Assembly (NCBI GenBank): GCA_012521995.1
Contig: JAAYLH010000096.1
Location: 1 to 58,320 of the forward strand
Length of the DNA stretch: 58,320 nt
Reading direction: 5' to 3'
Source: Bacteroidales bacterium
Lineage (GTDB): Bacteria; Bacteroidota; Bacteroidia; Bacteroidales; UBA7960
Shown here: in pieces, positions 1 through 58,320 of the stretch
Numbering within the stretch: the stretch's first letter is position 1
How the letters are laid out: every line of letters begins with the position of its first letter
Program-made: the position numbers and the translations under genes
The notes under the pieces: generated by a model
What the model was told of the DNA's origin: nothing
Seen by the model: only the letters and a program-made list of their open reading frames with translations
The model's database searches: none

Positions 1-1
1 G

Positions 2-79
2 ATCTATACCCATCTCGACCGCGAATACCTGCGCGATGCCATTGTTTCCTACCACCCCAGGTCAAAAAAGAACCGTTAA
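2..79 (+). CDS. Tyrosine recombinase XerC/XerD family, C-terminal end only
   Basis: The first 25 codons visible form the end of an open frame that enters from outside the window and stops at TAA 77-79. It reads IYTHLDREYLRDAIVSYHPR followed by a basic tail. The Y-T-H-L-D pattern matches the region around the nucleophilic tyrosine of XerC/XerD-type site-specific recombinases, which resolve chromosome dimers at dif. With only the C-terminus visible I cannot separate XerD from another chromosomal tyrosine recombinase. The frame, stop position and motif are seen directly; the family is inferred from the motif. Confidence 0.7.
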   Translation: MYTHLDREYLRDAIVSYHPRSKKNR

Positions 80-126
80 TTACCTGCAGTGATCAGAAAG
101 GGCTTTCATAAAAGCAGGGGAATGCT

Positions 127-135
127 TACCTTTGC
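127..135 (+). promoter_or_regulatory. Bacteroidota-type -7 box (TAnnTTTGC)
   Basis: TACCTTTGC matches the TAnnTTTG -7 element used by the Bacteroidota housekeeping sigma factor. It would start transcription near position 142, about 40 bases before the secreted protein gene at 183. Confidence 0.6.
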
Positions 136-182
136 ATGCTACAAATGAATTTTTTTTGGCTAGTTTTTAAAATAACCCCATC

Positions 183-3100
183 ATGATGAAGAAAGCTACT
201 TTCCTTAGTACCCTGGCCCTCGTCACGGTACTTTCCTTTGTTTCCGCCACTGCCTGGTCACAAGTCGTGGTCAGCCAGGTTTATGGCGGCGGTGGCAATT
301 CAGGAGCCACCCTGAAAAACGATTTCATTGAAATATTCAATAAGAGTTCAGAGCCTGTTAACCTGGCAGGATGGTCTGTACAATATGCTTCTGCCACAGG
401 CTCAACCTGGCAAGTAACCGAACTGACTGATTTCATCCTTCAGCCCGGCCAATATTACCTGGTTCAGCAAGCGCAAGGCTCAGGAGGATCCGTTGACCTT
501 CCCACCCCTGATGCCACAGGAACAATTCCCATGGCCTCCAGCAATGGAAAAGTAGCCCTGGTAAGTTCCACTACTGCACTTTCGGGAGCCTGCCCTACAG
601 GAACAGAAATCATCGATCTGGTAGGGTTTGGAACCGCTTCCTGTTTCGAAGGCAGCGGAGCTGTCCCCGCGCTTTCAAACACCACAGCAGGCATTCGCCT
701 GAGCCAGGGCTGTATAGACACCAACAACAACCTTGCCGATTTTGAAGTGGCTGCTCCCGACCCACGCAACACAGCCTCTCCCGTCCATGTGTGCTCCACA
801 ACGCCTTCCGTGGCCATGCCCACTTTCGACCCCGCCCCGGGCATATTCACCAGCCCGGTTTCGGTTTCCATCACCACCACTACCGAAGATGCAAGCATTT
901 ATTACACCCTCGACGGAAGCGACCCCACCGAGTCAAGCACACTCTATACTGCTCCCCTGAATATTTCCGGCACAACAACCATCAAAGCCAGGGGCTATAA
1001 AGAAGGACTCGACCCAAGCTTTATTGCCACTGGCGTTTATACCTTCCCCACTACCGTTGCCACCATTGCTGAACTCAAGGAACTGCCTTTCGGCACAACC
1101 CCTTATACTCTGTCAGGCGAGGTAATCCTTTCCTACCAGCAGGAATTCAGAAATCAGAAATTCATTGAGGATGAAACCGGGGGTATTATGATTGATGACT
1201 ACTATGGGGTGATTACAACCAGTTACAACCTTTATGATGGAATAACCGGAGTTCAGGGCACTCTGAATGAATTTGGAAATATGTTGCAGTTCACGCCTCT
1301 GGCCAATACTGCTCCCGCCTCTTCAGTCGGCAATGTCATCAATCCGCCCGTGATCTCACTGGCTGAATTCGTTAGCAATTTTGAGGCCTACGAGTCAAGA
1401 CTGGTCACTATCCAGAACGTCCATTTCGTGGATCCTACCGGAAACTTTGCCAACGGAATTACTTATGCCATTTCCGATGGGGTGACTACTGCCAATTTCA
1501 GGACTACCTTCTACGACGAAGATTACATTGGTGAGCCAATTCCAACCGAGCCCTTCCACCTGACCGGCCTTCCCAACGCCCGTGCTGAGGGGAACTTCAT
1601 CACCCCGCGTTTTGCAAGCGATTTCGACTTCGACCTGATCAGCACCGATGCCAACCTTTCAGCCTTCACCTTGGGCGGAATCAATGCCCTCAACTTGGCT
1701 GAGGTGGAAGTCACAAGCCCTTCTGATGAAGGTGCCACCCTGTTTGTTACCGATTTTACCAACTTCTCAGGGATCGTTGTCACCACCACCCACCCTGCCG
1801 CAACCTATGCCGTAAGCCTTAACGGAAATGCCGTTGATCAGGGCGACCTGGCCACCCAGCCCCTTGCGGCTGAAGACGTGGTTTTGGTTACTGTTACCGC
1901 CGAAGACGAAACAACCACAAAATATTATAAGGTCACCCTTATCGACGAAATTCGCCAGCTTGCCTTTACCGCTCCTGTTGGAGGCGAAGAATACGAAACG
2001 GGCGAACCCGTTACGGTCAGCTGGACCTCCGAAAACATCCAAACCCTCAATATGTATGTTTACCAGGTCGGATTCTCCGCACCGGTGACTGAATACACAA
2101 ATATTCCCGCTTCGAGTGGCACCATTACCGAGAACCTGCCCAACGGTGCCCATGGTACCTTTTTCTTCAGGCTAAGTGATGCCAGTGACCTTACCTTCTA
2201 TACAGAAAGTGAGCATGTCACCTTCTTCGACATCCTCGACCCCGAGATCCTTGCACTCGACCCTGTAAACAATGCCATGGATGTCACGGGCGAAGATGGC
2301 TTCACCATCACCGTGAGCGAAAACATATTGCCTGTATCGGGTAAGACCATACGTATTTATACCAGCAGCGAAGACGTGCTTTTTGAAAGCATCGCTACCA
2401 CCTCTGCTCTGGTAAACATTGACGGCAACCAGATCCATTTCACACCCGCAAATGACTTGTCCTTCGAAACAGGCTATTACATCCTGGTGGATGAAGGCGC
2501 TTTTGCCGACTTGGGTGGCAACCTCCTTGCAGGAATCTCCTCAGGTGAATGGAGCTTTACTACCTCCTCCGAACCTGTCATTGTGATTATCTGCAATGGT
2601 GACTTTGAGGACTGGACAGGTGGAAAACCCGATTGCTGGTTTGGCTCAAAAACCAACCTGGCAGGTTCAGCCGTCGTTCAGTATACTGAAAATCCCCAGT
2701 CGGGAAATTCAGCGGTTCAACTTATCAACAGTGACTCAGGCCATAAAAGATTTACCTCACAGACTACCAGTGTCGAAAACGGCGTAGGTTACAAACTGAC
2801 CTTCTGGCTCAAGGGCAAGGGCGATATCCGTACCGGGCTGTTCGACAATCGCGAGGACGCCTTCGGGTATTTCTACAACGATTACATCACCGTCAACAGC
2901 AATACCTGGACTGAACATTCACAGGTCATTACCGCCGACAATACAACCGACATCGCTGAATTCATATTCTCTTTGCGCAATTCTGATGAAACCATGGGCC
3001 ACATCCAGCTCGACAATGTCAGTATAGAGGTTATCAGCAATGAAGCCCAGCAGGTGGCAAACATCCTGGCCCTGCGCGCAGGAGAAACAGGCATGCGTTA

Positions 3101-3875
3101 CCAGTTGACAGGCGAGGCCATCCTGACCTTCCAGCAGAACTTCCGCAACCAGAAGTACATACAGGACGCCACAGCTGCTATTGTTATTGACGATTTCGAT
3201 GGGGTCATTACAACAAGCTATGCCATTGGCGACGGAATTACGGGCATCACGGGAACCCTCACCAGCAACAACGGCATGCTCCAGCTGGTGCCAACCGACG
3301 ACTCTGCCCCTGCTACTTCCACAGAAAACAACATCATCCCTGAAGTCCGTGCTCTGGCAAGCCTCACTTCCGATGACCAGGCCAAACTGGTCAAGATTGA
3401 GAACGTCAGCTTCGCCAACGCCACCGGGACCTTTGCCAGCAGTCAGAACTATAACCTGACCTCAGCAAACGGTGACGGTGTTTTCCGCACCTCCTTCTTC
3501 GATGCCGACTATATCGGAACCTCGGTACCCACCCAGCCACAAAACCTGACCGTCCTTGTAAACCAATACCTTGCAACCATCCAAGTAACTGCCCGCAGCC
3601 TGGATGATTTCGAGCTCTACACCAACGTCCAGGAAACAGAAATGGCAGGGGTGAGCATCTACCCCAACCCCTTCCGCGACAACATCCGCCTGGTGAACCT
3701 TGCACAAATTGAAAAAGTACGCCTGGTAAACAGCAGCGGACAAATCATGCAGGAATTTAACACCTTTGAAGGAGATCTCGAAATCAGGACTTCTTACCTG
3801 AAAAGCGGCCTCTACTTTATTCAACTGATTGACAAAAACGGAAATCATTACGTTCAGAAAATGATCAGGCAATAA
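183..3875 (+). CDS. Secreted multidomain protein: lamin-tail domain, duplicated OB-like module, T9SS sorting tail
   Basis: This 1,230-residue protein starts at one of two adjacent ATG codons (183 or 186) and has a signal peptide ending near AWSQ. In order I see: a lamin-tail-like domain (about 27-200, VVVSQVYGGGGNSGA, NDFIEIFNKS); a chitobiase/hexosaminidase C-terminal-like Ig domain (about 205-285, ASIYYTLDGSDPT); an OB-like/DUF5689-like module (about 290-480); a cadherin-like sandwich (about 485-590); an Ig-like segment; an SbsA/Big_5 Ig domain (about 690-790); a carbohydrate-binding-like sandwich (about 800-950); a second copy of the OB-like module (about 960-1140); and a type IX sorting domain (about 1150-1230, VSIYPNPFRDNI). 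No catalytic domain is recognisable. Lamin-tail plus OB modules are common in extracellular nucleases, and the next gene is a secreted nuclease, so a role in extracellular DNA or polymer binding is plausible but inferred. Confidence 0.8.
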   Translation: MMKKATFLSTLALVTVLSFVSATAWSQVVVSQVYGGGGNSGATLKNDFIEIFNKSSEPVNLAGWSVQYASATGSTWQVTELTDFILQPGQYYLVQQAQGSGGSVDLPTPDATGTIPMASSNGKVALVSSTTALSGACPTGTEIIDLVGFGTASCFEGSGAVPALSNTTAGIRLSQGCIDTNNNLADFEVAAPDPRNTASPVHVCSTTPSVAMPTFDPAPGIFTSPVSVSITTTTEDASIYYTLDGSDPTESSTLYTAPLNISGTTTIKARGYKEGLDPSFIATGVYTFPTTVATIAELKELPFGTTPYTLSGEVILSYQQEFRNQKFIEDETGGIMIDDYYGVITTSYNLYDGITGVQGTLNEFGNMLQFTPLANTAPASSVGNVINPPVISLAEFVSNFEAYESRLVTIQNVHFVDPTGNFANGITYAISDGVTTANFRTTFYDEDYIGEPIPTEPFHLTGLPNARAEGNFITPRFASDFDFDLISTDANLSAFTLGGINALNLAEVEVTSPSDEGATLFVTDFTNFSGIVVTTTHPAATYAVSLNGNAVDQGDLATQPLAAEDVVLVTVTAEDETTTKYYKVTLIDEIRQLAFTAPVGGEEYETGEPVTVSWTSENIQTLNMYVYQVGFSAPVTEYTNIPASSGTITENLPNGAHGTFFFRLSDASDLTFYTESEHVTFFDILDPEILALDPVNNAMDVTGEDGFTITVSENILPVSGKTIRIYTSSEDVLFESIATTSALVNIDGNQIHFTPANDLSFETGYYILVDEGAFADLGGNLLAGISSGEWSFTTSSEPVIVIICNGDFEDWTGGKPDCWFGSKTNLAGSAVVQYTENPQSGNSAVQLINSDSGHKRFTSQTTSVENGVGYKLTFWLKGKGDIRTGLFDNREDAFGYFYNDYITVNSNTWTEHSQVITADNTTDIAEFIFSLRNSDETMGHIQLDNVSIEVISNEAQQVANILALRAGETGMRYQLTGEAILTFQQNFRNQKYIQDATAAIVIDDFDGVITTSYAIGDGITGITGTLTSNNGMLQLVPTDDSAPATSTENNIIPEVRALASLTSDDQAKLVKIENVSFANATGTFASSQNYNLTSANGDGVFRTSFFDADYIGTSVPTQPQNLTVLVNQYLATIQVTARSLDDFELYTNVQETEMAGVSIYPNPFRDNIRLVNLAQIEKVRLVNSSGQIMQEFNTFEGDLEIRTSYLKSGLYFIQLIDKNGNHYVQKMIRQ

Positions 3876-3899
3876 GCCATCTTATTCCTGATAAGCAGT

Positions 3900-3938
3900 A
3901 AAAGCTGCCCGTCGGATTTATACGGGCAGCTTTTTTTT
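3900..3938 (+). terminator. Rho-independent terminator after the secreted protein gene
   Basis: A 13-bp perfect stem (AAAAGCTGCCCGT with its complement at 3922-3934) closes a 9-base loop and runs into a T tract ending at 3938. It lies 25 bases after the stop codon at 3875. Confidence 0.9.
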
Positions 3939-4080
3939 AGCTTTAGCCTGTCAATCACTGAATATCCTCAAAGGAACCGGCAGCTTTCATTTAACATGAT
4001 TATGATTGTGAAATTCCTGCTCAAACCTTTAAGGAATAATCAAAAAACTGTTTTTTATCAAGCCTCAAGCATGCCTGACT

Positions 4081-4146
4081 CTTAGTTTAACCGTACTTAA
4101 ACCGTACTTAAACCAATTGAAAACGGTTAAAGTACGGTTTAAATCC
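4081..4146. repeat. 11-bp-periodic repeat element A
   Basis: Six consecutive 11-bp steps can be laid out here: cttagtttaac, cgtacttaaac twice (identical, 4092-4113), caattgaaaac, ggttaaagtac, ggtttaaatcc. The second half is a reverse-complement version of the first: arms 4098-4114 and 4125-4141 pair with 16 of 17 matches around a 10-base spacer. The element lies between the terminator at 3900-3938 and the promoter at 4226, so it is probably outside both transcripts. The rest of the interval 3939-4225 is AT-rich and holds nothing else I recognise. Related elements occur at 12692-12812 and 30918-30981. Function unknown. Confidence 0.8.
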
Positions 4147-4225
4147 AAACAATATCCCCAATGAAGGTCTGTGAGGGATGATCAATTTTAAATGGGGGAG
4201 CATTTTATTTCTTGCTCCTTTTCCC

Positions 4226-4234
4226 TAAATTTGC
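4226..4234 (+). promoter_or_regulatory. Bacteroidota-type -7 box for the endonuclease gene
   Basis: TAAATTTGC fits TAnnTTTGC and predicts a start of transcription near 4240. That excludes the upstream in-frame ATG at 4192 and supports translation from ATG 4252. Confidence 0.5.
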
Positions 4235-4251
4235 CAATTAATACAAAACCC

Positions 4252-5685
4252 ATGTTACGTTCATCATTTCGAAAAAATTCCCGTCTGCTCCTGATATTGA
4301 TTATGGTCCTTGCAAGTGTCCGGGTCATTGCCGCCGGCAGTATTACGCTCTCCACATCCAGCCTGCCGCATTTTCGCGGGGTTTATCCCGGGCAGTTTTC
4401 CGATGTGCAGTTTTATTATGTTCAGGCGAGCGGCATCAGCCAAGACTTAACCATCACCGTTAACGGCCCCTTCAAGGTTTCGCTTGATTGCATGGATCAA
4501 TTTAGCAGCAGCCTGACCCTGAGCCCCAGCAACGGCAATATTTCCTCAAAGCGGATATACGTAAGGTTTTTCCCTGAATCGACAGGACAAAAGCAGGGAA
4601 CCCTAACACACCAGGCCGGTGATGCAGGGCCCTCCACCATTAGCCTGTCTGGTCAGGGCATTTCCACCACCATTCCCACAGGGTATTACAACAGCGCTAC
4701 AGGCCAGGGCAGCCAGCTTAAGACCCAGTTGTTTATGATCATCAACGACCAACAACCCCAGACCTATTCCAGCCTCTGGAGCCATTTCAGGGACTCCGAC
4801 GCCACCTTTACAGCTAAGGTTTGGGATATGTATTCCGACAAGCCCTGCCAGGAACCGCCCTATGTCTTTACCTTTGGCGAGGATCAGGATACCGGTTCAG
4901 GGGGAAATGTAGAGGGGCAATATTATAACCGCGAACACTCGGTTCCCCAGTCTTGGTTTGAGAGCGCAATGCCCATGTACACAGATATGTTCCACATCTT
5001 TCCCACCGACAAAATGGTCAATGGGAAAAGGGGCAATTACCCTTACGGGGAAGTAAGCAACCCTTCCTGGACTTCACAGAACGGTAGCAAGCTCGGTCCC
5101 AACACCACAGGGGGTTATTCAGGGACGGCCTTTGAGCCCATTGATGCCTACAAGGGAGACATTGCCCGCGGGTATTTTTACATGGCTACCCGTTATGAGG
5201 ATGATTTCCCTTCCTGGCAGGGCAATGGCAATGCCTCTGAGGTTTTTGAGAACAGGGAGTTTCCGGGACTTAAGGCGTGGGCGCTGGAGATGTTTCTGGC
5301 ATGGCACACCCAGGACCCTGTTAGCCAGAAGGAGATCATTCGCAACCAGGCTATATATGAAGCCCAGGGAAACCGTAACCCCTTTATTGACCACCCTGAA
5401 TTTGCCTACCGGATTTGGGACGAGAATTATGTATCGGTCAGCAATCCCGGCTTAAACAAAAACTTTCAATTGTATCCCAACCCCGCTAGTGACTGGATTA
5501 TCCTTGAAGCCCCTGAAGGGGCGCGTTCCCTCGATGTTTATTCCTTGCAAGGGGCCAGGATCCTCAGCCGTGACCTCGTGGGGGGAGCCAACAGGATCAA
5601 CACCGGTGACCTTGAACCCGGGCTTTACCTCCTGATCTTAAATACCGTGCGGGAGACTTATCACAAGAAAATGTTGATTCAATAA
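4252..5685 (+). CDS. Secreted endonuclease I family protein with T9SS sorting tail
   Basis: The frame is open from 4192, but I place the start at ATG 4252. There the protein begins with a normal signal peptide (MLRSSFRKNSRLLLILIMVL, ending near AAGS), and a -7 box lies just upstream. The mature protein has an Ig/BACON-like N-terminal domain (about residues 30-135), then an endonuclease I domain (about 150-380) with the family motif YNREHSVPQSWF, in which the His is the expected catalytic base with metal-binding neighbours. It ends in a type IX secretion domain (about 400-477, FQLYPNPASDWIIL). Endonuclease I enzymes cut DNA non-specifically outside the cytoplasm, so this is probably a surface or secreted DNase for nutrient DNA. 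It follows another T9SS cargo gene. Family assignment is firm; the exact substrate is not known. Confidence 0.88.
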   Translation: MLRSSFRKNSRLLLILIMVLASVRVIAAGSITLSTSSLPHFRGVYPGQFSDVQFYYVQASGISQDLTITVNGPFKVSLDCMDQFSSSLTLSPSNGNISSKRIYVRFFPESTGQKQGTLTHQAGDAGPSTISLSGQGISTTIPTGYYNSATGQGSQLKTQLFMIINDQQPQTYSSLWSHFRDSDATFTAKVWDMYSDKPCQEPPYVFTFGEDQDTGSGGNVEGQYYNREHSVPQSWFESAMPMYTDMFHIFPTDKMVNGKRGNYPYGEVSNPSWTSQNGSKLGPNTTGGYSGTAFEPIDAYKGDIARGYFYMATRYEDDFPSWQGNGNASEVFENREFPGLKAWALEMFLAWHTQDPVSQKEIIRNQAIYEAQGNRNPFIDHPEFAYRIWDENYVSVSNPGLNKNFQLYPNPASDWIILEAPEGARSLDVYSLQGARILSRDLVGGANRINTGDLEPGLYLLILNTVRETYHKKMLIQ

Positions 5686-5730
5686 TCTGTTTTTTTAGGC
5701 GTTCCAAACAAAAAACAAAAACCCAAAACC

Positions 5731-5916
5731 ATGAGCAAAAAGTTGACCAAAGGCAGCCAAAGAATGATCGCAGGGGTTTGCAGCGGTATTGCTGAATATT
5801 TTGACACCGACCCCACCCTTATCCGCATCCTGTTTGTATTGTTTGCCCTTGCATTGGGAAGCGGCCTGCTGTTTTACATTATCCTGGCCATCATCATTCC
5901 ATCAAAAGAATACTAG
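5731..5916 (+). CDS. PspC domain small membrane protein
   Basis: A 61-residue protein made almost only of a PspC domain: a conserved N-terminal stretch (KGSQRMIAGVCSGIAEYFD, T/DPTLIRI) followed by one hydrophobic segment (about 33-56). In Enterobacteria PspC belongs to the phage-shock envelope stress response, but stand-alone short PspC proteins are common in Bacteroidota and their role is not settled. Its stop is 3 bases from the start of the DUF456 gene, so the two are probably co-transcribed. The cytoplasmic membrane is the expected location. Confidence 0.85.
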   Translation: MSKKLTKGSQRMIAGVCSGIAEYFDTDPTLIRILFVLFALALGSGLLFYIILAIIIPSKEY

Positions 5917-5919
5917 AAA

Positions 5920-6405
5920 ATGGCAGAAGGCCTGTTGATAGCCCTGAGCATGGTATTGCTGATCCTGGGTACGCTGGGAGCGTTTCTCCCCGTATTGCCC
6001 GGACCGCCCCTTAGTTTTGCAGGCATGCTGATCCTTCATTTCACCTCAGGGTATTCCTTCAGCGGCAAGCTGCTGGTCATCTTTGGTTTGCTGGCGGCCA
6101 TCATTACGGTCGTTGACCTGGTGTTGCCCGTATATGGCACCAAGCGCACGGGAGGAAGCAAACGCGGAATGTATGGTGCGGCCCTTGGCTTGGTGGCGGG
6201 CATCTTCTTTTTCCCCCCGGCGGGTATTCTTGTTGGCCCCTTTGTAGGTGCCTTGGTGGCTGAACTTTCCAACAACCAGGACCTGAAGCCCGCCACGAGG
6301 GCTGCCTTTGGCAGTTTACTGGGCTTGCTGGCAGGCGCCTTGCTGAAGTTAATATATTCGCTGGCGGTGGTTTGGGTCTGCCTGCGGCTGCTGTTTTTTG
6401 GCTAG
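5920..6405 (+). CDS. DUF456 family membrane protein
   Basis: A 161-residue, very hydrophobic protein with about four membrane segments and many Gly and Pro residues. It carries the DUF456 opening pattern (LILGTLGAFLPVLPGPPLSF) and the later glycine-rich GALVAELSNNQDLKPATRAAFGSL-type loop. No biochemical function is established for DUF456. It starts 3 bases after the PspC gene, so a shared envelope-related role is likely but inferred. Confidence 0.85.
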   Translation: MAEGLLIALSMVLLILGTLGAFLPVLPGPPLSFAGMLILHFTSGYSFSGKLLVIFGLLAAIITVVDLVLPVYGTKRTGGSKRGMYGAALGLVAGIFFFPPAGILVGPFVGALVAELSNNQDLKPATRAAFGSLLGLLAGALLKLIYSLAVVWVCLRLLFFG

Positions 6406-6477
6406 TCGGGCATTGAAAGAAATTTCTTAACTTCATAAGAGATTTTACCCCTTTATTTTCCAAACATCATAAGCAAC

Positions 6478-7104
6478 ATGACCGGTGCCATTGCCATGGG
6501 GTTCGATGGGCTCTCGAAAAAGAACTGCCGCCTCTCCTGTGGCGGAGCCTTCTCGCTGGCGACCATTATCCCCGGAGATACTTGCATTGATTTGGGCTGC
6601 GGCAAGGGTCATGATGTGATGCGCATGGCCAGGGTGACCGGGGAAAAAGGGCATGCCTTCGGGATTGACCTGAGCAGGGGCATGATCGAAACGGCCAAAA
6701 TGAATGCAGAGGTGATGCGGGCCCACAATGCCAGCTTCATCCAGTCGACTCTGGAAGAGATCACTCTTGAAGATGATATGGCCGATGTGGTGATCTCCAA
6801 CTGCACAATAAACCATTCATTGCATCAGGGGCAGGTATGGAATGAAATTTTCAGGATTCTTAAGCCCGGGGGCACATTTGTTGTAAGCGATATATACGCC
6901 ACAGAGGAAGTGCCGGAACAATACAAGACAGACCCCTCAGCAGTGGCCGGATGCTGGGCAGGTGCCGAGACCAAAGAAAACTACCTGGCCCATATCGCAA
7001 AAGCAGGGTTTGTGAACATCTCCATCCTTGAAGAATCGGCTCCTTATACCAAAGGCTGCATCCGTGCAGCCAGCTTCACCCTGCAAGGTAAAAAACCCCT
7101 TTAA
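6478..7104 (+). CDS. ArsM-like SAM-dependent methyltransferase
   Basis: A 208-residue class I methyltransferase with SAM motif I DLGCGKG at residues 38-44 and the acidic motif II GIDLSRGMIE. Its pattern is close to arsenite methyltransferases: DVVISNCTIN (C109), ILKPGGTFVVSDI, AVAGCWAGA (C159) and a late Cys in TKGCIRAASF (C194). ArsM uses conserved cysteines to bind As(III), and C159 and C194 are in plausible places. The protein is shorter at the N-terminus than typical ArsM, starting about 37 residues before motif I. No arsR, arsB or other arsenic gene is adjacent, so the arsenic role is inferred from the motifs; another thiol or metalloid methyltransferase is possible. Confidence 0.65.
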   Translation: MTGAIAMGFDGLSKKNCRLSCGGAFSLATIIPGDTCIDLGCGKGHDVMRMARVTGEKGHAFGIDLSRGMIETAKMNAEVMRAHNASFIQSTLEEITLEDDMADVVISNCTINHSLHQGQVWNEIFRILKPGGTFVVSDIYATEEVPEQYKTDPSAVAGCWAGAETKENYLAHIAKAGFVNISILEESAPYTKGCIRAASFTLQGKKPL

Positions 7105-7239
7105 ACAGAGAAGCACACAAACTCCCTGATCTTTAGTAACTTGAGGCGGCATCACACTTCAATCAAACAACTACTGATCAAAATTATCAACTTTTCTGCG
7201 GGAGTTATCAACATTGTTTCCCATCACAACGAAATCTCC

Positions 7240-7248
7240 TACCTTTGC
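7240..7248 (+). promoter_or_regulatory. -7 box of the cobalamin riboswitch transcript
   Basis: TACCTTTGC fits TAnnTTTGC and would start the transcript right at the beginning of the riboswitch fold. Between the ArsM-like gene (ending 7104) and this box I see nothing else. Confidence 0.6.
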
Positions 7249-7252
7249 CTTG

Positions 7253-7430
7253 GTTTTGGTTCCGAACCCCCAATCGGGCACTTCGGATGAAAAGGGAACC
7301 GGGTGAAAATCCCGGACAGTTCCCGCTGCTGTAAGCTCTTTACAATTGTTGCCACCCTATGCCACTGTTGCGGGTTCTCCGTAATGGGAAGGCGGTAAAC
7401 AAGGAGTAAGTCAGAAGACCTGCCAAAACA
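7253..7430 (+). ncRNA. Cobalamin (B12) riboswitch
   Basis: The conserved blocks of the AdoCbl aptamer appear in order: GGTTCC pairing with GGGAACC (7259 region and 7294-7300), GGGTGAAAATCCCGG, ACAGTTCCCGCTGCTGTAA (7317-7335), GCCACTG (about 7361), GGGAAGGC (7386-7393), and GAGTAAGTCAGAAGACCTGCC near 7404-7424. The outer stem pairs TTTTGG near 7254 with CCAAAA near 7423. It precedes a TonB-dependent receptor, the usual target. Adenosylcobalamin binding would be expected to lower receptor expression. Confidence 0.95.
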
Positions 7431-7509
7431 TGTTAATTTGTAGCTTTCGGGAAAAAAGCGAAGAAAAATTGATTCATCTTTTTTTCTCCACCTGGTTTCA
7501 CCGTTTGTT

Positions 7510-7536
7510 ACAAATGATTATAAAAAAATCATTTGT
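7510..7536 (+). other. Hairpin between riboswitch and receptor gene, possible expression platform
   Basis: ACAAATGATT (7510-7519) and its exact complement (7527-7536) form a 10-bp stem with a 7-base loop. It lies between the aptamer and the start codon at 7577. No long T tract follows, so if it is part of the switch it more likely affects translation or RNA stability than intrinsic termination. Confidence 0.4.
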
Positions 7537-7576
7537 TTAACGTGCCCTGAAGGATTCGGGGCGAAATTCAGAAATT

Positions 7577-9511
7577 ATGCGAAAAGGAATTCTGTTTTTT
7601 CTGTTGTGGCAGTTCACCACTGCCTTTGCATTTGCAGAAGAACCCGACACCCTGATCACCTTGCAGGAGGTGTCGGTAACGGCCAGGCGTCAACTGGACT
7701 TCGGGGCGGGTCACACCACCCATACCCTTGACAGTGTGGCCTTGCAACGCAACTCCGATCAGGATCTGGGCTTTCTGCTCAGCAGGCATGGCGGCCTCTT
7801 TATCAAAAGCTACGGACCAGGAATTTTGGCCAGTCCGGCCCTCAGGGGAGGACAGGCAGGACAAACGGCCATGATATGGAATGGCTTCAACCTGCAAAGC
7901 CCCATGAACGGGCAAATGGAGTTGTCGTTGTTGCCTGCCCTCTTTGCCGACGAGGTGCAGGTGCAGTATGGAGGGGGCAGCGCCCTGTGGGGCAGCGGGG
8001 CCATGGGAGGAGCCATTTTCATCAACAACCACCCCAGCCGCGAGCCCGGATTCTCGGGAACCCTGGCCTTGACCACAGGGAGTATCGGCGACTTTGGCCA
8101 GCAACTGAAGCTTAGTTATGCCAGGCCCAGGTTTTCAACCACCCTGAGGTCCTTCCATCGGAATGCCAGGAACGAATACCGATATGCCAACCCAAACCTT
8201 GCGGGCAGCCCTGTGGAGACCCAGGAACTTGCGAGCATTGAACAGGCCGGCATCCTGCACGACACCTGGTTCCAGCTGGGAAACAACCACCGGTTTGATT
8301 TTAAGTGGTGGTGGCAGGACAGCGATCGCAACATCCCTCCTTCCCTCGATATGGATTATTATGAGTCGCGGCAAAAAGACAAGAGCCTTAGGCTGAGCGG
8401 CCAATACCAATTCAGCTTGCCCGAAATATTGATCATGATCAGGGGCGCGCGTTTTGAAGATCAGCTGAATTTCAGTGACAACCTTGAGTACGATGGCGAC
8501 AGCCAAAGCATAGTGAATACAGGGGAAGCAGAGGCCCGCTGGAACCCTTTAAAAGGACTGATCTTCAATGGTGGCGTCAATGTCCGGAAGTCCACTGCCA
8601 ACGCCCTGGAATATGAAGAGGAGCAAGGGCGCAACAGCCTGGCAATCTTTGCCTCTGCCAAATGGGAAGCCAAGGAAGACCAGCTGGAGCTGGTAATGAG
8701 CGGGCGGCAGGAGTTTGTCAGGGAACGCGAGATCCCCTTTGCCCCTTCCCTGGGCATTGCCTGGAAACCTATTCAAAACTGGACCCTCAAGGGCAATGCA
8801 GGCTACAGCTACCTCCTGCCCTCCATGAATGACCTGTATTGGAGCCCCGGCGGCAATCCAGACCTGAAGCCCGAACAAGGCTGGAGCGGTGAGATAAGGC
8901 TTGAACGCCTGAAACAACGCAATACCAGCGCGAAAGTCTTCAGTGTCTTTGAACACCTCAGCCTGGGAGCTTACCAAAGGCGCATCCGGAACTGGATCAT
9001 CTGGCTGCCTGTGGATGACACCTGGATATGGATGCCCCAAAACCGCCTGGAAGTAAGAAGCTATGGACTGGAAAGCCGCTGGGCCGGATACGGAAAGCTG
9101 GGGCAAGGCATGTTGGAATGGAACCTGAGATACGACCTTACCATTGCCGAAAATTCGAAAGGCATGGACGCTGATGATCCATCCCTGGGAAAACAACTGA
9201 CATACGTTCCCAAGCATCGGGGCGGGATTAACCTGAGTTTTTCAATTAAAAATCTTAGCATCTTCTACAACCACGAGATGGGCGGGAAGAGATATACCAG
9301 CAGCGACAACAGCCAGTGGCTGCCATCCTATCACACGGGGGATATCGGGCTGAGCTGGAAGCCCAGGATATTCAACCAGCAAATGGGCTTGAATCTCACT
9401 GTCGAGAATCTCTGGAACACCCGCTACCAGATCATTGACAACCGTCCAATGCCCCTTCGTTATGTCAGGGCAGGGATGTATTTTCGATTTTCTCAAAAAC
9501 AAAAGGCCTGA
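7577..9511 (+). CDS. TonB-dependent outer membrane receptor, BtuB-like
   Basis: A 644-residue outer membrane protein with a signal peptide (MRKGILFFLLWQFTTAFAFA). A plug domain follows (about 27-150, LQEVSVTARRQ, VQVQYGGGSALWGSGAMGGAI), then a beta-barrel ending in the usual aromatic strand (YVRAGMYFRFS). The length matches BtuB-type receptors and not the large SusC class. The cobalamin riboswitch directly upstream makes vitamin B12 or another corrinoid the likely substrate, taken up with TonB-ExbBD energy. No btuCDF or cobalamin-modifying gene is present nearby in this window. The receptor family is read from sequence; the ligand is inferred from the riboswitch. Confidence 0.9.
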   Translation: MRKGILFFLLWQFTTAFAFAEEPDTLITLQEVSVTARRQLDFGAGHTTHTLDSVALQRNSDQDLGFLLSRHGGLFIKSYGPGILASPALRGGQAGQTAMIWNGFNLQSPMNGQMELSLLPALFADEVQVQYGGGSALWGSGAMGGAIFINNHPSREPGFSGTLALTTGSIGDFGQQLKLSYARPRFSTTLRSFHRNARNEYRYANPNLAGSPVETQELASIEQAGILHDTWFQLGNNHRFDFKWWWQDSDRNIPPSLDMDYYESRQKDKSLRLSGQYQFSLPEILIMIRGARFEDQLNFSDNLEYDGDSQSIVNTGEAEARWNPLKGLIFNGGVNVRKSTANALEYEEEQGRNSLAIFASAKWEAKEDQLELVMSGRQEFVREREIPFAPSLGIAWKPIQNWTLKGNAGYSYLLPSMNDLYWSPGGNPDLKPEQGWSGEIRLERLKQRNTSAKVFSVFEHLSLGAYQRRIRNWIIWLPVDDTWIWMPQNRLEVRSYGLESRWAGYGKLGQGMLEWNLRYDLTIAENSKGMDADDPSLGKQLTYVPKHRGGINLSFSIKNLSIFYNHEMGGKRYTSSDNSQWLPSYHTGDIGLSWKPRIFNQQMGLNLTVENLWNTRYQIIDNRPMPLRYVRAGMYFRFSQKQKA

Positions 9512-9568
9512 ATGCACATAAAGGGAGATGAGCAAAACAATCCCATCACTCCCAAGTGAATTTTTCTT

Positions 9569-9576
9569 ATTTTTGC
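9569..9576 (+). promoter_or_regulatory. -7 box before the lipoprotein gene
   Basis: TATTTTTG fits TAnnTTTG and lies 6 bases before ATG 9582. If used, the following two genes need not depend on the riboswitch. The message would be nearly leaderless, or would start at ATG 9612. Confidence 0.4.
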
Positions 9577-9581
9577 GGGAT

Positions 9582-10091
9582 ATGAAAGCCTTTGCAGGAT
9601 CGAGTGTAAAGATGGTGCTGGTAGGAATTGCCAGCCTGATGTTGCTGGGTTCCTGTCAGAACGACGAGCTCTGTGAGGAGGCCACATCCAACCCGCTCAG
9701 GATGGGTTTTTACCTGCCGACTGTCACCGATGGGAGTCCGACGACTTATACCCTTGACAGCCTTTCATTGTATGGTTCAGGCCGTCCTGACAGCCTCCTG
9801 TATGACAACACCAAAAGTGTTCGCAGCATTGAAGTTCCCTTGAACCCCGCATCGGGCACCACGGGCTTTGTTTTCACATTCCCCGGTGAAATTACCGACA
9901 CCCTTTGGGTAGCGTATACCCATTCACTGAATTTTGTCTCGGCCGAATGCGGCTTTACGATGTTTTATGAGATACAGGAGGTGACCCATACCAATGCGCG
10001 TATTCATTCCATTCAATTACCCCAAACCCTGGTAAACCACAGCCTTGAAGAGCATATCAAAATACTTCTTTATCCTGATCCTGAGCTTTAG
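9582..10091 (+). CDS. Predicted lipoprotein, DUF6452-like
   Basis: I place the start at ATG 9582, giving 169 residues. ATG 9612 is the alternative, and the open frame extends back to 9528. The N-terminus is a lipoprotein signal with lipobox LLGSC (MVLVGIASLMLLGSCQ), so Cys would be lipidated and the protein tethered in the envelope. The rest is a beta-rich domain with paired cysteines (CEEA, SAECGFTMFYEI) and a C-terminus ending in HIKILLYPDPEL. It resembles the DUF6452 family, which in Bacteroidota tends to sit beside a DUF6048 protein, as it does here. Function unknown. The end overlaps the next gene by 47 bases. Confidence 0.65.
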   Translation: MKAFAGSSVKMVLVGIASLMLLGSCQNDELCEEATSNPLRMGFYLPTVTDGSPTTYTLDSLSLYGSGRPDSLLYDNTKSVRSIEVPLNPASGTTGFVFTFPGEITDTLWVAYTHSLNFVSAECGFTMFYEIQEVTHTNARIHSIQLPQTLVNHSLEEHIKILLYPDPEL

Positions 10092-10725
10092 CTTGAGTGC
10101 AAGGGCACAGCAGGGTGACACGCTGGTTTTCAGGCCATCGTTCAGCCTGGGCTATGACCTTGCCGGGCTGGCGAGGAATTTCCTGGAGCCGGAGGTGATG
10201 ATGCACCAGGTTACGGCCGCTTATGAATGGCAGCCCAACTGGTTTGCAGCCATGGAAGCAGGACATATGGATGTGGGGGTGGCCCGCGAGACGCATAACT
10301 ATGATGCCCGGGGATTATTTTTCAGGGCCGGGGTGAATTACAACTTGTTCCAGAAAAACCCCGCTATGAAAGGAGATGAGATATTCCTTGCCTTTCGCTA
10401 TGGATTTGGCTGGCTTGACCACGAAGCCCCACGTATCATCATCACTGAGCCCTACTGGGGTTCTGTGGAAGATGTGTTTGAACCGGCGGGCTACTCGGCG
10501 CACTGGGCTGAGATTGGCGGAGGGCTTAAAACCAAATTGTTCTGGAATCTTTATCTTGGATGGGATTTGCGCATCAGGCTGATGCTGGCCCGTAACGCAG
10601 GTTCAGAGATGGAGCCCTATTACATAAGCGGCTTTGGCAAAAACGAAGGAAACACCTCGGTGATGCTCCATTATTCCCTGTATTATAAATTTTCTGCAGG
10701 GAAAAACAGGATCCATATACGATAA
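10045..10725 (+). CDS. Predicted outer membrane beta-barrel protein, DUF6048-like
   Basis: The only start that keeps the signal peptide (KSISKYFFILILSFSLSARA) is TTG at 10045, inside the preceding gene. There is no ATG in the leader. The 226-residue product has repeated amphipathic aromatic strands (AAYEWQPNWFAAMEAGHMDV, FFRAGVNYNLFQ, YYKFSAG) typical of a small outer membrane barrel and resembles DUF6048. The 47-base overlap with the lipoprotein gene suggests translational coupling and a shared envelope role. No function is known to me. Confidence 0.65.
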   Translation: MKSISKYFFILILSFSLSARAQQGDTLVFRPSFSLGYDLAGLARNFLEPEVMMHQVTAAYEWQPNWFAAMEAGHMDVGVARETHNYDARGLFFRAGVNYNLFQKNPAMKGDEIFLAFRYGFGWLDHEAPRIIITEPYWGSVEDVFEPAGYSAHWAEIGGGLKTKLFWNLYLGWDLRIRLMLARNAGSEMEPYYISGFGKNEGNTSVMLHYSLYYKFSAGKNRIHIR

Positions 10726-10780
10726 ATGTAAAAACTTCGTTCTATCCTTGTTAGCGTTTGTCCGACGCTTATTAGGTTGA

Positions 10781-11533
10781 ATGTTAGGCTACTTTGATAG
10801 AAAATACGGAAAAAATCCTACTGTAAATCTGTTCCCTTTACAGGCAAGGTATGGTTTGCAGACCATGCCCTCTGAAATTAATAATGCATTTATGGAATTT
10901 ACCCGTGCCAGGGAATTTATTATCCGTAAGCTTACCCGGGAGTTAAAGCCGTCCCTTTTTTACCACAATGCCCAGCATACCCTCGACGTAATTCGTTCAG
11001 TGGAGACCCTAGCCCTTATGGAGAAAGTTGACGATGGCAAACTCCTGTTGTTGCTGACAGCGGCCCTGTATCATGATACAGGCTACCTGTGGTCGTATGA
11101 AAATAATGAGCCCCTTGCCCGCGATTTTGCTGAAGAGACGCTGCCCGCTTTTGGTTATTCAGACAAACAAATCAGGGAAATTGGCAGGCTGATCCTATCT
11201 ACCGCCATGCCCCAGCGCCCGGAAAACCTCCTGGAAGAGATCCTCTGTGATGCGGATCTGGATTATGTCGGCCGCGATGACTTTTTCATCACCGCCCTGC
11301 GCCTGCACCGCGAATGGAGCGAGAACAGCCCATTAAAAATTTCCTTCAGGGACTGGTATGAGCGACAGCGTGATTTCATAGAATGGCATGAATTCTTTAC
11401 GCCTTCAGCCCGTCTATTACGCAACGAGAAAAAGAAAAAAAACCTCACGCAGGTAAAAGAACTCCTTGACTTGATCGAGACCACCAGCCCATTTGGTCAG
11501 AAAAAGATCAATGGAATAAAGAATCGTTTTTAA
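10781..11533 (+). CDS. HD-domain phosphohydrolase
   Basis: A protein of 250 residues from ATG 10781, or 222 from ATG 10865 (MPSEINNAFM), which I slightly prefer because the extra N-terminus looks unconserved. It has the HD pattern: YHNAQHT (His62 and His66 in the long form), the HD pair LYHDTGYL (His98, Asp99) and a late Asp in CDADLDYVG. HD proteins are metal-dependent phosphohydrolases or nucleotidases, often acting on cyclic or modified nucleotides. No GGDEF, cyclase or other signalling domain is fused. Substrate unknown. It lies alone between the DUF6048-like gene and a universal stress protein gene. Confidence 0.75.
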   Translation: MLGYFDRKYGKNPTVNLFPLQARYGLQTMPSEINNAFMEFTRAREFIIRKLTRELKPSLFYHNAQHTLDVIRSVETLALMEKVDDGKLLLLLTAALYHDTGYLWSYENNEPLARDFAEETLPAFGYSDKQIREIGRLILSTAMPQRPENLLEEILCDADLDYVGRDDFFITALRLHREWSENSPLKISFRDWYERQRDFIEWHEFFTPSARLLRNEKKKKNLTQVKELLDLIETTSPFGQKKINGIKNRF

Positions 11534-11608
11534 TGATTAAATTTTCGTAAATTGGCTGAGACTTTTCGGCTATCACAAAATTCAAATAGGAACCAAATCC
11601 CATAGAAT

Positions 11609-12460
11609 ATGGAACCTGAAAAAAAAGAGGTTTACCTCGTCGCCACCGACTTTACAAAGATTGGTGAATATGCCATTGACAACGCGGCACAAATGGCACG
11701 CCTGACGGGCGCTAAGCTGGTGGTGTTGCATGTTGTGAATGAGAAGACCAAAAGCATGCTGAAAAGGGAGAACAAGAAAATAGACTCCATAGGCACCAGG
11801 CTCAACGAAATTTGCAAGAAGGTCGAAGCCCAGCATGGTGTGGAAGCCGACTTTTTGGCTCCCGAGGGTAGTATTTTCAGCACCATAGCCGAAACTGCCA
11901 GGAATACTGAAGCCACCTATCTTTTCCTGGGAACCCATGGAAAGAAAGGGGTCCAATTCCTGCTGGGCAGCTTTGCACTGAAGGTGATCACCACCTCCCC
12001 CGCCCCGATGTTTGTGGTGAAGAAACCAAGCCAGGGCAATAAATTCAAAAACTTTGTCTATCCTCTTGACACTGAACTGGGCTCAAAACAAAAGGTCAAA
12101 TGGGCCATAGAACTGAACCGCTTTCTTGGGGCTGCCTTTCATATCCTTGTATACTATCCCAACGATGAGCCCATTCAGCACAAAATGAATGGCGACCTGA
12201 AGCAGGTAACCAATATCATGGATCAGTACAAGGTGCCTTATACAATAGACTATCATAAAACAATTAAAGGCTTTGAGCAGGCTGTAGTAGATTTGGCCCT
12301 GGCCAAAAAAGCCGACGCCATCATGATGAGCACCGATCCTGATAAGATCACCTGGAATCCCTTTGGTTCACCCGAGGAGAAGTTGATCTACAACAAGGAA
12401 GCCATTCCTGTGCTTTGCATCAACTCACAAGACCTTAAGGTAATTATTGGTGGGCCGTGA
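11609..12460 (+). CDS. Universal stress protein, tandem Usp domains
   Basis: A 283-residue cytoplasmic protein with two Usp domains (about 8-140 and 148-278). The first has the opening pattern YLVATDFTKIGEYAIDNA and the ATP-binding-type loop GTHGKKGVQFLLGSFA; the second lacks the full G-x2-G-x9-GS pattern. Usp proteins respond to starvation and oxidative or envelope stress, and some bind ATP. Two further tandem Usp genes lie at 50069 and 51065. The gene is followed by a strong terminator. Confidence 0.9.
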   Translation: MEPEKKEVYLVATDFTKIGEYAIDNAAQMARLTGAKLVVLHVVNEKTKSMLKRENKKIDSIGTRLNEICKKVEAQHGVEADFLAPEGSIFSTIAETARNTEATYLFLGTHGKKGVQFLLGSFALKVITTSPAPMFVVKKPSQGNKFKNFVYPLDTELGSKQKVKWAIELNRFLGAAFHILVYYPNDEPIQHKMNGDLKQVTNIMDQYKVPYTIDYHKTIKGFEQAVVDLALAKKADAIMMSTDPDKITWNPFGSPEEKLIYNKEAIPVLCINSQDLKVIIGGP

Positions 12461-12485
12461 TCCCTCCATACCGGTTCATGAGTTG

Positions 12486-12522
12486 AGGCCGTCTCCGATA
12501 CCGGGGACGGCCTTGTTTTTTT
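12486..12522 (+). terminator. Rho-independent terminator after the Usp gene
   Basis: An 11-bp stem with one wobble (AGGCCGTCTCC 12486-12496 and 12503-12513), a 6-base loop and a T-rich tail to 12522. It begins 26 bases after the stop codon. Confidence 0.9.
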
Positions 12523-12691
12523 CCCCTGATTCTTCCTTTCCTTATGCTTTCTTAAGCCTTTTTTTTTGAATTCCATTTCTGCAATCCAGCCAGGTTTTTT
12601 CCCTGCCCTCTCATAGAAACCCGAATTTCTTTAATGCGATCTTTTACCATTTCAGGTTCGATTCAGGGTTGAAATCCCGACCTGCTTAAAC

Positions 12692-12812
12692 CGTACCTTA
12701 GACGTACCTTAGACGTACCTTAGACGTACCTTAGACGTACCTTAGACGTATGAAATACGTTTAAGATACGTTTTATCTACGTTAATGATTCGTATTATCT
12801 ACGTTTCATCTT
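12692..12812. repeat. 11-bp-periodic repeat element B (11 units)
   Basis: Five exact copies of cgtaccttaga (12692-12746) are followed by six diverged units that keep the same 11-bp phase and the leading CGT: cgtatgaaata, cgtttaagata, cgttttatcta, cgttaatgatt, cgtattatcta, cgtttcatctt. The array spans 121 bp with no loss of register. It lies in the 548-base gap between the Usp gene and ligA (12461-13008). The rest of that gap holds the terminator at 12486-12522 and an AT-rich approach to ligA, and I see no small gene there. There are no spacers of constant length, so it is not CRISPR. Function unknown. Confidence 0.9.
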
Positions 12813-12972
12813 TGGGTTTGATACAGTTTTGCAATCATCCAGGACCAATGAGGGATTGGTTTCGAATGGGGTCTTTCAAAGTGCTGAGGGCACGGCAAAA
12901 AGCAAAGAAGGCCCTTTTCAGGGGGCAAAAAAAAGACTGAATAAAGGTTTTAAAACAAGCTGTTTTATTTAA

Positions 12973-15057
<2,085 letters not shown>

Positions 15058-15146
15058 ATCCCATTCAAATTCGCTTATTCCCCAACAGGGGTTTTAAAAA
15101 TTATTTTTTCCTTTTTCCAAAAGGGTAAAAGACAAAAACAAAGGAA

Positions 15147-15821
15147 TCAGCTGTTTTCTCTGCCAATCATCCCGTCCTTGATGGTAAGTTTGCGGTCGGC
15201 CATATTGGCCAGTTCATTGTTGTGGGTCACGATGACGAAGGTCTGTCCCAGGCGTTCGCGCAAGGAAAAGAACAGCTTGTGAAGTTCTTCAGAAGATTTG
15301 GAATCGAGGTTTCCGCTGGGTTCGTCGGCGAGGATCACTGCGGGATCGTTGATAAGAGCCCTGGCCACGGCCACTCTTTGCTGCTCTCCCCCTGATAGTT
15401 CGGAAGGCTTGTGCTCGAGGCGTTCGCCCAAGCCAAGCATCTCCAACAGTTCACGTCCCCGTTTTAGGGCCTCCCCTTTGCGGCGACCCGCGATAAAGGC
15501 AGGGATGCATACGTTCTCCAGGGCGGTAAATTCGGGCAGCAGGTGGTGAAACTGGAAGACAAAGCCAATGTTCTTGTTGCGGAACTCAGAAAGTTTCTGA
15601 TCGTTGAAACCCTTAATGTTCTGGTTGTTGATACGCACCTCGCCCTGGTCGAAAGGGTCGAGCGTTCCGATGATATGCAGGAGGGTTGTTTTACCCGCAC
15701 CCGAAGCGCCCACAATGGAGACAATCTCGCCTGCCGTGATTTCAAGACTGATGCCTTTCAGCACCTTCAGATCGCCATAGGATTTATGAATGTTTTCTGC
15801 ACAGATCATAAGATTGAACAT
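15147..15821 (-). CDS. lolD: LolD-type ABC transporter ATPase
   Basis: A 224-residue ABC ATPase with Walker [10 protein letters not shown] (about residues 37-45), a Q-loop ([13 protein letters not shown]), signature LSGGEQQR, Walker B AVILADEP and switch His in VTHNNE. The [16 protein letters not shown] stretch and the overall size are typical of LolD/MacB-type ATPases. In LolCDE the ATPase drives release of lipoproteins to the outer membrane; the permease gene is not adjacent here, so the exact partner is inferred. ATG 15809 (MICAENI) is an alternative start four codons in. A -7 box lies at 15904-15911. Confidence 0.82.
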
Positions 15822-15903
15822 TTTTTCCCTGAAAACCCTTCAATTCAGGTTTCAGAGAGGTTTGAACAGGCCGGGCAGGAGATATTCCTTGCTCACGGAA
15901 GCC

Positions 15904-15911
15904 CAAAGATA
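15904..15911 (-). promoter_or_regulatory. -7 box for the LolD-type ATPase gene
   Basis: Reading the minus strand, TATCTTTG fits TAnnTTTG and lies about 80 bases before the start codon. No other signal is evident in 15822-16040. Confidence 0.45.
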
Positions 15912-16040
15912 TCAAAGAAACAGGCAAATGTCCCCATTTTTTTCAATAATATTCCTTACCCTCAGAATCAAACAGGAGCCAGGAAAGGATAAGCAGGGGG
16001 AAGGCAAGGCGAGAAAGCAGGATAGGCTATTGGGCTATTC

Positions 16041-16739
16041 TTATTCGAAATCAGAATCAAGGATGGCTGCAATCATATTTTCACCTGCAAAGGTATTGTA
16101 ATAAATCACAGTGACGTGGAGCAAATAATTGGCAGCCACCCCCGAAAACACCTCCTGGCGTTTCTGTACCTGGCCCTGATGAACAAACACCAGGCTCATT
16201 CTTTTGAAGGGAATCTGGCTGATGAGCACATCGGAGACTTCACACTCACACGGATAGTGATTTCGGCGGGCAATTGAGTTGCGAAGGGATAGCTGGGTTT
16301 GGGTGATGATATGATCACTGGCCTGAAAGACAGCTCTTCCTTCGATGGCTTCAACGGAGGCAAAGGCCACCACCGAAAAGGCATCACCCAGGGCCATAAA
16401 AAGGCCGGTGTCGCCAATAGAGTCGGGAGCAAAACCGGGCACCTGTGGCAATTGCTTCCAGTCCTGCAGGTGCTGATGATCGAGCAGGGTCATCCCTTCC
16501 GGGAAGCTTATCCGCCATGCAAGGTCCGGGTTATGATAGGTGTTTCCAACAAAATATCCCGTGTTAAACTCCAGGTCATGCAGCCTGGCCAGCTTATGGT
16601 TCCGGTTTTGGGTAAGGACCCAGACAGCTGCAAAGCAGAGGGCAAAGGAAATAAAGGCGAAAAGGATCAGGCCGCTGAAGCCCGATCCTTTTTGTGTTTT
16701 CTTAATTTCTACTGTTTCCGGGCTATTTTCCATGTTCAA
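16041..16739 (-). CDS. Single-pass membrane protein of unknown function
   Basis: A 232-residue protein with a short charged N-terminus, one membrane segment (about 21-43, FSGLILFAFISFALCFAAVW) and a soluble region predicted outside the cytoplasm. That region has two close cysteines (YPCECEVSD) and an alternating pattern suggesting a beta-rich fold (VVAFASVEAIEGRAVF, YLLHVTVIYYNTF). I recognise no family. Its start lies 27 bases beyond the stop of the BamA-like gene on the same strand, so the two are probably in one operon and it may act with that outer membrane protein. Confidence 0.65.
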   Translation of the reverse strand: MNMENSPETVEIKKTQKGSGFSGLILFAFISFALCFAAVWVLTQNRNHKLARLHDLEFNTGYFVGNTYHNPDLAWRISFPEGMTLLDHQHLQDWKQLPQVPGFAPDSIGDTGLFMALGDAFSVVAFASVEAIEGRAVFQASDHIITQTQLSLRNSIARRNHYPCECEVSDVLISQIPFKRMSLVFVHQGQVQKRQEVFSGVAANYLLHVTVIYYNTFAGENMIAAILDSDFE

Positions 16740-16766
16740 AAATTAAGATCCCGCAGTTGCAGCATC

Positions 16767-18140
16767 CTAAAAAAGATAATTCAGGCCAATATAAAAGCCG
16801 GTGTTGCCGTCGCGTTCATCAAAGGCTTTCCCAAAATCGACAGCAACAACAAAGTTCTGGTTGATGGCAATACGCAATCCGGCCCCTGCACTAAGGTGGA
16901 GGGCATCCTTGTCGGCATCAAAATGGACCTCCCGCTCTTCAGCAGGCACCAGGGAAAGGTCAAGGTCAATGGGGTCAATGATAATCCCGCCGTCGACGAA
17001 GCCGTTCAGGCCAAGATAAACATTGGTTTTCCCGATGTCGAAGCGGATGAATTTCCATCTCAGCTCAACATTACCCATTGCAAATCCATCACCCACAATG
17101 CGGTTGCGCAGGATCCCCCTGAGGCTCTTTGAGCCGCCCAAACCTTCAGATGTATTGCCTCTAAGGAAAGAGGTCATTACCAGGGGCTGAATATAAAAGG
17201 GAGCATCGCCTGCAATGGTTTTTTGCAAGCCCAGGCGATAAGCCAGGGAAAGGTCATTGGGGATCAGGGTAAAATACTGGCGATGGGTTAATGAGGCCTT
17301 AGCATGACCAAAGCCATCACCGCTCACAAGGAAATCAGGGGCCACCTGAAAGACCACTTCCGACCAAACCCCGCTCATGGGATTGGGTTCGTTGTCGCGG
17401 GTATCGTAGGAAAGACCCGCTTTCAAATAGGTTAGCCAGCCGCCCCTGGCTTCTTCTTCACTGATCAGCCCCCAGGCAACGTATTTGTCATACAGCCCTG
17501 GAACCTCAGGCAAGAGGTCTTCCTCGTCCTTGCCTTTGTTCAACTTCTCGAGATCAACGCTGCCGGCCGTAAAATTATAAGTTTCAAAACCTGAAACCCA
17601 GCGAAGGTTGTCTCCGCTCAGCCTGCCCTGCAGGTCTATCTTGGTGCGGAACATTTTGCGGTCGTGGGCATAAAAGGCACGGCTGATATAATCGTCTCCA
17701 GCCTCCTCATCCACAAAAACCGGGTTATAGGCTGACTGGTAGCCGTTAAAGCCATAAAAGCTCATCAAGGGGTCGGTGATATAACTCAGGTCGAAGGTTG
17801 TCCTGAGGCCCTTGATCAGCTGGTCGGAATCGTAAAAAAAGCGGTTATATCCGCTGCCCTTTGTAAAACGCGACACTTCGAAATAGAGAGAGTGGTCGTA
17901 ACGCGGGAACCTGGAGCCATCTCCATAGTTGAAAAGGTTCACCAGGGCTCCATACTGGAAACCAAGGTCGCTGTCGAAGGTGATGGTGGGCAACACCCCT
18001 CCAAGCTTCCAACCCGTCTTAACAGGTGTTTCGGGTTGCGTCTCCCCGCTCTGCGCCATTCCCTGAAAGCCCGTCAGCATTACAAAAACAAGGAACAGAG
18101 GTAAAAAAAGCAAAATGCCGGTCGTGCTCTTTCTTTTCAT
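16767..18140 (-). CDS. BamA/TamA-family outer membrane protein without POTRA domains
   Basis: A 457-residue protein with a signal peptide (about 1-29) followed directly by a beta-barrel of the surface-antigen D15/Omp85 superfamily type. Seen are repeated amphipathic strands, the L6-like region near LRGILRNRIVGDGFAMGNVELRWKF (an RIVGDG variant) and a final strand GFYIGLNYLF. Only about 15 residues separate the signal from the barrel, so no POTRA repeats fit. Related proteins in Bacteroidota are annotated only as BamA/TamA-family. A role in outer membrane secretion or insertion is possible but unproven. It is followed by the one-TM gene at 16041-16739. Confidence 0.78.
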   Translation of the reverse strand: MKRKSTTGILLFLPLFLVFVMLTGFQGMAQSGETQPETPVKTGWKLGGVLPTITFDSDLGFQYGALVNLFNYGDGSRFPRYDHSLYFEVSRFTKGSGYNRFFYDSDQLIKGLRTTFDLSYITDPLMSFYGFNGYQSAYNPVFVDEEAGDDYISRAFYAHDRKMFRTKIDLQGRLSGDNLRWVSGFETYNFTAGSVDLEKLNKGKDEEDLLPEVPGLYDKYVAWGLISEEEARGGWLTYLKAGLSYDTRDNEPNPMSGVWSEVVFQVAPDFLVSGDGFGHAKASLTHRQYFTLIPNDLSLAYRLGLQKTIAGDAPFYIQPLVMTSFLRGNTSEGLGGSKSLRGILRNRIVGDGFAMGNVELRWKFIRFDIGKTNVYLGLNGFVDGGIIIDPIDLDLSLVPAEEREVHFDADKDALHLSAGAGLRIAINQNFVVAVDFGKAFDERDGNTGFYIGLNYLF

Positions 18141-18208
18141 ATGTGGTGGTTTTTGGTGATTATTTCAAAGAAGTAGTAAAGCTTTAAAACCTATTTGCAA
18201 ATTAACTT

Positions 18209-18216
18209 TATTTTTG
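18209..18216 (+). promoter_or_regulatory. -7 box before the 158-residue membrane protein gene
   Basis: TATTTTTG fits TAnnTTTG and lies 34 bases before ATG 18251, a normal leader length in this window. Confidence 0.45.
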
Positions 18217-18250
18217 AATTGAATTTACATGCTTAAAGATAATATTCAAC

Positions 18251-18727
18251 ATGTCTGAGAAACCCACGCCAATAAACCTGCCAAAACCCCTTGAAAACCT
18301 TATAGATGCCGCTGTTGGGAACAGCAAAAACTACCAGTTGAATTTCTGGGGGCAGGCTTTTATGGGCATTGTTTATTCTTTGGGAATGCTTCCATTTGGC
18401 GCGGTTGGAGTATTGCTTGGCTTTATTTTGCCCGGCATTTGGGTGTTTTGCACCTATCGGTTGGTCCGTAACGTTTCAGATCAAGAACCTGGTTTACCCT
18501 TCCCAAAATGGATGCGTAAAGACCCCGGAAATGCACTACTAATCGTTGTGGACTTATTTTTCCTGGGTATAATTTGGACCTTTATTCTTTCGGGCGTACT
18601 GGAGAAGAGCTGGATAAAACTGTTGTTTACCGTGGCATTCCCCTTGCTGACCTTGTCGATGCTCAGATACCTGGTGTTGCTTTTGAAAACAGCTCATCCA
18701 GAAGAAAAGGAAGAACCCGAAAATTAA
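18251..18727 (+). CDS. Small multi-pass membrane protein, unknown function
   Basis: A 158-residue protein with a polar N-terminus and about three or four membrane segments (around residues 33-75, 97-117 and 122-145), ending in a very acidic tail (HPEEKEEPEN). I do not recognise a family. It stands alone, with its own -7 box and a possible terminator after it. Confidence 0.7.
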   Translation: MSEKPTPINLPKPLENLIDAAVGNSKNYQLNFWGQAFMGIVYSLGMLPFGAVGVLLGFILPGIWVFCTYRLVRNVSDQEPGLPFPKWMRKDPGNALLIVVDLFFLGIIWTFILSGVLEKSWIKLLFTVAFPLLTLSMLRYLVLLLKTAHPEEKEEPEN

Positions 18728-18738
18728 CATGCAGAATA

Positions 18739-18767
18739 AAAAAAAGCGTTGTTCATTCAAGCTTTTT
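18739..18767 (+). terminator. Possible terminator after the small membrane protein gene
   Basis: An AT-rich stem AAAAAAGC (18739-18746) pairs with GCTTTTTT (18760-18767) around a 13-base loop, 11 bases after the stop codon. The stem is weak (two GC pairs), so termination is uncertain. Confidence 0.4.
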
Positions 18768-18802
18768 TGCCGACTTTTGATTGAGACAATAAAAACAAAA
18801 AA

Positions 18803-19624
18803 ATGGAGACAAAAGAAATATTCAACCGCTTCTGGGTCCCCTACTCCACCCAAAACCCTTCAGCCATGCAGATTTATGACATTTTCACAGGGCTTGGGGA
18901 AAGGGTTATTCATGACCATATTGCCCTGCGAACCTTTAATGATCCCAGGGTAAACATGAACGTCATCGCAAAGATATTTACCGATAACGGGTATGAAGAG
19001 CGGGGGCAATACGAGTTCAAGGCCAAGAAGCTACTGGGCCGCCATTACGAGCACAAGACTGAGCCCGATGCTCCCAAGGTATTTGTCAGCGAGCTCCTGC
19101 TGGATCATTGCAGCGACTTCCTGCAGCAGACCATCAGGGAAAAGCTGGATGCCATTGACCAGGATATATATAAGGATCCCTTGCTTGTTTACAAGGGGAG
19201 CATCTGGGGCAAAATCCCCTTCGAGATGTATGAAAGGGTCCGTCAGGAAAGTGAGTATGCTGCCTGGACACTTGTGTATGGTTTCCGTGCCAACCATTTT
19301 GCCATTAAGGTAAATGCCCTGAAGAACTTCAGCACCCTGCAGAAAGTTAACCAGTTTGTAAAGGATCATGGATTCCTGATGAATATCGTAGGAGGGAGTG
19401 AAATATACGGCACGCCCGGGGAACTGCTTGAACAAAGCTCAACCAAGGCAGAGATCATTCCCTTTGGCTTCAGCGATGGGGTATTTGAGATCCCCTTCTG
19501 CTTTTATGAGTTTACGCTCAGGTACGATGACAAGGACGGAAAGCAATACAGCGGGTTTATTGCCGCCAACGCCGACAAGATCTTTGAGAGCACCAACTTT
19601 TACAAGAAACAACCCGAAATGTAA
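18803..19624 (+). CDS. DUF1338 family protein, predicted 2-oxoadipate dioxygenase/decarboxylase
   Basis: A 273-residue protein of the DUF1338 (HglS/YdcJ) family, whose studied members are Fe(II) enzymes turning 2-oxoadipate into D-2-hydroxyglutarate with O2 and loss of CO2. I see the expected vicinal-oxygen-chelate landmarks: HDHIALRTF (His39 as first metal ligand, Arg43 four residues on, matching the His-x3-Arg spacing I recall from HglS), RANHFAIKV (second His) and CFYEFTLRYDD (Glu ligand). It is shorter than Pseudomonas HglS (about 460 residues) but of the size of compact DUF1338 proteins. A YdiJ-type D-2-hydroxyacid dehydrogenase starts 37 bases downstream, which would use its product. 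The family is firm; the substrate is inferred. Confidence 0.82.
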   Translation: METKEIFNRFWVPYSTQNPSAMQIYDIFTGLGERVIHDHIALRTFNDPRVNMNVIAKIFTDNGYEERGQYEFKAKKLLGRHYEHKTEPDAPKVFVSELLLDHCSDFLQQTIREKLDAIDQDIYKDPLLVYKGSIWGKIPFEMYERVRQESEYAAWTLVYGFRANHFAIKVNALKNFSTLQKVNQFVKDHGFLMNIVGGSEIYGTPGELLEQSSTKAEIIPFGFSDGVFEIPFCFYEFTLRYDDKDGKQYSGFIAANADKIFESTNFYKKQPEM

Positions 19625-19661
19625 TTCCTAAATGGTTTAACCATTAACCGCCTTTTCATTT

Positions 19662-22601
19662 ATGGCACATCCCGAAGGCATTCTCCCGCTCGATCTGCTG
19701 GCCGGCCAGCTGGAAGGCGATCTTTACTACGACCCTACCTGGCGAATGCTGTATGCCACGGACGCCTCGGTTTACAGAGAGCTGCCTTCAGGCGTTTGCA
19801 GGCCAAAGAACCCTGGTGACCTGAAAAAGATCCTGGCTTTTTGCCGTGAGCACCAGTTACCCATCGTCCCCCGCACAGCAGGCACTTCGCTTGCAGGGCA
19901 AGTGGTTGGTCACGGTTTGGTGGTTGATTTCTCGAAATACATGACCCGCATCCTCGAACTCAATGTTGAGGAGGGCTGGGTAAGGGTCGAGCCCGGGGTT
20001 ATCCTGGATGAATTGAACCGTTACGTGGAGCCCCATGGGCTGTTTTTTGGCCCCGAGACCTCCACCAGCAACCGCTGTATGATGGGCGGTATGGTAGCCA
20101 ACAATTCTTGCGGATCCCACTCACTGGTTTATGGCAGCACTCGTGATCATACCCTGGCCATAAAGGCACTGCTTTCCGATGGCTCCGAAGTTATTTTTGA
20201 ACCGCTGGACAATGAAGCCTTCCGGAAGAAATGCATTGGAAACAGCCTGGAGAACAAAATTTACAACCAGATCCACGCCTTGTTGTCCCAGCCTGAGAAC
20301 CAAGAGGAGATCAGGAAGCAATACCCAAATCCTGCGTTAAAAAGGCGCAACACTGGATATGCCCTCGATCTGCTGCTCGACAATGCCGTATTCAGCAACA
20401 GCCGGGAGCCATTCAACTTTTGTAAACTCTTGTCAGGTTCTGAAGGCTCGCTGGCTATCTTCACCGAGATCAAGCTCGGCTTGGTACCCTTACCGCCCAA
20501 AGAAAACGCACTGGTATGTGTGCACCTGAACAGCGTTGAAGAAGCCCTGGAAGCCAACCTGATCGCATTGAGACACGGGCCCGTTGCCGTTGAGCTGATC
20601 GACAAGGTGGTATTGGAATGCACCAAGACCAACATAGCCCAGTCGCGCAACCGTTTTTTCGTGCAGGGTGATCCGGGGGCAATTCTTGTTGTTGAGTTTG
20701 CAGATCAACAGCGTGAGACCATTCTGGCGGCAGCCGAAGCCATGGAAAAAGCCATGCGCATGGCAGGCCTGGGTTATCATTTCCCGCTGGTGTCGGGGAA
20801 AGACATCAACCGTGTGTGGGCGCTCAGGAAAGCAGGTCTGGGAGTGCTTTCAAATGTCCCAGGAGATGCAAAGCCAGTTGCCGTTATTGAAGACGCGGCA
20901 GTACAGGTGGAGGACCTGCCCCATTTTATCGGTGAGCTGAATCAGGTGCTAAAAAGCCTCAGCCTCAACAGCGTTTATTATGCCCATATCGGTACGGGAG
21001 AGTTGCATCTTCGTCCTGTCCTCAACTTGAAGAACCCTGCCGATGTGGAACGTTTCCACATGGTAGCCCTTGAAGCAGCCCGGCTGGTTAAGAAATACCG
21101 TGGTTCGCTCAGCGGAGAGCATGGTGACGGGCGCTTACGGGGTGAGTTCATTCCCCTGATGATGGGTGATCACATCTATGGTATGCTGCAGGAAGTAAAA
21201 AAAACCTGGGACCCTGAAAACCTGCTCAACCCGGGAAAGATCACCAATACCCCCTCGATGAAAACCAGCTTGCGATACAAGGCTGGAGCGCCCGAACGCA
21301 AATTGAAGACTTTTTTCAATTACGGTGAGGGGGAAAGTTTCCTGAGGGCGGTGGAGCAATGCAATGGTTCGGGCGACTGCCGCAAGCCTGCCTCCATGGG
21401 CGGGGTGATGTGCCCCTCTTACCACGCCACCCTCAACGAGACCGACACCACCCGCGGGAGGGCAAATGTGCTGCGCGAAATCGTCACCAATTCCCCAAAA
21501 AAGAATCCTTTCGATCATAAGGAGCTGATACAGGTACTCGACCTGTGCCTGGCCTGTAAGGGATGCAAGGCTGAATGCCCCTCAAATGTCGATATGGGGC
21601 GTTACAAGGCTGAAGTCCTGCAGCAATACTACCTGGCCAAGGGGACGCCGCTCAGGTCGAGACTGGTGGCTGCATTTGCAAGCCTGAACCAATTTGCGAG
21701 CCTGGCGCCAGGGGTGTACAATGCCCTGGTTAAGAACCCGCTATCCTCAAGCCTCATCAAAGGGGCGATGGGCTTTGCCCGAAAGCGAAGCATGCCCTTG
21801 CTGCATAAAACGACATTTAAAAAATGGACAAACAGAAATCTGGATCCCCTCAACGCAAAACTGAACGGGGACAAGAAAGTTTGGTTGTTTTGTGATGAGT
21901 ATACCAATTACAATGACGTCGAAACAGGTATCCACGCGATTCAACTGCTGCATACCCTTGGCTACCAGGTCTATATCCCTGATCATAGTGAAAGTGGAAG
22001 GGCCGCACTTTCAAAGGGACTGCTGAAGAAAGCCGCCCTCCTGGCGGATAAAAACATAGGGGCTTTATCGGAAATCGTAACCCGTGAACAGCCCCTGATA
22101 GGCATTGAGCCCTCTGCCATTCTGAGCTTCCGCGACGAGTACCCTGACCTCTGCAATGAGGAGCTCAGGGAAGCAGCCCTTGCCCTGGCAAAAAACACCT
22201 TCACCATCGAGGAGTTCATTTGCAGGGAGCATGAGAAAGGGCACATTGCAGGCGACCAATTCTCGGCCGGGAAACGGGAGATCCTCTTTCACGGGCATTG
22301 CCATCAAAAGGCCCTTTCAAAAAACGACTATGCCCTTGAAATGCTGCGCATTCCTGCCGGGCATAAGGTTACCCCCATCGAATGCGGTTGCTGTGGAATG
22401 GCGGGTTCGTTTGGCTATGAAAAAGAACATTATGCCCTGAGCATGCAGATTGCGGAAATGAACCTGCTGCCCGCCATCAGGAAGGCCCCTGCTGATGTCA
22501 TCATTTCCGCCTCGGGAAGCAGTTGCAGGCACCAGATCCTGGATGGCACGGGGCGCAAAGCCCTCCATCCGGTAGAAGTCCTCTGGCTTGCACTGCGTTA
22601 A
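19662..22601 (+). CDS. YdiJ-type FAD/Fe-S D-2-hydroxyacid dehydrogenase, predicted D-2-hydroxyglutarate dehydrogenase
   Basis: A 979-residue fusion protein. The N-terminal FAD-binding domain (about 30-260) has PRTAGTSLAGQ and GGMVANNSCGSHSL. An FAD-oxidase C-terminal domain (about 270-530) has active-site-type histidines in YAHIGTGELHLRPV and SGEHGDGRLRGEF. Two Fe-S cluster regions follow (CNGSGDCRK with MCPSY, about 565-585; CLACKGCKAECP, about 627-638). A C-terminal heterodisulfide-reductase-like CCG region ends it (HGHCHQKAL, ECGCCGMAGSFG). This layout is that of E. coli YdiJ and related D-2-hydroxyglutarate dehydrogenases, which pass electrons to the quinone pool. Being next to the DUF1338 gene supports D-2-hydroxyglutarate as substrate, giving 2-oxoglutarate. 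Glycolate or D-lactate are alternatives. Confidence 0.85.
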   Translation: MAHPEGILPLDLLAGQLEGDLYYDPTWRMLYATDASVYRELPSGVCRPKNPGDLKKILAFCREHQLPIVPRTAGTSLAGQVVGHGLVVDFSKYMTRILELNVEEGWVRVEPGVILDELNRYVEPHGLFFGPETSTSNRCMMGGMVANNSCGSHSLVYGSTRDHTLAIKALLSDGSEVIFEPLDNEAFRKKCIGNSLENKIYNQIHALLSQPENQEEIRKQYPNPALKRRNTGYALDLLLDNAVFSNSREPFNFCKLLSGSEGSLAIFTEIKLGLVPLPPKENALVCVHLNSVEEALEANLIALRHGPVAVELIDKVVLECTKTNIAQSRNRFFVQGDPGAILVVEFADQQRETILAAAEAMEKAMRMAGLGYHFPLVSGKDINRVWALRKAGLGVLSNVPGDAKPVAVIEDAAVQVEDLPHFIGELNQVLKSLSLNSVYYAHIGTGELHLRPVLNLKNPADVERFHMVALEAARLVKKYRGSLSGEHGDGRLRGEFIPLMMGDHIYGMLQEVKKTWDPENLLNPGKITNTPSMKTSLRYKAGAPERKLKTFFNYGEGESFLRAVEQCNGSGDCRKPASMGGVMCPSYHATLNETDTTRGRANVLREIVTNSPKKNPFDHKELIQVLDLCLACKGCKAECPSNVDMGRYKAEVLQQYYLAKGTPLRSRLVAAFASLNQFASLAPGVYNALVKNPLSSSLIKGAMGFARKRSMPLLHKTTFKKWTNRNLDPLNAKLNGDKKVWLFCDEYTNYNDVETGIHAIQLLHTLGYQVYIPDHSESGRAALSKGLLKKAALLADKNIGALSEIVTREQPLIGIEPSAILSFRDEYPDLCNEELREAALALAKNTFTIEEFICREHEKGHIAGDQFSAGKREILFHGHCHQKALSKNDYALEMLRIPAGHKVTPIECGCCGMAGSFGYEKEHYALSMQIAEMNLLPAIRKAPADVIISASGSSCRHQILDGTGRKALHPVEVLWLALR

Positions 22602-22686
22602 GCCCTGTTTTTCAGCTGTAAAATCCTGGGGTCTTGTCAGCGAAAATAATTCCCTTGCATTGTTTTTGTAAGGCCTGGAAATTACT

Positions 22687-22694
22687 TAACTTTG
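22687..22694 (+). promoter_or_regulatory. -7 box before the TPR gene
   Basis: TAACTTTG fits TAnnTTTG and predicts a transcript starting near 22700. That would leave ATG 22696 outside the message and favours ATG 22750 for the TPR protein. Confidence 0.5.
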
Positions 22695-22749
22695 TATGTT
22701 CAAAACCCTGAATTCCAGTCTATTCATTTACACTCTCTCTATACGTTTC

Positions 22750-23664
22750 ATGTCCCGATTTTTTGTATTCATTCTTTCCCTGCTTCTTACCTTTCCTGCC
22801 ATCTCACAGACCTCCCGTGATTTCCTCTTGCGGGGCCTTCGCCACTTCGCCGAGAACAACTACCAAGCAGCTTCCGATGATTTCAGCAAAGCCATTGAGC
22901 TCGACCCCGGAGCTTATGAAGCTCTATTCAGGCGGGGGCAGTCAAACCTGGAGCTTGGCAGGCTCAACCAAGCCCATCAGGATTTCAGCAAGGTGATCGA
23001 GATACAGGACAGGCATGGAGAAGCCTATTATTACAGGGCTTTAACGGGGATACGCATAGGCATGGAAGAAAAGGCCCTCAAAGACCTTAAGCGGGCCCTG
23101 GAGATAGATTCAACCCTTGTGGAAGCCTACCTTTTACGCGCGGAAATAGGCGTTAAGGCAGGACGTAACGGGACGGTACTGGTTGATCTGAACAAAGCTG
23201 CGGCAATAGCCCCGGCAAACGCCAATGTGTTCCACCTACGCGCTAAACAATTCCTCAGGCAGGGAAAAGAAGCAGAAGCCTTGGCAGACCTCTCAAAGGC
23301 CGCATCCTTCGACCCGGGAAACCCTGAGATCAGACTCGAACGGAGCCAGATTTTCCTCAAACAGGGAAAATATTTAGATGCCATCCAGGACCTCAGCGTA
23401 GCCATGGAACAGGGCTTTAACTACGCCCACATTTACCAACTCAGGGCAGAAGCCTATACAAAAGCTGAAATGAACAGCCAGGCCATCGCCGATTACACCA
23501 TGCTGATCAATACCTTTAGCCTGCGTACGGATCAGAATTACTTCCAGCGTGGCATCCTGCGCATTCAAACCAATGACTTCCAGGGCGCCTGCGAAGACCT
23601 CCGTAAGGCCGGCAGCATGGGCCATCAGGAAGCCTCCAAAAAGGCCGCCGATATCTGCCGTTAA
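22750..23664 (+). CDS. Exported tetratricopeptide-repeat protein
   Basis: The frame opens at 22696, but ATG 22750 gives a clean signal peptide (MSRFFVFILSLLLTFPAISQ) and fits the upstream -7 box, so I use it (304 residues). The mature protein consists of about seven TPR units, seen as repeated patterns such as NYQAASDDFSKAIELDPGAYEALFRRGQ, LGRLNQAHQDFSKVIEI and MEEKALKDLKRALEIDSTLVEAYLLRAE-type helices. TPR proteins in the Bacteroidota periplasm mediate protein-protein contacts, but the partner is not evident. It is a single gene, with no operon partner on the same strand. Confidence 0.85.
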   Translation: MSRFFVFILSLLLTFPAISQTSRDFLLRGLRHFAENNYQAASDDFSKAIELDPGAYEALFRRGQSNLELGRLNQAHQDFSKVIEIQDRHGEAYYYRALTGIRIGMEEKALKDLKRALEIDSTLVEAYLLRAEIGVKAGRNGTVLVDLNKAAAIAPANANVFHLRAKQFLRQGKEAEALADLSKAASFDPGNPEIRLERSQIFLKQGKYLDAIQDLSVAMEQGFNYAHIYQLRAEAYTKAEMNSQAIADYTMLINTFSLRTDQNYFQRGILRIQTNDFQGACEDLRKAGSMGHQEASKKAADICR

Positions 23665-23888
23665 GAGCCTATCAAAAAATTTGCCATAAGTCTTCGAACT
23701 TTTGAGGCCCTGACCAGTCCTTTGGCATAAGGCAACAGGATTAATTGTGCCTTTGACCTGCCAAATTAAAGGCAATCCAAATTGCTTTTCAAAGCATGCA
23801 GCATTAAATAATCAGGGATTCCTCTTAGCCAAATTTTCTGAAGAAAAAAAGGCCTAAACGGGGACTTCCATGCCTTGGTTCATTCCCC

Positions 23889-23927
23889 AAAAACAAATGC
23901 CGCCCCGGCTTAATCCGGAACGGCATT
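23889..23927 (-). terminator. Terminator after rpsA
   Basis: On the minus strand AATGCCG pairs with CGGCATT (outer arms 23896-23902 and 23921-23927), with an inner CCGG pair. The hairpin is followed by a T-rich tract to 23889, about 27 bases after the rpsA stop. The remainder of 23665-23888 holds nothing I recognise. Confidence 0.75.
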
Positions 23928-23953
23928 GTTCTATCGGTAAAAACCCCGGAGTC

Positions 23954-26182
23954 TTACTCCTTGGTTTCTTCGTTTTCGTCAGCAGCGGGCTTTTCTTCCG
24001 CAGCAGGGGCATCGGCTTCAGGAGCCTCTTCCTTCTTTTTACGGGTGGCTTTGGTCTTGGGCTTCTCTACAGGAGCCTCTTCATCAGCCTTTTCAGATTT
24101 GGCTTCTTCTTTGGCCTTTTCCTTCTCGTCCATGGCAGCCAGCTTTTCCTTCAGTGCAGTTTTTTCGGTCTTTTCGATCTCTGACTTCAGATTGGCAAGG
24201 ACACTGAGGTCACCAAGGGTGGTTTTCTCAATGTTGTCCTTAAGCTTTTTCACGGCGCTCTTGGTCGATTTCTCCTTAGCCTTGCGCTCACTGGTTTCGA
24301 CAGCTCTCTCGGCTGACTTCACATCCTGGAATACCTTAGTATGTGAAACCACGATCTTCTTGCTTTCCTTGTTGAACTCAATCACTTTGAAATCAAGGGT
24401 CTCGTCCATTTTAGCGGGGCTGCCGTCTTCCTTCACGATATGACGTGTGGGTGCAAAGCCTTCCACGCCGTAGGGCAGCGAAACGATCACGCCTTTATCG
24501 GAAGTACCGACAATAGTACCCTGGTGAACGGAGTCGATTGTAAACACGCTCTCAAACACATCCCAGGGGTTCTCTTCAAGCTGCTTGTGGCCAAGGCTCA
24601 GGCGGCGGTTATCCTTATCAACATCCAGCACCACCACTTCAATGCTTTCACCAATCTTTGTGAATTCTGCAGGATGCTTAATCTTCTTGCTCCAGGAAAG
24701 GTCGCTGATATGGATCAGGCCGTCAACGCCCTCTTCCAGTTCAACAAAGATACCGAAGTTGGTAAAGTTGCGGACAGTGGCGGTGTGCTTGGAGTTCACG
24801 GGGTATTTTTCAACGATGTTTTCCCATGGATCGGGAATCAGCTGCTTAATACCCAGCGACATCTTGCGCTCTTCGCGATCAAGGGTCAGGATCACGGCGT
24901 CCACCTCATCGCTCACCTTCAGGAAGTCCTGGGCGGTGCGCAGGTGCTGAGACCATGACATTTCAGATACGTGGATCAGGCCCTCAACGCCGGGGGCAAT
25001 CTCAATGAATGCACCATAGTCGGCAATGACTACCACGCGACCTTTAACCTTATCGCCAACTTTCATTTCAGCATCGAGTGAATCCCAGGGATGGGAAGTC
25101 AGCTGTTTGAGGCCAAGGGCAATGCGTTTCTTATTCTCATCGAAGTCGAGGATTACCACGTTGATTTTCTCATCGAGGTTAACAATCTCTTCAGGATGGT
25201 TGATGCGTCCCCAGGAGAGGTCGGTGATATGGATCAAACCGTCCACACCGCCCAGGTCAACAAACACACCATAGGAGGTAATATTCTTAACAGTCCCTTC
25301 GAGGATCTGTCCTTTCTCAAGTTTGGCAATGATTTCTGCCTTCTGGATTTCAAGTTCGGCTTCGATCAGCGCTTTGTGCGATACCACAACGTTCTTGTAT
25401 TCGTGGTTGATCTTCACGACTTTGAATTCCATGGTTTTGCCAACATAGATATCATAGTCACGGATAGGCTTCACATCAATCTGCGAGCCGGGCAGGAAGG
25501 CTTCAATGCCGAATACATCGACGATCAGACCGCCTTTGGTGCGACACTTCACGAAACCATTGATGATCTCGTCGTTGTCCATCGCTGCATTGATGCGTTC
25601 CCATGAGCGCAGGGTACGTGCCTTTTTATGCGAAAGCACAAGTTGTCCGCTGGTATCTTCCTGGCTTTCCACATAGACCTCGATGGCATCGCCAATCTTC
25701 AGGTCTTGATTGTAGCGTACTTCTGCAGCGGGAATAACCCCATCGGATTTAAAGCCAATGTTGACCACCACCTCACGGTTGTTCATGGAAACGACCGTAC
25801 CATCGATCACTTCACCTTCGCCAATTGACTTCAGGGTCTCATCATAGAGAATTTCCATGCGCTGACGCTCAGCTGCTGAATAAGCTTCCTGCTTCTTGCC
25901 GATGGAATCCCAGTCAAATTCTCCGGGAACTTGTTGCGTGAACGGGCTGGTTTTCTTCTTGGGGGTTTCTGGCTTTTCTTCAGCCTTGGGTGCTTCAGCA
26001 ACTTCTTCTGCGGGTGCTTCCTCTGATTCTTCAACAGGAGCCTCGGCGATTTCTTCTGCAGGGGTTTCTTCAACCTCCTCTGCAGGGGTTTCAGTTGCTT
26101 CTGCCTGGTTTTCGGTTTGCTCTGCAGGGTTTTCTACAGGCTGGTCTTCCGAAGGGTTCAGATTTTTGTTTTCTTCTGACAT
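23954..26182 (-). CDS. rpsA: Ribosomal protein S1 with long charged tails
   Basis: A 742-residue protein with six consecutive S1 RNA-binding domains from about residue 122 to 620. Domains 3-5 are the most canonical (GVFVDLGGVDGLIHITDLSW, GAFIEIAPGVEGLIHVSEMSW, GIFVELEEGVDGLIHISDLSW). S1 brings mRNA to the 30S subunit. An acidic low-complexity region rich in Glu, Ala and Pro occupies residues 1-80, and a Lys/Glu/Ala-rich tail extends from about 640 to the end, so the protein is longer than common S1. In a lineage with little Shine-Dalgarno use, S1 may carry more of the mRNA recruitment; that link is inference. The leader of about 97 bases starts at the -7 box 26286-26294. Confidence 0.95.
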   Translation of the reverse strand: MSEENKNLNPSEDQPVENPAEQTENQAEATETPAEEVEETPAEEIAEAPVEESEEAPAEEVAEAPKAEEKPETPKKKTSPFTQQVPGEFDWDSIGKKQEAYSAAERQRMEILYDETLKSIGEGEVIDGTVVSMNNREVVVNIGFKSDGVIPAAEVRYNQDLKIGDAIEVYVESQEDTSGQLVLSHKKARTLRSWERINAAMDNDEIINGFVKCRTKGGLIVDVFGIEAFLPGSQIDVKPIRDYDIYVGKTMEFKVVKINHEYKNVVVSHKALIEAELEIQKAEIIAKLEKGQILEGTVKNITSYGVFVDLGGVDGLIHITDLSWGRINHPEEIVNLDEKINVVILDFDENKKRIALGLKQLTSHPWDSLDAEMKVGDKVKGRVVVIADYGAFIEIAPGVEGLIHVSEMSWSQHLRTAQDFLKVSDEVDAVILTLDREERKMSLGIKQLIPDPWENIVEKYPVNSKHTATVRNFTNFGIFVELEEGVDGLIHISDLSWSKKIKHPAEFTKIGESIEVVVLDVDKDNRRLSLGHKQLEENPWDVFESVFTIDSVHQGTIVGTSDKGVIVSLPYGVEGFAPTRHIVKEDGSPAKMDETLDFKVIEFNKESKKIVVSHTKVFQDVKSAERAVETSERKAKEKSTKSAVKKLKDNIEKTTLGDLSVLANLKSEIEKTEKTALKEKLAAMDEKEKAKEEAKSEKADEEAPVEKPKTKATRKKKEEAPEADAPAAEEKPAADENEETKE

Positions 26183-26285
26183 TTAAAAAGGGTGATTAAA
26201 TACTGTGGTTTTTCAGACTATCGTATTCGTAATCCAAAACAACCGGGTTAAACAATAAGTGAATTACAGGCCCTCAAAAGGGACT

Positions 26286-26294
26286 GCAAAGGTA
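26286..26294 (-). promoter_or_regulatory. -7 box for rpsA
   Basis: On the minus strand TACCTTTGC fits TAnnTTTGC exactly. It predicts a 5' leader near 97 bases before the rpsA ATG at 26182. Confidence 0.6.
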
Positions 26295-26342
26295 GAATTA
26301 TTTCTACAAACAACAAACTAAAAATCAGATTTTAAGACCAGC

Positions 26343-28817
26343 TTAAACCTCAAACACCAGGGGTTTATCCACCTGCTCTTTTCCCATGGCCAGGTCAACG
26401 ACTTCTGTCATTTCGCGGATATATACAAAATTCAAGCCTTTCAGGTATAGTGGGTTGATCTCAGCCACATCCTTTCGGTTCTCTTCCGAAAGGATAACAT
26501 GCTGAATTCCTGCCCGCTTGGCGGCCAAAATCTTCTCCTTGATACCGCCTACAGGCAGCACCTTTCCCCTGAGGGTGATCTCTCCCGTCATGGCCACGCC
26601 CGGCTTCACCTTACGCTGGGTGAAGGCCGAAGTGAGGGCTGCAAACATTGTGATACCCGCTGATGGGCCATCCTTGGGTGTTGCTCCTTCAGGAATGTGC
26701 ATATGGACGTTGTATTTCTCAAAGATCTTAGCGTCAATGCCCAGTATGGATGCCTGCGCTTTCAGGTATTCGTAGGCCAGGGTGGCCGACTCTTTCATGA
26801 CGTCGCCAAGGTTACCCGTAAGGGTCAGTTGCCCTTTGCCCTTGCTGATGCTCACTTCAATATAAAGGACTTCTCCCCCTGCCCAAGTCCAGGCCAGACC
26901 TGTCATCACTCCTGCCAGGTCGCGGATTTGCTCCTGGTCACGGTTATTGACCGGCACCCCAAGGATTCTTACCACTTCCTCCACCTTCAGGTTGGGGTCA
27001 ACGACCTCCCCAAGGACGATCTCACGTGCCTTGGCACGAATCACTTTGGCAATGCGTTTCTCCAGGGTCCTTACCCCCGACTCACGGGTATAATCCTCAA
27101 TGATCTTGGCAAGCACCTTCTTGCTAAACTTCAGCTGATCAGGCTTTACCCCGTGCTCAGCAAGCTGCTTAGGCAACAGGTGCCTGCGGGCGATCTCGAC
27201 CTTTTCCTCCACTATGTAACCGCTCAGGTTGATAATTTCCATTCGGTCGCGCAGGGCAGGCTGAATATTCGACAGGTTGTTGGCTGTGGCAATGAACATC
27301 ACGTTCGACAGGTCGTAGTCCACCTCCAGGTAGTTGTCGTAAAAAGCCACATTCTGTTCGGGGTCGAGCACTTCGAGCATGGCCGATGAGGGGTCGCCCG
27401 AGAAAGTCTGGTATCCCACCTTATCAATCTCATCAAGAACAAAGACAGGGTTGCTGGTTTTGGCTTTTTTAAGGTTCTGGATGATCCTTCCGGGCATGGC
27501 ACCCACATAAGTCTTGCGGTGCCCACGGATTTCGGCTTCATCGCGCAAGCCACCCAGTGACATACGGATGTATTGCCGGCCCACAGCCTCGGCAATGGAT
27601 TTCCCGAGTGAGGTTTTACCCACCCCGGGAGGGCCTACAAAACAAAGGATGGGCGACTTCATGTTGCCCTTCAGCTTCAGCACGGCCAGGTATTCGATGA
27701 TGCGTTCCTTGATTTTTTCAAGTCCGTAATGATCGCGGTCGAGCACTCTCTGCGCCTTTTTCAGGTCAAACTTATCCTTCGAAAACTCGTTCCACGGCAA
27801 TTCAACAAGGGTTTCAATGTAGTTCAGATGAATCGAGAATTCCATGGCCGCAGGATTGATGCGCTGCAGCTTGACAATCTCTTTTTCGAAAACTTCCTTG
27901 ACCTGCTTGCTCCATTTTTTAGATTTCGCGCGCTCCTTCAGTTCCAGGATCTGCTGGTCGTAGGGATTGCCCCCGAGCTCTTCCTGTATGGTCTTCAGTT
28001 GCTGATTCAGCAAATAATCGCGCTGCTGTTTATCGATATCGACCTTTACCTTGCTCTGGATCTGATTCTTTAACTCCACCATCTGCAGTTCGCGGGTCAG
28101 GTGTTCAAGCACCTTATTCGCTCTATCATTCAGGTCGAGGGTCTCCAGCAGTTTCTGCTTCTCAGCATTGTCAATGTTCAGATTCGAGGAGATGAAGTTC
28201 ACCAGGAACACTGGGCTTTCGATGTTGCGGATTGCAAAGGCAGCTTCACTGGGAATATTGGGTGAAAGTTTTACGATTTGAATGGCGAGGTCCTTAATGG
28301 TGCCAATCAGGGCCTTGAATTGCTGGTCGCTTTTCACCTTGATTTGGCTGTCGAAGCCCACTACCCTGGCTTTAAAATAAGGCTCGCTGGCAACAAGCTC
28401 CATGATCTCAAGCCGCTTCTTGCCCTGGATGATCACCGTAGTGTTTCCATCGGGCATCTGCAGGGTCTTGAGGATATGGGCGTAGGTGCCAATGCGGTTC
28501 AGGTCCTCAAAATCAGGCTCTTCCGTTTCGGCGTCCTTCTGAGATACAACACCAATCACGCGGTTCTTTTTATACACCTCCCGCACCAGCCGTATCGACT
28601 TGTCGCGCCCCACGGTAATGGGGATTACCACCCCCGGAAACAATACAGTATTCTTTAAGGGAAGTATGGGAAGGACATCAGGAATCTGCTCTGCAGCCAT
28701 TTGTTCTTCTTCCTCTGCGCTGAGCAGGGGGATGAATTCGCTTTCAGCATCCATGATGTCAGATAAAAGCATGCTTTCTCGTTCAAAAAAATTATCCATA
28801 AAAAAATATTGCGTCAA
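26343..28817 (-). CDS. lon: ATP-dependent protease Lon
   Basis: An 824-residue protein with the full LonA layout: N-terminal substrate domain (about 45-250), coiled helical region, AAA+ ATPase with Walker [10 protein letters not shown] and Walker [11 protein letters not shown], and a C-terminal protease domain with Ser719 in DGPSAGITM and the catalytic Lys in GGIKEK. Lon degrades misfolded and regulatory proteins in the cytoplasm. Several in-frame ATG codons lie at the start (28817, 28799, 28772, 28754) and none is favoured by a clear ribosome site, so the first 20 or so residues are uncertain. No heat-shock operator is evident upstream (28818-28900). Confidence 0.96.
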
Positions 28818-29025
28818 AATGTCATTAACAATGATAAAACGTCAGCCAGGGGGTTTTTGTTCCCGGGCATCTTATTTCTTTCGTTCGGGCAACATCCCGG
28901 AAACCAGCACTTTGAACCCTTGAAAAAAATTCATGCGAGATTTTGATTCTCAGGTCATAATATTACGCAACAGCCGTGCCAAGGATCAGAATTCCAAAAA
29001 ACAACCCAATTTGTCAGCCCAACAA

Positions 29026-29060
29026 CAAAAAAGGTGCTTTGCAAGTTTAGCAAAGCACCT
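29026..29060 (-). terminator. Terminator after the GlmU-like gene
   Basis: A perfect 11-bp stem (AGGTGCTTTGC with complement, arms 29032-29042 and 29050-29060) has a 7-base loop and is followed on the minus strand by a T tract. It starts about 20 bases after the stop codon. Between here and the lon start nothing else is recognisable. Confidence 0.9.
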
Positions 29061-29080
29061 AAATTATTTTCAGAGAACCC

Positions 29081-30268
29081 TTACATCCTGCGGTAGCTAA
29101 AGGATTGATTGTAGACATTGCGAATAATTTGCTCGTCCAGGTCGCCGAACTCCAGACCCTTACGGGCAAATACCCTCTGGGCGACCTGCACGGCCTTATT
29201 GATGTCTACATTGCTAAATCCTGCCACGCTGCCCCAGGAGAATGAAGGGATGAAATTGCGCATAAACCCTGCCCCGAAGATCTGGGCATTGATCCCGATC
29301 ACGGTACCAGTATTAAACATGGTGTTGATTCCACACTTAGAGTGGTCGCCCATAAAGGTCCCGCAAAACTGCTGTCCCGTGTTTACGAAGCTGTTCTCAG
29401 CATAATCCCAAAGGCGCACCTCATCGTAATTGTTTTTCAGGTTTGAGGCATTGGTATCAGCGCCCAGGTTGCACCACTCGCCGATGACGCTGTGGCCCAG
29501 GTAGCCATCGTGGGCTTTATTGGTATAGCCAAAAATAACCGATTGGCTCATCTCGCCCCCTACCTTGCAATAAGGGCCGATGGACGAACCCGGGTAAATC
29601 TTTGCAGCCATCCTGATCTTGGCACCTTCGCCCACTCCTACAGGCCCCCTGAGGACAGCGCCATCCATCACTTGGGCATTCTTGCCAATATATACCGGAC
29701 CTTCGGAGGCATTGATCATGGCCATCTCAAGCACTGCGCCCTCTTCCACGAAAATGTTTTCAGGGGCAATGACCCTCACGTGTTCACCCAGGGGCTGGCT
29801 TTTCCGTCCCTTGGTGATCAGCAAAAAGTCATCCACAATGGCCTGCTCGTTCAAGACCACAATATCCCAGAGGTTGTTCAGTTTTTTAAGCTCTGCCTTG
29901 GATTCCAATGGGATGACCTTTTCCAGGGCATCTGCATCGAGGTTATCGATATCGATATCGCGCAAGCGATGGGCAATCAGCACATCACCCAGCACCAGGG
30001 TCTGATTGGGCTCCAGTTGGCCAATCTCTTTCACAAGGTCCTTGCCGGGCAACACACTGGAGTTGATCAGGACATTGTCGGCCTTCTTCACAATAGGGTA
30101 TTTGACGCTGAGGTACTCTTCGGTCAGGGTAGAGGTCTTCGCACCCAGGTAAAGCTCCCATTTCTCGCGTATAGTAAGGATTCCAACCCTGATATCGGCC
30201 AGGGGACGCAAAAAGGTAAAAGGAAGCAGGTGCTCCCGTGTCTGATCGCCAAAGAGGATATAATTCAT
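29081..30268 (-). CDS. GlmU-like sugar-nucleotidyltransferase / acyltransferase family protein
   Basis: A 395-residue protein of the GlmU-like family typical of Bacteroidota. The N-terminal half (about 1-190) is a degenerate nucleotidyltransferase-like domain (MNYILFGDQTREHLLPFTFLRPLADIRVGIL). The C-terminal half (about 195-350) is a left-handed beta-helix made of hexapeptide repeats (VYIGKNAQVMDGAVLRGPV, GAKIRMAAKIYPGSSIG, VIGEWCNLGADTNASNLK). The likely role is in UDP-GlcNAc or related sugar-nucleotide synthesis. The classic GlmU LAAGxGTRM motif is not visible, so the first activity may differ or be lost. It lies downstream of rpmE2 but is separated from it by a terminator. Confidence 0.8.
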   Translation of the reverse strand: MNYILFGDQTREHLLPFTFLRPLADIRVGILTIREKWELYLGAKTSTLTEEYLSVKYPIVKKADNVLINSSVLPGKDLVKEIGQLEPNQTLVLGDVLIAHRLRDIDIDNLDADALEKVIPLESKAELKKLNNLWDIVVLNEQAIVDDFLLITKGRKSQPLGEHVRVIAPENIFVEEGAVLEMAMINASEGPVYIGKNAQVMDGAVLRGPVGVGEGAKIRMAAKIYPGSSIGPYCKVGGEMSQSVIFGYTNKAHDGYLGHSVIGEWCNLGADTNASNLKNNYDEVRLWDYAENSFVNTGQQFCGTFMGDHSKCGINTMFNTGTVIGINAQIFGAGFMRNFIPSFSWGSVAGFSNVDINKAVQVAQRVFARKGLEFGDLDEQIIRNVYNQSFSYRRM

Positions 30269-30330
30269 TAGAGGGAAGATTTAAATATCAATATTCAAAT
30301 TCAAGAACGAATAAAGATAGAAAAATTTTT

Positions 30331-30357
30331 AAAAAAAAAGCCCTTAAAAAGGGCTTT
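30331..30357 (-). terminator. Terminator after rpmE2
   Basis: AAAGCCCTT and AAGGGCTTT form a 9-bp stem around 3 bases. On the minus strand it is followed by a run of at least nine T. It separates rpmE2 from the GlmU-like gene. Confidence 0.88.
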
Positions 30358-30381
30358 CTAAAAAAGTATCGTGAAGAAAGA

Positions 30382-30648
30382 TTAATTTTCTTTCTGCTTG
30401 AGATGCTTCTGGTATTTTGTACGGAACTTATCCACACGTCCTGCAGTATCGACCAGCTGCTGCTTGCCGGTGTAGAAAGGATGCGAGGTATGTGAAATTT
30501 CCAGTTTTACCAGGGGATACTCCTTGCCGTCTTCCCAAACGATGGTTTCCTTAGTGGCGGCCGTTGAACGGGTCATAAAGGAGTATTCGTTCGACATGTC
30601 CTTGAAAACGACAAAACGATAGTCTTTTGGATGGGTATCTTTTTTCAT
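30382..30648 (-). CDS. rpmE2: Ribosomal protein L31 type B
   Basis: The open frame reaches back to 30720, but the L31 homology starts at ATG 30648 ([20 protein letters not shown]), giving 88 residues. The sequence matches type B L31 ([25 protein letters not shown]) and contains no cysteine, so it is the zinc-free form. In many bacteria the zinc-free form replaces type A L31 under zinc limitation; in Bacteroidota it is often the only L31. No Zur-like operator is evident. The leader from the -7 box at 30802-30810 is about 150 bases, long for such a short gene. Confidence 0.95.
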
Positions 30649-30801
30649 AACACTTGATAATTTTTTGAAGATCACCGTTTGCCTGAAGTGTTGAATCCCA
30701 TGGCGCGGGTGTTGCTTCAAAAGTTCTTGTTAAACAGCCCTTTTAGATGCTTGGTTCTTGTTCTTCTCCTGAAAGGCCTCACGGCTTGTTTTTTCAGGAC
30801 T

Positions 30802-30810
30802 GCAAAGATA
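30802..30810 (-). promoter_or_regulatory. -7 box for rpmE2
   Basis: TATCTTTGC on the minus strand fits TAnnTTTGC. It predicts a leader of about 150 bases containing a CCTGAAA/TTTCAGG inverted pair (30768-30797), of unknown meaning. Confidence 0.5.
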
Positions 30811-30917
30811 AAAATAATTTTCTGAATAAAAAATCACATGAAAAAAGTTTTTTCCTTTTTCCTGTTCAAGTCAATCCCGGCTTAACAAGGGAAAGATACA
30901 TACCGGTTCTGGGCCAT

Positions 30918-30981
30918 AGTTAATACGGAGTTAATACGGAGTTTATACGGTTTAAACCGTATAAACTCCGTATTAACTCCG
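30918..30981. repeat. 11-bp-periodic repeat element C with a perfect 56-bp palindrome
   Basis: Three tandem 11-bp units (agttaatacgg twice, 30918-30939, then agtttatacgg, 30940-30950) are followed by their mirror copies. Bases 30926-30981 form a perfect palindrome of two 28-base arms with no spacer, centred on TTTAAA at 30951-30956. The element lies in the 474-base gap between rpmE2 (start 30648) and DUF1015 (stop 31123), upstream of the rpmE2 -7 box and beyond the DUF1015 terminator. No T tract adjoins it, so it is not a normal terminator. I see no gene in the gap. Function unknown. Confidence 0.92.
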
Positions 30982-31061
30982 AGGATGATATGAATTCAGT
31001 CATAAAAAAACAAGTTGCTATATGGATAAAATATACTCATTATCAATTATTTAAACCTAAA

Positions 31062-31099
31062 AATAAAAAATTGGGGCCAGTTTCAAGAACCGGCCCCAA
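31062..31099 (-). terminator. Terminator after the serC-serA-DUF1015 operon
   Basis: TTGGGGCC (31071-31078) and GGCCCCAA (31092-31099) form the strong part of the stem, with partial pairing continuing inwards. On the minus strand a T-rich tract follows. It starts about 24 bases after the DUF1015 stop. Confidence 0.88.
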
Positions 31100-31122
31100 A
31101 AAGGGAATTTGGATAAAAAATC

Positions 31123-32367
31123 TTAATCGAGGGTATGCACCACGAGGCCGCTCCTCAGTTTGGGCTCGAACCAAGTAGTTTTTGGGGGCATAATATTGCC
31201 TGTGTCGGCGATATCGAGCAGTTGCTTCATGCTCACGGGATAAAGGGCAAAAGCCACGGCCATTTCGCGGCTGTCGACCCGACGCTTGAGCTCGCCAAGG
31301 CCGCGGATGCCGCCCACGAAGTCGATGCGTTTGTCGGTACGCAGGTTTTTTATGCCCAGGATCTCGTCGAGCACAAGGTTCGACAGGATGGTCACGTCTA
31401 GCACGCCAATCGGGTCGTGATCATCGTAGGTGCCGGGCCTGGCTTCCATCGAATACCATTCGCCATCGAGGTACATGCTGAATTCGTGCAGTTTTCCGGG
31501 TTTATATTCGGTGGCGCCTTTGTTTTGGACCACGAAATGCGTCCCGATTTTGGAGAGGAACTCCTCCTTGCTGTTGCCGTAGAGGTCCTTCACCACACGG
31601 TTGTAATCGATGATGGTGAGCTGGTTGTCGGGAAAGACCACGGCCATAAAGAAGTTATATTCTTCCTGCCCCGTATGGTTGGGGTTGTTCTTTTTGTGTT
31701 CGGCACCCACCAGGGCTGCTGCGGCCGTGCGGTGGTGGCCATCGGCCACGTAAAATGCAGGCACATTTGCAAACAAATCTTCCAGGGTTTTATTGGTAGC
31801 ACCGTCTTCGATGACCCAGAACTTATGTCCGAAGCCATCGTCGGCAACGAAATCGTATTCGGGCTCGTTTTTGGTGATGGCTGCCACGATGGCATCGATC
31901 TCGCTCACGGCGGGATAAGTAAAGAACACGGGCTCGGCATTGGCATTGACCACGCGCACGTGCATCATACGGTCCTCTTCCTTGTCGGGACGGGTGAGCT
32001 CGTGTTTCTTGATGTTGCCGTTCAGATAATCCTCCACCCCGGCACAACCCACAATACCATACTGTATCTTGGGGCCCCAGGACTGGGCGTACACATAGAA
32101 ATTGCGTTTGGCATCCTGATTCAGATAGCCCTTTTCGACAAATTTCCTGAAGTTTTCAACGGCCTTATCATACACGGGTTGCGCGTGCAGATCGATATCG
32201 CCGGGGAGTTCGATCTCGGGTTTCACCACGCGAAGAAAGCTGTAGGGATTGTCGCCTGCTTCCGCGCGGGCTTCCTCTGAATTGAGCACGTCATAAGGCC
32301 GCGACGCCAGGTCCTTAACGATCTCCTTTGGAGGGCGGAAGCCCTGGAAAGGTTTAAAAATTGCCAT
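31123..32367 (-). CDS. DUF1015 family protein
   Basis: A 414-residue protein of the DUF1015 family, opening with FKPFQGFRPPKEIVKDLASRPYDV and carrying the family's VADGHHRTAAAAL motif in the middle. DUF1015 genes commonly follow serine biosynthesis genes in Bacteroidota and Firmicutes, as here behind serC and serA, which suggests a link to serine or phosphoserine metabolism. A kinase-like role has been suggested for some relatives, but I see no classical kinase motif. It is the last gene of the operon. Confidence 0.88.
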   Translation of the reverse strand: MAIFKPFQGFRPPKEIVKDLASRPYDVLNSEEARAEAGDNPYSFLRVVKPEIELPGDIDLHAQPVYDKAVENFRKFVEKGYLNQDAKRNFYVYAQSWGPKIQYGIVGCAGVEDYLNGNIKKHELTRPDKEEDRMMHVRVVNANAEPVFFTYPAVSEIDAIVAAITKNEPEYDFVADDGFGHKFWVIEDGATNKTLEDLFANVPAFYVADGHHRTAAAALVGAEHKKNNPNHTGQEEYNFFMAVVFPDNQLTIIDYNRVVKDLYGNSKEEFLSKIGTHFVVQNKGATEYKPGKLHEFSMYLDGEWYSMEARPGTYDDHDPIGVLDVTILSNLVLDEILGIKNLRTDKRIDFVGGIRGLGELKRRVDSREMAVAFALYPVSMKQLLDIADTGNIMPPKTTWFEPKLRSGLVVHTLD

Positions 32368-32557
32368 TAATCATTTACATTTAAAGGTTTAACAATCAGG
32401 AGGCTGGCAGCCGTGACCGCTTATCCTGAGGGATTGCAGCCAGGCATTTGCAACTCCTTTGCGTGTTAAGAAAACACAAAGTTCAGCTTATTTTTTCTGA
32501 CCACACAAAGGAGTTGCAGGGTTTCGAAAAAGAAAAACCCATCAGCCTTTTGCATTT

Positions 32558-33481
32558 TTACTTATTGACCTGGAAGGTCTTATCGCCTTTTTCAAAGAAA
32601 GCCACAATCTGCCTGGCAGAAGCAATCCCTGCATTGATGTTGGCTTCGGCAGTCTGGGCGCCCATTTTCTTTGCGGTAAAGACCACTCTTCCGGTGTACT
32701 TGCTTTCGAAATCGGCGCGGGTGTCGGGGGCGATGTCTGACACATAGCGGATATCGGCGCGTTCTTCCATCAGCTTTATCAATCCTTCCTCGTCGATCAC
32801 TTCCTTGCGGGCCGTGTTGACCAGCATGCCGTTTTTGGGCATAAGCTTCAGGAGATCGTAGTTGATCGACTTCCTGGTCTTATCATTGGCAGGGATGTGA
32901 AGGGAAATGAACTGGCAGGTCTTGTAAAGTTCTTCAATACTACCGATGGCAGTGACCCCATCCTTTTCAATGTCTTCTTTCTTCAAGAAGGGATCGAAAG
33001 CATAGATCTTCATTCCAAAGCCCTTTGCAATTGCTGCAACGTATTTTCCTACGTTACCATAGGCGTGAATTCCGATTTTTTTCCCGCGGAGTTCAGTGCC
33101 GGAGGCGCCGTTAAATCCATTCCTGAGGGAATAAAGCATCATTGCGAAAGCCAGCTCGGCCACAGCATTGGAGTTCTGGCCGGGGGTATTCATAGCCACA
33201 ACGCCTTTCTCGGTACAGGCCTCCAGGTCGATGTTGTCATAACCGGCTCCGGCCCTTACGATGATCTTCACAGAAGGAGCAGCTTCAATGACCTCGCGGC
33301 TTGCTTTGTCGCTGCGGATAATCATGGCATCAGCTTTTGCGGCAGCTTCTTTCAACTGGTCCACGCTGGTGTATTTCTCAAGCAGCATCAACTGGTAACC
33401 CGCCTCATCGAGCACGGATTTAATCCCGTCTACAGCCACGGGTGCAAAAGGTTTCTCGGTTGCAACCAATACTTTTTTCAT
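32558..33481 (-). CDS. serA: D-3-phosphoglycerate dehydrogenase, short form with Lys in place of the catalytic His
   Basis: A 307-residue D-2-hydroxyacid dehydrogenase without an ACT domain. Seen are the substrate Arg in VRAGAGYDNID, the NAD-binding turn HAYGNVGKYVA (about 139-149) and the second Arg in NTARKEV (Arg225). In most family members the catalytic His lies in a PHxGA motif; here the stretch reads TAKKMGAQT, with Lys271/272 in that place. Short PGDH enzymes with Lys instead of His are known (the type IIIK form, studied in Entamoeba), so this is probably an active variant. It makes phosphohydroxypyruvate for SerC, whose gene lies just upstream in the same direction. Confidence 0.9.
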   Translation of the reverse strand: MKKVLVATEKPFAPVAVDGIKSVLDEAGYQLMLLEKYTSVDQLKEAAAKADAMIIRSDKASREVIEAAPSVKIIVRAGAGYDNIDLEACTEKGVVAMNTPGQNSNAVAELAFAMMLYSLRNGFNGASGTELRGKKIGIHAYGNVGKYVAAIAKGFGMKIYAFDPFLKKEDIEKDGVTAIGSIEELYKTCQFISLHIPANDKTRKSINYDLLKLMPKNGMLVNTARKEVIDEEGLIKLMEERADIRYVSDIAPDTRADFESKYTGRVVFTAKKMGAQTAEANINAGIASARQIVAFFEKGDKTFQVNK

Positions 33482-33664
33482 AACATATCTTTTAAAATGA
33501 ATACTTCAGTTCCGGGTTTTTCACCCATTACCCCCTCCTGTTCTATGCCTCTCTTGCAGGTCTTGGTGCAGGGAAAAAATCCCGTAATGAGCAGTCAGGA
33601 GGCAAACGAGGCAACAGGGTCGCCGGGTAAAGGGCGGAAAAGGTGTTAAGACTTTTAAGAAGTC

Positions 33665-34738
33665 TTACTTGGCGTGAATCTTTTCGAATTCCTGCATTGC
33701 CTTAACGAGGGCTTCCACGCTTTCGCGAGCCAGGGCATTGTAAGTTGAAGCCCTGAAGCCGCCCACCGACCGGTGGCCTTTCAGGCCGCTCATTCCGAGT
33801 TTTCCGGTAAACGAGAGGAACTCAGCCTGCAGTTCTTCATATTCGGGCTTAAAGACAAAGCAAATATTCATCACCGAACGGCTGTCTTTTTCTGCAGTTC
33901 CGATGAACATTGAGTTGCGATCGATTTCGTCATAAAGCAGTTGTGCCTTGTCGTGGTTCATTTTCTGCATCACCTTCACGCCACCCAGTTTCTTGAGCCA
34001 GCGGAGGGTCTCAAGACAGGTGTAGATTGGAAGACAAGGCGGGGTATTGAACATACTTCCGCCATCGATATGGGTTTTGTAATTGAGCATAGTGGGAATC
34101 ACGCGCTCCACTTTACCCAGGATATCTTCGCGAATAATGACGAAGGTCACCCCTGCAGGTCCGAGGTTTTTCTGAGCACCACCATAAATGACGGCATACT
34201 TTGAAATATCAACCGGACGGCTGAAGATATCGGATGACATATCGGCTACAAGGGGCACAGGGCTGTCAAAATCTTCCATGATCTCGGTGCCGTAGATGGT
34301 GTTGTTGGTGGTGATGTGGAAATAATCGGCATCGGCCGGGACCTTCCAGCCTTTGGGGATGTAGGTGAAGTTTTTATCAGCCGAAGAAGCAACAACTTCC
34401 ACTTCGCCAAAGAGCTTGGCTTCTTTGATGGCTTTTTTTGCCCAAACCCCGGTTTCGAGGTAGGCGGCTTTTTTGCCCATGAGGTTGTAGGGCAGCATAC
34501 TAAACTGCAGGCTGGCGCCACCGCCCAGGAAAAGGACCTGGTAACCTTCGGGGATGTTCAGCAATTCCTTGAACAAGGCAACGGCCTCATCCATCACAGC
34601 CTGGAAATCCTTGCTCCTGTGAGAGATTTCCATAATTGACAACCCAATTCCATTAAAGTCCAGAACAGCTTTTGCAGTGTTCTCAATCACTTCCCTCGCC
34701 AACACGGAGGGACCTGCGCTAAAATTATGCTTCTTCAT
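33665..34738 (-). CDS. serC: Phosphoserine aminotransferase
   Basis: A 357-residue PLP enzyme matching SerC throughout: [10 protein letters not shown] at the start, [10 protein letters not shown], the PLP lysine in [12 protein letters not shown], and the conserved [19 protein letters not shown] near the end that binds the substrate phosphate. It transfers an amino group from glutamate to 3-phosphohydroxypyruvate in serine biosynthesis, and may also serve pyridoxal phosphate synthesis. It is the first gene of the serC-serA-DUF1015 operon; no serB is in the window. The upstream interval 34739-34963 shows only a weak -7-like sequence on the minus strand. Confidence 0.96.
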
Positions 34739-34963
34739 TACAATAGGGATTTTTGAATGTTTGTAAATCGGTTATATTCAGAAATTGATCATTAATTCTC
34801 ATACTGCCCTTCTCATTCAAAACAAAAAGGAAAACGGCCTGTAAAGAAAATCCTTAGGAAACAGGGAAAAAATCGTTGTTCACCAGAACAACCCATCTCC
34901 TGCGCAAAGTTGGCAAAATAAAACCATACAAAAAAGAAAAACCGCCTGAATTATTGGTTTTTG

Positions 34964-35911
34964 TCAGGGGTTTTGGGGCGGGTTGAGGGGGACGAGGGCG
35001 GGATCGATTGTCACCCTTGCATCGACATCAGGAACGAAGATCCAGCGGCCATCATCAAAACGAAATCCGTCGAGCACATTTACCTCGGGAACATAATACT
35101 GGAAGCTGCCTCGAAAAGTCTCGTGGGTAGGTTCCAGGCGGTCGAAAACGATCATGGGAATCTTCTTTCGTTTAGCCTGTGGAAATTCGGGGTCATAGTT
35201 CAGGGTCATGCTTACCCTTGCGGAATATTCGAAGATGATCCTGAAAGGTTTACGGTCGCCGCTTTCGAACACCTGTGCTCCAAACACAGGGCCATCGTCG
35301 GTGAGCCGAAAAGGCTCGATGACCCTTTTGCGGGAAGCAGGATTATCGCCCTTCCATCCCAGCAGGGTATAATAATCCTTGCGACGGTGGCGCTGATGAA
35401 TCAATTCGTAATACCAGGCGCCATACCATTCATCGCGGCCCAGCGACTGGGAGGAAGCCTGCGTCAATGACGCAGTCTGATCGTCAAGTTCAAACAAACG
35501 GCTTGCATGTTTCTTTGTAGCTGGGGTTTGGATATATCCGAAATACCTGTAGGAGCCGTTCAGCAGGGGCACATACCAGGTGATGATGCGAAATCTGCCC
35601 CTGGGGTCTTCAAGGAAAGAAACCGTTCGGACTGATGTAAATGGGTTGGCCAGGGTGCTGTCCTTTCTAAGGGCTTGTTCAAGGGCATACTGAAACAGGG
35701 CATTCTGCTCGAGCCGACCCGGGTCATCCTGGATTTCGATGATCTGCATGGCCATCGCATGCAGGGAGTCTTCAAGGGCCCGGGAAGGGTTGATTTCAGG
35801 AGTTGTGGACTTCTGCGAGGAGGCAGGCCGGGCCATGAAGCACAGGGCAGAAAACACCAGGCCAAGGCTCAGCAGGCTCCGGAGGTGTCTTCCGAATAAG
35901 TGAAAAAGCAT
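34964..35911 (-). CDS. Exported protein of unknown function
   Basis: The frame is open to 35977, but the start is probably ATG 35911. There it gives a signal peptide (MLFHLFGRHLRSLLSLGLVF, cleavage near PASSQ), and a -7 box lies about 55 bases further up. The mature part (about 290 residues) is rich in aromatic and basic residues with patterns such as FRIITWYVPLLNGSYRYFGYI, WYGAWYYELIHQRHR and TLLGWKGDNPASRKRV. Proteins of this type recur in Bacteroidota, but I know no named domain. It is divergent from the acyl-CoA reductase gene and shares the intergenic region with it. Confidence 0.72.
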   Translation of the reverse strand: MLFHLFGRHLRSLLSLGLVFSALCFMARPASSQKSTTPEINPSRALEDSLHAMAMQIIEIQDDPGRLEQNALFQYALEQALRKDSTLANPFTSVRTVSFLEDPRGRFRIITWYVPLLNGSYRYFGYIQTPATKKHASRLFELDDQTASLTQASSQSLGRDEWYGAWYYELIHQRHRRKDYYTLLGWKGDNPASRKRVIEPFRLTDDGPVFGAQVFESGDRKPFRIIFEYSARVSMTLNYDPEFPQAKRKKIPMIVFDRLEPTHETFRGSFQYYVPEVNVLDGFRFDDGRWIFVPDVDARVTIDPALVPLNPPQNP

Positions 35912-35964
35912 CAGGCAGTGTGTTTTTAATTTTCTGGATAAACGCTTATCTTCGTTTGGTTGTT

Positions 35965-35973
35965 GCAAAGATA
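35965..35973 (-). promoter_or_regulatory. -7 box for the exported protein gene
   Basis: TATCTTTGC on the minus strand fits TAnnTTTGC. It excludes the upstream start at 35977 for the minus-strand gene and lies within the divergent region shared with the acyl-CoA reductase. Confidence 0.55.
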
Positions 35974-36005
35974 ACACCCCAATGAAATATTTTCACCGGA
36001 AAACC

Positions 36006-37088
36006 ATGGAACTGAACCTTAATCGCCGAATAAAAGCCTTCACCCTGCTGGGGAAGGAATTTAAGGCAGTAGCCGCCTGCCTTGAAAAGGATGGGGAGGC
36101 GAACTTTGAGCGGACCTCCACCCGCGCCTTCTTTAAGGCTGCCCGTGATGCTGCCCACCATAACCCCTGGTTTACAAGGGCTAATGTGACAAGGGCCATT
36201 GCTGCCCTGGGCGCCATGCTAGAACAGGACAAACTGAAGCAATGGACCGGGGCCTATCCTGCCCTTGCCACCGTTGCCCCCTTGCCCCGGAAGGAGGTCG
36301 CCGTGGTCATGGCAGGGAATATTCCCCTTGTTGGTTTTCACGATTTCCTTTGCGTATTGATGGCAGGTCACCGTTTCCTGGGCAAATTATCCTCCCAGGA
36401 CAGGAAGCTTCCCACAGCGCTTGGCGGGCTGCTCAGCGAGATCGAGCCCCTGTTCTCGGATAGGATGAGCTTTTCGGGAGATCCCATCCATGGGTTTGAC
36501 GCGGTGATTGCCACAGGCAGCAACAACAGCGCGCGCTACTTTGAACATTATTTCGGGCAATATCCTCACATCATCAGAAAAAATCGAAACTCGGTGGCTG
36601 TGCTCGACGGGAGTGAACAGCCCGAAGAACTTCGCTTACTGGGTGAAGATGTGTTCTCCTTTTTTGGGCTGGGCTGCCGAAATGTTTCCAAGCTCCTGGT
36701 GCCTGAGGGGTATGACCTCAGCCGGTTTGAAGAAGACTGGTCAGACTACAGGGCCGTGGCCGATCACCACAAGTATTACAACAACTACGAGTACTATAAA
36801 GCCATTCACCTTGTCAATCGTGCTCCCTTTGTGGATACGGGGTTCTGTTTACTCAGGCAGGATCCTTCCCTGGCTTCACCAGTTTCTGTCATTCATTACG
36901 ACAAATACGATTCAGTGGAAGGGCTCGACCAATATCTGAAGCGTGAAGCGGCCAATATCCAGTGCATTGTCGGCAAGCCAACAGAGAAAAGCCCTGCACG
37001 GGTGCCTTTTGGGAAAAGCCAGCAACCGGGGCTGATGGATTATGCGGATGGGGTGGACACCCTGGCGTTTTTGCTGGGGTTGTCCTGA
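36006..37088 (+). CDS. LuxC-like acyl-CoA reductase
   Basis: A 360-residue protein of the LuxC/acyl-CoA reductase family, from ATG 36006 (MELNLNRRIKAFTLLGKEF). ATG 35982 would add eight residues. The likely catalytic Cys224 is in FFGLGCRNVSK, and the nucleotide-binding region includes VVMAGNIPLVGFHDFL and VIATGSNNSARYF. LuxC-type enzymes reduce acyl thioesters to aldehydes with NADPH. In Bacteroidota this gene is usually near serC and serA, as here, and its physiological substrate is not established. There are no lux genes nearby, so bioluminescence is not implied. Its end is 4 bases from the convergent MG2/plug gene. Confidence 0.85.
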   Translation: MELNLNRRIKAFTLLGKEFKAVAACLEKDGEANFERTSTRAFFKAARDAAHHNPWFTRANVTRAIAALGAMLEQDKLKQWTGAYPALATVAPLPRKEVAVVMAGNIPLVGFHDFLCVLMAGHRFLGKLSSQDRKLPTALGGLLSEIEPLFSDRMSFSGDPIHGFDAVIATGSNNSARYFEHYFGQYPHIIRKNRNSVAVLDGSEQPEELRLLGEDVFSFFGLGCRNVSKLLVPEGYDLSRFEEDWSDYRAVADHHKYYNNYEYYKAIHLVNRAPFVDTGFCLLRQDPSLASPVSVIHYDKYDSVEGLDQYLKREAANIQCIVGKPTEKSPARVPFGKSQQPGLMDYADGVDTLAFLLGLS

Positions 37089-37092
37089 AGGT

Positions 37093-39507
37093 TTAAAACT
37101 TCAGGAAGATGATCTGGCCCAGGCGGTCGACGCCCGCTATCCTGAAGTGAAGTCGGTCAGGGTCTTCAAGATAGGGAATCCTCACTCTAACGCGCCCATT
37201 GATATCGGGAACGAGGTCAGGCACCCATAGAATGGTACGGGGAATTTCGTGATCCAAGTAATTCCGGGTTGCTATCTGTGAGATGAAGAAATCGCGGTCA
37301 ACGTGGTATCCCCTGAGTTGGTATTCATAAGAGAACTGTTGCTGGTGAATAGCCCTTCGGGTATAGATCAGCAGGGCGCCATTGGCACCCCTGCTTCCAA
37401 GGATAGCGGTACTGGGGCCACGAAGCACTTCTATCCGCTCTATCTCATGGACGGATACAGAAAGGAAATGATTTGTAGAGACCTGGACTTCATCCACAAA
37501 GAAAATGGGCTCGTTGCTCAACCTGATACTAGAAGGGCCGCGCAGGGTAATTTCGCCGTTGAAGACCCTTAAGCCGGTCACCCTGTCGCGCAGGATATCG
37601 AAGACGTTGGTGTAGTGCACATTCAGGTCTTCGAGGTAGATCACCTGGTCAGGCGCTCCGAACATACTGGGTGATTTGGTTTCTTCGCCTGTACCTGGAC
37701 GGTTAAACAGGCGGCTAAAAAAGCCCGGACGATTGCGTCGCGACCAGTCGGGCCCTCTTTTCAGGGTCTGTTGGGGTCGTGTTCCGGGTCCTGAAATATA
37801 GGATGTTGTTTCACGGGTGTTGCCCAAAAGTTCCACGCGATAAATACGGCCCCTCAGGTCGCGCTCCACCGAAAGAAGCGCAGTAAAATCCCCTTCATAG
37901 TTCAGCCCGGAAAAGGTAAAGAAACCCTGGTTGTCGGTTTTGGTTCTGAGGGTCTTGCGGTCATCGGTATAACCCACAGAAACCTCCACGTTGAGTTCCC
38001 CTGTTTCTCTTGATGAGGAAACGGGAATAACCTGCCCTGCCAGGCTAAGCCCTTCAGATTCAGGGAAAAGGATCTCAGGTCGTTTGCCTGCAAGCAAGTC
38101 CTTCCAGTCAAACCTTCTCCAGCCGTGAGTCATCATCAGGAGGTCGAGGGCTTCCTTTCTTTCGGGGCTGTCATCGGCAAAATAATACCACGGATTAGGG
38201 ATCGTAGTTCCAAAATCGCTTGACAAAAGCAGGTAAGTAGCAATGTTCTGTTTTTCTTCAGGCAGGGGGCCATACTTTTCCAACACGGAGAGGGAGTAGC
38301 TGGCCTCAGAAGGTGATATTTCAGCCCCGGGGTCAAACTGAAGGTCCACCACAACGAGGCTGTCGCCGGCCGAAAGTTCAAAGGATACTTCAGGGGCATC
38401 CTCAAGGTTCTGTGATGCGCGGGCATAAGCAAGGCGTTCGGCCACGGGAGTCTCGTTGGCATCGAAAAGGGTGAAATGGACAATGCCTTCAGGGAAGCGG
38501 TCAATCGGGACCTCTGCCTGGAAACTTCCATTCCTCAAGCTGCCCTGTTCCACATAAGTCACCTGGCCCCGGGTATGCCCCACCAGCAGGAAATCGGGAG
38601 ACAAGTTCAGGCTTGCAGGGTCAAAATTGGCATTAACCCTAAGGCGCAATAATTCCTTTTCATTATCCACCTGCAGCACATAGCCCTGGCTCAGGGCTGC
38701 CGGAACGGGGGCGGTAAGGCTTTGCCTGTTGCTGAATTCCACTTGGGCAGAATAATTCATGCCAGGCTCAGGCGTGAAGGCAAGAAGCCCCATGCCATCG
38801 TGGGTAGTGGTAAACATCAGGACCTCATTTCCCTGATCGTCGAGCAGGGTGCCTTTGGCTTCCTGCCCTGTACCCAAGGCATCTGCGGCCTTAATAGCCA
38901 TTCTGTTTTCAAGGCCTGCCACGAGGTGCCCCCCTTCGGGGAAGAAGGCAAACTGCATCTGCTCCTGTTTCTCTTCCAGCGCTTCGTTGAAACGTGTGTT
39001 CTGACGAATCTCGGCGCGGGTAATATAATTGGGCTCTTCTGGGTTATGAACGTAAATATCTTTAAGAAAAATAAACCGTTTATCAAAGTTATTCATCCAG
39101 TTGGTATAGGCTTTCAGCTGGTAGCTTCCCCCACGGATAGAGTCGGATAACCGGATGTGACCATGAGCATACCCATTTTCGAGCCTCAGGATCAGGAAAT
39201 CAACCACCTCATCACGGTTGCTGATCATCTCAACGAAAAGATTGGTGCTGGATGTGTCGGGCACATGCGTACGTGCTGAGACAAGGTAAGCCTTCAGCCA
39301 TAACTCTTCCCCAGCAAGATATTCCGTTTTATCGGTATCAAGAAAAACTTTTTGCTGAGGGAATTCACGGGAGAAACCCGTGATCTTCTGGTATGGAGTA
39401 AGCGATTCATCGGCTGAAGGGACAAAAGGGGCAGAGGCCCCTGCCTGCTGCAGGGGTAATAATCCCGCCATAATGGCAAGGAGGATCAGGTTTACTAGTG
39501 ATTGCAT
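37093..39507 (-). CDS. MG2-like / TonB-plug protein without barrel, copy 1
   Basis: An 804-residue protein with a signal peptide (about 1-25). An alpha-2-macroglobulin MG2-like domain follows (about 50-150, KVFLDTDKTEYLAGEELWLKAYLV). A long beta-rich middle comes next, then a carboxypeptidase-regulatory-like domain (about 500-590, TKTDNQGFFTFSGLNYEG) and a TonB-receptor plug domain (about 660-760, IERIEVLRGPSTAILGSRGA). It ends about 50 residues after the plug with no room for a 22-strand barrel, so it is not a TonB channel by itself. It is clearly paralogous to the next upstream gene. These proteins are widespread in Bacteroidota but of unknown function; a surface or periplasmic binding role is an inference. 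Confidence 0.82.
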   Translation of the reverse strand: MQSLVNLILLAIMAGLLPLQQAGASAPFVPSADESLTPYQKITGFSREFPQQKVFLDTDKTEYLAGEELWLKAYLVSARTHVPDTSSTNLFVEMISNRDEVVDFLILRLENGYAHGHIRLSDSIRGGSYQLKAYTNWMNNFDKRFIFLKDIYVHNPEEPNYITRAEIRQNTRFNEALEEKQEQMQFAFFPEGGHLVAGLENRMAIKAADALGTGQEAKGTLLDDQGNEVLMFTTTHDGMGLLAFTPEPGMNYSAQVEFSNRQSLTAPVPAALSQGYVLQVDNEKELLRLRVNANFDPASLNLSPDFLLVGHTRGQVTYVEQGSLRNGSFQAEVPIDRFPEGIVHFTLFDANETPVAERLAYARASQNLEDAPEVSFELSAGDSLVVVDLQFDPGAEISPSEASYSLSVLEKYGPLPEEKQNIATYLLLSSDFGTTIPNPWYYFADDSPERKEALDLLMMTHGWRRFDWKDLLAGKRPEILFPESEGLSLAGQVIPVSSSRETGELNVEVSVGYTDDRKTLRTKTDNQGFFTFSGLNYEGDFTALLSVERDLRGRIYRVELLGNTRETTSYISGPGTRPQQTLKRGPDWSRRNRPGFFSRLFNRPGTGEETKSPSMFGAPDQVIYLEDLNVHYTNVFDILRDRVTGLRVFNGEITLRGPSSIRLSNEPIFFVDEVQVSTNHFLSVSVHEIERIEVLRGPSTAILGSRGANGALLIYTRRAIHQQQFSYEYQLRGYHVDRDFFISQIATRNYLDHEIPRTILWVPDLVPDINGRVRVRIPYLEDPDRLHFRIAGVDRLGQIIFLKF

Positions 39508-39741
39508 GTTTTTATCTCCTGCTCATGGTTAAGTGAATAAAAAAACTCCTTTTCCAACCAACAATTGAGGTGTTAAGATACGGATTTTGAAGCATTTTTC
39601 CAAGAAAAGCGCCACTGGCCCGATTGGACTGAAGCTCACCGAATCCTTGGTTCCTACTGCCAGTCCACACAGGCCCACGGCAGCATCTTAGCTTGTCAAG
39701 AGCCGGCCCTGCCTTTCGTTCCCCAAAAAAGGAAGGAACAT

Positions 39742-42126
39742 TTAGTCAAGATTCACTTCTGTCCAAATCAGTTTACCGCTGCTATGGATCCCCTGGAGAA
39801 TCACCCTTGAATATTTCCATTGTTCCCTCAGGGGGAAACCCATTCCAAAGCGTCCAAGCTCATCAGGCATAATTCCAGGTTCCCAGAAAATGGTATGTTT
39901 GATCCTGTTTTCCTTTTTGTAGTCCAGGTGAATGCGCGAGTTAAAGAACTCCCTGGGCGTTGCGAAGCCCAGCAGGCTGTATTGGAACAATGGGCCGGTT
40001 GTTGCGCCCCGTTTTGAGTAGGCAACGATCACTCCGTTGGCTCCGCGTGAGCCAAAGATCGCCGTGCTGGGGCCTTTGAGGATTTCAATGCGGTCCAATT
40101 CGGTAGGACGCAGATTCAGCAATACCTCCTGGGGAACCACAACCCCATCGAGCATAAACAAAGGCTCATTGCTGGAATTTATACTTCCTTCACCCCTGAT
40201 TCTGATCTGGTTGCCTGCAAAGGAAACGCCCGTTGCCTTGCCTCTGAATACTTCCAGGACATTGGAGTAGTTTACCGAAATGTCATCCATATAAATGGTC
40301 TGATCAGGGGTTCCATAAATGCTTTCCGAGCGTTGCACCACTTCAGAGGCTTTTGAAGCCACGGCAAAGACACTGGGGCTGGATACTCTTTTCCAGTTGT
40401 CGCCACGCTGGAGGACGGAGACAGGTTTAGTGAAAGCGTTTACAGAAAAGGATATTGGGGTAAGCTCTGACCCGTCCAGGCGCAGCCTGAATCCCCGTGG
40501 GCGGCTTTCTTCAGGCATCCTGAACTCGGCGGTAAAGGGACCGTTGTAATCCAAACCAGCCAGGCTAAACAAGCCCTTTTGGTCGGTAGTTGTGGTGTAC
40601 ACCTCACGGGACTGTTGTGCAATGGTGATCTCCAGCAGGACATTGGAAGGGACCTGATCGGTATTGGTGGTAGAAAGTTGCCCCGACAACACCTGCCCGC
40701 TTGCCTTGATATACCTCGGTTGGGGGAATGCTCCTGTAAGGATATCTTTCCAGTCAAACCTTCGCCATCCGTGAGTCATCATAATCAGGTCGAGCACTTC
40801 AGCAGAGCCTTCATTGCCTGGGAAGTATGACTGTATACCGGGCAGGCTGGCGGCTAAATCGTTTCTGAGCAACAGTTCGGCAAGGATATTGGGTGCAGGG
40901 GTTTCAAAAGGCTGCTGCGATCCTTCCACAGCAAGGGAAAGATGCGCCCATTCTCCGCTGCCTTCCACAAAATCGAGATGAAACCCTAGCTGAAGCCCGT
41001 TCTCACTTCCCACACGGGTCTTTTGCAGATCGAGAGCGGGGTGGATATGGTCTTTATGATCCACAAAAATCAACCTTTCGGCCAATGGAGTGGAAAGGGC
41101 ATCGAATAAGGTGACCTGACTCACCCCTGAGGGCAACAGCTCCAGGGGGAATGAAGTGGTAAATTGCCTTCCCATGAGTTTGCCTTCCTCGATAAAAAGT
41201 GCTTTCCCCCGCGACTGAACCACCAGAATCACCTCATCGGGCAAATTCAAGGCAATGGGATTAAAACCTGCCATGACCTTTACCTGAACGATTTCCGCAC
41301 CGGTATCGACCCTCAGACTATAGGCCTGTTCTGTTGCAGCAGGCAAAGGGAAAGTCTTTACACCTCTTCCTTGTACCTCAAGTTCAACACGGCAGGATTG
41401 CCCCGGGGCAGGGGTCAGGGTGAACATCCCCATCCCTGAGGCTCGTGTTTGAATGCTTGCCAGGGTCTGCCCGGCCTCATCCAACACCTTTCCCCCTGCC
41501 TCCAGTGGTTCACCTGTAGCATCGGCAACAAAGAAAGCCACCCTGTTTTCAACACCGGCTACCAGTTGCCCCCCCTCGGGAAAACAACCCCACTGGACAT
41601 CCGTCTTTTTCATCTCCAGTTCCTTATTGAAACTGGCGTTCGCTCTGATGTTTGCACGCCTGATGAAATTCTGCTCAATGGGGTTATGGATAAAAATATC
41701 CTGTTCAAAGAAAAGAGCCTCGGAAAAATTCAGCATCCAGTTGGTATATGACCTGAGTTTGTAATTCCCCTCGGGAAGCGAATCAGAAAGGTGAATCTGT
41801 CCATAACCCAGGCCATCCTGCATCCTCACCAGTTGCAGTGCCACTGCTTCTCCCGAGACACGAAACAATTCAACATTAAGACTGGTACTAGAAGTATCGG
41901 GAATCAAATTATTGGCCTGAACCAGATAGGCTTTAAACCAGATGTTTTCCCCTGCAACATACTCTTGGCGGTCCAGATGCAAAAACACTTTTTGCTGGGG
42001 ATAATCCAACTCATAACGCTGCAGGTTCTCAAGAATTCTTCGCGAACGTTGGCTTTGCTGAGCAATGCCTTGCGAAAACAATAGCAAGAGACTGAATAAA
42101 ATGAAAAAGCGGAGGGAGGTTTTCAT
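39742..42126 (-). CDS. MG2-like / TonB-plug protein without barrel, copy 2
   Basis: A 794-residue paralogue of the neighbouring gene with the same order: signal peptide, MG2-like domain (KVFLHLDRQEYVAGENIWFKAYLV), middle region with the shared MMTHGWRRFDWKDIL motif, regulatory-like domain (TTTDQKGLFSLAGLDYNG), plug (DRIEILKGPSTAIFGSRGA) and a short C-terminal tail. The shared motifs along the full length show a tandem duplication followed by divergence. The 234-base spacer between the copies (39508-39741) holds no gene. As with copy 1, the plug is present without a barrel. Confidence 0.82.
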   Translation of the reverse strand: MKTSLRFFILFSLLLLFSQGIAQQSQRSRRILENLQRYELDYPQQKVFLHLDRQEYVAGENIWFKAYLVQANNLIPDTSSTSLNVELFRVSGEAVALQLVRMQDGLGYGQIHLSDSLPEGNYKLRSYTNWMLNFSEALFFEQDIFIHNPIEQNFIRRANIRANASFNKELEMKKTDVQWGCFPEGGQLVAGVENRVAFFVADATGEPLEAGGKVLDEAGQTLASIQTRASGMGMFTLTPAPGQSCRVELEVQGRGVKTFPLPAATEQAYSLRVDTGAEIVQVKVMAGFNPIALNLPDEVILVVQSRGKALFIEEGKLMGRQFTTSFPLELLPSGVSQVTLFDALSTPLAERLIFVDHKDHIHPALDLQKTRVGSENGLQLGFHLDFVEGSGEWAHLSLAVEGSQQPFETPAPNILAELLLRNDLAASLPGIQSYFPGNEGSAEVLDLIMMTHGWRRFDWKDILTGAFPQPRYIKASGQVLSGQLSTTNTDQVPSNVLLEITIAQQSREVYTTTTDQKGLFSLAGLDYNGPFTAEFRMPEESRPRGFRLRLDGSELTPISFSVNAFTKPVSVLQRGDNWKRVSSPSVFAVASKASEVVQRSESIYGTPDQTIYMDDISVNYSNVLEVFRGKATGVSFAGNQIRIRGEGSINSSNEPLFMLDGVVVPQEVLLNLRPTELDRIEILKGPSTAIFGSRGANGVIVAYSKRGATTGPLFQYSLLGFATPREFFNSRIHLDYKKENRIKHTIFWEPGIMPDELGRFGMGFPLREQWKYSRVILQGIHSSGKLIWTEVNLD

Positions 42127-42331
42127 GGTCTGTTTGTCTTATTTGTTTTGTAATATTAAACAACAATTTGGCCGTTTTGGTTGAACGGCCTGCAATCGTA
42201 CATCAAACATGCAATTATTTTGGCAATTTTCAAAAAGATTTCAGCTGTTTCATCATAAGAAAATCGTTACATGCGAAGGTACCCTGGAAAGAACCAAAAC
42301 CAGGCAACTTGGATTTTGGCTCGTAAATCAA

Positions 42332-42339
42332 TATATTTG
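42332..42339 (+). promoter_or_regulatory. -7 box for the isoaspartyl methyltransferase gene
   Basis: TATATTTG fits TAnnTTTG, with TTTGG about 17 bases upstream as a possible -33 element. It lies 30 bases before ATG 42370. Confidence 0.55.
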
Positions 42340-42369
42340 TAATATCTGCACAAAAAAGGGGGCTTCGTC

Positions 42370-43071
42370 ATGCTCAGGAGGAAAATGCTCATACCCTTTT
42401 TGCTTACAATGCTGATCACGGTTTCCTTTCAGCAAAGCCAGGACCCCTATGCCGAAAAGCGTAAGCAAATGGTGGAGGATCAGATTCGAGGCAGGGGGGT
42501 TCACCACAGGGGCATTCTGGAGGCTATGGAGCGGGTTGCTCGTCACCGTTTTGTACCTTCCGCCCAGCGTCCGTTTGCCTATCACGACAGGCCCCTTCCC
42601 ATTGGCTTTGGACAGACTATCTCTCAACCGTATATTGTCGGTTACATGACCCAGATCATTGATCCCCGGCCACATTACAAGGTACTGGAGATCGGGACAG
42701 GTTCAGGCTACCAGGCTGCAATCCTTGCCGAGCTGGCAGCGCAAGTGTACACCATTGAAATCATTCCTGAGCTGGGCCATTCTGCCGAACACTTGCTGAA
42801 TGAGTTATACAACAATGTCATCGTTAAGGTTGGTGATGGCTATTATGGCTGGGAGGAGCATGCCCCTTTTGACGCCATCGTGGTGACGGCCGCATCGGGT
42901 ACCATCCCCCCACCCCTTGTAGAGCAACTGAAAGAAGGAGGAAAAATGGTCATCCCCGTAGGTTCGCCCTACATGACCCAGCAACTAATGCTTGTGGAAA
43001 AGAAAAAACAGGGCTACACCACCCGAAGCCTTATACCTGTGCGTTTTGTGCCCTTCAGAAGAAGTGAATAA
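42370..43071 (+). CDS. pcm: Protein-L-isoaspartate O-methyltransferase with an N-terminal export signal
   Basis: A 233-residue PIMT with SAM motif I EIGTGSGYQAA (Gly109 region) and the family motifs ERVARHRFVP, GQTISQPYIVGYM, and VTAASGTIPPPLVEQLKEGGKMVIPVG. PIMT repairs isoaspartate by methylating it with SAM. Unusually it begins with a basic-hydrophobic leader (MLRRKMLIPFLLTMLITVSF, then QQSQ) that reads as a signal peptide, so the enzyme may act in the periplasm. ATG 42385 is an alternative start that keeps the hydrophobic part. The stop codon is directly followed by the ATG of the next gene (TAAATG), so the two are translationally coupled. Confidence 0.88.
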   Translation: MLRRKMLIPFLLTMLITVSFQQSQDPYAEKRKQMVEDQIRGRGVHHRGILEAMERVARHRFVPSAQRPFAYHDRPLPIGFGQTISQPYIVGYMTQIIDPRPHYKVLEIGTGSGYQAAILAELAAQVYTIEIIPELGHSAEHLLNELYNNVIVKVGDGYYGWEEHAPFDAIVVTAASGTIPPPLVEQLKEGGKMVIPVGSPYMTQQLMLVEKKKQGYTTRSLIPVRFVPFRRSE

Positions 43072-45498
43072 ATGCAAAAAGGCAGGCAATCCCCCAACCG
43101 CAACAGAGGGCTGATGACAAGCCTGGGGCTGCACTCCGCGGCCATCATAGCCTTTCAGCTTTCACTCATGCAACTGATTTCCATCGTACAATGGCATCAC
43201 TTTGCCTATATGGTTACCTCCATTGCCATGCTGGGTTTCGGGGCCAGCGGCACCCTCCTGTCGCTTGCCCGTGACAAGATCCTGGCGCATTCACGATGGC
43301 TGATCCCCTTATCCATGGCCTTCAGCGGCCTGCTGATGATGATTGTTTTTCCCATCAGCCGAGGCAAAATCATGGAGTTTGATGTGTTCCTGCTGTTCTC
43401 GGGCGGAGGTGGTTGGCTGAACCTGCTGCTGAATTACCTTTTGTTTTTCATGCCCTTTTTTACAGGCTCCCTAGCCATAGGAATTATCTTTATTCAGAAC
43501 ACCCAGCACATCGGCACCTATTATTTCTCCAATTTGTTGGGTTCTGCTTTGGGCGGGATGCTTGGACTGGGGCTTCTGAGCTGGATCTTTCCCTCAAAAG
43601 TGCCTTTATGGATCGGCATGCTTTCCTGGTTCTCAGGTATAATCCTAACCGGCAGCACCATTCGGAAACTGGGAATTTCAGCAGGGCTTGCAGGAATGAT
43701 TATGATTGCAATGCTTGACCCAATTCAGCCCAGGCTGTCGCAATATAAGTCGCTTGAAAAAACGCTCCATTTGCCCGAGGCGAAAGTAACCCTGCGCAGG
43801 CCCTCTCTTTACGGCCTTGTGGAAGTGGTTCACTCCCCTGCCCAACGATATGCACCAGCGGTTAGCCTGGCTTACGACAAGGAAATCTCCGGGGGCTATG
43901 CATTATTTATGAACGGAGATTATTATGGGCCAATCTTGCCTTCCGACTCCAGAGGAGAAGACCACATCCTGAACTACACAACCCAAATGCTTCCTTACCT
44001 TATGGGAAAAAAGAAAAAGGTCCTGTGCATCAACGCAGGCACGGGGAGCACCGTGTCCCACGCCCTGCAGAACGGAGCCAGCCAGATAGACGCTGTAATT
44101 GAAAACAGGATGGTAATCCGAATGATGATGGATGACCTCCTTGAGGCATCGGGGGGACTGTTCAGGGCAGCAGGGGTAAATATCCACGCAACGCAAGCCC
44201 GTAACTTCCTGGCCCGAAAAGACATTCCCGATTATGACCTGATCGTCCTTCCCCTGCTGGAAAGCTTTGGGGGGACTTCAGGATTAAATGCCCTGCGCGA
44301 GGAATACAGCTATACCTTGGAGGCCTTCGCAGAAATGCTGCGACACCTAAAACCCGATGGGATGCTGGCGGTATCTACCTGGGAGGACTACCCCCCGCGT
44401 ACCAGCCTGAAAATCCCTGCAACACTGGCAGCAGCGGCGCTGGCAGCAGGCTTTGAACGCCCATCCGACCATATGGCTGCCATACGGTCGTGGGGAACCA
44501 CCACTTTTATCCTAAAAAAGAGCACTGTAACAGGGGAGGAGGCGGAAAATATCAGGGCATTTTGCCAGCGTATGTTCTTTGACCCGCTTCTGCTTCCAAA
44601 CCTTAACAGGGAGGAACGGCAACAGTTTAATTTCCTGGAAGACCCACAGTACTTCGAGCATTTGGACCTCTTGGCGGAAGGCAACACAAACGCATTAAAG
44701 AATTATGGATTTGCCATTGAGCCTTCTACTGACGACCAGCCCTATTTTTCTCAATTTCTTCGGCTAAAGAGCATGAAACACATGACTGAAGTATTCGGTC
44801 GCGGGCAAATGCCCTTCCTCGAACTGGGATACCTCTCTTTATTGGTCACCCTGATCCAAAGCACAATACTGGCCATTATTCTGATCGTTTTACCGTTGTT
44901 TGTATTGAAGAGAACTTCCACAGGCAAAGCATCCACTTTGATTTATTTTGGTTGCCTGGGCATGGGGTACATGTTTGCGGAAATAATCCTGATCCAGCGC
45001 TTTGTGCTTTACCTTGGCGAGCCCGTTTTTGCCGTATCGGCCGTCATTAGTTCCATGATGCTGTTCAGCGGCCTGGGGAGCCTCAGCTCAAAAAAATTGC
45101 AGAGGGGCACCAGGATGATCCGTAAATTGGGCCTGCTGGTGACCTTGCTGTTGCTGGTATCTGCCCTTGCCCTGACACCCCTGCTCAGGCTTACACTTTC
45201 CCAGGGAATGCCTGTAAAAGTTCTGATCAGCCTTGTTGTCACAGGCACTCCCTCCTATTTTATGGGGATGCTGTTCCCGATGGGAATCCGGCATCTTGGA
45301 AAACAACAGGAAGGACAGGTCGCCTGGGCTTGGGGCATCAACGGATGCCTGTCGGTAATCAGTACTTCCCTGGCCACCCTCATCGCAGTGGAAAAAGGAT
45401 TTCAGGCGGTTATCCTTCTGGCAGCATTGGCTTACCTGTTTGCCGGCACCGCATTTTCATTCAACAGTAGCATATTCCCAAAAAAATCCGTTCCTTAG
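43072..45498 (+). CDS. Multi-pass membrane protein with spermidine-synthase-like domain
   Basis: An 808-residue protein. The N-terminal part has about six membrane segments (about 22-215), a soluble Rossmann-type domain like spermidine synthase lies at about 240-560, and about six more membrane segments follow (about 580-800). The SAM-site motif that reads GGGDG in true spermidine synthases is NAGTGS here (residues 321-326), and the catalytic acidic patch is LPLLESFGG, so polyamine synthesis is unlikely. DDQPYFSQF late in the soluble domain is typical of this fused family. It starts on the base after the PIMT stop. A membrane methyltransferase or transporter-like role linked to PIMT is inference. 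Confidence 0.75.
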   Translation: MQKGRQSPNRNRGLMTSLGLHSAAIIAFQLSLMQLISIVQWHHFAYMVTSIAMLGFGASGTLLSLARDKILAHSRWLIPLSMAFSGLLMMIVFPISRGKIMEFDVFLLFSGGGGWLNLLLNYLLFFMPFFTGSLAIGIIFIQNTQHIGTYYFSNLLGSALGGMLGLGLLSWIFPSKVPLWIGMLSWFSGIILTGSTIRKLGISAGLAGMIMIAMLDPIQPRLSQYKSLEKTLHLPEAKVTLRRPSLYGLVEVVHSPAQRYAPAVSLAYDKEISGGYALFMNGDYYGPILPSDSRGEDHILNYTTQMLPYLMGKKKKVLCINAGTGSTVSHALQNGASQIDAVIENRMVIRMMMDDLLEASGGLFRAAGVNIHATQARNFLARKDIPDYDLIVLPLLESFGGTSGLNALREEYSYTLEAFAEMLRHLKPDGMLAVSTWEDYPPRTSLKIPATLAAAALAAGFERPSDHMAAIRSWGTTTFILKKSTVTGEEAENIRAFCQRMFFDPLLLPNLNREERQQFNFLEDPQYFEHLDLLAEGNTNALKNYGFAIEPSTDDQPYFSQFLRLKSMKHMTEVFGRGQMPFLELGYLSLLVTLIQSTILAIILIVLPLFVLKRTSTGKASTLIYFGCLGMGYMFAEIILIQRFVLYLGEPVFAVSAVISSMMLFSGLGSLSSKKLQRGTRMIRKLGLLVTLLLLVSALALTPLLRLTLSQGMPVKVLISLVVTGTPSYFMGMLFPMGIRHLGKQQEGQVAWAWGINGCLSVISTSLATLIAVEKGFQAVILLAALAYLFAGTAFSFNSSIFPKKSVP

Positions 45499-45516
45499 CA
45501 GATCGAAATCTTTTGT

Positions 45517-46323
45517 ATGAGCATCCTGATCACCAGCCTTCAGAACCCCCTCGTCAAGAGCATCGTCAAGCTTCAGCAGAAAGCATCTGAACGAAAAAGC
45601 ACAGGCATCTTTGTTGCAGAAGGCCGCCGCGAAGTCTCCCTGGCTTTGCGCAATGGCATAAAAGCCAAAAAACTGATCCTCTGCCCTGTACTTTATCAGC
45701 CTGATGCTTTGTATCCCATTGACATAAAGGATATAGGAAAAGACCATATTGCAGAGGTTTCCGATCCCGTTTACAGAAAGATTGCTTACCGTGAAGGAGT
45801 TGAAGGCATAATGCTGCTGGGCAAGAGCAAGGCCCTATCACTGGAGGATTATCAGCCCTCTGAAACCCCCCTAATCATCGTCCTGGAAGGGGTTGAAAAA
45901 CCTGGCAACCTGGGAGCAATCCTAAGGACCACCGATGCAGCAGGGGTGGAAGCCATCTTCCTGTGTGATGCCCGCACCGACCTATACAACCCCAATGCCA
46001 TACGCGCCAGCCTGGGCTGTGTCTTCAGCCAGAAGATCATTGAGTGCAGCAACCGACAAGCCATCGATTGGCTGGCAGAGAAAGGAATCAGCCTGTATGC
46101 CGCATCACCCGGCACTCCTCATCTCCATTTCCATGCAGATTTCTCAAAACCTACAGCCATAGCCTTTGGTGCAGAAGATAAAGGCTTGAGCGATACCTGG
46201 CTTAAAGAAGCAGGGCAGGTGATCAAAATTCCCATGAGAGGTGTCATCGATTCGCTCAACGTTTCGGCATCCGTGGCCATTGTCACCTTCGAGGCTGTAA
46301 GGCAACGGATAATCAAGGGATGA
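45517..46323 (+). CDS. SpoU/TrmH family RNA 2'-O-methyltransferase
   Basis: A 268-residue SPOUT enzyme. The N-terminal substrate-binding domain (about 1-95) opens ITSLQNPLVKSIVKLQQKASERKSTGIFVAEGRREV, and the C-terminal knot domain has VLEGVEKPGNLGAILRT (motif 1, catalytic Arg), IAFGAEDKGLS (motif 2) and IPMRGVIDSLNVSASVAIVTFEAVRQR (motif 3). Members methylate ribose 2'-OH in rRNA or tRNA; which nucleotide cannot be told. It follows the spermidine-synthase-like gene by 18 bases, so the three SAM-related genes from 42370 on form one likely transcription unit. Confidence 0.9.
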   Translation: MSILITSLQNPLVKSIVKLQQKASERKSTGIFVAEGRREVSLALRNGIKAKKLILCPVLYQPDALYPIDIKDIGKDHIAEVSDPVYRKIAYREGVEGIMLLGKSKALSLEDYQPSETPLIIVLEGVEKPGNLGAILRTTDAAGVEAIFLCDARTDLYNPNAIRASLGCVFSQKIIECSNRQAIDWLAEKGISLYAASPGTPHLHFHADFSKPTAIAFGAEDKGLSDTWLKEAGQVIKIPMRGVIDSLNVSASVAIVTFEAVRQRIIKG

Positions 46324-46414
46324 GGCCACTTCAAAAAGGGACCGCCCGCCTTTCAATAAAGAATAATATTTTGATCAATTTCTGAGTCCTGAAAAGGAAA
46401 AAAGAATACCAAAC

Positions 46415-47584
46415 TTATTTACTGTATTTCCTTCTCTTCAGCTCTGTGCTCAGAAGGAGGAGCTCACGGGAAGTCTGGCCCGCCACTGAAGTGTTCTCTT
46501 CGGCCCGCCTGATAAGATAGGGGACAACAGTCTTAACAGGACCATAGGGGACATACTTGGTCACATAAAAGCCTTCCGCAGCCATATTGTAGCTGATATG
46601 ATCGCTCATGCCCAGCAATTGCGAGAAAGAGACATTGGGGTGATCTTTTGGCAAGCCTGAGCTGATCATTTTTTCGGCGCCCAGCTGGCAGCTCAGCTCA
46701 TTATGGGTGCCTACGCATACTGCCACATCCTTCACATGCTCAATGCAATAGGCAACTGCATCATCATAAGCCTTATCGGTGCCTGCCTTATTGGGATAAA
46801 TGGGAGAAGAATATCCCATCTCCGCTGCCCGTTCACGTTCCTTTTCCATATATGCCCCGCGCACCAACTTCACTGCCGTGAATACGCCCTTTTCACGTGC
46901 ACGGCGATTCAGGCTTTTAAGATAATCCAGGCGGTCATGGCGATACATCTGAAGAGTACCGTATACCAAGGGCTTTTCGCGATTAAACCGAAAAATCATT
47001 TCTTCAACCAGTTCATCAATGATTTGCTGAATCCAGGTTTCCTCCGCATCTACCATAACGGGAATACCCAAATCATACGACCGCTGGCAAATTGTAAGAA
47101 TCCTGTTTTTTACCCGCTCAAATTCCAGGGCCTCACTTTCGCTCAGGCTTTTTTCTAACTGAACCTTTTCCAGCAAAGCAAACCGTGCCACCCCTGTGGG
47201 CTTGAACACAGCATATGGAATATTGGGGTTGGTCCTGGCCTTTTCCATGGTGGCAAGGATTTGATCGCGGGTGTAGTCAAAGTCCTCATCACTTTCCTTG
47301 CCTTCCGCCGAATAATCAAGAATGGTCTTGATATTCGACCTGCCAAGGCGTTTTATGGTTTCATCGCAAGAATTGATGGTCTCCCCTCCGCAAAAATGGT
47401 TGAATACAGTGGGTTTAAGAGCCCAGCTCACGGGCAACCTGGAAGCAAGGGCAAAACGGGTAAGGCCCGCACCAACCTTGACCAGCAAGGGGTTACCTAT
47501 CATACGGAAAAGCCAGTAGGCCTTCCTGAGTTCATTGTTTGACTTATCCTGAAAAGCCACCTGGGTATTGTCGAATGCAATCAT
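46415..47584 (-). CDS. Proline dehydrogenase
   Basis: A 389-residue single-domain PRODH. The TIM-barrel has FAD and proline contacts such as VMVDAEETWIQ, GTLQMYRHDRLDYL, VKLVRGAYMEKER, CVGTHNELS and the late YVPYGPVKTVVPYLIRRAEEN. It oxidises proline to pyrroline-5-carboxylate and passes electrons to quinone. No P5C dehydrogenase domain is fused and none is adjacent. The start at 47584 (MIAFDNTQVAFQDKS) gives an N-terminus like other Bacteroidota PRODH proteins. It is divergent from aroB with separate -7 boxes. Confidence 0.92.
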   Translation of the reverse strand: MIAFDNTQVAFQDKSNNELRKAYWLFRMIGNPLLVKVGAGLTRFALASRLPVSWALKPTVFNHFCGGETINSCDETIKRLGRSNIKTILDYSAEGKESDEDFDYTRDQILATMEKARTNPNIPYAVFKPTGVARFALLEKVQLEKSLSESEALEFERVKNRILTICQRSYDLGIPVMVDAEETWIQQIIDELVEEMIFRFNREKPLVYGTLQMYRHDRLDYLKSLNRRAREKGVFTAVKLVRGAYMEKERERAAEMGYSSPIYPNKAGTDKAYDDAVAYCIEHVKDVAVCVGTHNELSCQLGAEKMISSGLPKDHPNVSFSQLLGMSDHISYNMAAEGFYVTKYVPYGPVKTVVPYLIRRAEENTSVAGQTSRELLLLSTELKRRKYSK

Positions 47585-47600
47585 AATTAAAGAATTTGCA

Positions 47601-47609
47601 GCAAAATTA
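47601..47609 (-). promoter_or_regulatory. -7 box for proline dehydrogenase
   Basis: TAATTTTGC on the minus strand fits TAnnTTTGC and lies 17 bases before the start codon. Confidence 0.45.
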
Positions 47610-47692
47610 ATGATTTCCCGGGGGTAAAAGGTACCCTTGTAAAAAGTGATAGAAAATAAATGAATAAATTGTAAAAGATTTGGCAGATATAA

Positions 47693-47700
47693 TAAATTTG
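47693..47700 (+). promoter_or_regulatory. -7 box for aroB-aroA
   Basis: TAAATTTG fits TAnnTTTG. The predicted start of transcription near 47707 favours ATG 47718 over the in-frame TTG at 47709. Confidence 0.45.
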
Positions 47701-47717
47701 TTCATAAATTGGCTGCC

Positions 47718-48800
47718 ATGAGTCTGGAAGAACGCATGCTAAACCATCCGGTATTTTTTGAGAGCGAGGAGGAAGCACATTTTGCCCGCTTTCTTGATTT
47801 CCACGTAAAGCCCGGGGAATCAGTATTTGTGCTTACCGATCAGAACACCCGCGAGCACTGCCTACCCCTGATGCGCAATAAACTCCCTGCCGACTTTCCC
47901 CTGAAAATCATCGAAGTGCCTGCGGGAGAGACCCACAAGACCCTTGAAACCTGCTATTCAGTATGGGAAATCCTTTCCGATAAGCTCGCCGACCGACAAT
48001 CGGTGCTGATCAACTTGGGTGGCGGGGTGGTAAGCGACCTGGGCGGTTTTGCCGCTTCGGTCTTCAAGAGGGGTATCCGTTTCGTGCATATGCCCACCAG
48101 CCTTTTGGCCATGGCGGACGCCAGCATAGGGGGGAAAACGGGCATAGACCTCAAAGGACTGAAAAACATCCTGGGCACCTTTGCTCAACCCCTGGCCGTG
48201 TTTATTGACACCCAGTTTCTGAAAACCCTGCCCGAACGTGAGCTGAACAATGGTTTTGCAGAGATGCTGAAGCATGGCCTGATCTCTGAGTATTCCTATT
48301 TTAAGGAACTTGTGAAAGATGGCCCCGACAACGTAACGGCAGAGCAGATAAGGATTTCAGTGGAGATCAAGTCTGACATCGTACAACGCGACCCCCTGGA
48401 ACGAAACATCCGCAAGGCACTGAACTTCGGGCATACAATTGGACATGCCCTGGAGTCCTGGTCTCTGCTCAACGACGCAACCCCCCTCCTGCACGGAGAA
48501 GCAGTCATCCTGGGAATGATGGCTGAAACCCTGCTTTCCGAAAGGATGAATTTGCTTGAAGAATCCCTTGTAGAGGAAATCCTTTCAGGATTATTTGATT
48601 TCTCTGTGTACTACGATATGAGTGACTCCTGTCTTGAATCAGTTATGGAGTTTATTCAGCACGACAAAAAGAGCAGGGGCGGAATCCCGGGCTTCAGCTT
48701 GCTGCGCCGCCCGGGACAGGTTATCACGGGACAGGAATGCAGCGAGGATGATATCTCGAGCGTTCTGCTTGAACTTAGGGAGATACTGCAGGACCAATAA
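47718..48800 (+). CDS. aroB: 3-dehydroquinate synthase
   Basis: A 360-residue protein from ATG 47718. An upstream in-frame TTG at 47709 is rejected as too close to the promoter. The AroB signature is clear: LINLGGGVVSDLGGFAASVFKRGI for NAD and metal binding, PTSLLAMADASIGGKTGID, and metal-ligand histidines in LNFGHTIGHALE and LLHGEAV. It converts DAHP to 3-dehydroquinate in the shikimate pathway. aroA follows after 9 bases, so the two form an operon; aroF/G, aroD, aroE, aroK and aroC are not in the window. Confidence 0.95.
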   Translation: MSLEERMLNHPVFFESEEEAHFARFLDFHVKPGESVFVLTDQNTREHCLPLMRNKLPADFPLKIIEVPAGETHKTLETCYSVWEILSDKLADRQSVLINLGGGVVSDLGGFAASVFKRGIRFVHMPTSLLAMADASIGGKTGIDLKGLKNILGTFAQPLAVFIDTQFLKTLPERELNNGFAEMLKHGLISEYSYFKELVKDGPDNVTAEQIRISVEIKSDIVQRDPLERNIRKALNFGHTIGHALESWSLLNDATPLLHGEAVILGMMAETLLSERMNLLEESLVEEILSGLFDFSVYYDMSDSCLESVMEFIQHDKKSRGGIPGFSLLRRPGQVITGQECSEDDISSVLLELREILQDQ

Positions 48801-48809
48801 GCCCTTCTC

Positions 48810-50063
48810 ATGGAAAACCTTTTACTTGTTACGGCTCCTGAAAGCTGTGTTGTTCATGGCACTGTATCCCTACCTGCCTCAAAAAGCATCTCGAACAGGG
48901 TGCTTATCATTAAGGCCTTGTGCGGGAAAGATTTCAGAGTCAGCAACCTCTCGGAAGCTGAAGACACCCTGGTTCTGGCCCGTGCCCTTGAATCATTGGG
49001 CATCTCAAAGGATATAGATGCAGGACATACAGGAACCGCAATGCGTTTCCTTACCTCCTTTTTGGCAACGCAGAGAGGTACCTTTTACCTGACAGGCTCA
49101 GAGCGAATGAAGGAGCGTCCCATTGGCCCGCTTGTCAACGCCCTTCAGCAAATGGGCGCAGACATTGAATACCAGGGAAAAAGGGGCTACCCTCCATTGA
49201 AGATCAAAGGGAAAAGGCTCAAGGGTGGCAGCGTGGAAGTGGATGCCAGCACCAGCAGCCAGTTCATATCCAGCCTTTTGCTTATTGCGCCTGCCCTCAG
49301 TGAAGGCCTCATGTTGACCCTGAACGGCACACCTGTTTCTTCATCTTATATCAAAATGACTTTGGGGCTTATGAGCCGGTTTGGCATTGAAACCCGCTGG
49401 GAACAAAACGTAATTTCGGTCAGTCCCGGCACTTACAAGCCACAAAACATCACCATTGAACCCGACTGGTCGGGAGCCTCTTACTTTTTTGAAACCTTGC
49501 TCCTAGCCTATGAAGGGGAAATATCATTCCCTCTGCTTTCTCGCAAGAGCCTTCAGGGAGATGCTGTAATCTGGCAATGGTTCGAACACCTGGGAATAAA
49601 AACCGTATTTTCGGAGGAAGGAGCACTGATAAAAAAATCAGGAGGCCATCCCGAATTTGTCTCCTTCGATTTTCGGGAAAACCCCGACCTGGCCCAGACC
49701 ATGGCCCTGGCTTTTGCAGGCCGTGGCATTCAGGCCGTATTCAGGGGGCTTGAAACCCTGCCCCTCAAGGAAACAGACCGCATCAAAGCCTTACAGGCAG
49801 AACTCAACAAGACTGGGTATATCCTGGCACCCCTGGATGAGGGCATCTGGCAACTTCGCAAAACAGCATGGCCATTGCTGCCGGCAAGAATCACCTTCCA
49901 CACCCACCACGACCACCGCATGGCCATGGCCTGCGCCCCCTTAGCCCTGGCTAAAGGACAGATCAGCATTAAGGACCCTGATGTTGTTGTAAAATCCTTC
50001 CCCGGTTTCTGGGAAAACATGAAAGCAATCGGCTTTGATCTTGTCTATAAACCGAGAGAGTAA
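48810..50063 (+). CDS. aroA: EPSP synthase (3-phosphoshikimate 1-carboxyvinyltransferase)
   Basis: A 417-residue protein with the two-lobed EPSPS pattern: KSISNRVLIIKALCG near the start, DAGHTGTAMRFLTSFLA (the PEP-binding region; in many enzymes this reads GNAGTAMR, here HTGTAMR), GSERMKERPIGPLVNALQQMGADIEYQGKRGYPPLKI, and near the end LKETDRIKALQAEL and HHDHRMAMACAPLAL. It makes EPSP from shikimate 3-phosphate and PEP. The GNAG to AGHTG variation may place it outside the most common EPSPS class, which matters for inhibitor sensitivity; this is inference from sequence alone. Confidence 0.95.
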   Translation: MENLLLVTAPESCVVHGTVSLPASKSISNRVLIIKALCGKDFRVSNLSEAEDTLVLARALESLGISKDIDAGHTGTAMRFLTSFLATQRGTFYLTGSERMKERPIGPLVNALQQMGADIEYQGKRGYPPLKIKGKRLKGGSVEVDASTSSQFISSLLLIAPALSEGLMLTLNGTPVSSSYIKMTLGLMSRFGIETRWEQNVISVSPGTYKPQNITIEPDWSGASYFFETLLLAYEGEISFPLLSRKSLQGDAVIWQWFEHLGIKTVFSEEGALIKKSGGHPEFVSFDFRENPDLAQTMALAFAGRGIQAVFRGLETLPLKETDRIKALQAELNKTGYILAPLDEGIWQLRKTAWPLLPARITFHTHHDHRMAMACAPLALAKGQISIKDPDVVVKSFPGFWENMKAIGFDLVYKPRE

Positions 50064-50068
50064 AATCC

Positions 50069-50971
50069 CTAGATCTGCTTCTTCCCGGTCACCCCCATGG
50101 GGTCAATGAATGAACGTAAGGCCAGGACGGTCTCATTCTCCTGATCGTTTTCTTCAGGACTTGGAACCACAGTCAAAACAGGCACATCGGCCTTGTCAAT
50201 GATTTTCTCTGTGGAATTGGCCAAGAAAATATCGGGGATTTCGCTGCCTTTCTCGGCAACAATAAGGATCAGGTCAGCATCAAGCTGATCGGCAAATGTC
50301 ATCAGCGCCTCGGCCCAGTCCCTGTTGGGATCCACACAAAGATCGGTGGTGACATCAACACCCAGGTCGGCAAAAGTATCCTTTACCTTTTTTAGCAGGG
50401 CCTCCTTTTGGAAAATAATGGCTTTATTTCTCGTGCCCAGAAATCCAAAGATCCTGATTTTGGCACCAAAATAATTGGCAAACTTAACGGCCTTCAAGAT
50501 CTTTTGCGTGCTTTCCTGCATGAAGTCTATGGGCAGCACAATGTTCTTGTATCCCACATGATGAGGTGTGTTTTTTACAACCATTACAGGCACATTGGCA
50601 CTGCAAACCACTTTATAGGCATAGCTTCCCATCAGGTGCTGCACGCCCTTCCTGCCGTGGATGCCCAGGATTATAAACTCTGCCTGAATGCGGGCGGCCA
50701 CCTCACTGATCGTTGTAAAGATGCTTCCTTCTTCAATCAGGTATCTGACCTCAAGGGGAGCCCGTTCCTGAATATGCTTTACATGCTCCTTCAGTTTATC
50801 GGCAATTTCCTTTTCCTTGGGGGTCCCCAGCACATTCTTGCCCACCACGTGCAGCAGCACAATCTTGTGGTGAAATATCCGTGCGATTTCTGTGGCATGA
50901 TCAATAGAATAATTGGCAACCTCAGAGAGGTCAGTTGGGACGAGGATATTGTAACGGGAAGAAACGGCCAT
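50069..50971 (-). CDS. Universal stress protein, tandem Usp domains
   Basis: A 300-residue protein with two Usp domains (about 5-145 and 150-275). The first has NILVPTDLSEVANYSIDHA and the ATP-loop pattern GIHGRKGVQHLMGSYA; the second is degenerate. A C-terminal tail (LRSFIDPMGV) closely resembles the end of the next Usp protein (ITSFLDPMNV), pointing to recent common ancestry of the two. It is convergent with aroA, and its start lies 93 bases beyond the stop of the Usp gene at 51065. Confidence 0.9.
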   Translation of the reverse strand: MAVSSRYNILVPTDLSEVANYSIDHATEIARIFHHKIVLLHVVGKNVLGTPKEKEIADKLKEHVKHIQERAPLEVRYLIEEGSIFTTISEVAARIQAEFIILGIHGRKGVQHLMGSYAYKVVCSANVPVMVVKNTPHHVGYKNIVLPIDFMQESTQKILKAVKFANYFGAKIRIFGFLGTRNKAIIFQKEALLKKVKDTFADLGVDVTTDLCVDPNRDWAEALMTFADQLDADLILIVAEKGSEIPDIFLANSTEKIIDKADVPVLTVVPSPEENDQENETVLALRSFIDPMGVTGKKQI

Positions 50972-51064
50972 CCATTGTGATTTAAAGGATTAAAAAACGG
51001 GTAAAAATAAAAAAAATGAGAGAACCCTTCAGCGACAAAATCAAAAAAATCACAAAAAAAACGG

Positions 51065-51997
51065 CTACTCCCTGTCCTGTCTTGAATTCATTACATTCAT
51101 CGGGTCAAGGAAGGAAGTGATCACTTTAGGGTTAAATTCAGCTTTGGGGCTGATGCTGAGCACAGGCACGCAGGCCATGAAAATGATCTCCTGGGCAATG
51201 GAACCCACAAAAAAGCGCGGAAAGTTCTTTTTCTGTTGAGTCATGATGATGATCATATCCGCCTCCGTCCGTTGGGCCATTGTGCAAATCTGCCGCGGGA
51301 TGTTCAACCCCTCACCTGTAAGGATTTCGCTGCTGCAATTTATCCCGTGGCGTTCAATTGCATTCCTGACCTGGTTGATTTGCACGTTCTTCATGAGCCG
51401 TCTTACCTTCCCCTCCTTTGTAATAACTGAGACCAGGTAAATGGTGGCCCCAAAAAACTTACCCAGTTCAATGGCCTTTTGCACCTGACGCTTGGTTTGC
51501 CCTGTAAGGTCGATGGGCACCAGGATGTTTCGGAAGCAAGAGTAAACCTTGTCTCCCTTCAGGGTAATTACAGGGCAGTTGGCTTCACGCACCACATTGA
51601 AGGTATTGCTGCCCATAAAACGGCGGATCCGTTTTGCATCACCGTCATCACGCCCCATGACGATCAGGATTACGTCCTGTTCACGCGCGGTTTCAATGAT
51701 CTGATCGTAAACTTTACCTTTTTTGATAATATAGGAAACAGGCGTTTTGTTGCCTTTCCCCGTCTGCTCTATCAGGTTGTCAATGCGGTCGAATTGTTCC
51801 TTGGCCTGGAACATCAGACGGGTGAGGTAATCATCTGGCGAGATCAGCTTGCTGATGCCCGCTTCATCCTCTATCACAAACAGCATCAGGATCTCTGCAC
51901 CAAAAACACGGGCAATGGGATAGGCTTGCTCAAGGACATTTTCGGCATGCCCGCCCAAATCCACAGGAACCAGAATCTTGTTTCTCGCTTGGCTCAT
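51065..51997 (-). CDS. Universal stress protein, tandem Usp domains
   Basis: A 310-residue protein with two Usp domains (about 5-148 and 153-285). The first has KILVPVDLGGHAENVLEQA and a loop GRDDGDAKRIRRFMGSNT that departs from the standard ATP-binding G-x2-G spacing. The second ends FFVGSIAQEIIFMACVPVL. It pairs with the similar gene downstream. Both probably respond to growth arrest or stress, but no regulator site is recognisable in 50972-51064 or 51998-52124. Confidence 0.9.
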   Translation of the reverse strand: MSQARNKILVPVDLGGHAENVLEQAYPIARVFGAEILMLFVIEDEAGISKLISPDDYLTRLMFQAKEQFDRIDNLIEQTGKGNKTPVSYIIKKGKVYDQIIETAREQDVILIVMGRDDGDAKRIRRFMGSNTFNVVREANCPVITLKGDKVYSCFRNILVPIDLTGQTKRQVQKAIELGKFFGATIYLVSVITKEGKVRRLMKNVQINQVRNAIERHGINCSSEILTGEGLNIPRQICTMAQRTEADMIIIMTQQKKNFPRFFVGSIAQEIIFMACVPVLSISPKAEFNPKVITSFLDPMNVMNSRQDRE

Positions 51998-52124
51998 GAT
52001 GCCTTCAGCTTATCGGCCCTCTTACCTTTCGTTCCAACTTCCCCCTCCCGGCTAAGGCCGTTCGTTTTTACAAATATAGATATTTTTTTATTATGTTATC
52101 TCCTTGAAGTTGACAAATTTCTGC

Positions 52125-52694
52125 TTACGGCGCCCATTTGTCTGTTGTTATTTCAGGCTGGTACTCGACAAGGTATTTCAGGGCTTCTTCAGGACCGTCT
52201 GCCAGGTGAAAAATACCCCTGTATCGTCCAGAGGCAAAGCGGTCCCTGAACAGGCGGTCAAAAAACCCAAACAGTTCATCAAAATAGCCCAAGGTGTTGA
52301 TCAGCACAAGGGGTTTTTGATGCAGTTGCAGTTGCTTCAGGGTCATTATTTCCAACATCTCCTCAAGGGTGCCAAACCCTCCAGGCAAGGCAATAAAGCC
52401 ATCCGATATTCTTTCCATGGTGGCTTTGCGTTCCCGCAAATCTTTCGTGACGATGAGCTCATCCACGCCTTCATAGGCAATGCCTTTTTCAAGGATAATC
52501 CACGGAATCACCCCTGTGATCTTTCCCCGGGCTTCCTTAACGCTAAGTGCCAGGGCACCCATTAATCCCACCTGTGTACCCCCATAGACCAAGTGATGCT
52601 TGCCAAGGGCCATCAACTTTCCCAAGGCCCTGGCTTCCTCATAATATCGCTCATCAAGGAAATTACTGGATGAACAAAAAACACATATCTTCAT
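52125..52694 (-). CDS. LOG family Rossmann-fold protein (TIGR00730 type)
   Basis: A 189-residue protein with the LOG signature LPGGFGTLEE (residues 103-112) and upstream YGGTQVGLMGALA, DLRERKATM. Proteins with PGGxGTxxE hydrolyse nucleoside 5'-monophosphates to a base and ribose 5-phosphate; plant and some bacterial members activate cytokinins. In this organism a general nucleotide-salvage role is more likely. It stands alone on the minus strand, 127 bases beyond the Usp start. Confidence 0.9.
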   Translation of the reverse strand: MKICVFCSSSNFLDERYYEEARALGKLMALGKHHLVYGGTQVGLMGALALSVKEARGKITGVIPWIILEKGIAYEGVDELIVTKDLRERKATMERISDGFIALPGGFGTLEEMLEIMTLKQLQLHQKPLVLINTLGYFDELFGFFDRLFRDRFASGRYRGIFHLADGPEEALKYLVEYQPEITTDKWAP

Positions 52695-52901
52695 AAAATT
52701 CTTCTTTTCAAGTTTTTATCAGGTAAAGCCCGGCTTGCCCCATTGATTCATTAAACCAGGCATTCCCTCATTAAGGCTTTCAGTAAAAATAGGGAATTAT
52801 GCGAAAAAGTCCCTTATCCTTCAACAAGAAATTACAAATCCGAAGAAAAACCAGGGAAAAATCCTTTTACCCACAAACAAAAACAGGAAATAATAATCCA
52901 C

Positions 52902-53846
52902 TCAGCCCTGCCAAAGTTTGCCCTGCCAGGTATCCCTTTCCTCCATCCTTTTTTCAATCATCCGGATGATTTGATCGCTGCGCATCCTGCCCCATCCGGG
53001 GCTTAGCTGGTATGGCATTGGTACTTCACCCGACAGCCGTTCAATGCTGATGTCGGGCCTGAGGCGTTCAAGAAAGGAAACCATAAAGGCAACATACTCC
53101 TCAAGAGAAAAGAGTTCGAAGTGCTCGGGATGGGCTTCATACTCCAGCGCCATAGGGGTATTCCTGACGATCTGGAGCTGGTGGAACTTCAATGTACTGA
53201 GGGGAAGCGCGGAAAGAACCTCTGCCTGGGCCAGCATCTGTTCACGCGTCTCGCCTGGCAGGCCAAAGATTAAATGGCCTCCTGTATGCAATCCCCTTGA
53301 GGCGGTCTGCTCAATGGCCCTGGCCGAATCCTCAAAGCTGTGGCCGCGGTTTACGCGGCCCAGGGTCTTTTTACAACATGACTCAATGCCGTATTCTATA
53401 CTGACAAAACGTTCCCTTGCCAATTCGGCAAAATAGTCGAGCTTCTCATCATCAACGCAATCAGGGCGAGTGCCTATTGCCAGCCCCCAGATGTCAGGAT
53501 GGGCAAGCGCCTCTCCGTACAAAGACTTCAGCCATTCAAGCGAACCGTGGGTATTGGTGTATGCCTGGAAATAAGCAATAAATTTCTCGGGGTTTTTATA
53601 GCGTTTATTCAGGAAATATACACCCTGATCTATCTGCCAGGCAATGGAGTTCCCGCTCTTGCAATAAGCCGGGCTGAAGCCTTCATTGTTGCAAAACGTA
53701 CACCCGCCATAACCAATGGTGCCATCTCTGTTGGGGCAGGTGAAACCCGCGTGGATGCTAACCCTTTGCAGGCGGCTCCCGTATTTCTGCCTGCACCGGT
53801 CTGCCCACGAATTAAAACGTCTCTGGTTCCCCCACAAATGGTTCAT
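52902..53846 (-). CDS. YhcC/TIGR01212-type radical SAM protein
   Basis: A 314-residue radical SAM enzyme with an unusual wide cluster motif: Cys37 in FTCPNRDGTIGYGG, then Cys49 and Cys52 in GGCTFCNNEG. This C-x11-C-x2-C spacing and the order YFQAYTNTHG, AIGTRPDCVDDEKLDYF, SIEYGIESCCKKTLGRVNRGH and GGHLIFGLPGE are those of the YhcC (TIGR01212) family. The family is thought to modify RNA or another substrate, but its reaction is not firmly known. It is divergent from the symporter operon. Confidence 0.9.
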   Translation of the reverse strand: MNHLWGNQRRFNSWADRCRQKYGSRLQRVSIHAGFTCPNRDGTIGYGGCTFCNNEGFSPAYCKSGNSIAWQIDQGVYFLNKRYKNPEKFIAYFQAYTNTHGSLEWLKSLYGEALAHPDIWGLAIGTRPDCVDDEKLDYFAELARERFVSIEYGIESCCKKTLGRVNRGHSFEDSARAIEQTASRGLHTGGHLIFGLPGETREQMLAQAEVLSALPLSTLKFHQLQIVRNTPMALEYEAHPEHFELFSLEEYVAFMVSFLERLRPDISIERLSGEVPMPYQLSPGWGRMRSDQIIRMIEKRMEERDTWQGKLWQG

Positions 53847-53859
53847 TTCTAATTTTATG

Positions 53860-53868
53860 GCAAAATTA
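53860..53868 (-). promoter_or_regulatory. -7 box for the radical SAM gene
   Basis: TAATTTTGC on the minus strand fits TAnnTTTGC, 14 bases before the start codon, predicting a very short leader. Confidence 0.4.
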
Positions 53869-53918
53869 AGGGAAATATACCCTGCGAAAAAAAATATTAT
53901 AATTATTATTCACAATAT

Positions 53919-53948
53919 TATTAAACATTGATTTTCAAATGTTTAATA
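53919..53948. promoter_or_regulatory. Operator-like inverted repeat upstream of the symporter operon
   Basis: TATTAAACATT (53919-53929) and AATGTTTAATA (53938-53948) are perfect 11-bp inverted arms around 8 bases. The centre lies about 60 bases before the predicted transcription start of the symporter gene, a usual place for an activator of the CRP/FNR type. It could also serve the divergent radical SAM gene. It is embedded in very AT-rich DNA, so chance is possible. Confidence 0.45.
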
Positions 53949-53979
53949 TATATTCCTTGATTGTTTTATATTTTTTTAT

Positions 53980-53988
53980 TACCTTTGC
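53980..53988 (+). promoter_or_regulatory. -7 box of the symporter-GNAT-racemase operon
   Basis: TACCTTTGC fits TAnnTTTGC exactly, with TTG about 20 bases upstream (53957-53959) as a -33 element. ATG 54016 follows after 27 bases. Confidence 0.65.
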
Positions 53989-54015
53989 ATCCTTAATCAC
54001 CTGTAAAAAAATTAA

Positions 54016-55440
54016 ATGCATTTTATTGACATCCTGGTCTTCTCCGGATATATGCTTGTAGTCATCGGGATTGGCGTCCGGTTTCTCATGCTAAACCAGG
54101 GAGTGGAAGACTATTATGTAGGTGGACGAAAAATTGGCAGCTGGCATATCGGCTTATCGGTGGTTGCCACTGATGTAGGCGGAGGATTCTCCATCGGATT
54201 GGGCGGGTTGGGCTTCATCATGGGCCTGGCAGGCTCATGGATGCTTTTTACAGGACTGATCGGCGCCTGGCTGAGCGCAGTGCTGCTAATCCCAAGGGTG
54301 AAAAAACTGGAGCAGACCCGTAAATTTTATACCTTTCCTCAATTCCTGGGAAGTTTCTACAATCCAAGGGTGGCCCTGCTGGCAGGCATCATCTCTGCCA
54401 TAGGCTACCTGGGCTTTACCAGTTCGCAAATCTTGGCAGGGGCTAAGCTTGCATCCGCAACATTTATCCAGCTCGATATCCAAACCGCCCTGCTCATCAT
54501 GGGGGTCATCGTCATCCTTTACACGGCCATGGGGGGCATCAAAGCAGTGATCTATACAGATACCATTCAATGGATCATCCTGATGACCGGACTGATATTC
54601 ATCGGCATCCCCATAGGATACACAAGTATCGGGGGAATGGAGGGAATCCGTGAAGCATTGCCCGCCGAGTTCTTTAGCCTGGGAAACATCAGCTGGCAGC
54701 AACTGCTCAACTGGGGGGTTACGATCATTCCCATCTGGTTTGTGGGCATGACCCTTTACCAGCGCATCTACGCCTCGCGCAGTAAGCGTGAAGCCCAGAA
54801 GGCCTGGTTCGTGGCCGGCCTGTTTGAATGGCCTGCAATGGCCTTTATGGGGGTGCTGCTTGGGCTCTTTGCCCGCGTGGCCATCTCACAGGGGATGTTC
54901 GAATACCTCGGCTATTCTGCCGCCAGCGAAATAGATGCAGAAATGGGCCTGCCCCTGCTGCTGCGCACCGTGCTCCCCTTGGGCCTTATGGGCCTGATGA
55001 TGGCCGCCTACTTCTCTGCAATTATGTCCACTGCCGACAGCTGCCTGATGGCCTCTTCCGGGAACTTCCAGACCGACATCCTTGGACGCTGGACCAAACA
55101 CCTCACCGGGAAGAAAAAATTCCTGATCCTCTCCCAGCTCCTGACCCTGGTACTTGGCATCCTGGCCTTGCTCTTGGCTACCGTGATGCCTAATGTGCTC
55201 GAGCTCATGCTTTACAGCTATGCCTTTATGGTGTCAGGACTTTTTGTGCCTGTTATGGCCGCACTTTTTATGAAAAAACCCTCTGACACAGCCGCCTTCT
55301 GGGCCATGCTCCTGGGCGGCGGGACCACAATCACCCTTATCGTAGGAAACTGGGATTTGCCCCTTGGACTCGATGCCAATATTTTTGGGATCAGCATCTC
55401 GTTGATCACCTTTTTAATTCTTAACTTGCATAAAAAATAA
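54016..55440 (+). CDS. Sodium:solute symporter (SSS family)
   Basis: A 474-residue membrane protein with about 12-13 segments and SSS-family features: DYYVGGRKIGSWHIGLSVVATDVGGGFSIG in the first part, GFTSSQILAGAKLASA, and the sodium-site region MMAAYFSAIMSTADSCLMASSGNFQTDI. It imports a small organic solute with Na+. The downstream acetyltransferase and racemase point to an amino acid or related amine as substrate, but this cannot be read from the transporter itself. It is the first gene of a three-gene operon behind a strong -7 box and an inverted repeat. Confidence 0.9.
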   Translation: MHFIDILVFSGYMLVVIGIGVRFLMLNQGVEDYYVGGRKIGSWHIGLSVVATDVGGGFSIGLGGLGFIMGLAGSWMLFTGLIGAWLSAVLLIPRVKKLEQTRKFYTFPQFLGSFYNPRVALLAGIISAIGYLGFTSSQILAGAKLASATFIQLDIQTALLIMGVIVILYTAMGGIKAVIYTDTIQWIILMTGLIFIGIPIGYTSIGGMEGIREALPAEFFSLGNISWQQLLNWGVTIIPIWFVGMTLYQRIYASRSKREAQKAWFVAGLFEWPAMAFMGVLLGLFARVAISQGMFEYLGYSAASEIDAEMGLPLLLRTVLPLGLMGLMMAAYFSAIMSTADSCLMASSGNFQTDILGRWTKHLTGKKKFLILSQLLTLVLGILALLLATVMPNVLELMLYSYAFMVSGLFVPVMAALFMKKPSDTAAFWAMLLGGGTTITLIVGNWDLPLGLDANIFGISISLITFLILNLHKK

Positions 55441-55450
55441 TCACATCATT

Positions 55451-55888
55451 ATGGATTTCTTAATTTACACACCCCAAGATCAAATTACTTACGAACAGAA
55501 AAAAGAAGTTGCCGACTTTTTGTTTGAACACCTCGACGAGTTTGGCGATGAACACGAGGCTATCATGCGCTGCATCAATTTCGCCATGGACGAGGAAACC
55601 AAGTTTGGAGGCTTTATCGTGGTGGCAAAAGACCGGGATAAGCTTACAGGCGCAGTGGTGATCAACAAAACCGGCATGGCGGGCTATATCCCCGAAAACA
55701 TCCTGGTGTATATCGCCGTACATAAGGATTACCGCGGGAAAGGCCTGGGCAAGACCCTGATGCTAAAAACCTTTGACAAAGCCGAAGGCAGTATCAAACT
55801 CCACGTGGAACCCAATAACCCGGCACGCTTCCTTTACGAAAAACTCGGATTTACAAACAAGTATCTTGAAATGCGCTTGACGCGCTAA
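55451..55888 (+). CDS. GNAT family N-acetyltransferase
   Basis: A 145-residue protein with the GNAT core: a central strand pair (GGFIVVAKDRDKLTGAVVINKTG), then NILVYIAVHKDYRGKGLGKTLML carrying the acetyl-CoA pyrophosphate loop R-G-K-G-L-G, and IKLHVEPNNPARFLYEKLGF near the end. It would acetylate an amine with acetyl-CoA. It starts 10 bases after the symporter stop and ends 12 bases before the racemase, so the substrate is probably the amino acid handled by both neighbours. That link is inference. Confidence 0.88.
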   Translation: MDFLIYTPQDQITYEQKKEVADFLFEHLDEFGDEHEAIMRCINFAMDEETKFGGFIVVAKDRDKLTGAVVINKTGMAGYIPENILVYIAVHKDYRGKGLGKTLMLKTFDKAEGSIKLHVEPNNPARFLYEKLGFTNKYLEMRLTR

Positions 55889-55900
55889 CGATAAAAAGTC

Positions 55901-56974
55901 ATGGCAGAAATAAGTTTAAGCCGAAAAAAGCTCAGGCACAATTATGAGGTCTTGCAGAACCTGCTGAAAAAAAACAACATTCAATGGGGCATTGTTTCAA
56001 AACTTCTCTGTGGCAATAAAATCTTCCTGCAGGAGCTGATCGACATGGGCGCAAAGGAATTGCACGACTCGCGCATCAGCAATCTGAAGGCCATCAAGCA
56101 GCTCGACCCAAGCGTGCAGACGGTTTACATCAAACCCCCTCCGCGCAGAAGTATCCGCAGCCTCGTGAAATACGCCGATGTGAGCTTCAACACCGACCTT
56201 CATACCCTTGAACTGATCTCGAAGGAGGCGGTAAGGCAAAACAAAAAGCACATGGCCATCATTATGGTTGAGATGGGCGACCTGCGCGAAGGCGTCATGG
56301 GCGAGCAACTGGTCGATTTTTATGAAAAGGTGTTTCGCCTGCCCAATCTCGAGATCATTGGGCTGGGCACCAACCTCAATTGCCTCTATGGGGTAATGCC
56401 TTCCCACGACAAACTGGTGCAACTCAGCCTTTACAGTCAAATCATCGAATTGCGGTTTAACCGGAAAATGAAGTGGATATCGGGCGGCTCATCGGTGACT
56501 ATCCCCCTGGTCTTCAAAAGTCAAATCCCGGTCGGAGTCAACCACCTTCGGGTGGGCGAAACCCTCTTTTTCGGCGCCAATCTCTTTACAGGGAAAACAA
56601 TCAAGGGCATGAAAGACGATGTAATCACCCTGCAGGCCGAGATCATCGAGCTCCAGGAAAAACCCATGGTGCCGGAAGGAGTCATGCAGGAAAATCCTTC
56701 GGGAGATACCTACGAGATCAAGAACGAAGATTACGGGAAGACCTCTTTCAGGGCCCTGCTCGACGTGGGACTGCTCGACATTACGCCCGACTTCCTGATC
56801 CCCATGGACAAAAACCTGAAGATGGCAGGCGCCAGTTCAGACATTTTGGTTATGGACTTGGGCACCAATCCCAAAAAATACAATGTGGGCGATTTCATTC
56901 AGTTCAAACTGAAATATATGGGGGCCCTGGGCCTCTTCAACTCCGATTATGTCGTGAAAAAAGTCACGGATTGA
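55901..56974 (+). CDS. Alanine/ornithine racemase-like PLP enzyme
   Basis: A 357-residue fold-III PLP protein. The PLP lysine is Lys34 in GIVSKLLCGN. Further family features are LHDSRISNLKAI, IMVEMGDLREGVMGEQL, GLGTNLNCLYGVMPS, and the phosphate-binding-type WISGGSSVTIPL followed by NHLRVGETLFFGAN. The pattern is that of the alanine/ornithine racemase group rather than of the biosynthetic Alr, which has an extra C-terminal domain and a different PLP motif. It would interconvert L and D forms of a basic or small amino acid. Its stop codon and that of the convergent DUF4293 gene are adjacent (TGATCA, 56972-56977). Confidence 0.85.
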   Translation: MAEISLSRKKLRHNYEVLQNLLKKNNIQWGIVSKLLCGNKIFLQELIDMGAKELHDSRISNLKAIKQLDPSVQTVYIKPPPRRSIRSLVKYADVSFNTDLHTLELISKEAVRQNKKHMAIIMVEMGDLREGVMGEQLVDFYEKVFRLPNLEIIGLGTNLNCLYGVMPSHDKLVQLSLYSQIIELRFNRKMKWISGGSSVTIPLVFKSQIPVGVNHLRVGETLFFGANLFTGKTIKGMKDDVITLQAEIIELQEKPMVPEGVMQENPSGDTYEIKNEDYGKTSFRALLDVGLLDITPDFLIPMDKNLKMAGASSDILVMDLGTNPKKYNVGDFIQFKLKYMGALGLFNSDYVVKKVTD

Positions 56975-57445
56975 TCAACGGATACGGTCGGCCGAGCGAA
57001 CCAGCTCATCATCTTTCTTGATCGCCCGGTTGGCTAGCAGGATCAGCACCATCGAGGCCAGCGGCAGGAATATGCCAGCCCCATAACGGAAACTCATAGT
57101 GGGAAATTCGTGCAGGTATTGGTCAATATTCAAAAAGGCCGCCACCACAAGCCCCATATGGAGCAGTATGTTTAACTTCCCAAGTTGTATCTGGCTTCTT
57201 CGCCTTTTATACCGAAAAATTGAATAAAGGGTGAGGGTAATTATGACCAGCACCAGGACAGGCAGTAAATAGCCCAGCCAGGTCCTTGAAAAGGACAGGG
57301 GAGTGTCTTCGGGAACATCCAGGCCAAGAATCCCCAGTGGAAGGCGAAGTGCGTCCACGTCAAAGCTTCCCAAAGGAATGAAAATCAATACAATGGCCAG
57401 GATGGCAACCAACAACAGGAAAAGCGTTTGAATGCGCTGAAGCAT
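56975..57445 (-). CDS. DUF4293 family membrane protein
   Basis: A 156-residue protein with four membrane segments (about 7-26, 57-78, 93-108 and 120-138) and a basic cytoplasmic loop (FRYKRRRSQIQLGKLN). The opening MLQRIQTLFLLLVAILAI is characteristic of DUF4293. This family is restricted to Bacteroidota and typically lies next to rho, as here (divergent). Function unknown. Confidence 0.88.
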   Translation of the reverse strand: MLQRIQTLFLLLVAILAIVLIFIPLGSFDVDALRLPLGILGLDVPEDTPLSFSRTWLGYLLPVLVLVIITLTLYSIFRYKRRRSQIQLGKLNILLHMGLVVAAFLNIDQYLHEFPTMSFRYGAGIFLPLASMVLILLANRAIKKDDELVRSADRIR

Positions 57446-57476
57446 AGATTGGCGTTTTTTAAAGGTTTGTATAAAT

Positions 57477-57485
57477 GCAAAAGTA
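57477..57485 (-). promoter_or_regulatory. -7 box for the DUF4293 gene
   Basis: TACTTTTGC on the minus strand fits TAnnTTTGC, 32 bases before the start codon at 57445. Confidence 0.5.
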
Positions 57486-57587
57486 ATAATTTGATGAATA
57501 TTTCATCGCCACAGGCTTCATTTCTGATTGATAAACATTAATGGAAAGGAAAATTGATCAATTTTTTTTTGTTATAACATTTATATT

Positions 57588-57596
57588 TATATTTGC
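57588..57596 (+). promoter_or_regulatory. -7 box for rho and its long leader
   Basis: TATATTTGC fits TAnnTTTGC and predicts a start near 57603, leaving a leader of about 195 bases before the rho ATG at 57798. In the 352-base gap 57446-57797 I see only the two divergent -7 boxes and this leader. No leader peptide is obvious. Confidence 0.55.
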
Positions 57597-57797
57597 ACTT
57601 CAATTCCTGCATTCGTTTCTGATTTTTTCTTTTATATAATACCAATTGTCTTTGTTTAGATCAAGTTGCAGCCCCGGGCTGATGCGCATCAAATGTGCAT
57701 GGCCAGCGTTCTTGCTAAGGTCCTTTTCACCCCGACATTCTGGAAAACGAATTCAGGCATTTCTGAACAAAGCATTAACATTTCATTCTTTTATACC

Positions 57798-58320
57798 ATG
57801 TACGACATTGTTGCACTGAACAGTAAGCTGCTCACCGAGCTCCGCGAAATAGCCAAGGAACTAAAGATCAAGCGTGTAGAGTCTTACAAAAAGCAAGATC
57901 TCATTTACCAGATCCTGGATGCCCAAGCGGTGAACCCACCGGTTGATGCCCTCAGCGAGGATAAAAAGTCCGATAATAAGGGCCCTCGTCCGCGCAAGCG
58001 CATTCCTGCAGGCTCCTCAACTACAGAAAAACGTGAGCAGCGCGAGCCAAAAGAAAAAACGGGACCTGCCGAGCAGCAAGAAAAGCGTGAGCCCCAGGCA
58101 AAAGCCGAGCAACGCGACAACCGTGAGCAGCGTCCCCAGGTGCGTGAGCAGCGCGAACAACCCAAACGCGAGCACCAGCCCCGCGACCAGCGCCCCGACC
58201 AGCGCAGCCAAAGGCCCCATTGGGAAAAACGCGACCAACAACGCAATGGCGACCAAAGGAAAAACAGTGACCAAAAGCCCTTTGTCCCCGCCCAAAAACG
58301 CGATCAGCGCCCCGGCGACC
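57798..58320 (+). CDS. rho: Transcription termination factor Rho, N-terminal part
   Basis: The open frame from ATG 57798 runs off the window after 174 codons. Residues 1-42 form the Rho N-terminal helical domain (VALNSKLLTELREIAKELKI, YKKQDLIYQIL). From about residue 46 the sequence is a long disordered stretch made almost only of Arg, Gln, Glu, Asp, Lys and Pro (REQREPKEK, DQRPDQRSQRP), continuing to the edge. Such an insertion between the N-terminal and RNA-binding domains is characteristic of Bacteroidota Rho and has been linked in Bacteroides thetaiotaomicron to condensate formation. The RNA-binding and ATPase domains lie outside the window. DUF4293 as the divergent neighbour supports the call. 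Confidence 0.9.
   Translation, partial: MYDIVALNSKLLTELREIAKELKIKRVESYKKQDLIYQILDAQAVNPPVDALSEDKKSDNKGPRPRKRIPAGSSTTEKREQREPKEKTGPAEQQEKREPQAKAEQRDNREQRPQVREQREQPKREHQPRDQRPDQRSQRPHWEKRDQQRNGDQRKNSDQKPFVPAQKRDQRPGD

Follow-up and report, generated by a model that had tools for sequence, protein, structure and literature searches.

Dyad-centred ladders of CpG steps in 11-bp register at dispersed, mostly intergenic places of a Bacteroidales genome

Eleven base pairs amount to about one turn of the DNA helix. In type II plasmid partition, the ParR iterons form two groups of 11-bp direct repeats at a single plasmid site, next to parMR. The repressor CarH binds tandem 11-bp repeats, as described in PMC9304148, and BldC, a MerR-like protein of Streptomyces, is reported in PMC5859096 to bind head-to-tail on 9-bp repeats. 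DNA gyrase provides a further precedent: the motif given for the E. coli enzyme in PMC6379681 is symmetrical, covers ~130 bp with GC content periodic at 10.75 bp, and has flanks that reach ~63–66 bp from the centre. That account also describes phased sequences as binding gyrase strongly, and counts the strong gyrase site of Mu and the intergenic repeats BIME-2 of E. coli among reported strong sites (PMC6379681).

Here we describe an array family that came to light in 58,320 nucleotides of a Bacteroidales bacterium (contig JAAYLH010000096.1 of assembly GCA_012521995.1; this whole stretch is referred to as the window). Our search of the openly licensed PMC literature returned no description of such ladders.

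Arrays in the window and across the genome

Three elements, A, B and C, lie in the window, each next to a terminator-like hairpin (read by eye, at these three elements):

3903..3938, + strand: terminator-like hairpin, followed by element A and preceded by the upstream gene, which ends at 3875; has a T run
4086..4142, no strand assigned: element A, alpha class; dyad 4119.5; CG at -27, -16, +5 and +16
12486..12523, + strand: terminator-like hairpin, followed by element B and preceded by the Usp-domain gene, which ends at 12460; has a T run
12690..12812, no strand assigned: element B, delta2 class; dyad 12753; six rungs left and five right, in 11-bp steps
30918..30981, no strand assigned: element C, beta class; dyad 30953.5; units of TACGGAGTTWA, in mirror image on either side of TTTAAA
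31071..31099, - strand: terminator-like hairpin that separates the DUF1015 gene, at whose 3' end it lies, from element C

The arms of A span 20 bp with 90% complementarity, and C is a perfect palindrome (28+28 bp) with CG steps at -49, -27, -16, -5, +5, +16 and +27. Element B combines a left arm of clean units, CGTACCTTAGA, with a right arm of degenerate units, and its CG steps run from -60.5 to -5.5 and from +5.5 to +49.5 in 11-bp steps. When lags of 6 to 30 were tested, self-matches of at least 12 at lag 11 occurred in the window solely at A (16), B (53.5) and C (19.5). Outside the elements, the top self-match over all lags, at lag 24, equals that of A with a score of 16, so that B and C are outstanding and A alone is not. 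TRF reports period 11 at all three elements and, more weakly, at two further places, which score 33 and 36.

By hand count the family occupies at least 78 places genome-wide and comprises several classes that are unlike in sequence. The pattern TACGGN6TACGG has 59+58 matches in the genome, as against 6+6 for the reversed pattern, and TACGTN6TACGTN6TACG has 86+70, as against 0 for a control pattern. In 729,700 bases of the same genome, a sample that is biased towards arrays since it consists of the window and 40 stretches picked around hits, we found 58 segments at lag 11 and at most 20 at any other lag from 5 to 33. These controls of lag and of pattern, used in place of shuffling, set the 11-bp periodicity above background, and the copies found throughout the genome bear out a preliminary description of the window, which had proposed a dispersed family in varied gene contexts. 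Placement is mostly intergenic: 27 of 52 detections lie between tandem genes, 11 between convergent and 9 between divergent ones, with 2 undetermined and 3 overlapping an ORF. (Two detections, C111:13252, within a 493-codon ORF, and C99:58324, which is uncertain, are excluded from the later sets.)

The number of units varies from array to array, and the alpha and beta classes include near-identical copies at unrelated places. Homology between the flanks of different copies is barely above that of reversed controls (mean 16.81 versus 16.31); flanks have 29 matches outside their own locus, mostly short or to the array itself. The right flank of C20:61244 matches 99 bp of C91 and 108 bp of C109. 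Among 199 neighbouring proteins compared, there were just small clusters of paralogues. The outer arms are G- and purine-rich in the outward direction, with a GC skew of +0.185 (n=100 flanks) versus +0.008 in other intergenic DNA (n=258), so that transcription entering from either neighbouring gene would yield RNA rich in C and poor in G. The spacing of elements is suggestive of mutual avoidance: none of 20 inter-element gaps is below 8 kb, against 6.1 expected, in a post hoc test on 13 contigs whose length is known (C89, C94, C99, C111 and C123 left out). The coefficient of variation of the gaps is unremarkable (P 0.09), and the epsilon array lies ~7 kb from a beta element.

Geometry of the arrays about their dyads

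A common geometry spans these classes. CpG steps stand at about ±5, 16, 27, 38, 49 and 60 bp from the dyad, and peaks of both GC and CpG recur every ~11 bp on both sides before fading past ~66 bp. In 50 elements, a single phase accounts for 239 of the 264 CpG steps that lie no more than 34 bp from the dyad, and the share drops with distance to 78 of 119 at 34–67 bp and 15 of 87 at 67–100 bp; for these counts three gamma dyads had been moved 5.5 bp by hand beforehand, and C17:37003, kept on an off-phase palindrome, was counted against phasing. (The dyad of C2:32614 was also moved by hand for the analyses of delta arms, GC/CpG peaks and skew.) The rungs are constant and the letters between them variable, and the centres differ completely from class to class. 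Two single-copy arrays that lack TACG have, as read by eye, the same CG positions as the other arrays. In the beta flanks, phased A-rich and T-rich positions continue as far as +111; past +45, the delta and gamma flanks are without phase signal.

These observations bear out and sharpen the earlier proposal that all units face the same side of the DNA. The 11-bp period ascribed to a CCGTA/TACGG core holds; the string itself does not, for what is invariant is a CpG step at a fixed distance from the dyad. The passage from direct units to inverted ones, noted to some degree in A, B and C, is an organised structure of two arms around a class-specific centre.

In the delta class, identity between the spacers of the two arms is 54.0% for cognate and 57.8% for non-cognate pairs (P 0.89). 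Cognate arms likewise pair no better than non-cognate ones in the beta class (P 0.83) and in the alpha class (P 0.23, for the 14 copies whose centre fits one expression; copies with altered centres, including C14, C96 and element A, are outside this count). Alpha copies are nevertheless near-perfect palindromes, and two of them carry private variants mirrored in both arms, which is more than binding alone would require. The alpha copy at C54 has one change without a mirror.

Related genomes, constraint and candidate proteins

The same design, with the same CG positions, is present in two of three genus mates (G002 and G003). A TACG search detected no arrays in the third, G001, nor in G415, a congener of the array-rich G179, and whatever function the arrays have is thus not essential. 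Period-11 arrays of TACG are likewise present in a few distant genomes, G649 is another genome with arrays, and one-way 11-bp arrays occur singly in others; the arrays of G103, and three of five G179 stretches, sit inside longer repeats. Outward skew recurs in G003 (+0.186, n=26) and G002 (+0.271, n=24); five G179 arrays have no arm skew.

At all eight sister loci that passed the anchoring filter, the element is absent from the sister genome and the gap is 220–635 bp longer in the genome of the window. Of the more loosely anchored loci, C93:44075 has ~365 bp and C7:33470 ~1.6 kb more in that genome, whereas at C111:8137 G003 is without an array yet has a gap ~1.8 kb longer; the remaining ones are anchored by one flank only. 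The intergenic DNA at empty sister loci is too diverged for a junction to be placed.

Six orthologous arrays could be aligned between G002 and G003. (Seven pairs were tried; L249/L242 failed to align, and L250/L245 was left out.) Substitutions number 1 in 128 core positions, 19 in 206 spacer positions and 118 in 2015 flank positions; the difference between cores and spacers has a P of 0.0013, or 0.03 in a worst-case recount, and the cores were called in G002, which biases towards low core change. The spacer changes, by eye, cross between G/C and A/T letters, and the one indel is of exactly 11 bp. By these alignments the cores are under constraint relative to the spacers, and selection on rungs alone can be measured between species.

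Co-occurrence with a particular DNA-binding gene had been put forward as a check. It was not seen with MerR_1, which we reject as a partner: all 13 genomes tested have one to three copies, including the array-free G001 and G415. One MerR gene (domain G000:C1:5056-5262) lies ~235 bp from the delta1 array C1:5496; by rough arithmetic, the chance of such proximity somewhere is ~1 in 10. A Y1/RAYT transposase was likewise rejected as the mobiliser. Y1_Tnp is present in 11 of 12 genomes in a distribution that does not follow the arrays, with one in the genome of the window, three in array-free G001, two in array-free G415 and a fragment of 48 positions in array-rich G179.

Readings of the arrays and comparison with known systems

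The reading that we favour, tentatively, is that protein–DNA contacts in helical phase are arrayed about the dyad of each element, perhaps at a transcription-unit boundary. In such an array a putative DNA-binding protein would recognise, at every 11-bp turn, a core that contains CpG, most often as TACG. Assembly would start at the dyad, where the inner CG steps lie 10–11 bp apart, and extend away from it along one side of the helix to at most about six contacts per arm, ~130 bp in total, within an intergenic segment that exceeds its counterpart in sister genomes by ~220–290 bp and whose outer arms are G- and purine-rich outward. The likely role would be that of a boundary separating neighbouring transcription units, either topologically or as a road-block to transcription. 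Conserved cores and free spacers fit a protein that polymerises along DNA, one of two explanations offered at the outset, but no such protein was found. In a bolder form that we consider rather improbable, the elements would be a class of chromosomal boundary defined by geometry and not by sequence: a dyad-nucleated filament with a CpG contact per turn over ~130 bp and an inward transcript that, like a Rho loading site, has much C and little G, insulating transcription and supercoiling both ways, whose copies spread and re-diversified their letters while keeping phase. Dispersed bacterial repeats are usually known by their letters, and here one rule of distance from a dyad unites classes whose letters differ. 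Whether there is a protein that reads phase or wraps DNA thereby becomes directly testable, by pull-down and by phase shift, and the ladders could show how this group keeps adjacent transcription units apart.

A hairpin in RNA or in a cruciform, with the transcribed palindrome acting as terminator, stabiliser or RNase III substrate, would also make sense of the alpha palindromes with their mirrored variants. Eleven base pairs are one turn of A-form RNA, and single-sequence folds of A, B and C beat shuffles on both strands (z about -3.3 to -11.4). However, delta cognate arms are no more complementary than mismatched ones, so that hairpin pairing is not what these elements preserve, and the beta and alpha comparisons point the same way. 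Moreover, the spacer changes between G002 and G003 show no visible mirroring, and an Rfam scan of the window at gathering scores returned a cobalamin riboswitch and no family on the elements; we regard this account as highly unlikely. More plausible, though still unlikely, is that the dyad symmetry and the phased GC/AT composition make these intergenic places tight binding sites for gyrase or some other DNA-wrapping protein, in which case the ladders become a version of an already known type of site. The symmetry, the ~11-bp period of GC and CpG peaks and their fading past ~66 bp agree in composition with the E. coli motif as given in PMC6379681, and the phased beta flanks fit as well. Against this, readout by gyrase is described there as indirect and degenerate (PMC6379681), whereas the present core is near-invariant and its spacers swap G/C for A/T. 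Nor would gyrase account for centres that differ wholly among classes, delta and gamma flanks that lose phase or wide GC-skewed outer arms.

The other explanation offered at the outset, a mobile or recombining short repeat, fares about as well as gyrase in our judgement. A MITE-like element, its arms made up of repeated sites for a transposase or recombinase, with no gain to the host, would explain the scattered near-identical alpha and beta copies, the empty sister loci, the mirrored alpha variants, the many copies in G179 beside none in its congener and the arrays inside longer repeats; target immunity could account for the tendency of elements to stay apart. But Y1 transposases do not track the arrays, flanks past ~35 bp differ among copies with no target duplication or sharp end demonstrated (the junctions being unplaceable in diverged DNA), and G002 and G003 have kept arrays at orthologous places, with cores under selection. 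Neutral minisatellites, arising by slippage and arm-to-arm copying, could yield the varying unit numbers, the single-unit indel between species and the solitary one-way arrays of other genomes. We judge them very improbable indeed, in that slippage would not fix CpG–dyad distances across classes, protect cores over spacers or produce many copies with skewed arms.

Among known systems, the operators of the MerR-type repressors CarH and CarA are similar in having tandem 11-bp direct repeats on one DNA face, plastic in number and sequence; as described in PMC9304148 they comprise three to five TnnACA repeats at one or two promoters. In our elements, by contrast, CpG cores make up two arms that mirror each other; the elements recur at dozens of intergenic places, whether the flanking genes are tandem, convergent or divergent, and by eye the units TACGTSTKAAC and TACGGAGTTWA lack the TnnACA of the CarH/CarA motif nnnnTnnACAn. 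BldC and oligomeric wHTH factors such as RdfS resemble the proposed protein in assembling head-to-tail on phased sites that vary in number (PMC5859096, PMC11963761), but the BldC sites set out in PMC5859096 are 9-bp direct repeats at promoters, and dyad-centred arms are not part of that description. Gyrase sites, including BIME-2 and the Mu site, share the symmetry, the ~130-bp extent and the ~11-bp periodic composition, in a motif portrayed as degenerate and indirectly read (PMC6379681) rather than as a near-invariant CpG core. REP and REPIN sequences, associated with RAYT transposases, are likewise short, palindromic, intergenic and present in many copies, according to the accounts in PMC3733652, PMC2817692 and PMC3116915. 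Unlike them, the present arrays do not match the distribution of Y1, and their classes share geometry and not sequence. Finally, the ParR iterons have in common with the ladders their 11-bp repeats in two groups, which here stand at many chromosomal places instead of one plasmid site.

Three window elements and their wider family

The preliminary description had proposed, from three intergenic places in the window, a dispersed family of elements built of 11-bp units. These places are:

4086..4142: element A, class alpha
12690..12812: element B, class delta2
30918..30981: element C, class beta

All three are real, being the window's sole self-matches at lag 11 with a score of at least 12 (the score of element A, 16, equals the best at any other lag). 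The family, too, was borne out by further copies across the own genome, a 3.26-Mb draft that includes the window as contig C131 and whose closest named relatives by LigA (80–81% identity) are Bacteroidales bacteria UBA4814 and KA13. In particular, TACGGN6TACGG gave 59+58 matches versus 6+6 for the reversed pattern, and TACGTN6TACGTN6TACG and a 3-unit TACG pattern gave 86+70 and 110+93, respectively, versus 0 for their controls. By hand count, the matches listed occupy at least 39 separate places for the first pattern (five isolated matches left aside) and at least 31 for the second; with 8 additional places from examined stretches and the window, the family comprises at least 78. An array script, run on 1,107,031 own bases partly selected around matches, detected 52 arrays, compared with 2 for one control core and 6 for another. 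The units fall into these classes:

alpha: each arm two TTTAACCGTAS units, centre AATTRYAATT
beta: TACGGAGTTWA units, mirrored about TTTAAA
gamma: TACGGTCRAGA units
delta1: TACGTSTKAAC units
delta2: TACGTCTAAGG units

Several delta elements pair a clean arm with a degenerate one. The neighbouring genes in the window are all ordinary (Endonuclease_1, Usp, NAD-dependent DNA ligase, sugar nucleotidyl transferase and DUF1015). Other window features are:

4192-4260: Endonuclease_1 gene after element A, which by eye may begin at ATG 4252, not 4192; near its start, at ~4226, is what we take by eye to be a TAAATTTG promoter-like site
7240-7441 (+): cobalamin riboswitch (Rfam RF00174, 112 bits), upstream of ORF 7577-9511
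32449-32518: inverted repeat (31-nt arms, 84% complementary, 8-nt loop) between two minus-strand ORFs, absent from the 11-bp periodic list

CpG geometry and constraint between species

When elements are centred on their best palindrome, CpG steps lie at about ±5, 16, 27, 38, 49 and 60 bp. In 50 elements (three gamma dyads shifted by hand), 239 of the 264 CpG steps within 34 bp of the dyad share one of 11 phases, as do 78 of 119 at 34–67 bp, 15 of 87 at 67–100 bp (where phase 10 holds 18), 12 of 108 at 100–133 bp and 19 of 107 at 133–166 bp. The maxima of GC content share this phase out to ~70 bp, and past 66 bp no 11-bp peak in GC content stands out. The rule is obeyed by all three window elements; alpha copies mostly lack the ±5 rungs, and 11 of 16 carry CG at −60 (the range examined stops short of +60). 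By eye, two arrays without TACG also obey it: the epsilon array and one at C99:106207, the latter from a CpG-ladder scan that gave 11 places beyond the TACG list, mostly CG-rich and coding-like by eye.

Two same-genus genomes, G002 and G003, carry arrays with identical CG positions. Across the six orthologous pairs that aligned, of seven tried, 1 of 128 TACG-core positions had changed, compared with 19/206 in spacers, 30/420 in 35-bp edges and 118/2015 in flanks (core versus spacer, P 0.0013; core versus flank, P 0.009; spacer versus flank, P 0.07). Calling the cores in G002 introduces some bias; when the worst case is assumed, the recount yields P 0.03. One indel between orthologous arrays measures exactly 11 bp. 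Some elements are old: one gamma element, on C51, has a G002 ortholog with fewer units.

Placement, flanks and distribution

With genes called by a simple ORF script, the 52 detections comprise 27 in tandem, 11 in convergent and 9 in divergent gaps, 2 undetermined and 3 overlapping an ORF; all gaps of at least 120 bp, those with elements included, number 137, 38 and 90, respectively. At eight loci for which both sides could be anchored in G003 or G002, the array is missing from the relative, whose gap is shorter by 220, 252, 261, 282, 286, 288, 288 and 635 bp; element-free gaps (n=125) differ by a median of 0, the single one more than 150 bp longer than its sister genome's being that of the epsilon array. 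Of three more, loosely anchored loci, one has the longer gap in G003. Ahead of ligA the intergenic gap measures 548 bp here, compared with about 89 and 86 bp in the two named relatives, and the array script reported no array at any of 80 ligA loci examined. The 20 inter-element gaps on 13 contigs are at least 8.6 kb; uniform placement predicts 6.1 below 8 kb and none was observed (P 2.5e-4, in a post hoc, TACG-based test). Their coefficient of variation is unremarkable (P 0.09), and the epsilon array lies ~7 kb from a beta element. Elements at C51:6823, C122:1845 and C93:19934 adjoin paralogous genes (~210–227 aa, proteins beginning like MAYAKQG..GEFKGRLGN), presumably DUF6266; one G003 array (L199) adjoins related sequence.

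Beyond ~35 bp, flanks of different copies show no homology, and there is no pairing between the two arms. What the flanks have in common is composition. At +66..+140 they have an outward GC skew of +0.185 (SE 0.019, n=100 flanks), compared with +0.008 (SE 0.014, n=258) for intergenic DNA elsewhere. The skew is +0.186 for G003 (n=26) and +0.271 for G002 (n=24), two samples that are partly dependent because their loci are orthologous; for five arrays of the array-rich genome G179 it is 0.00 (n=10). Purines make up 56.5% of element flanks versus 50.0% of other intergenic DNA. Beta flanks hold a weak phase signal out to +111 (z 5.6 and 4.2), which is slight in alpha and absent from the remaining classes; A-rich positions are offset from T-rich ones by roughly half a helical turn.

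Searches keyed on the TACG core, which would miss families with other cores, found four-unit arrays in 22/393 genomes of the order and 9/395 from the phylum (own genome in both); the reversed control also matches in some. G179 has 40+43 such matches and G649, of another class, 15+28; the 3-unit pattern matches 62+67 times in G179 and never in its congener G415. Many of the other matches are single one-way arrays. Within the family 6/47 genomes match, mainly the own genus, of which G001 has no match; three single matches lie outside this group, one (G031) two-armed by eye. Co-occurrence with a DNA-binding gene, for which the preliminary description had proposed a test, did not emerge for the candidates checked: the presence of neither Y1 transposases nor MerR_1 proteins tracks arrays. 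Individual arrays elsewhere include:

G103 (L121-L128): arrays embedded in longer repeats; at L123:4481-5096, long mirrored arms beyond the array itself
G179 (L256-L260): three of five arrays with ~300-570 bp of flank in common (81-86% identity), the remaining two with little in common past the array
G744:C1:2641657-2641827: four-unit 11-bp arrays, TACGAATCGCC type, repeated within 170 bp
G027:C49:1460 (L346): one-way array, CTTCCGTATTT-like 11-bp units continuing into CTCCGAACTTT-like units

Hairpin test, proposed protein assembly and known systems

Single element sequences fold well, and mirrored cores alone would yield such good folding. A hairpin is not what the elements keep: in nine delta elements the spacers of the two arms are 54.0% identical within a copy versus 57.8% for mismatched copies (P 0.89), and the comparison gives P 0.83 in beta and P 0.23 in alpha. 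Counting the other way, the private alpha variants of C11 and C55 each occur in both arms of their own copy, a sign that in the alpha class one arm is copied from the other or the arms pair; the private variant of C54 is unmirrored. Rungs that stay fixed while spacers vary freely, arms that mirror each other and a phase kept to ~66 bp are the expected trace of an assembly that would start at the dyad and make one DNA contact per helical turn, and such a phased protein assembly is the likeliest account of the elements. The inward arms, C-rich and G-poor, presumably resemble Rho loading sites, a likeness that suggests a bolder reading of the elements as boundaries.

A literature search of openly licensed PMC papers found no description of such arrays. 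We rate the phased ladder family as a new category, because its common property is distances rather than letters and because the memberships tested did not hold, save for a compositional likeness to gyrase sites. CarH shows tandem 11-bp repeats to be readable on one face of the DNA (PMC9304148), BldC multimerises head to tail along direct repeats (PMC5859096), and the E. coli gyrase motif is like our elements in size and period (PMC6379681).
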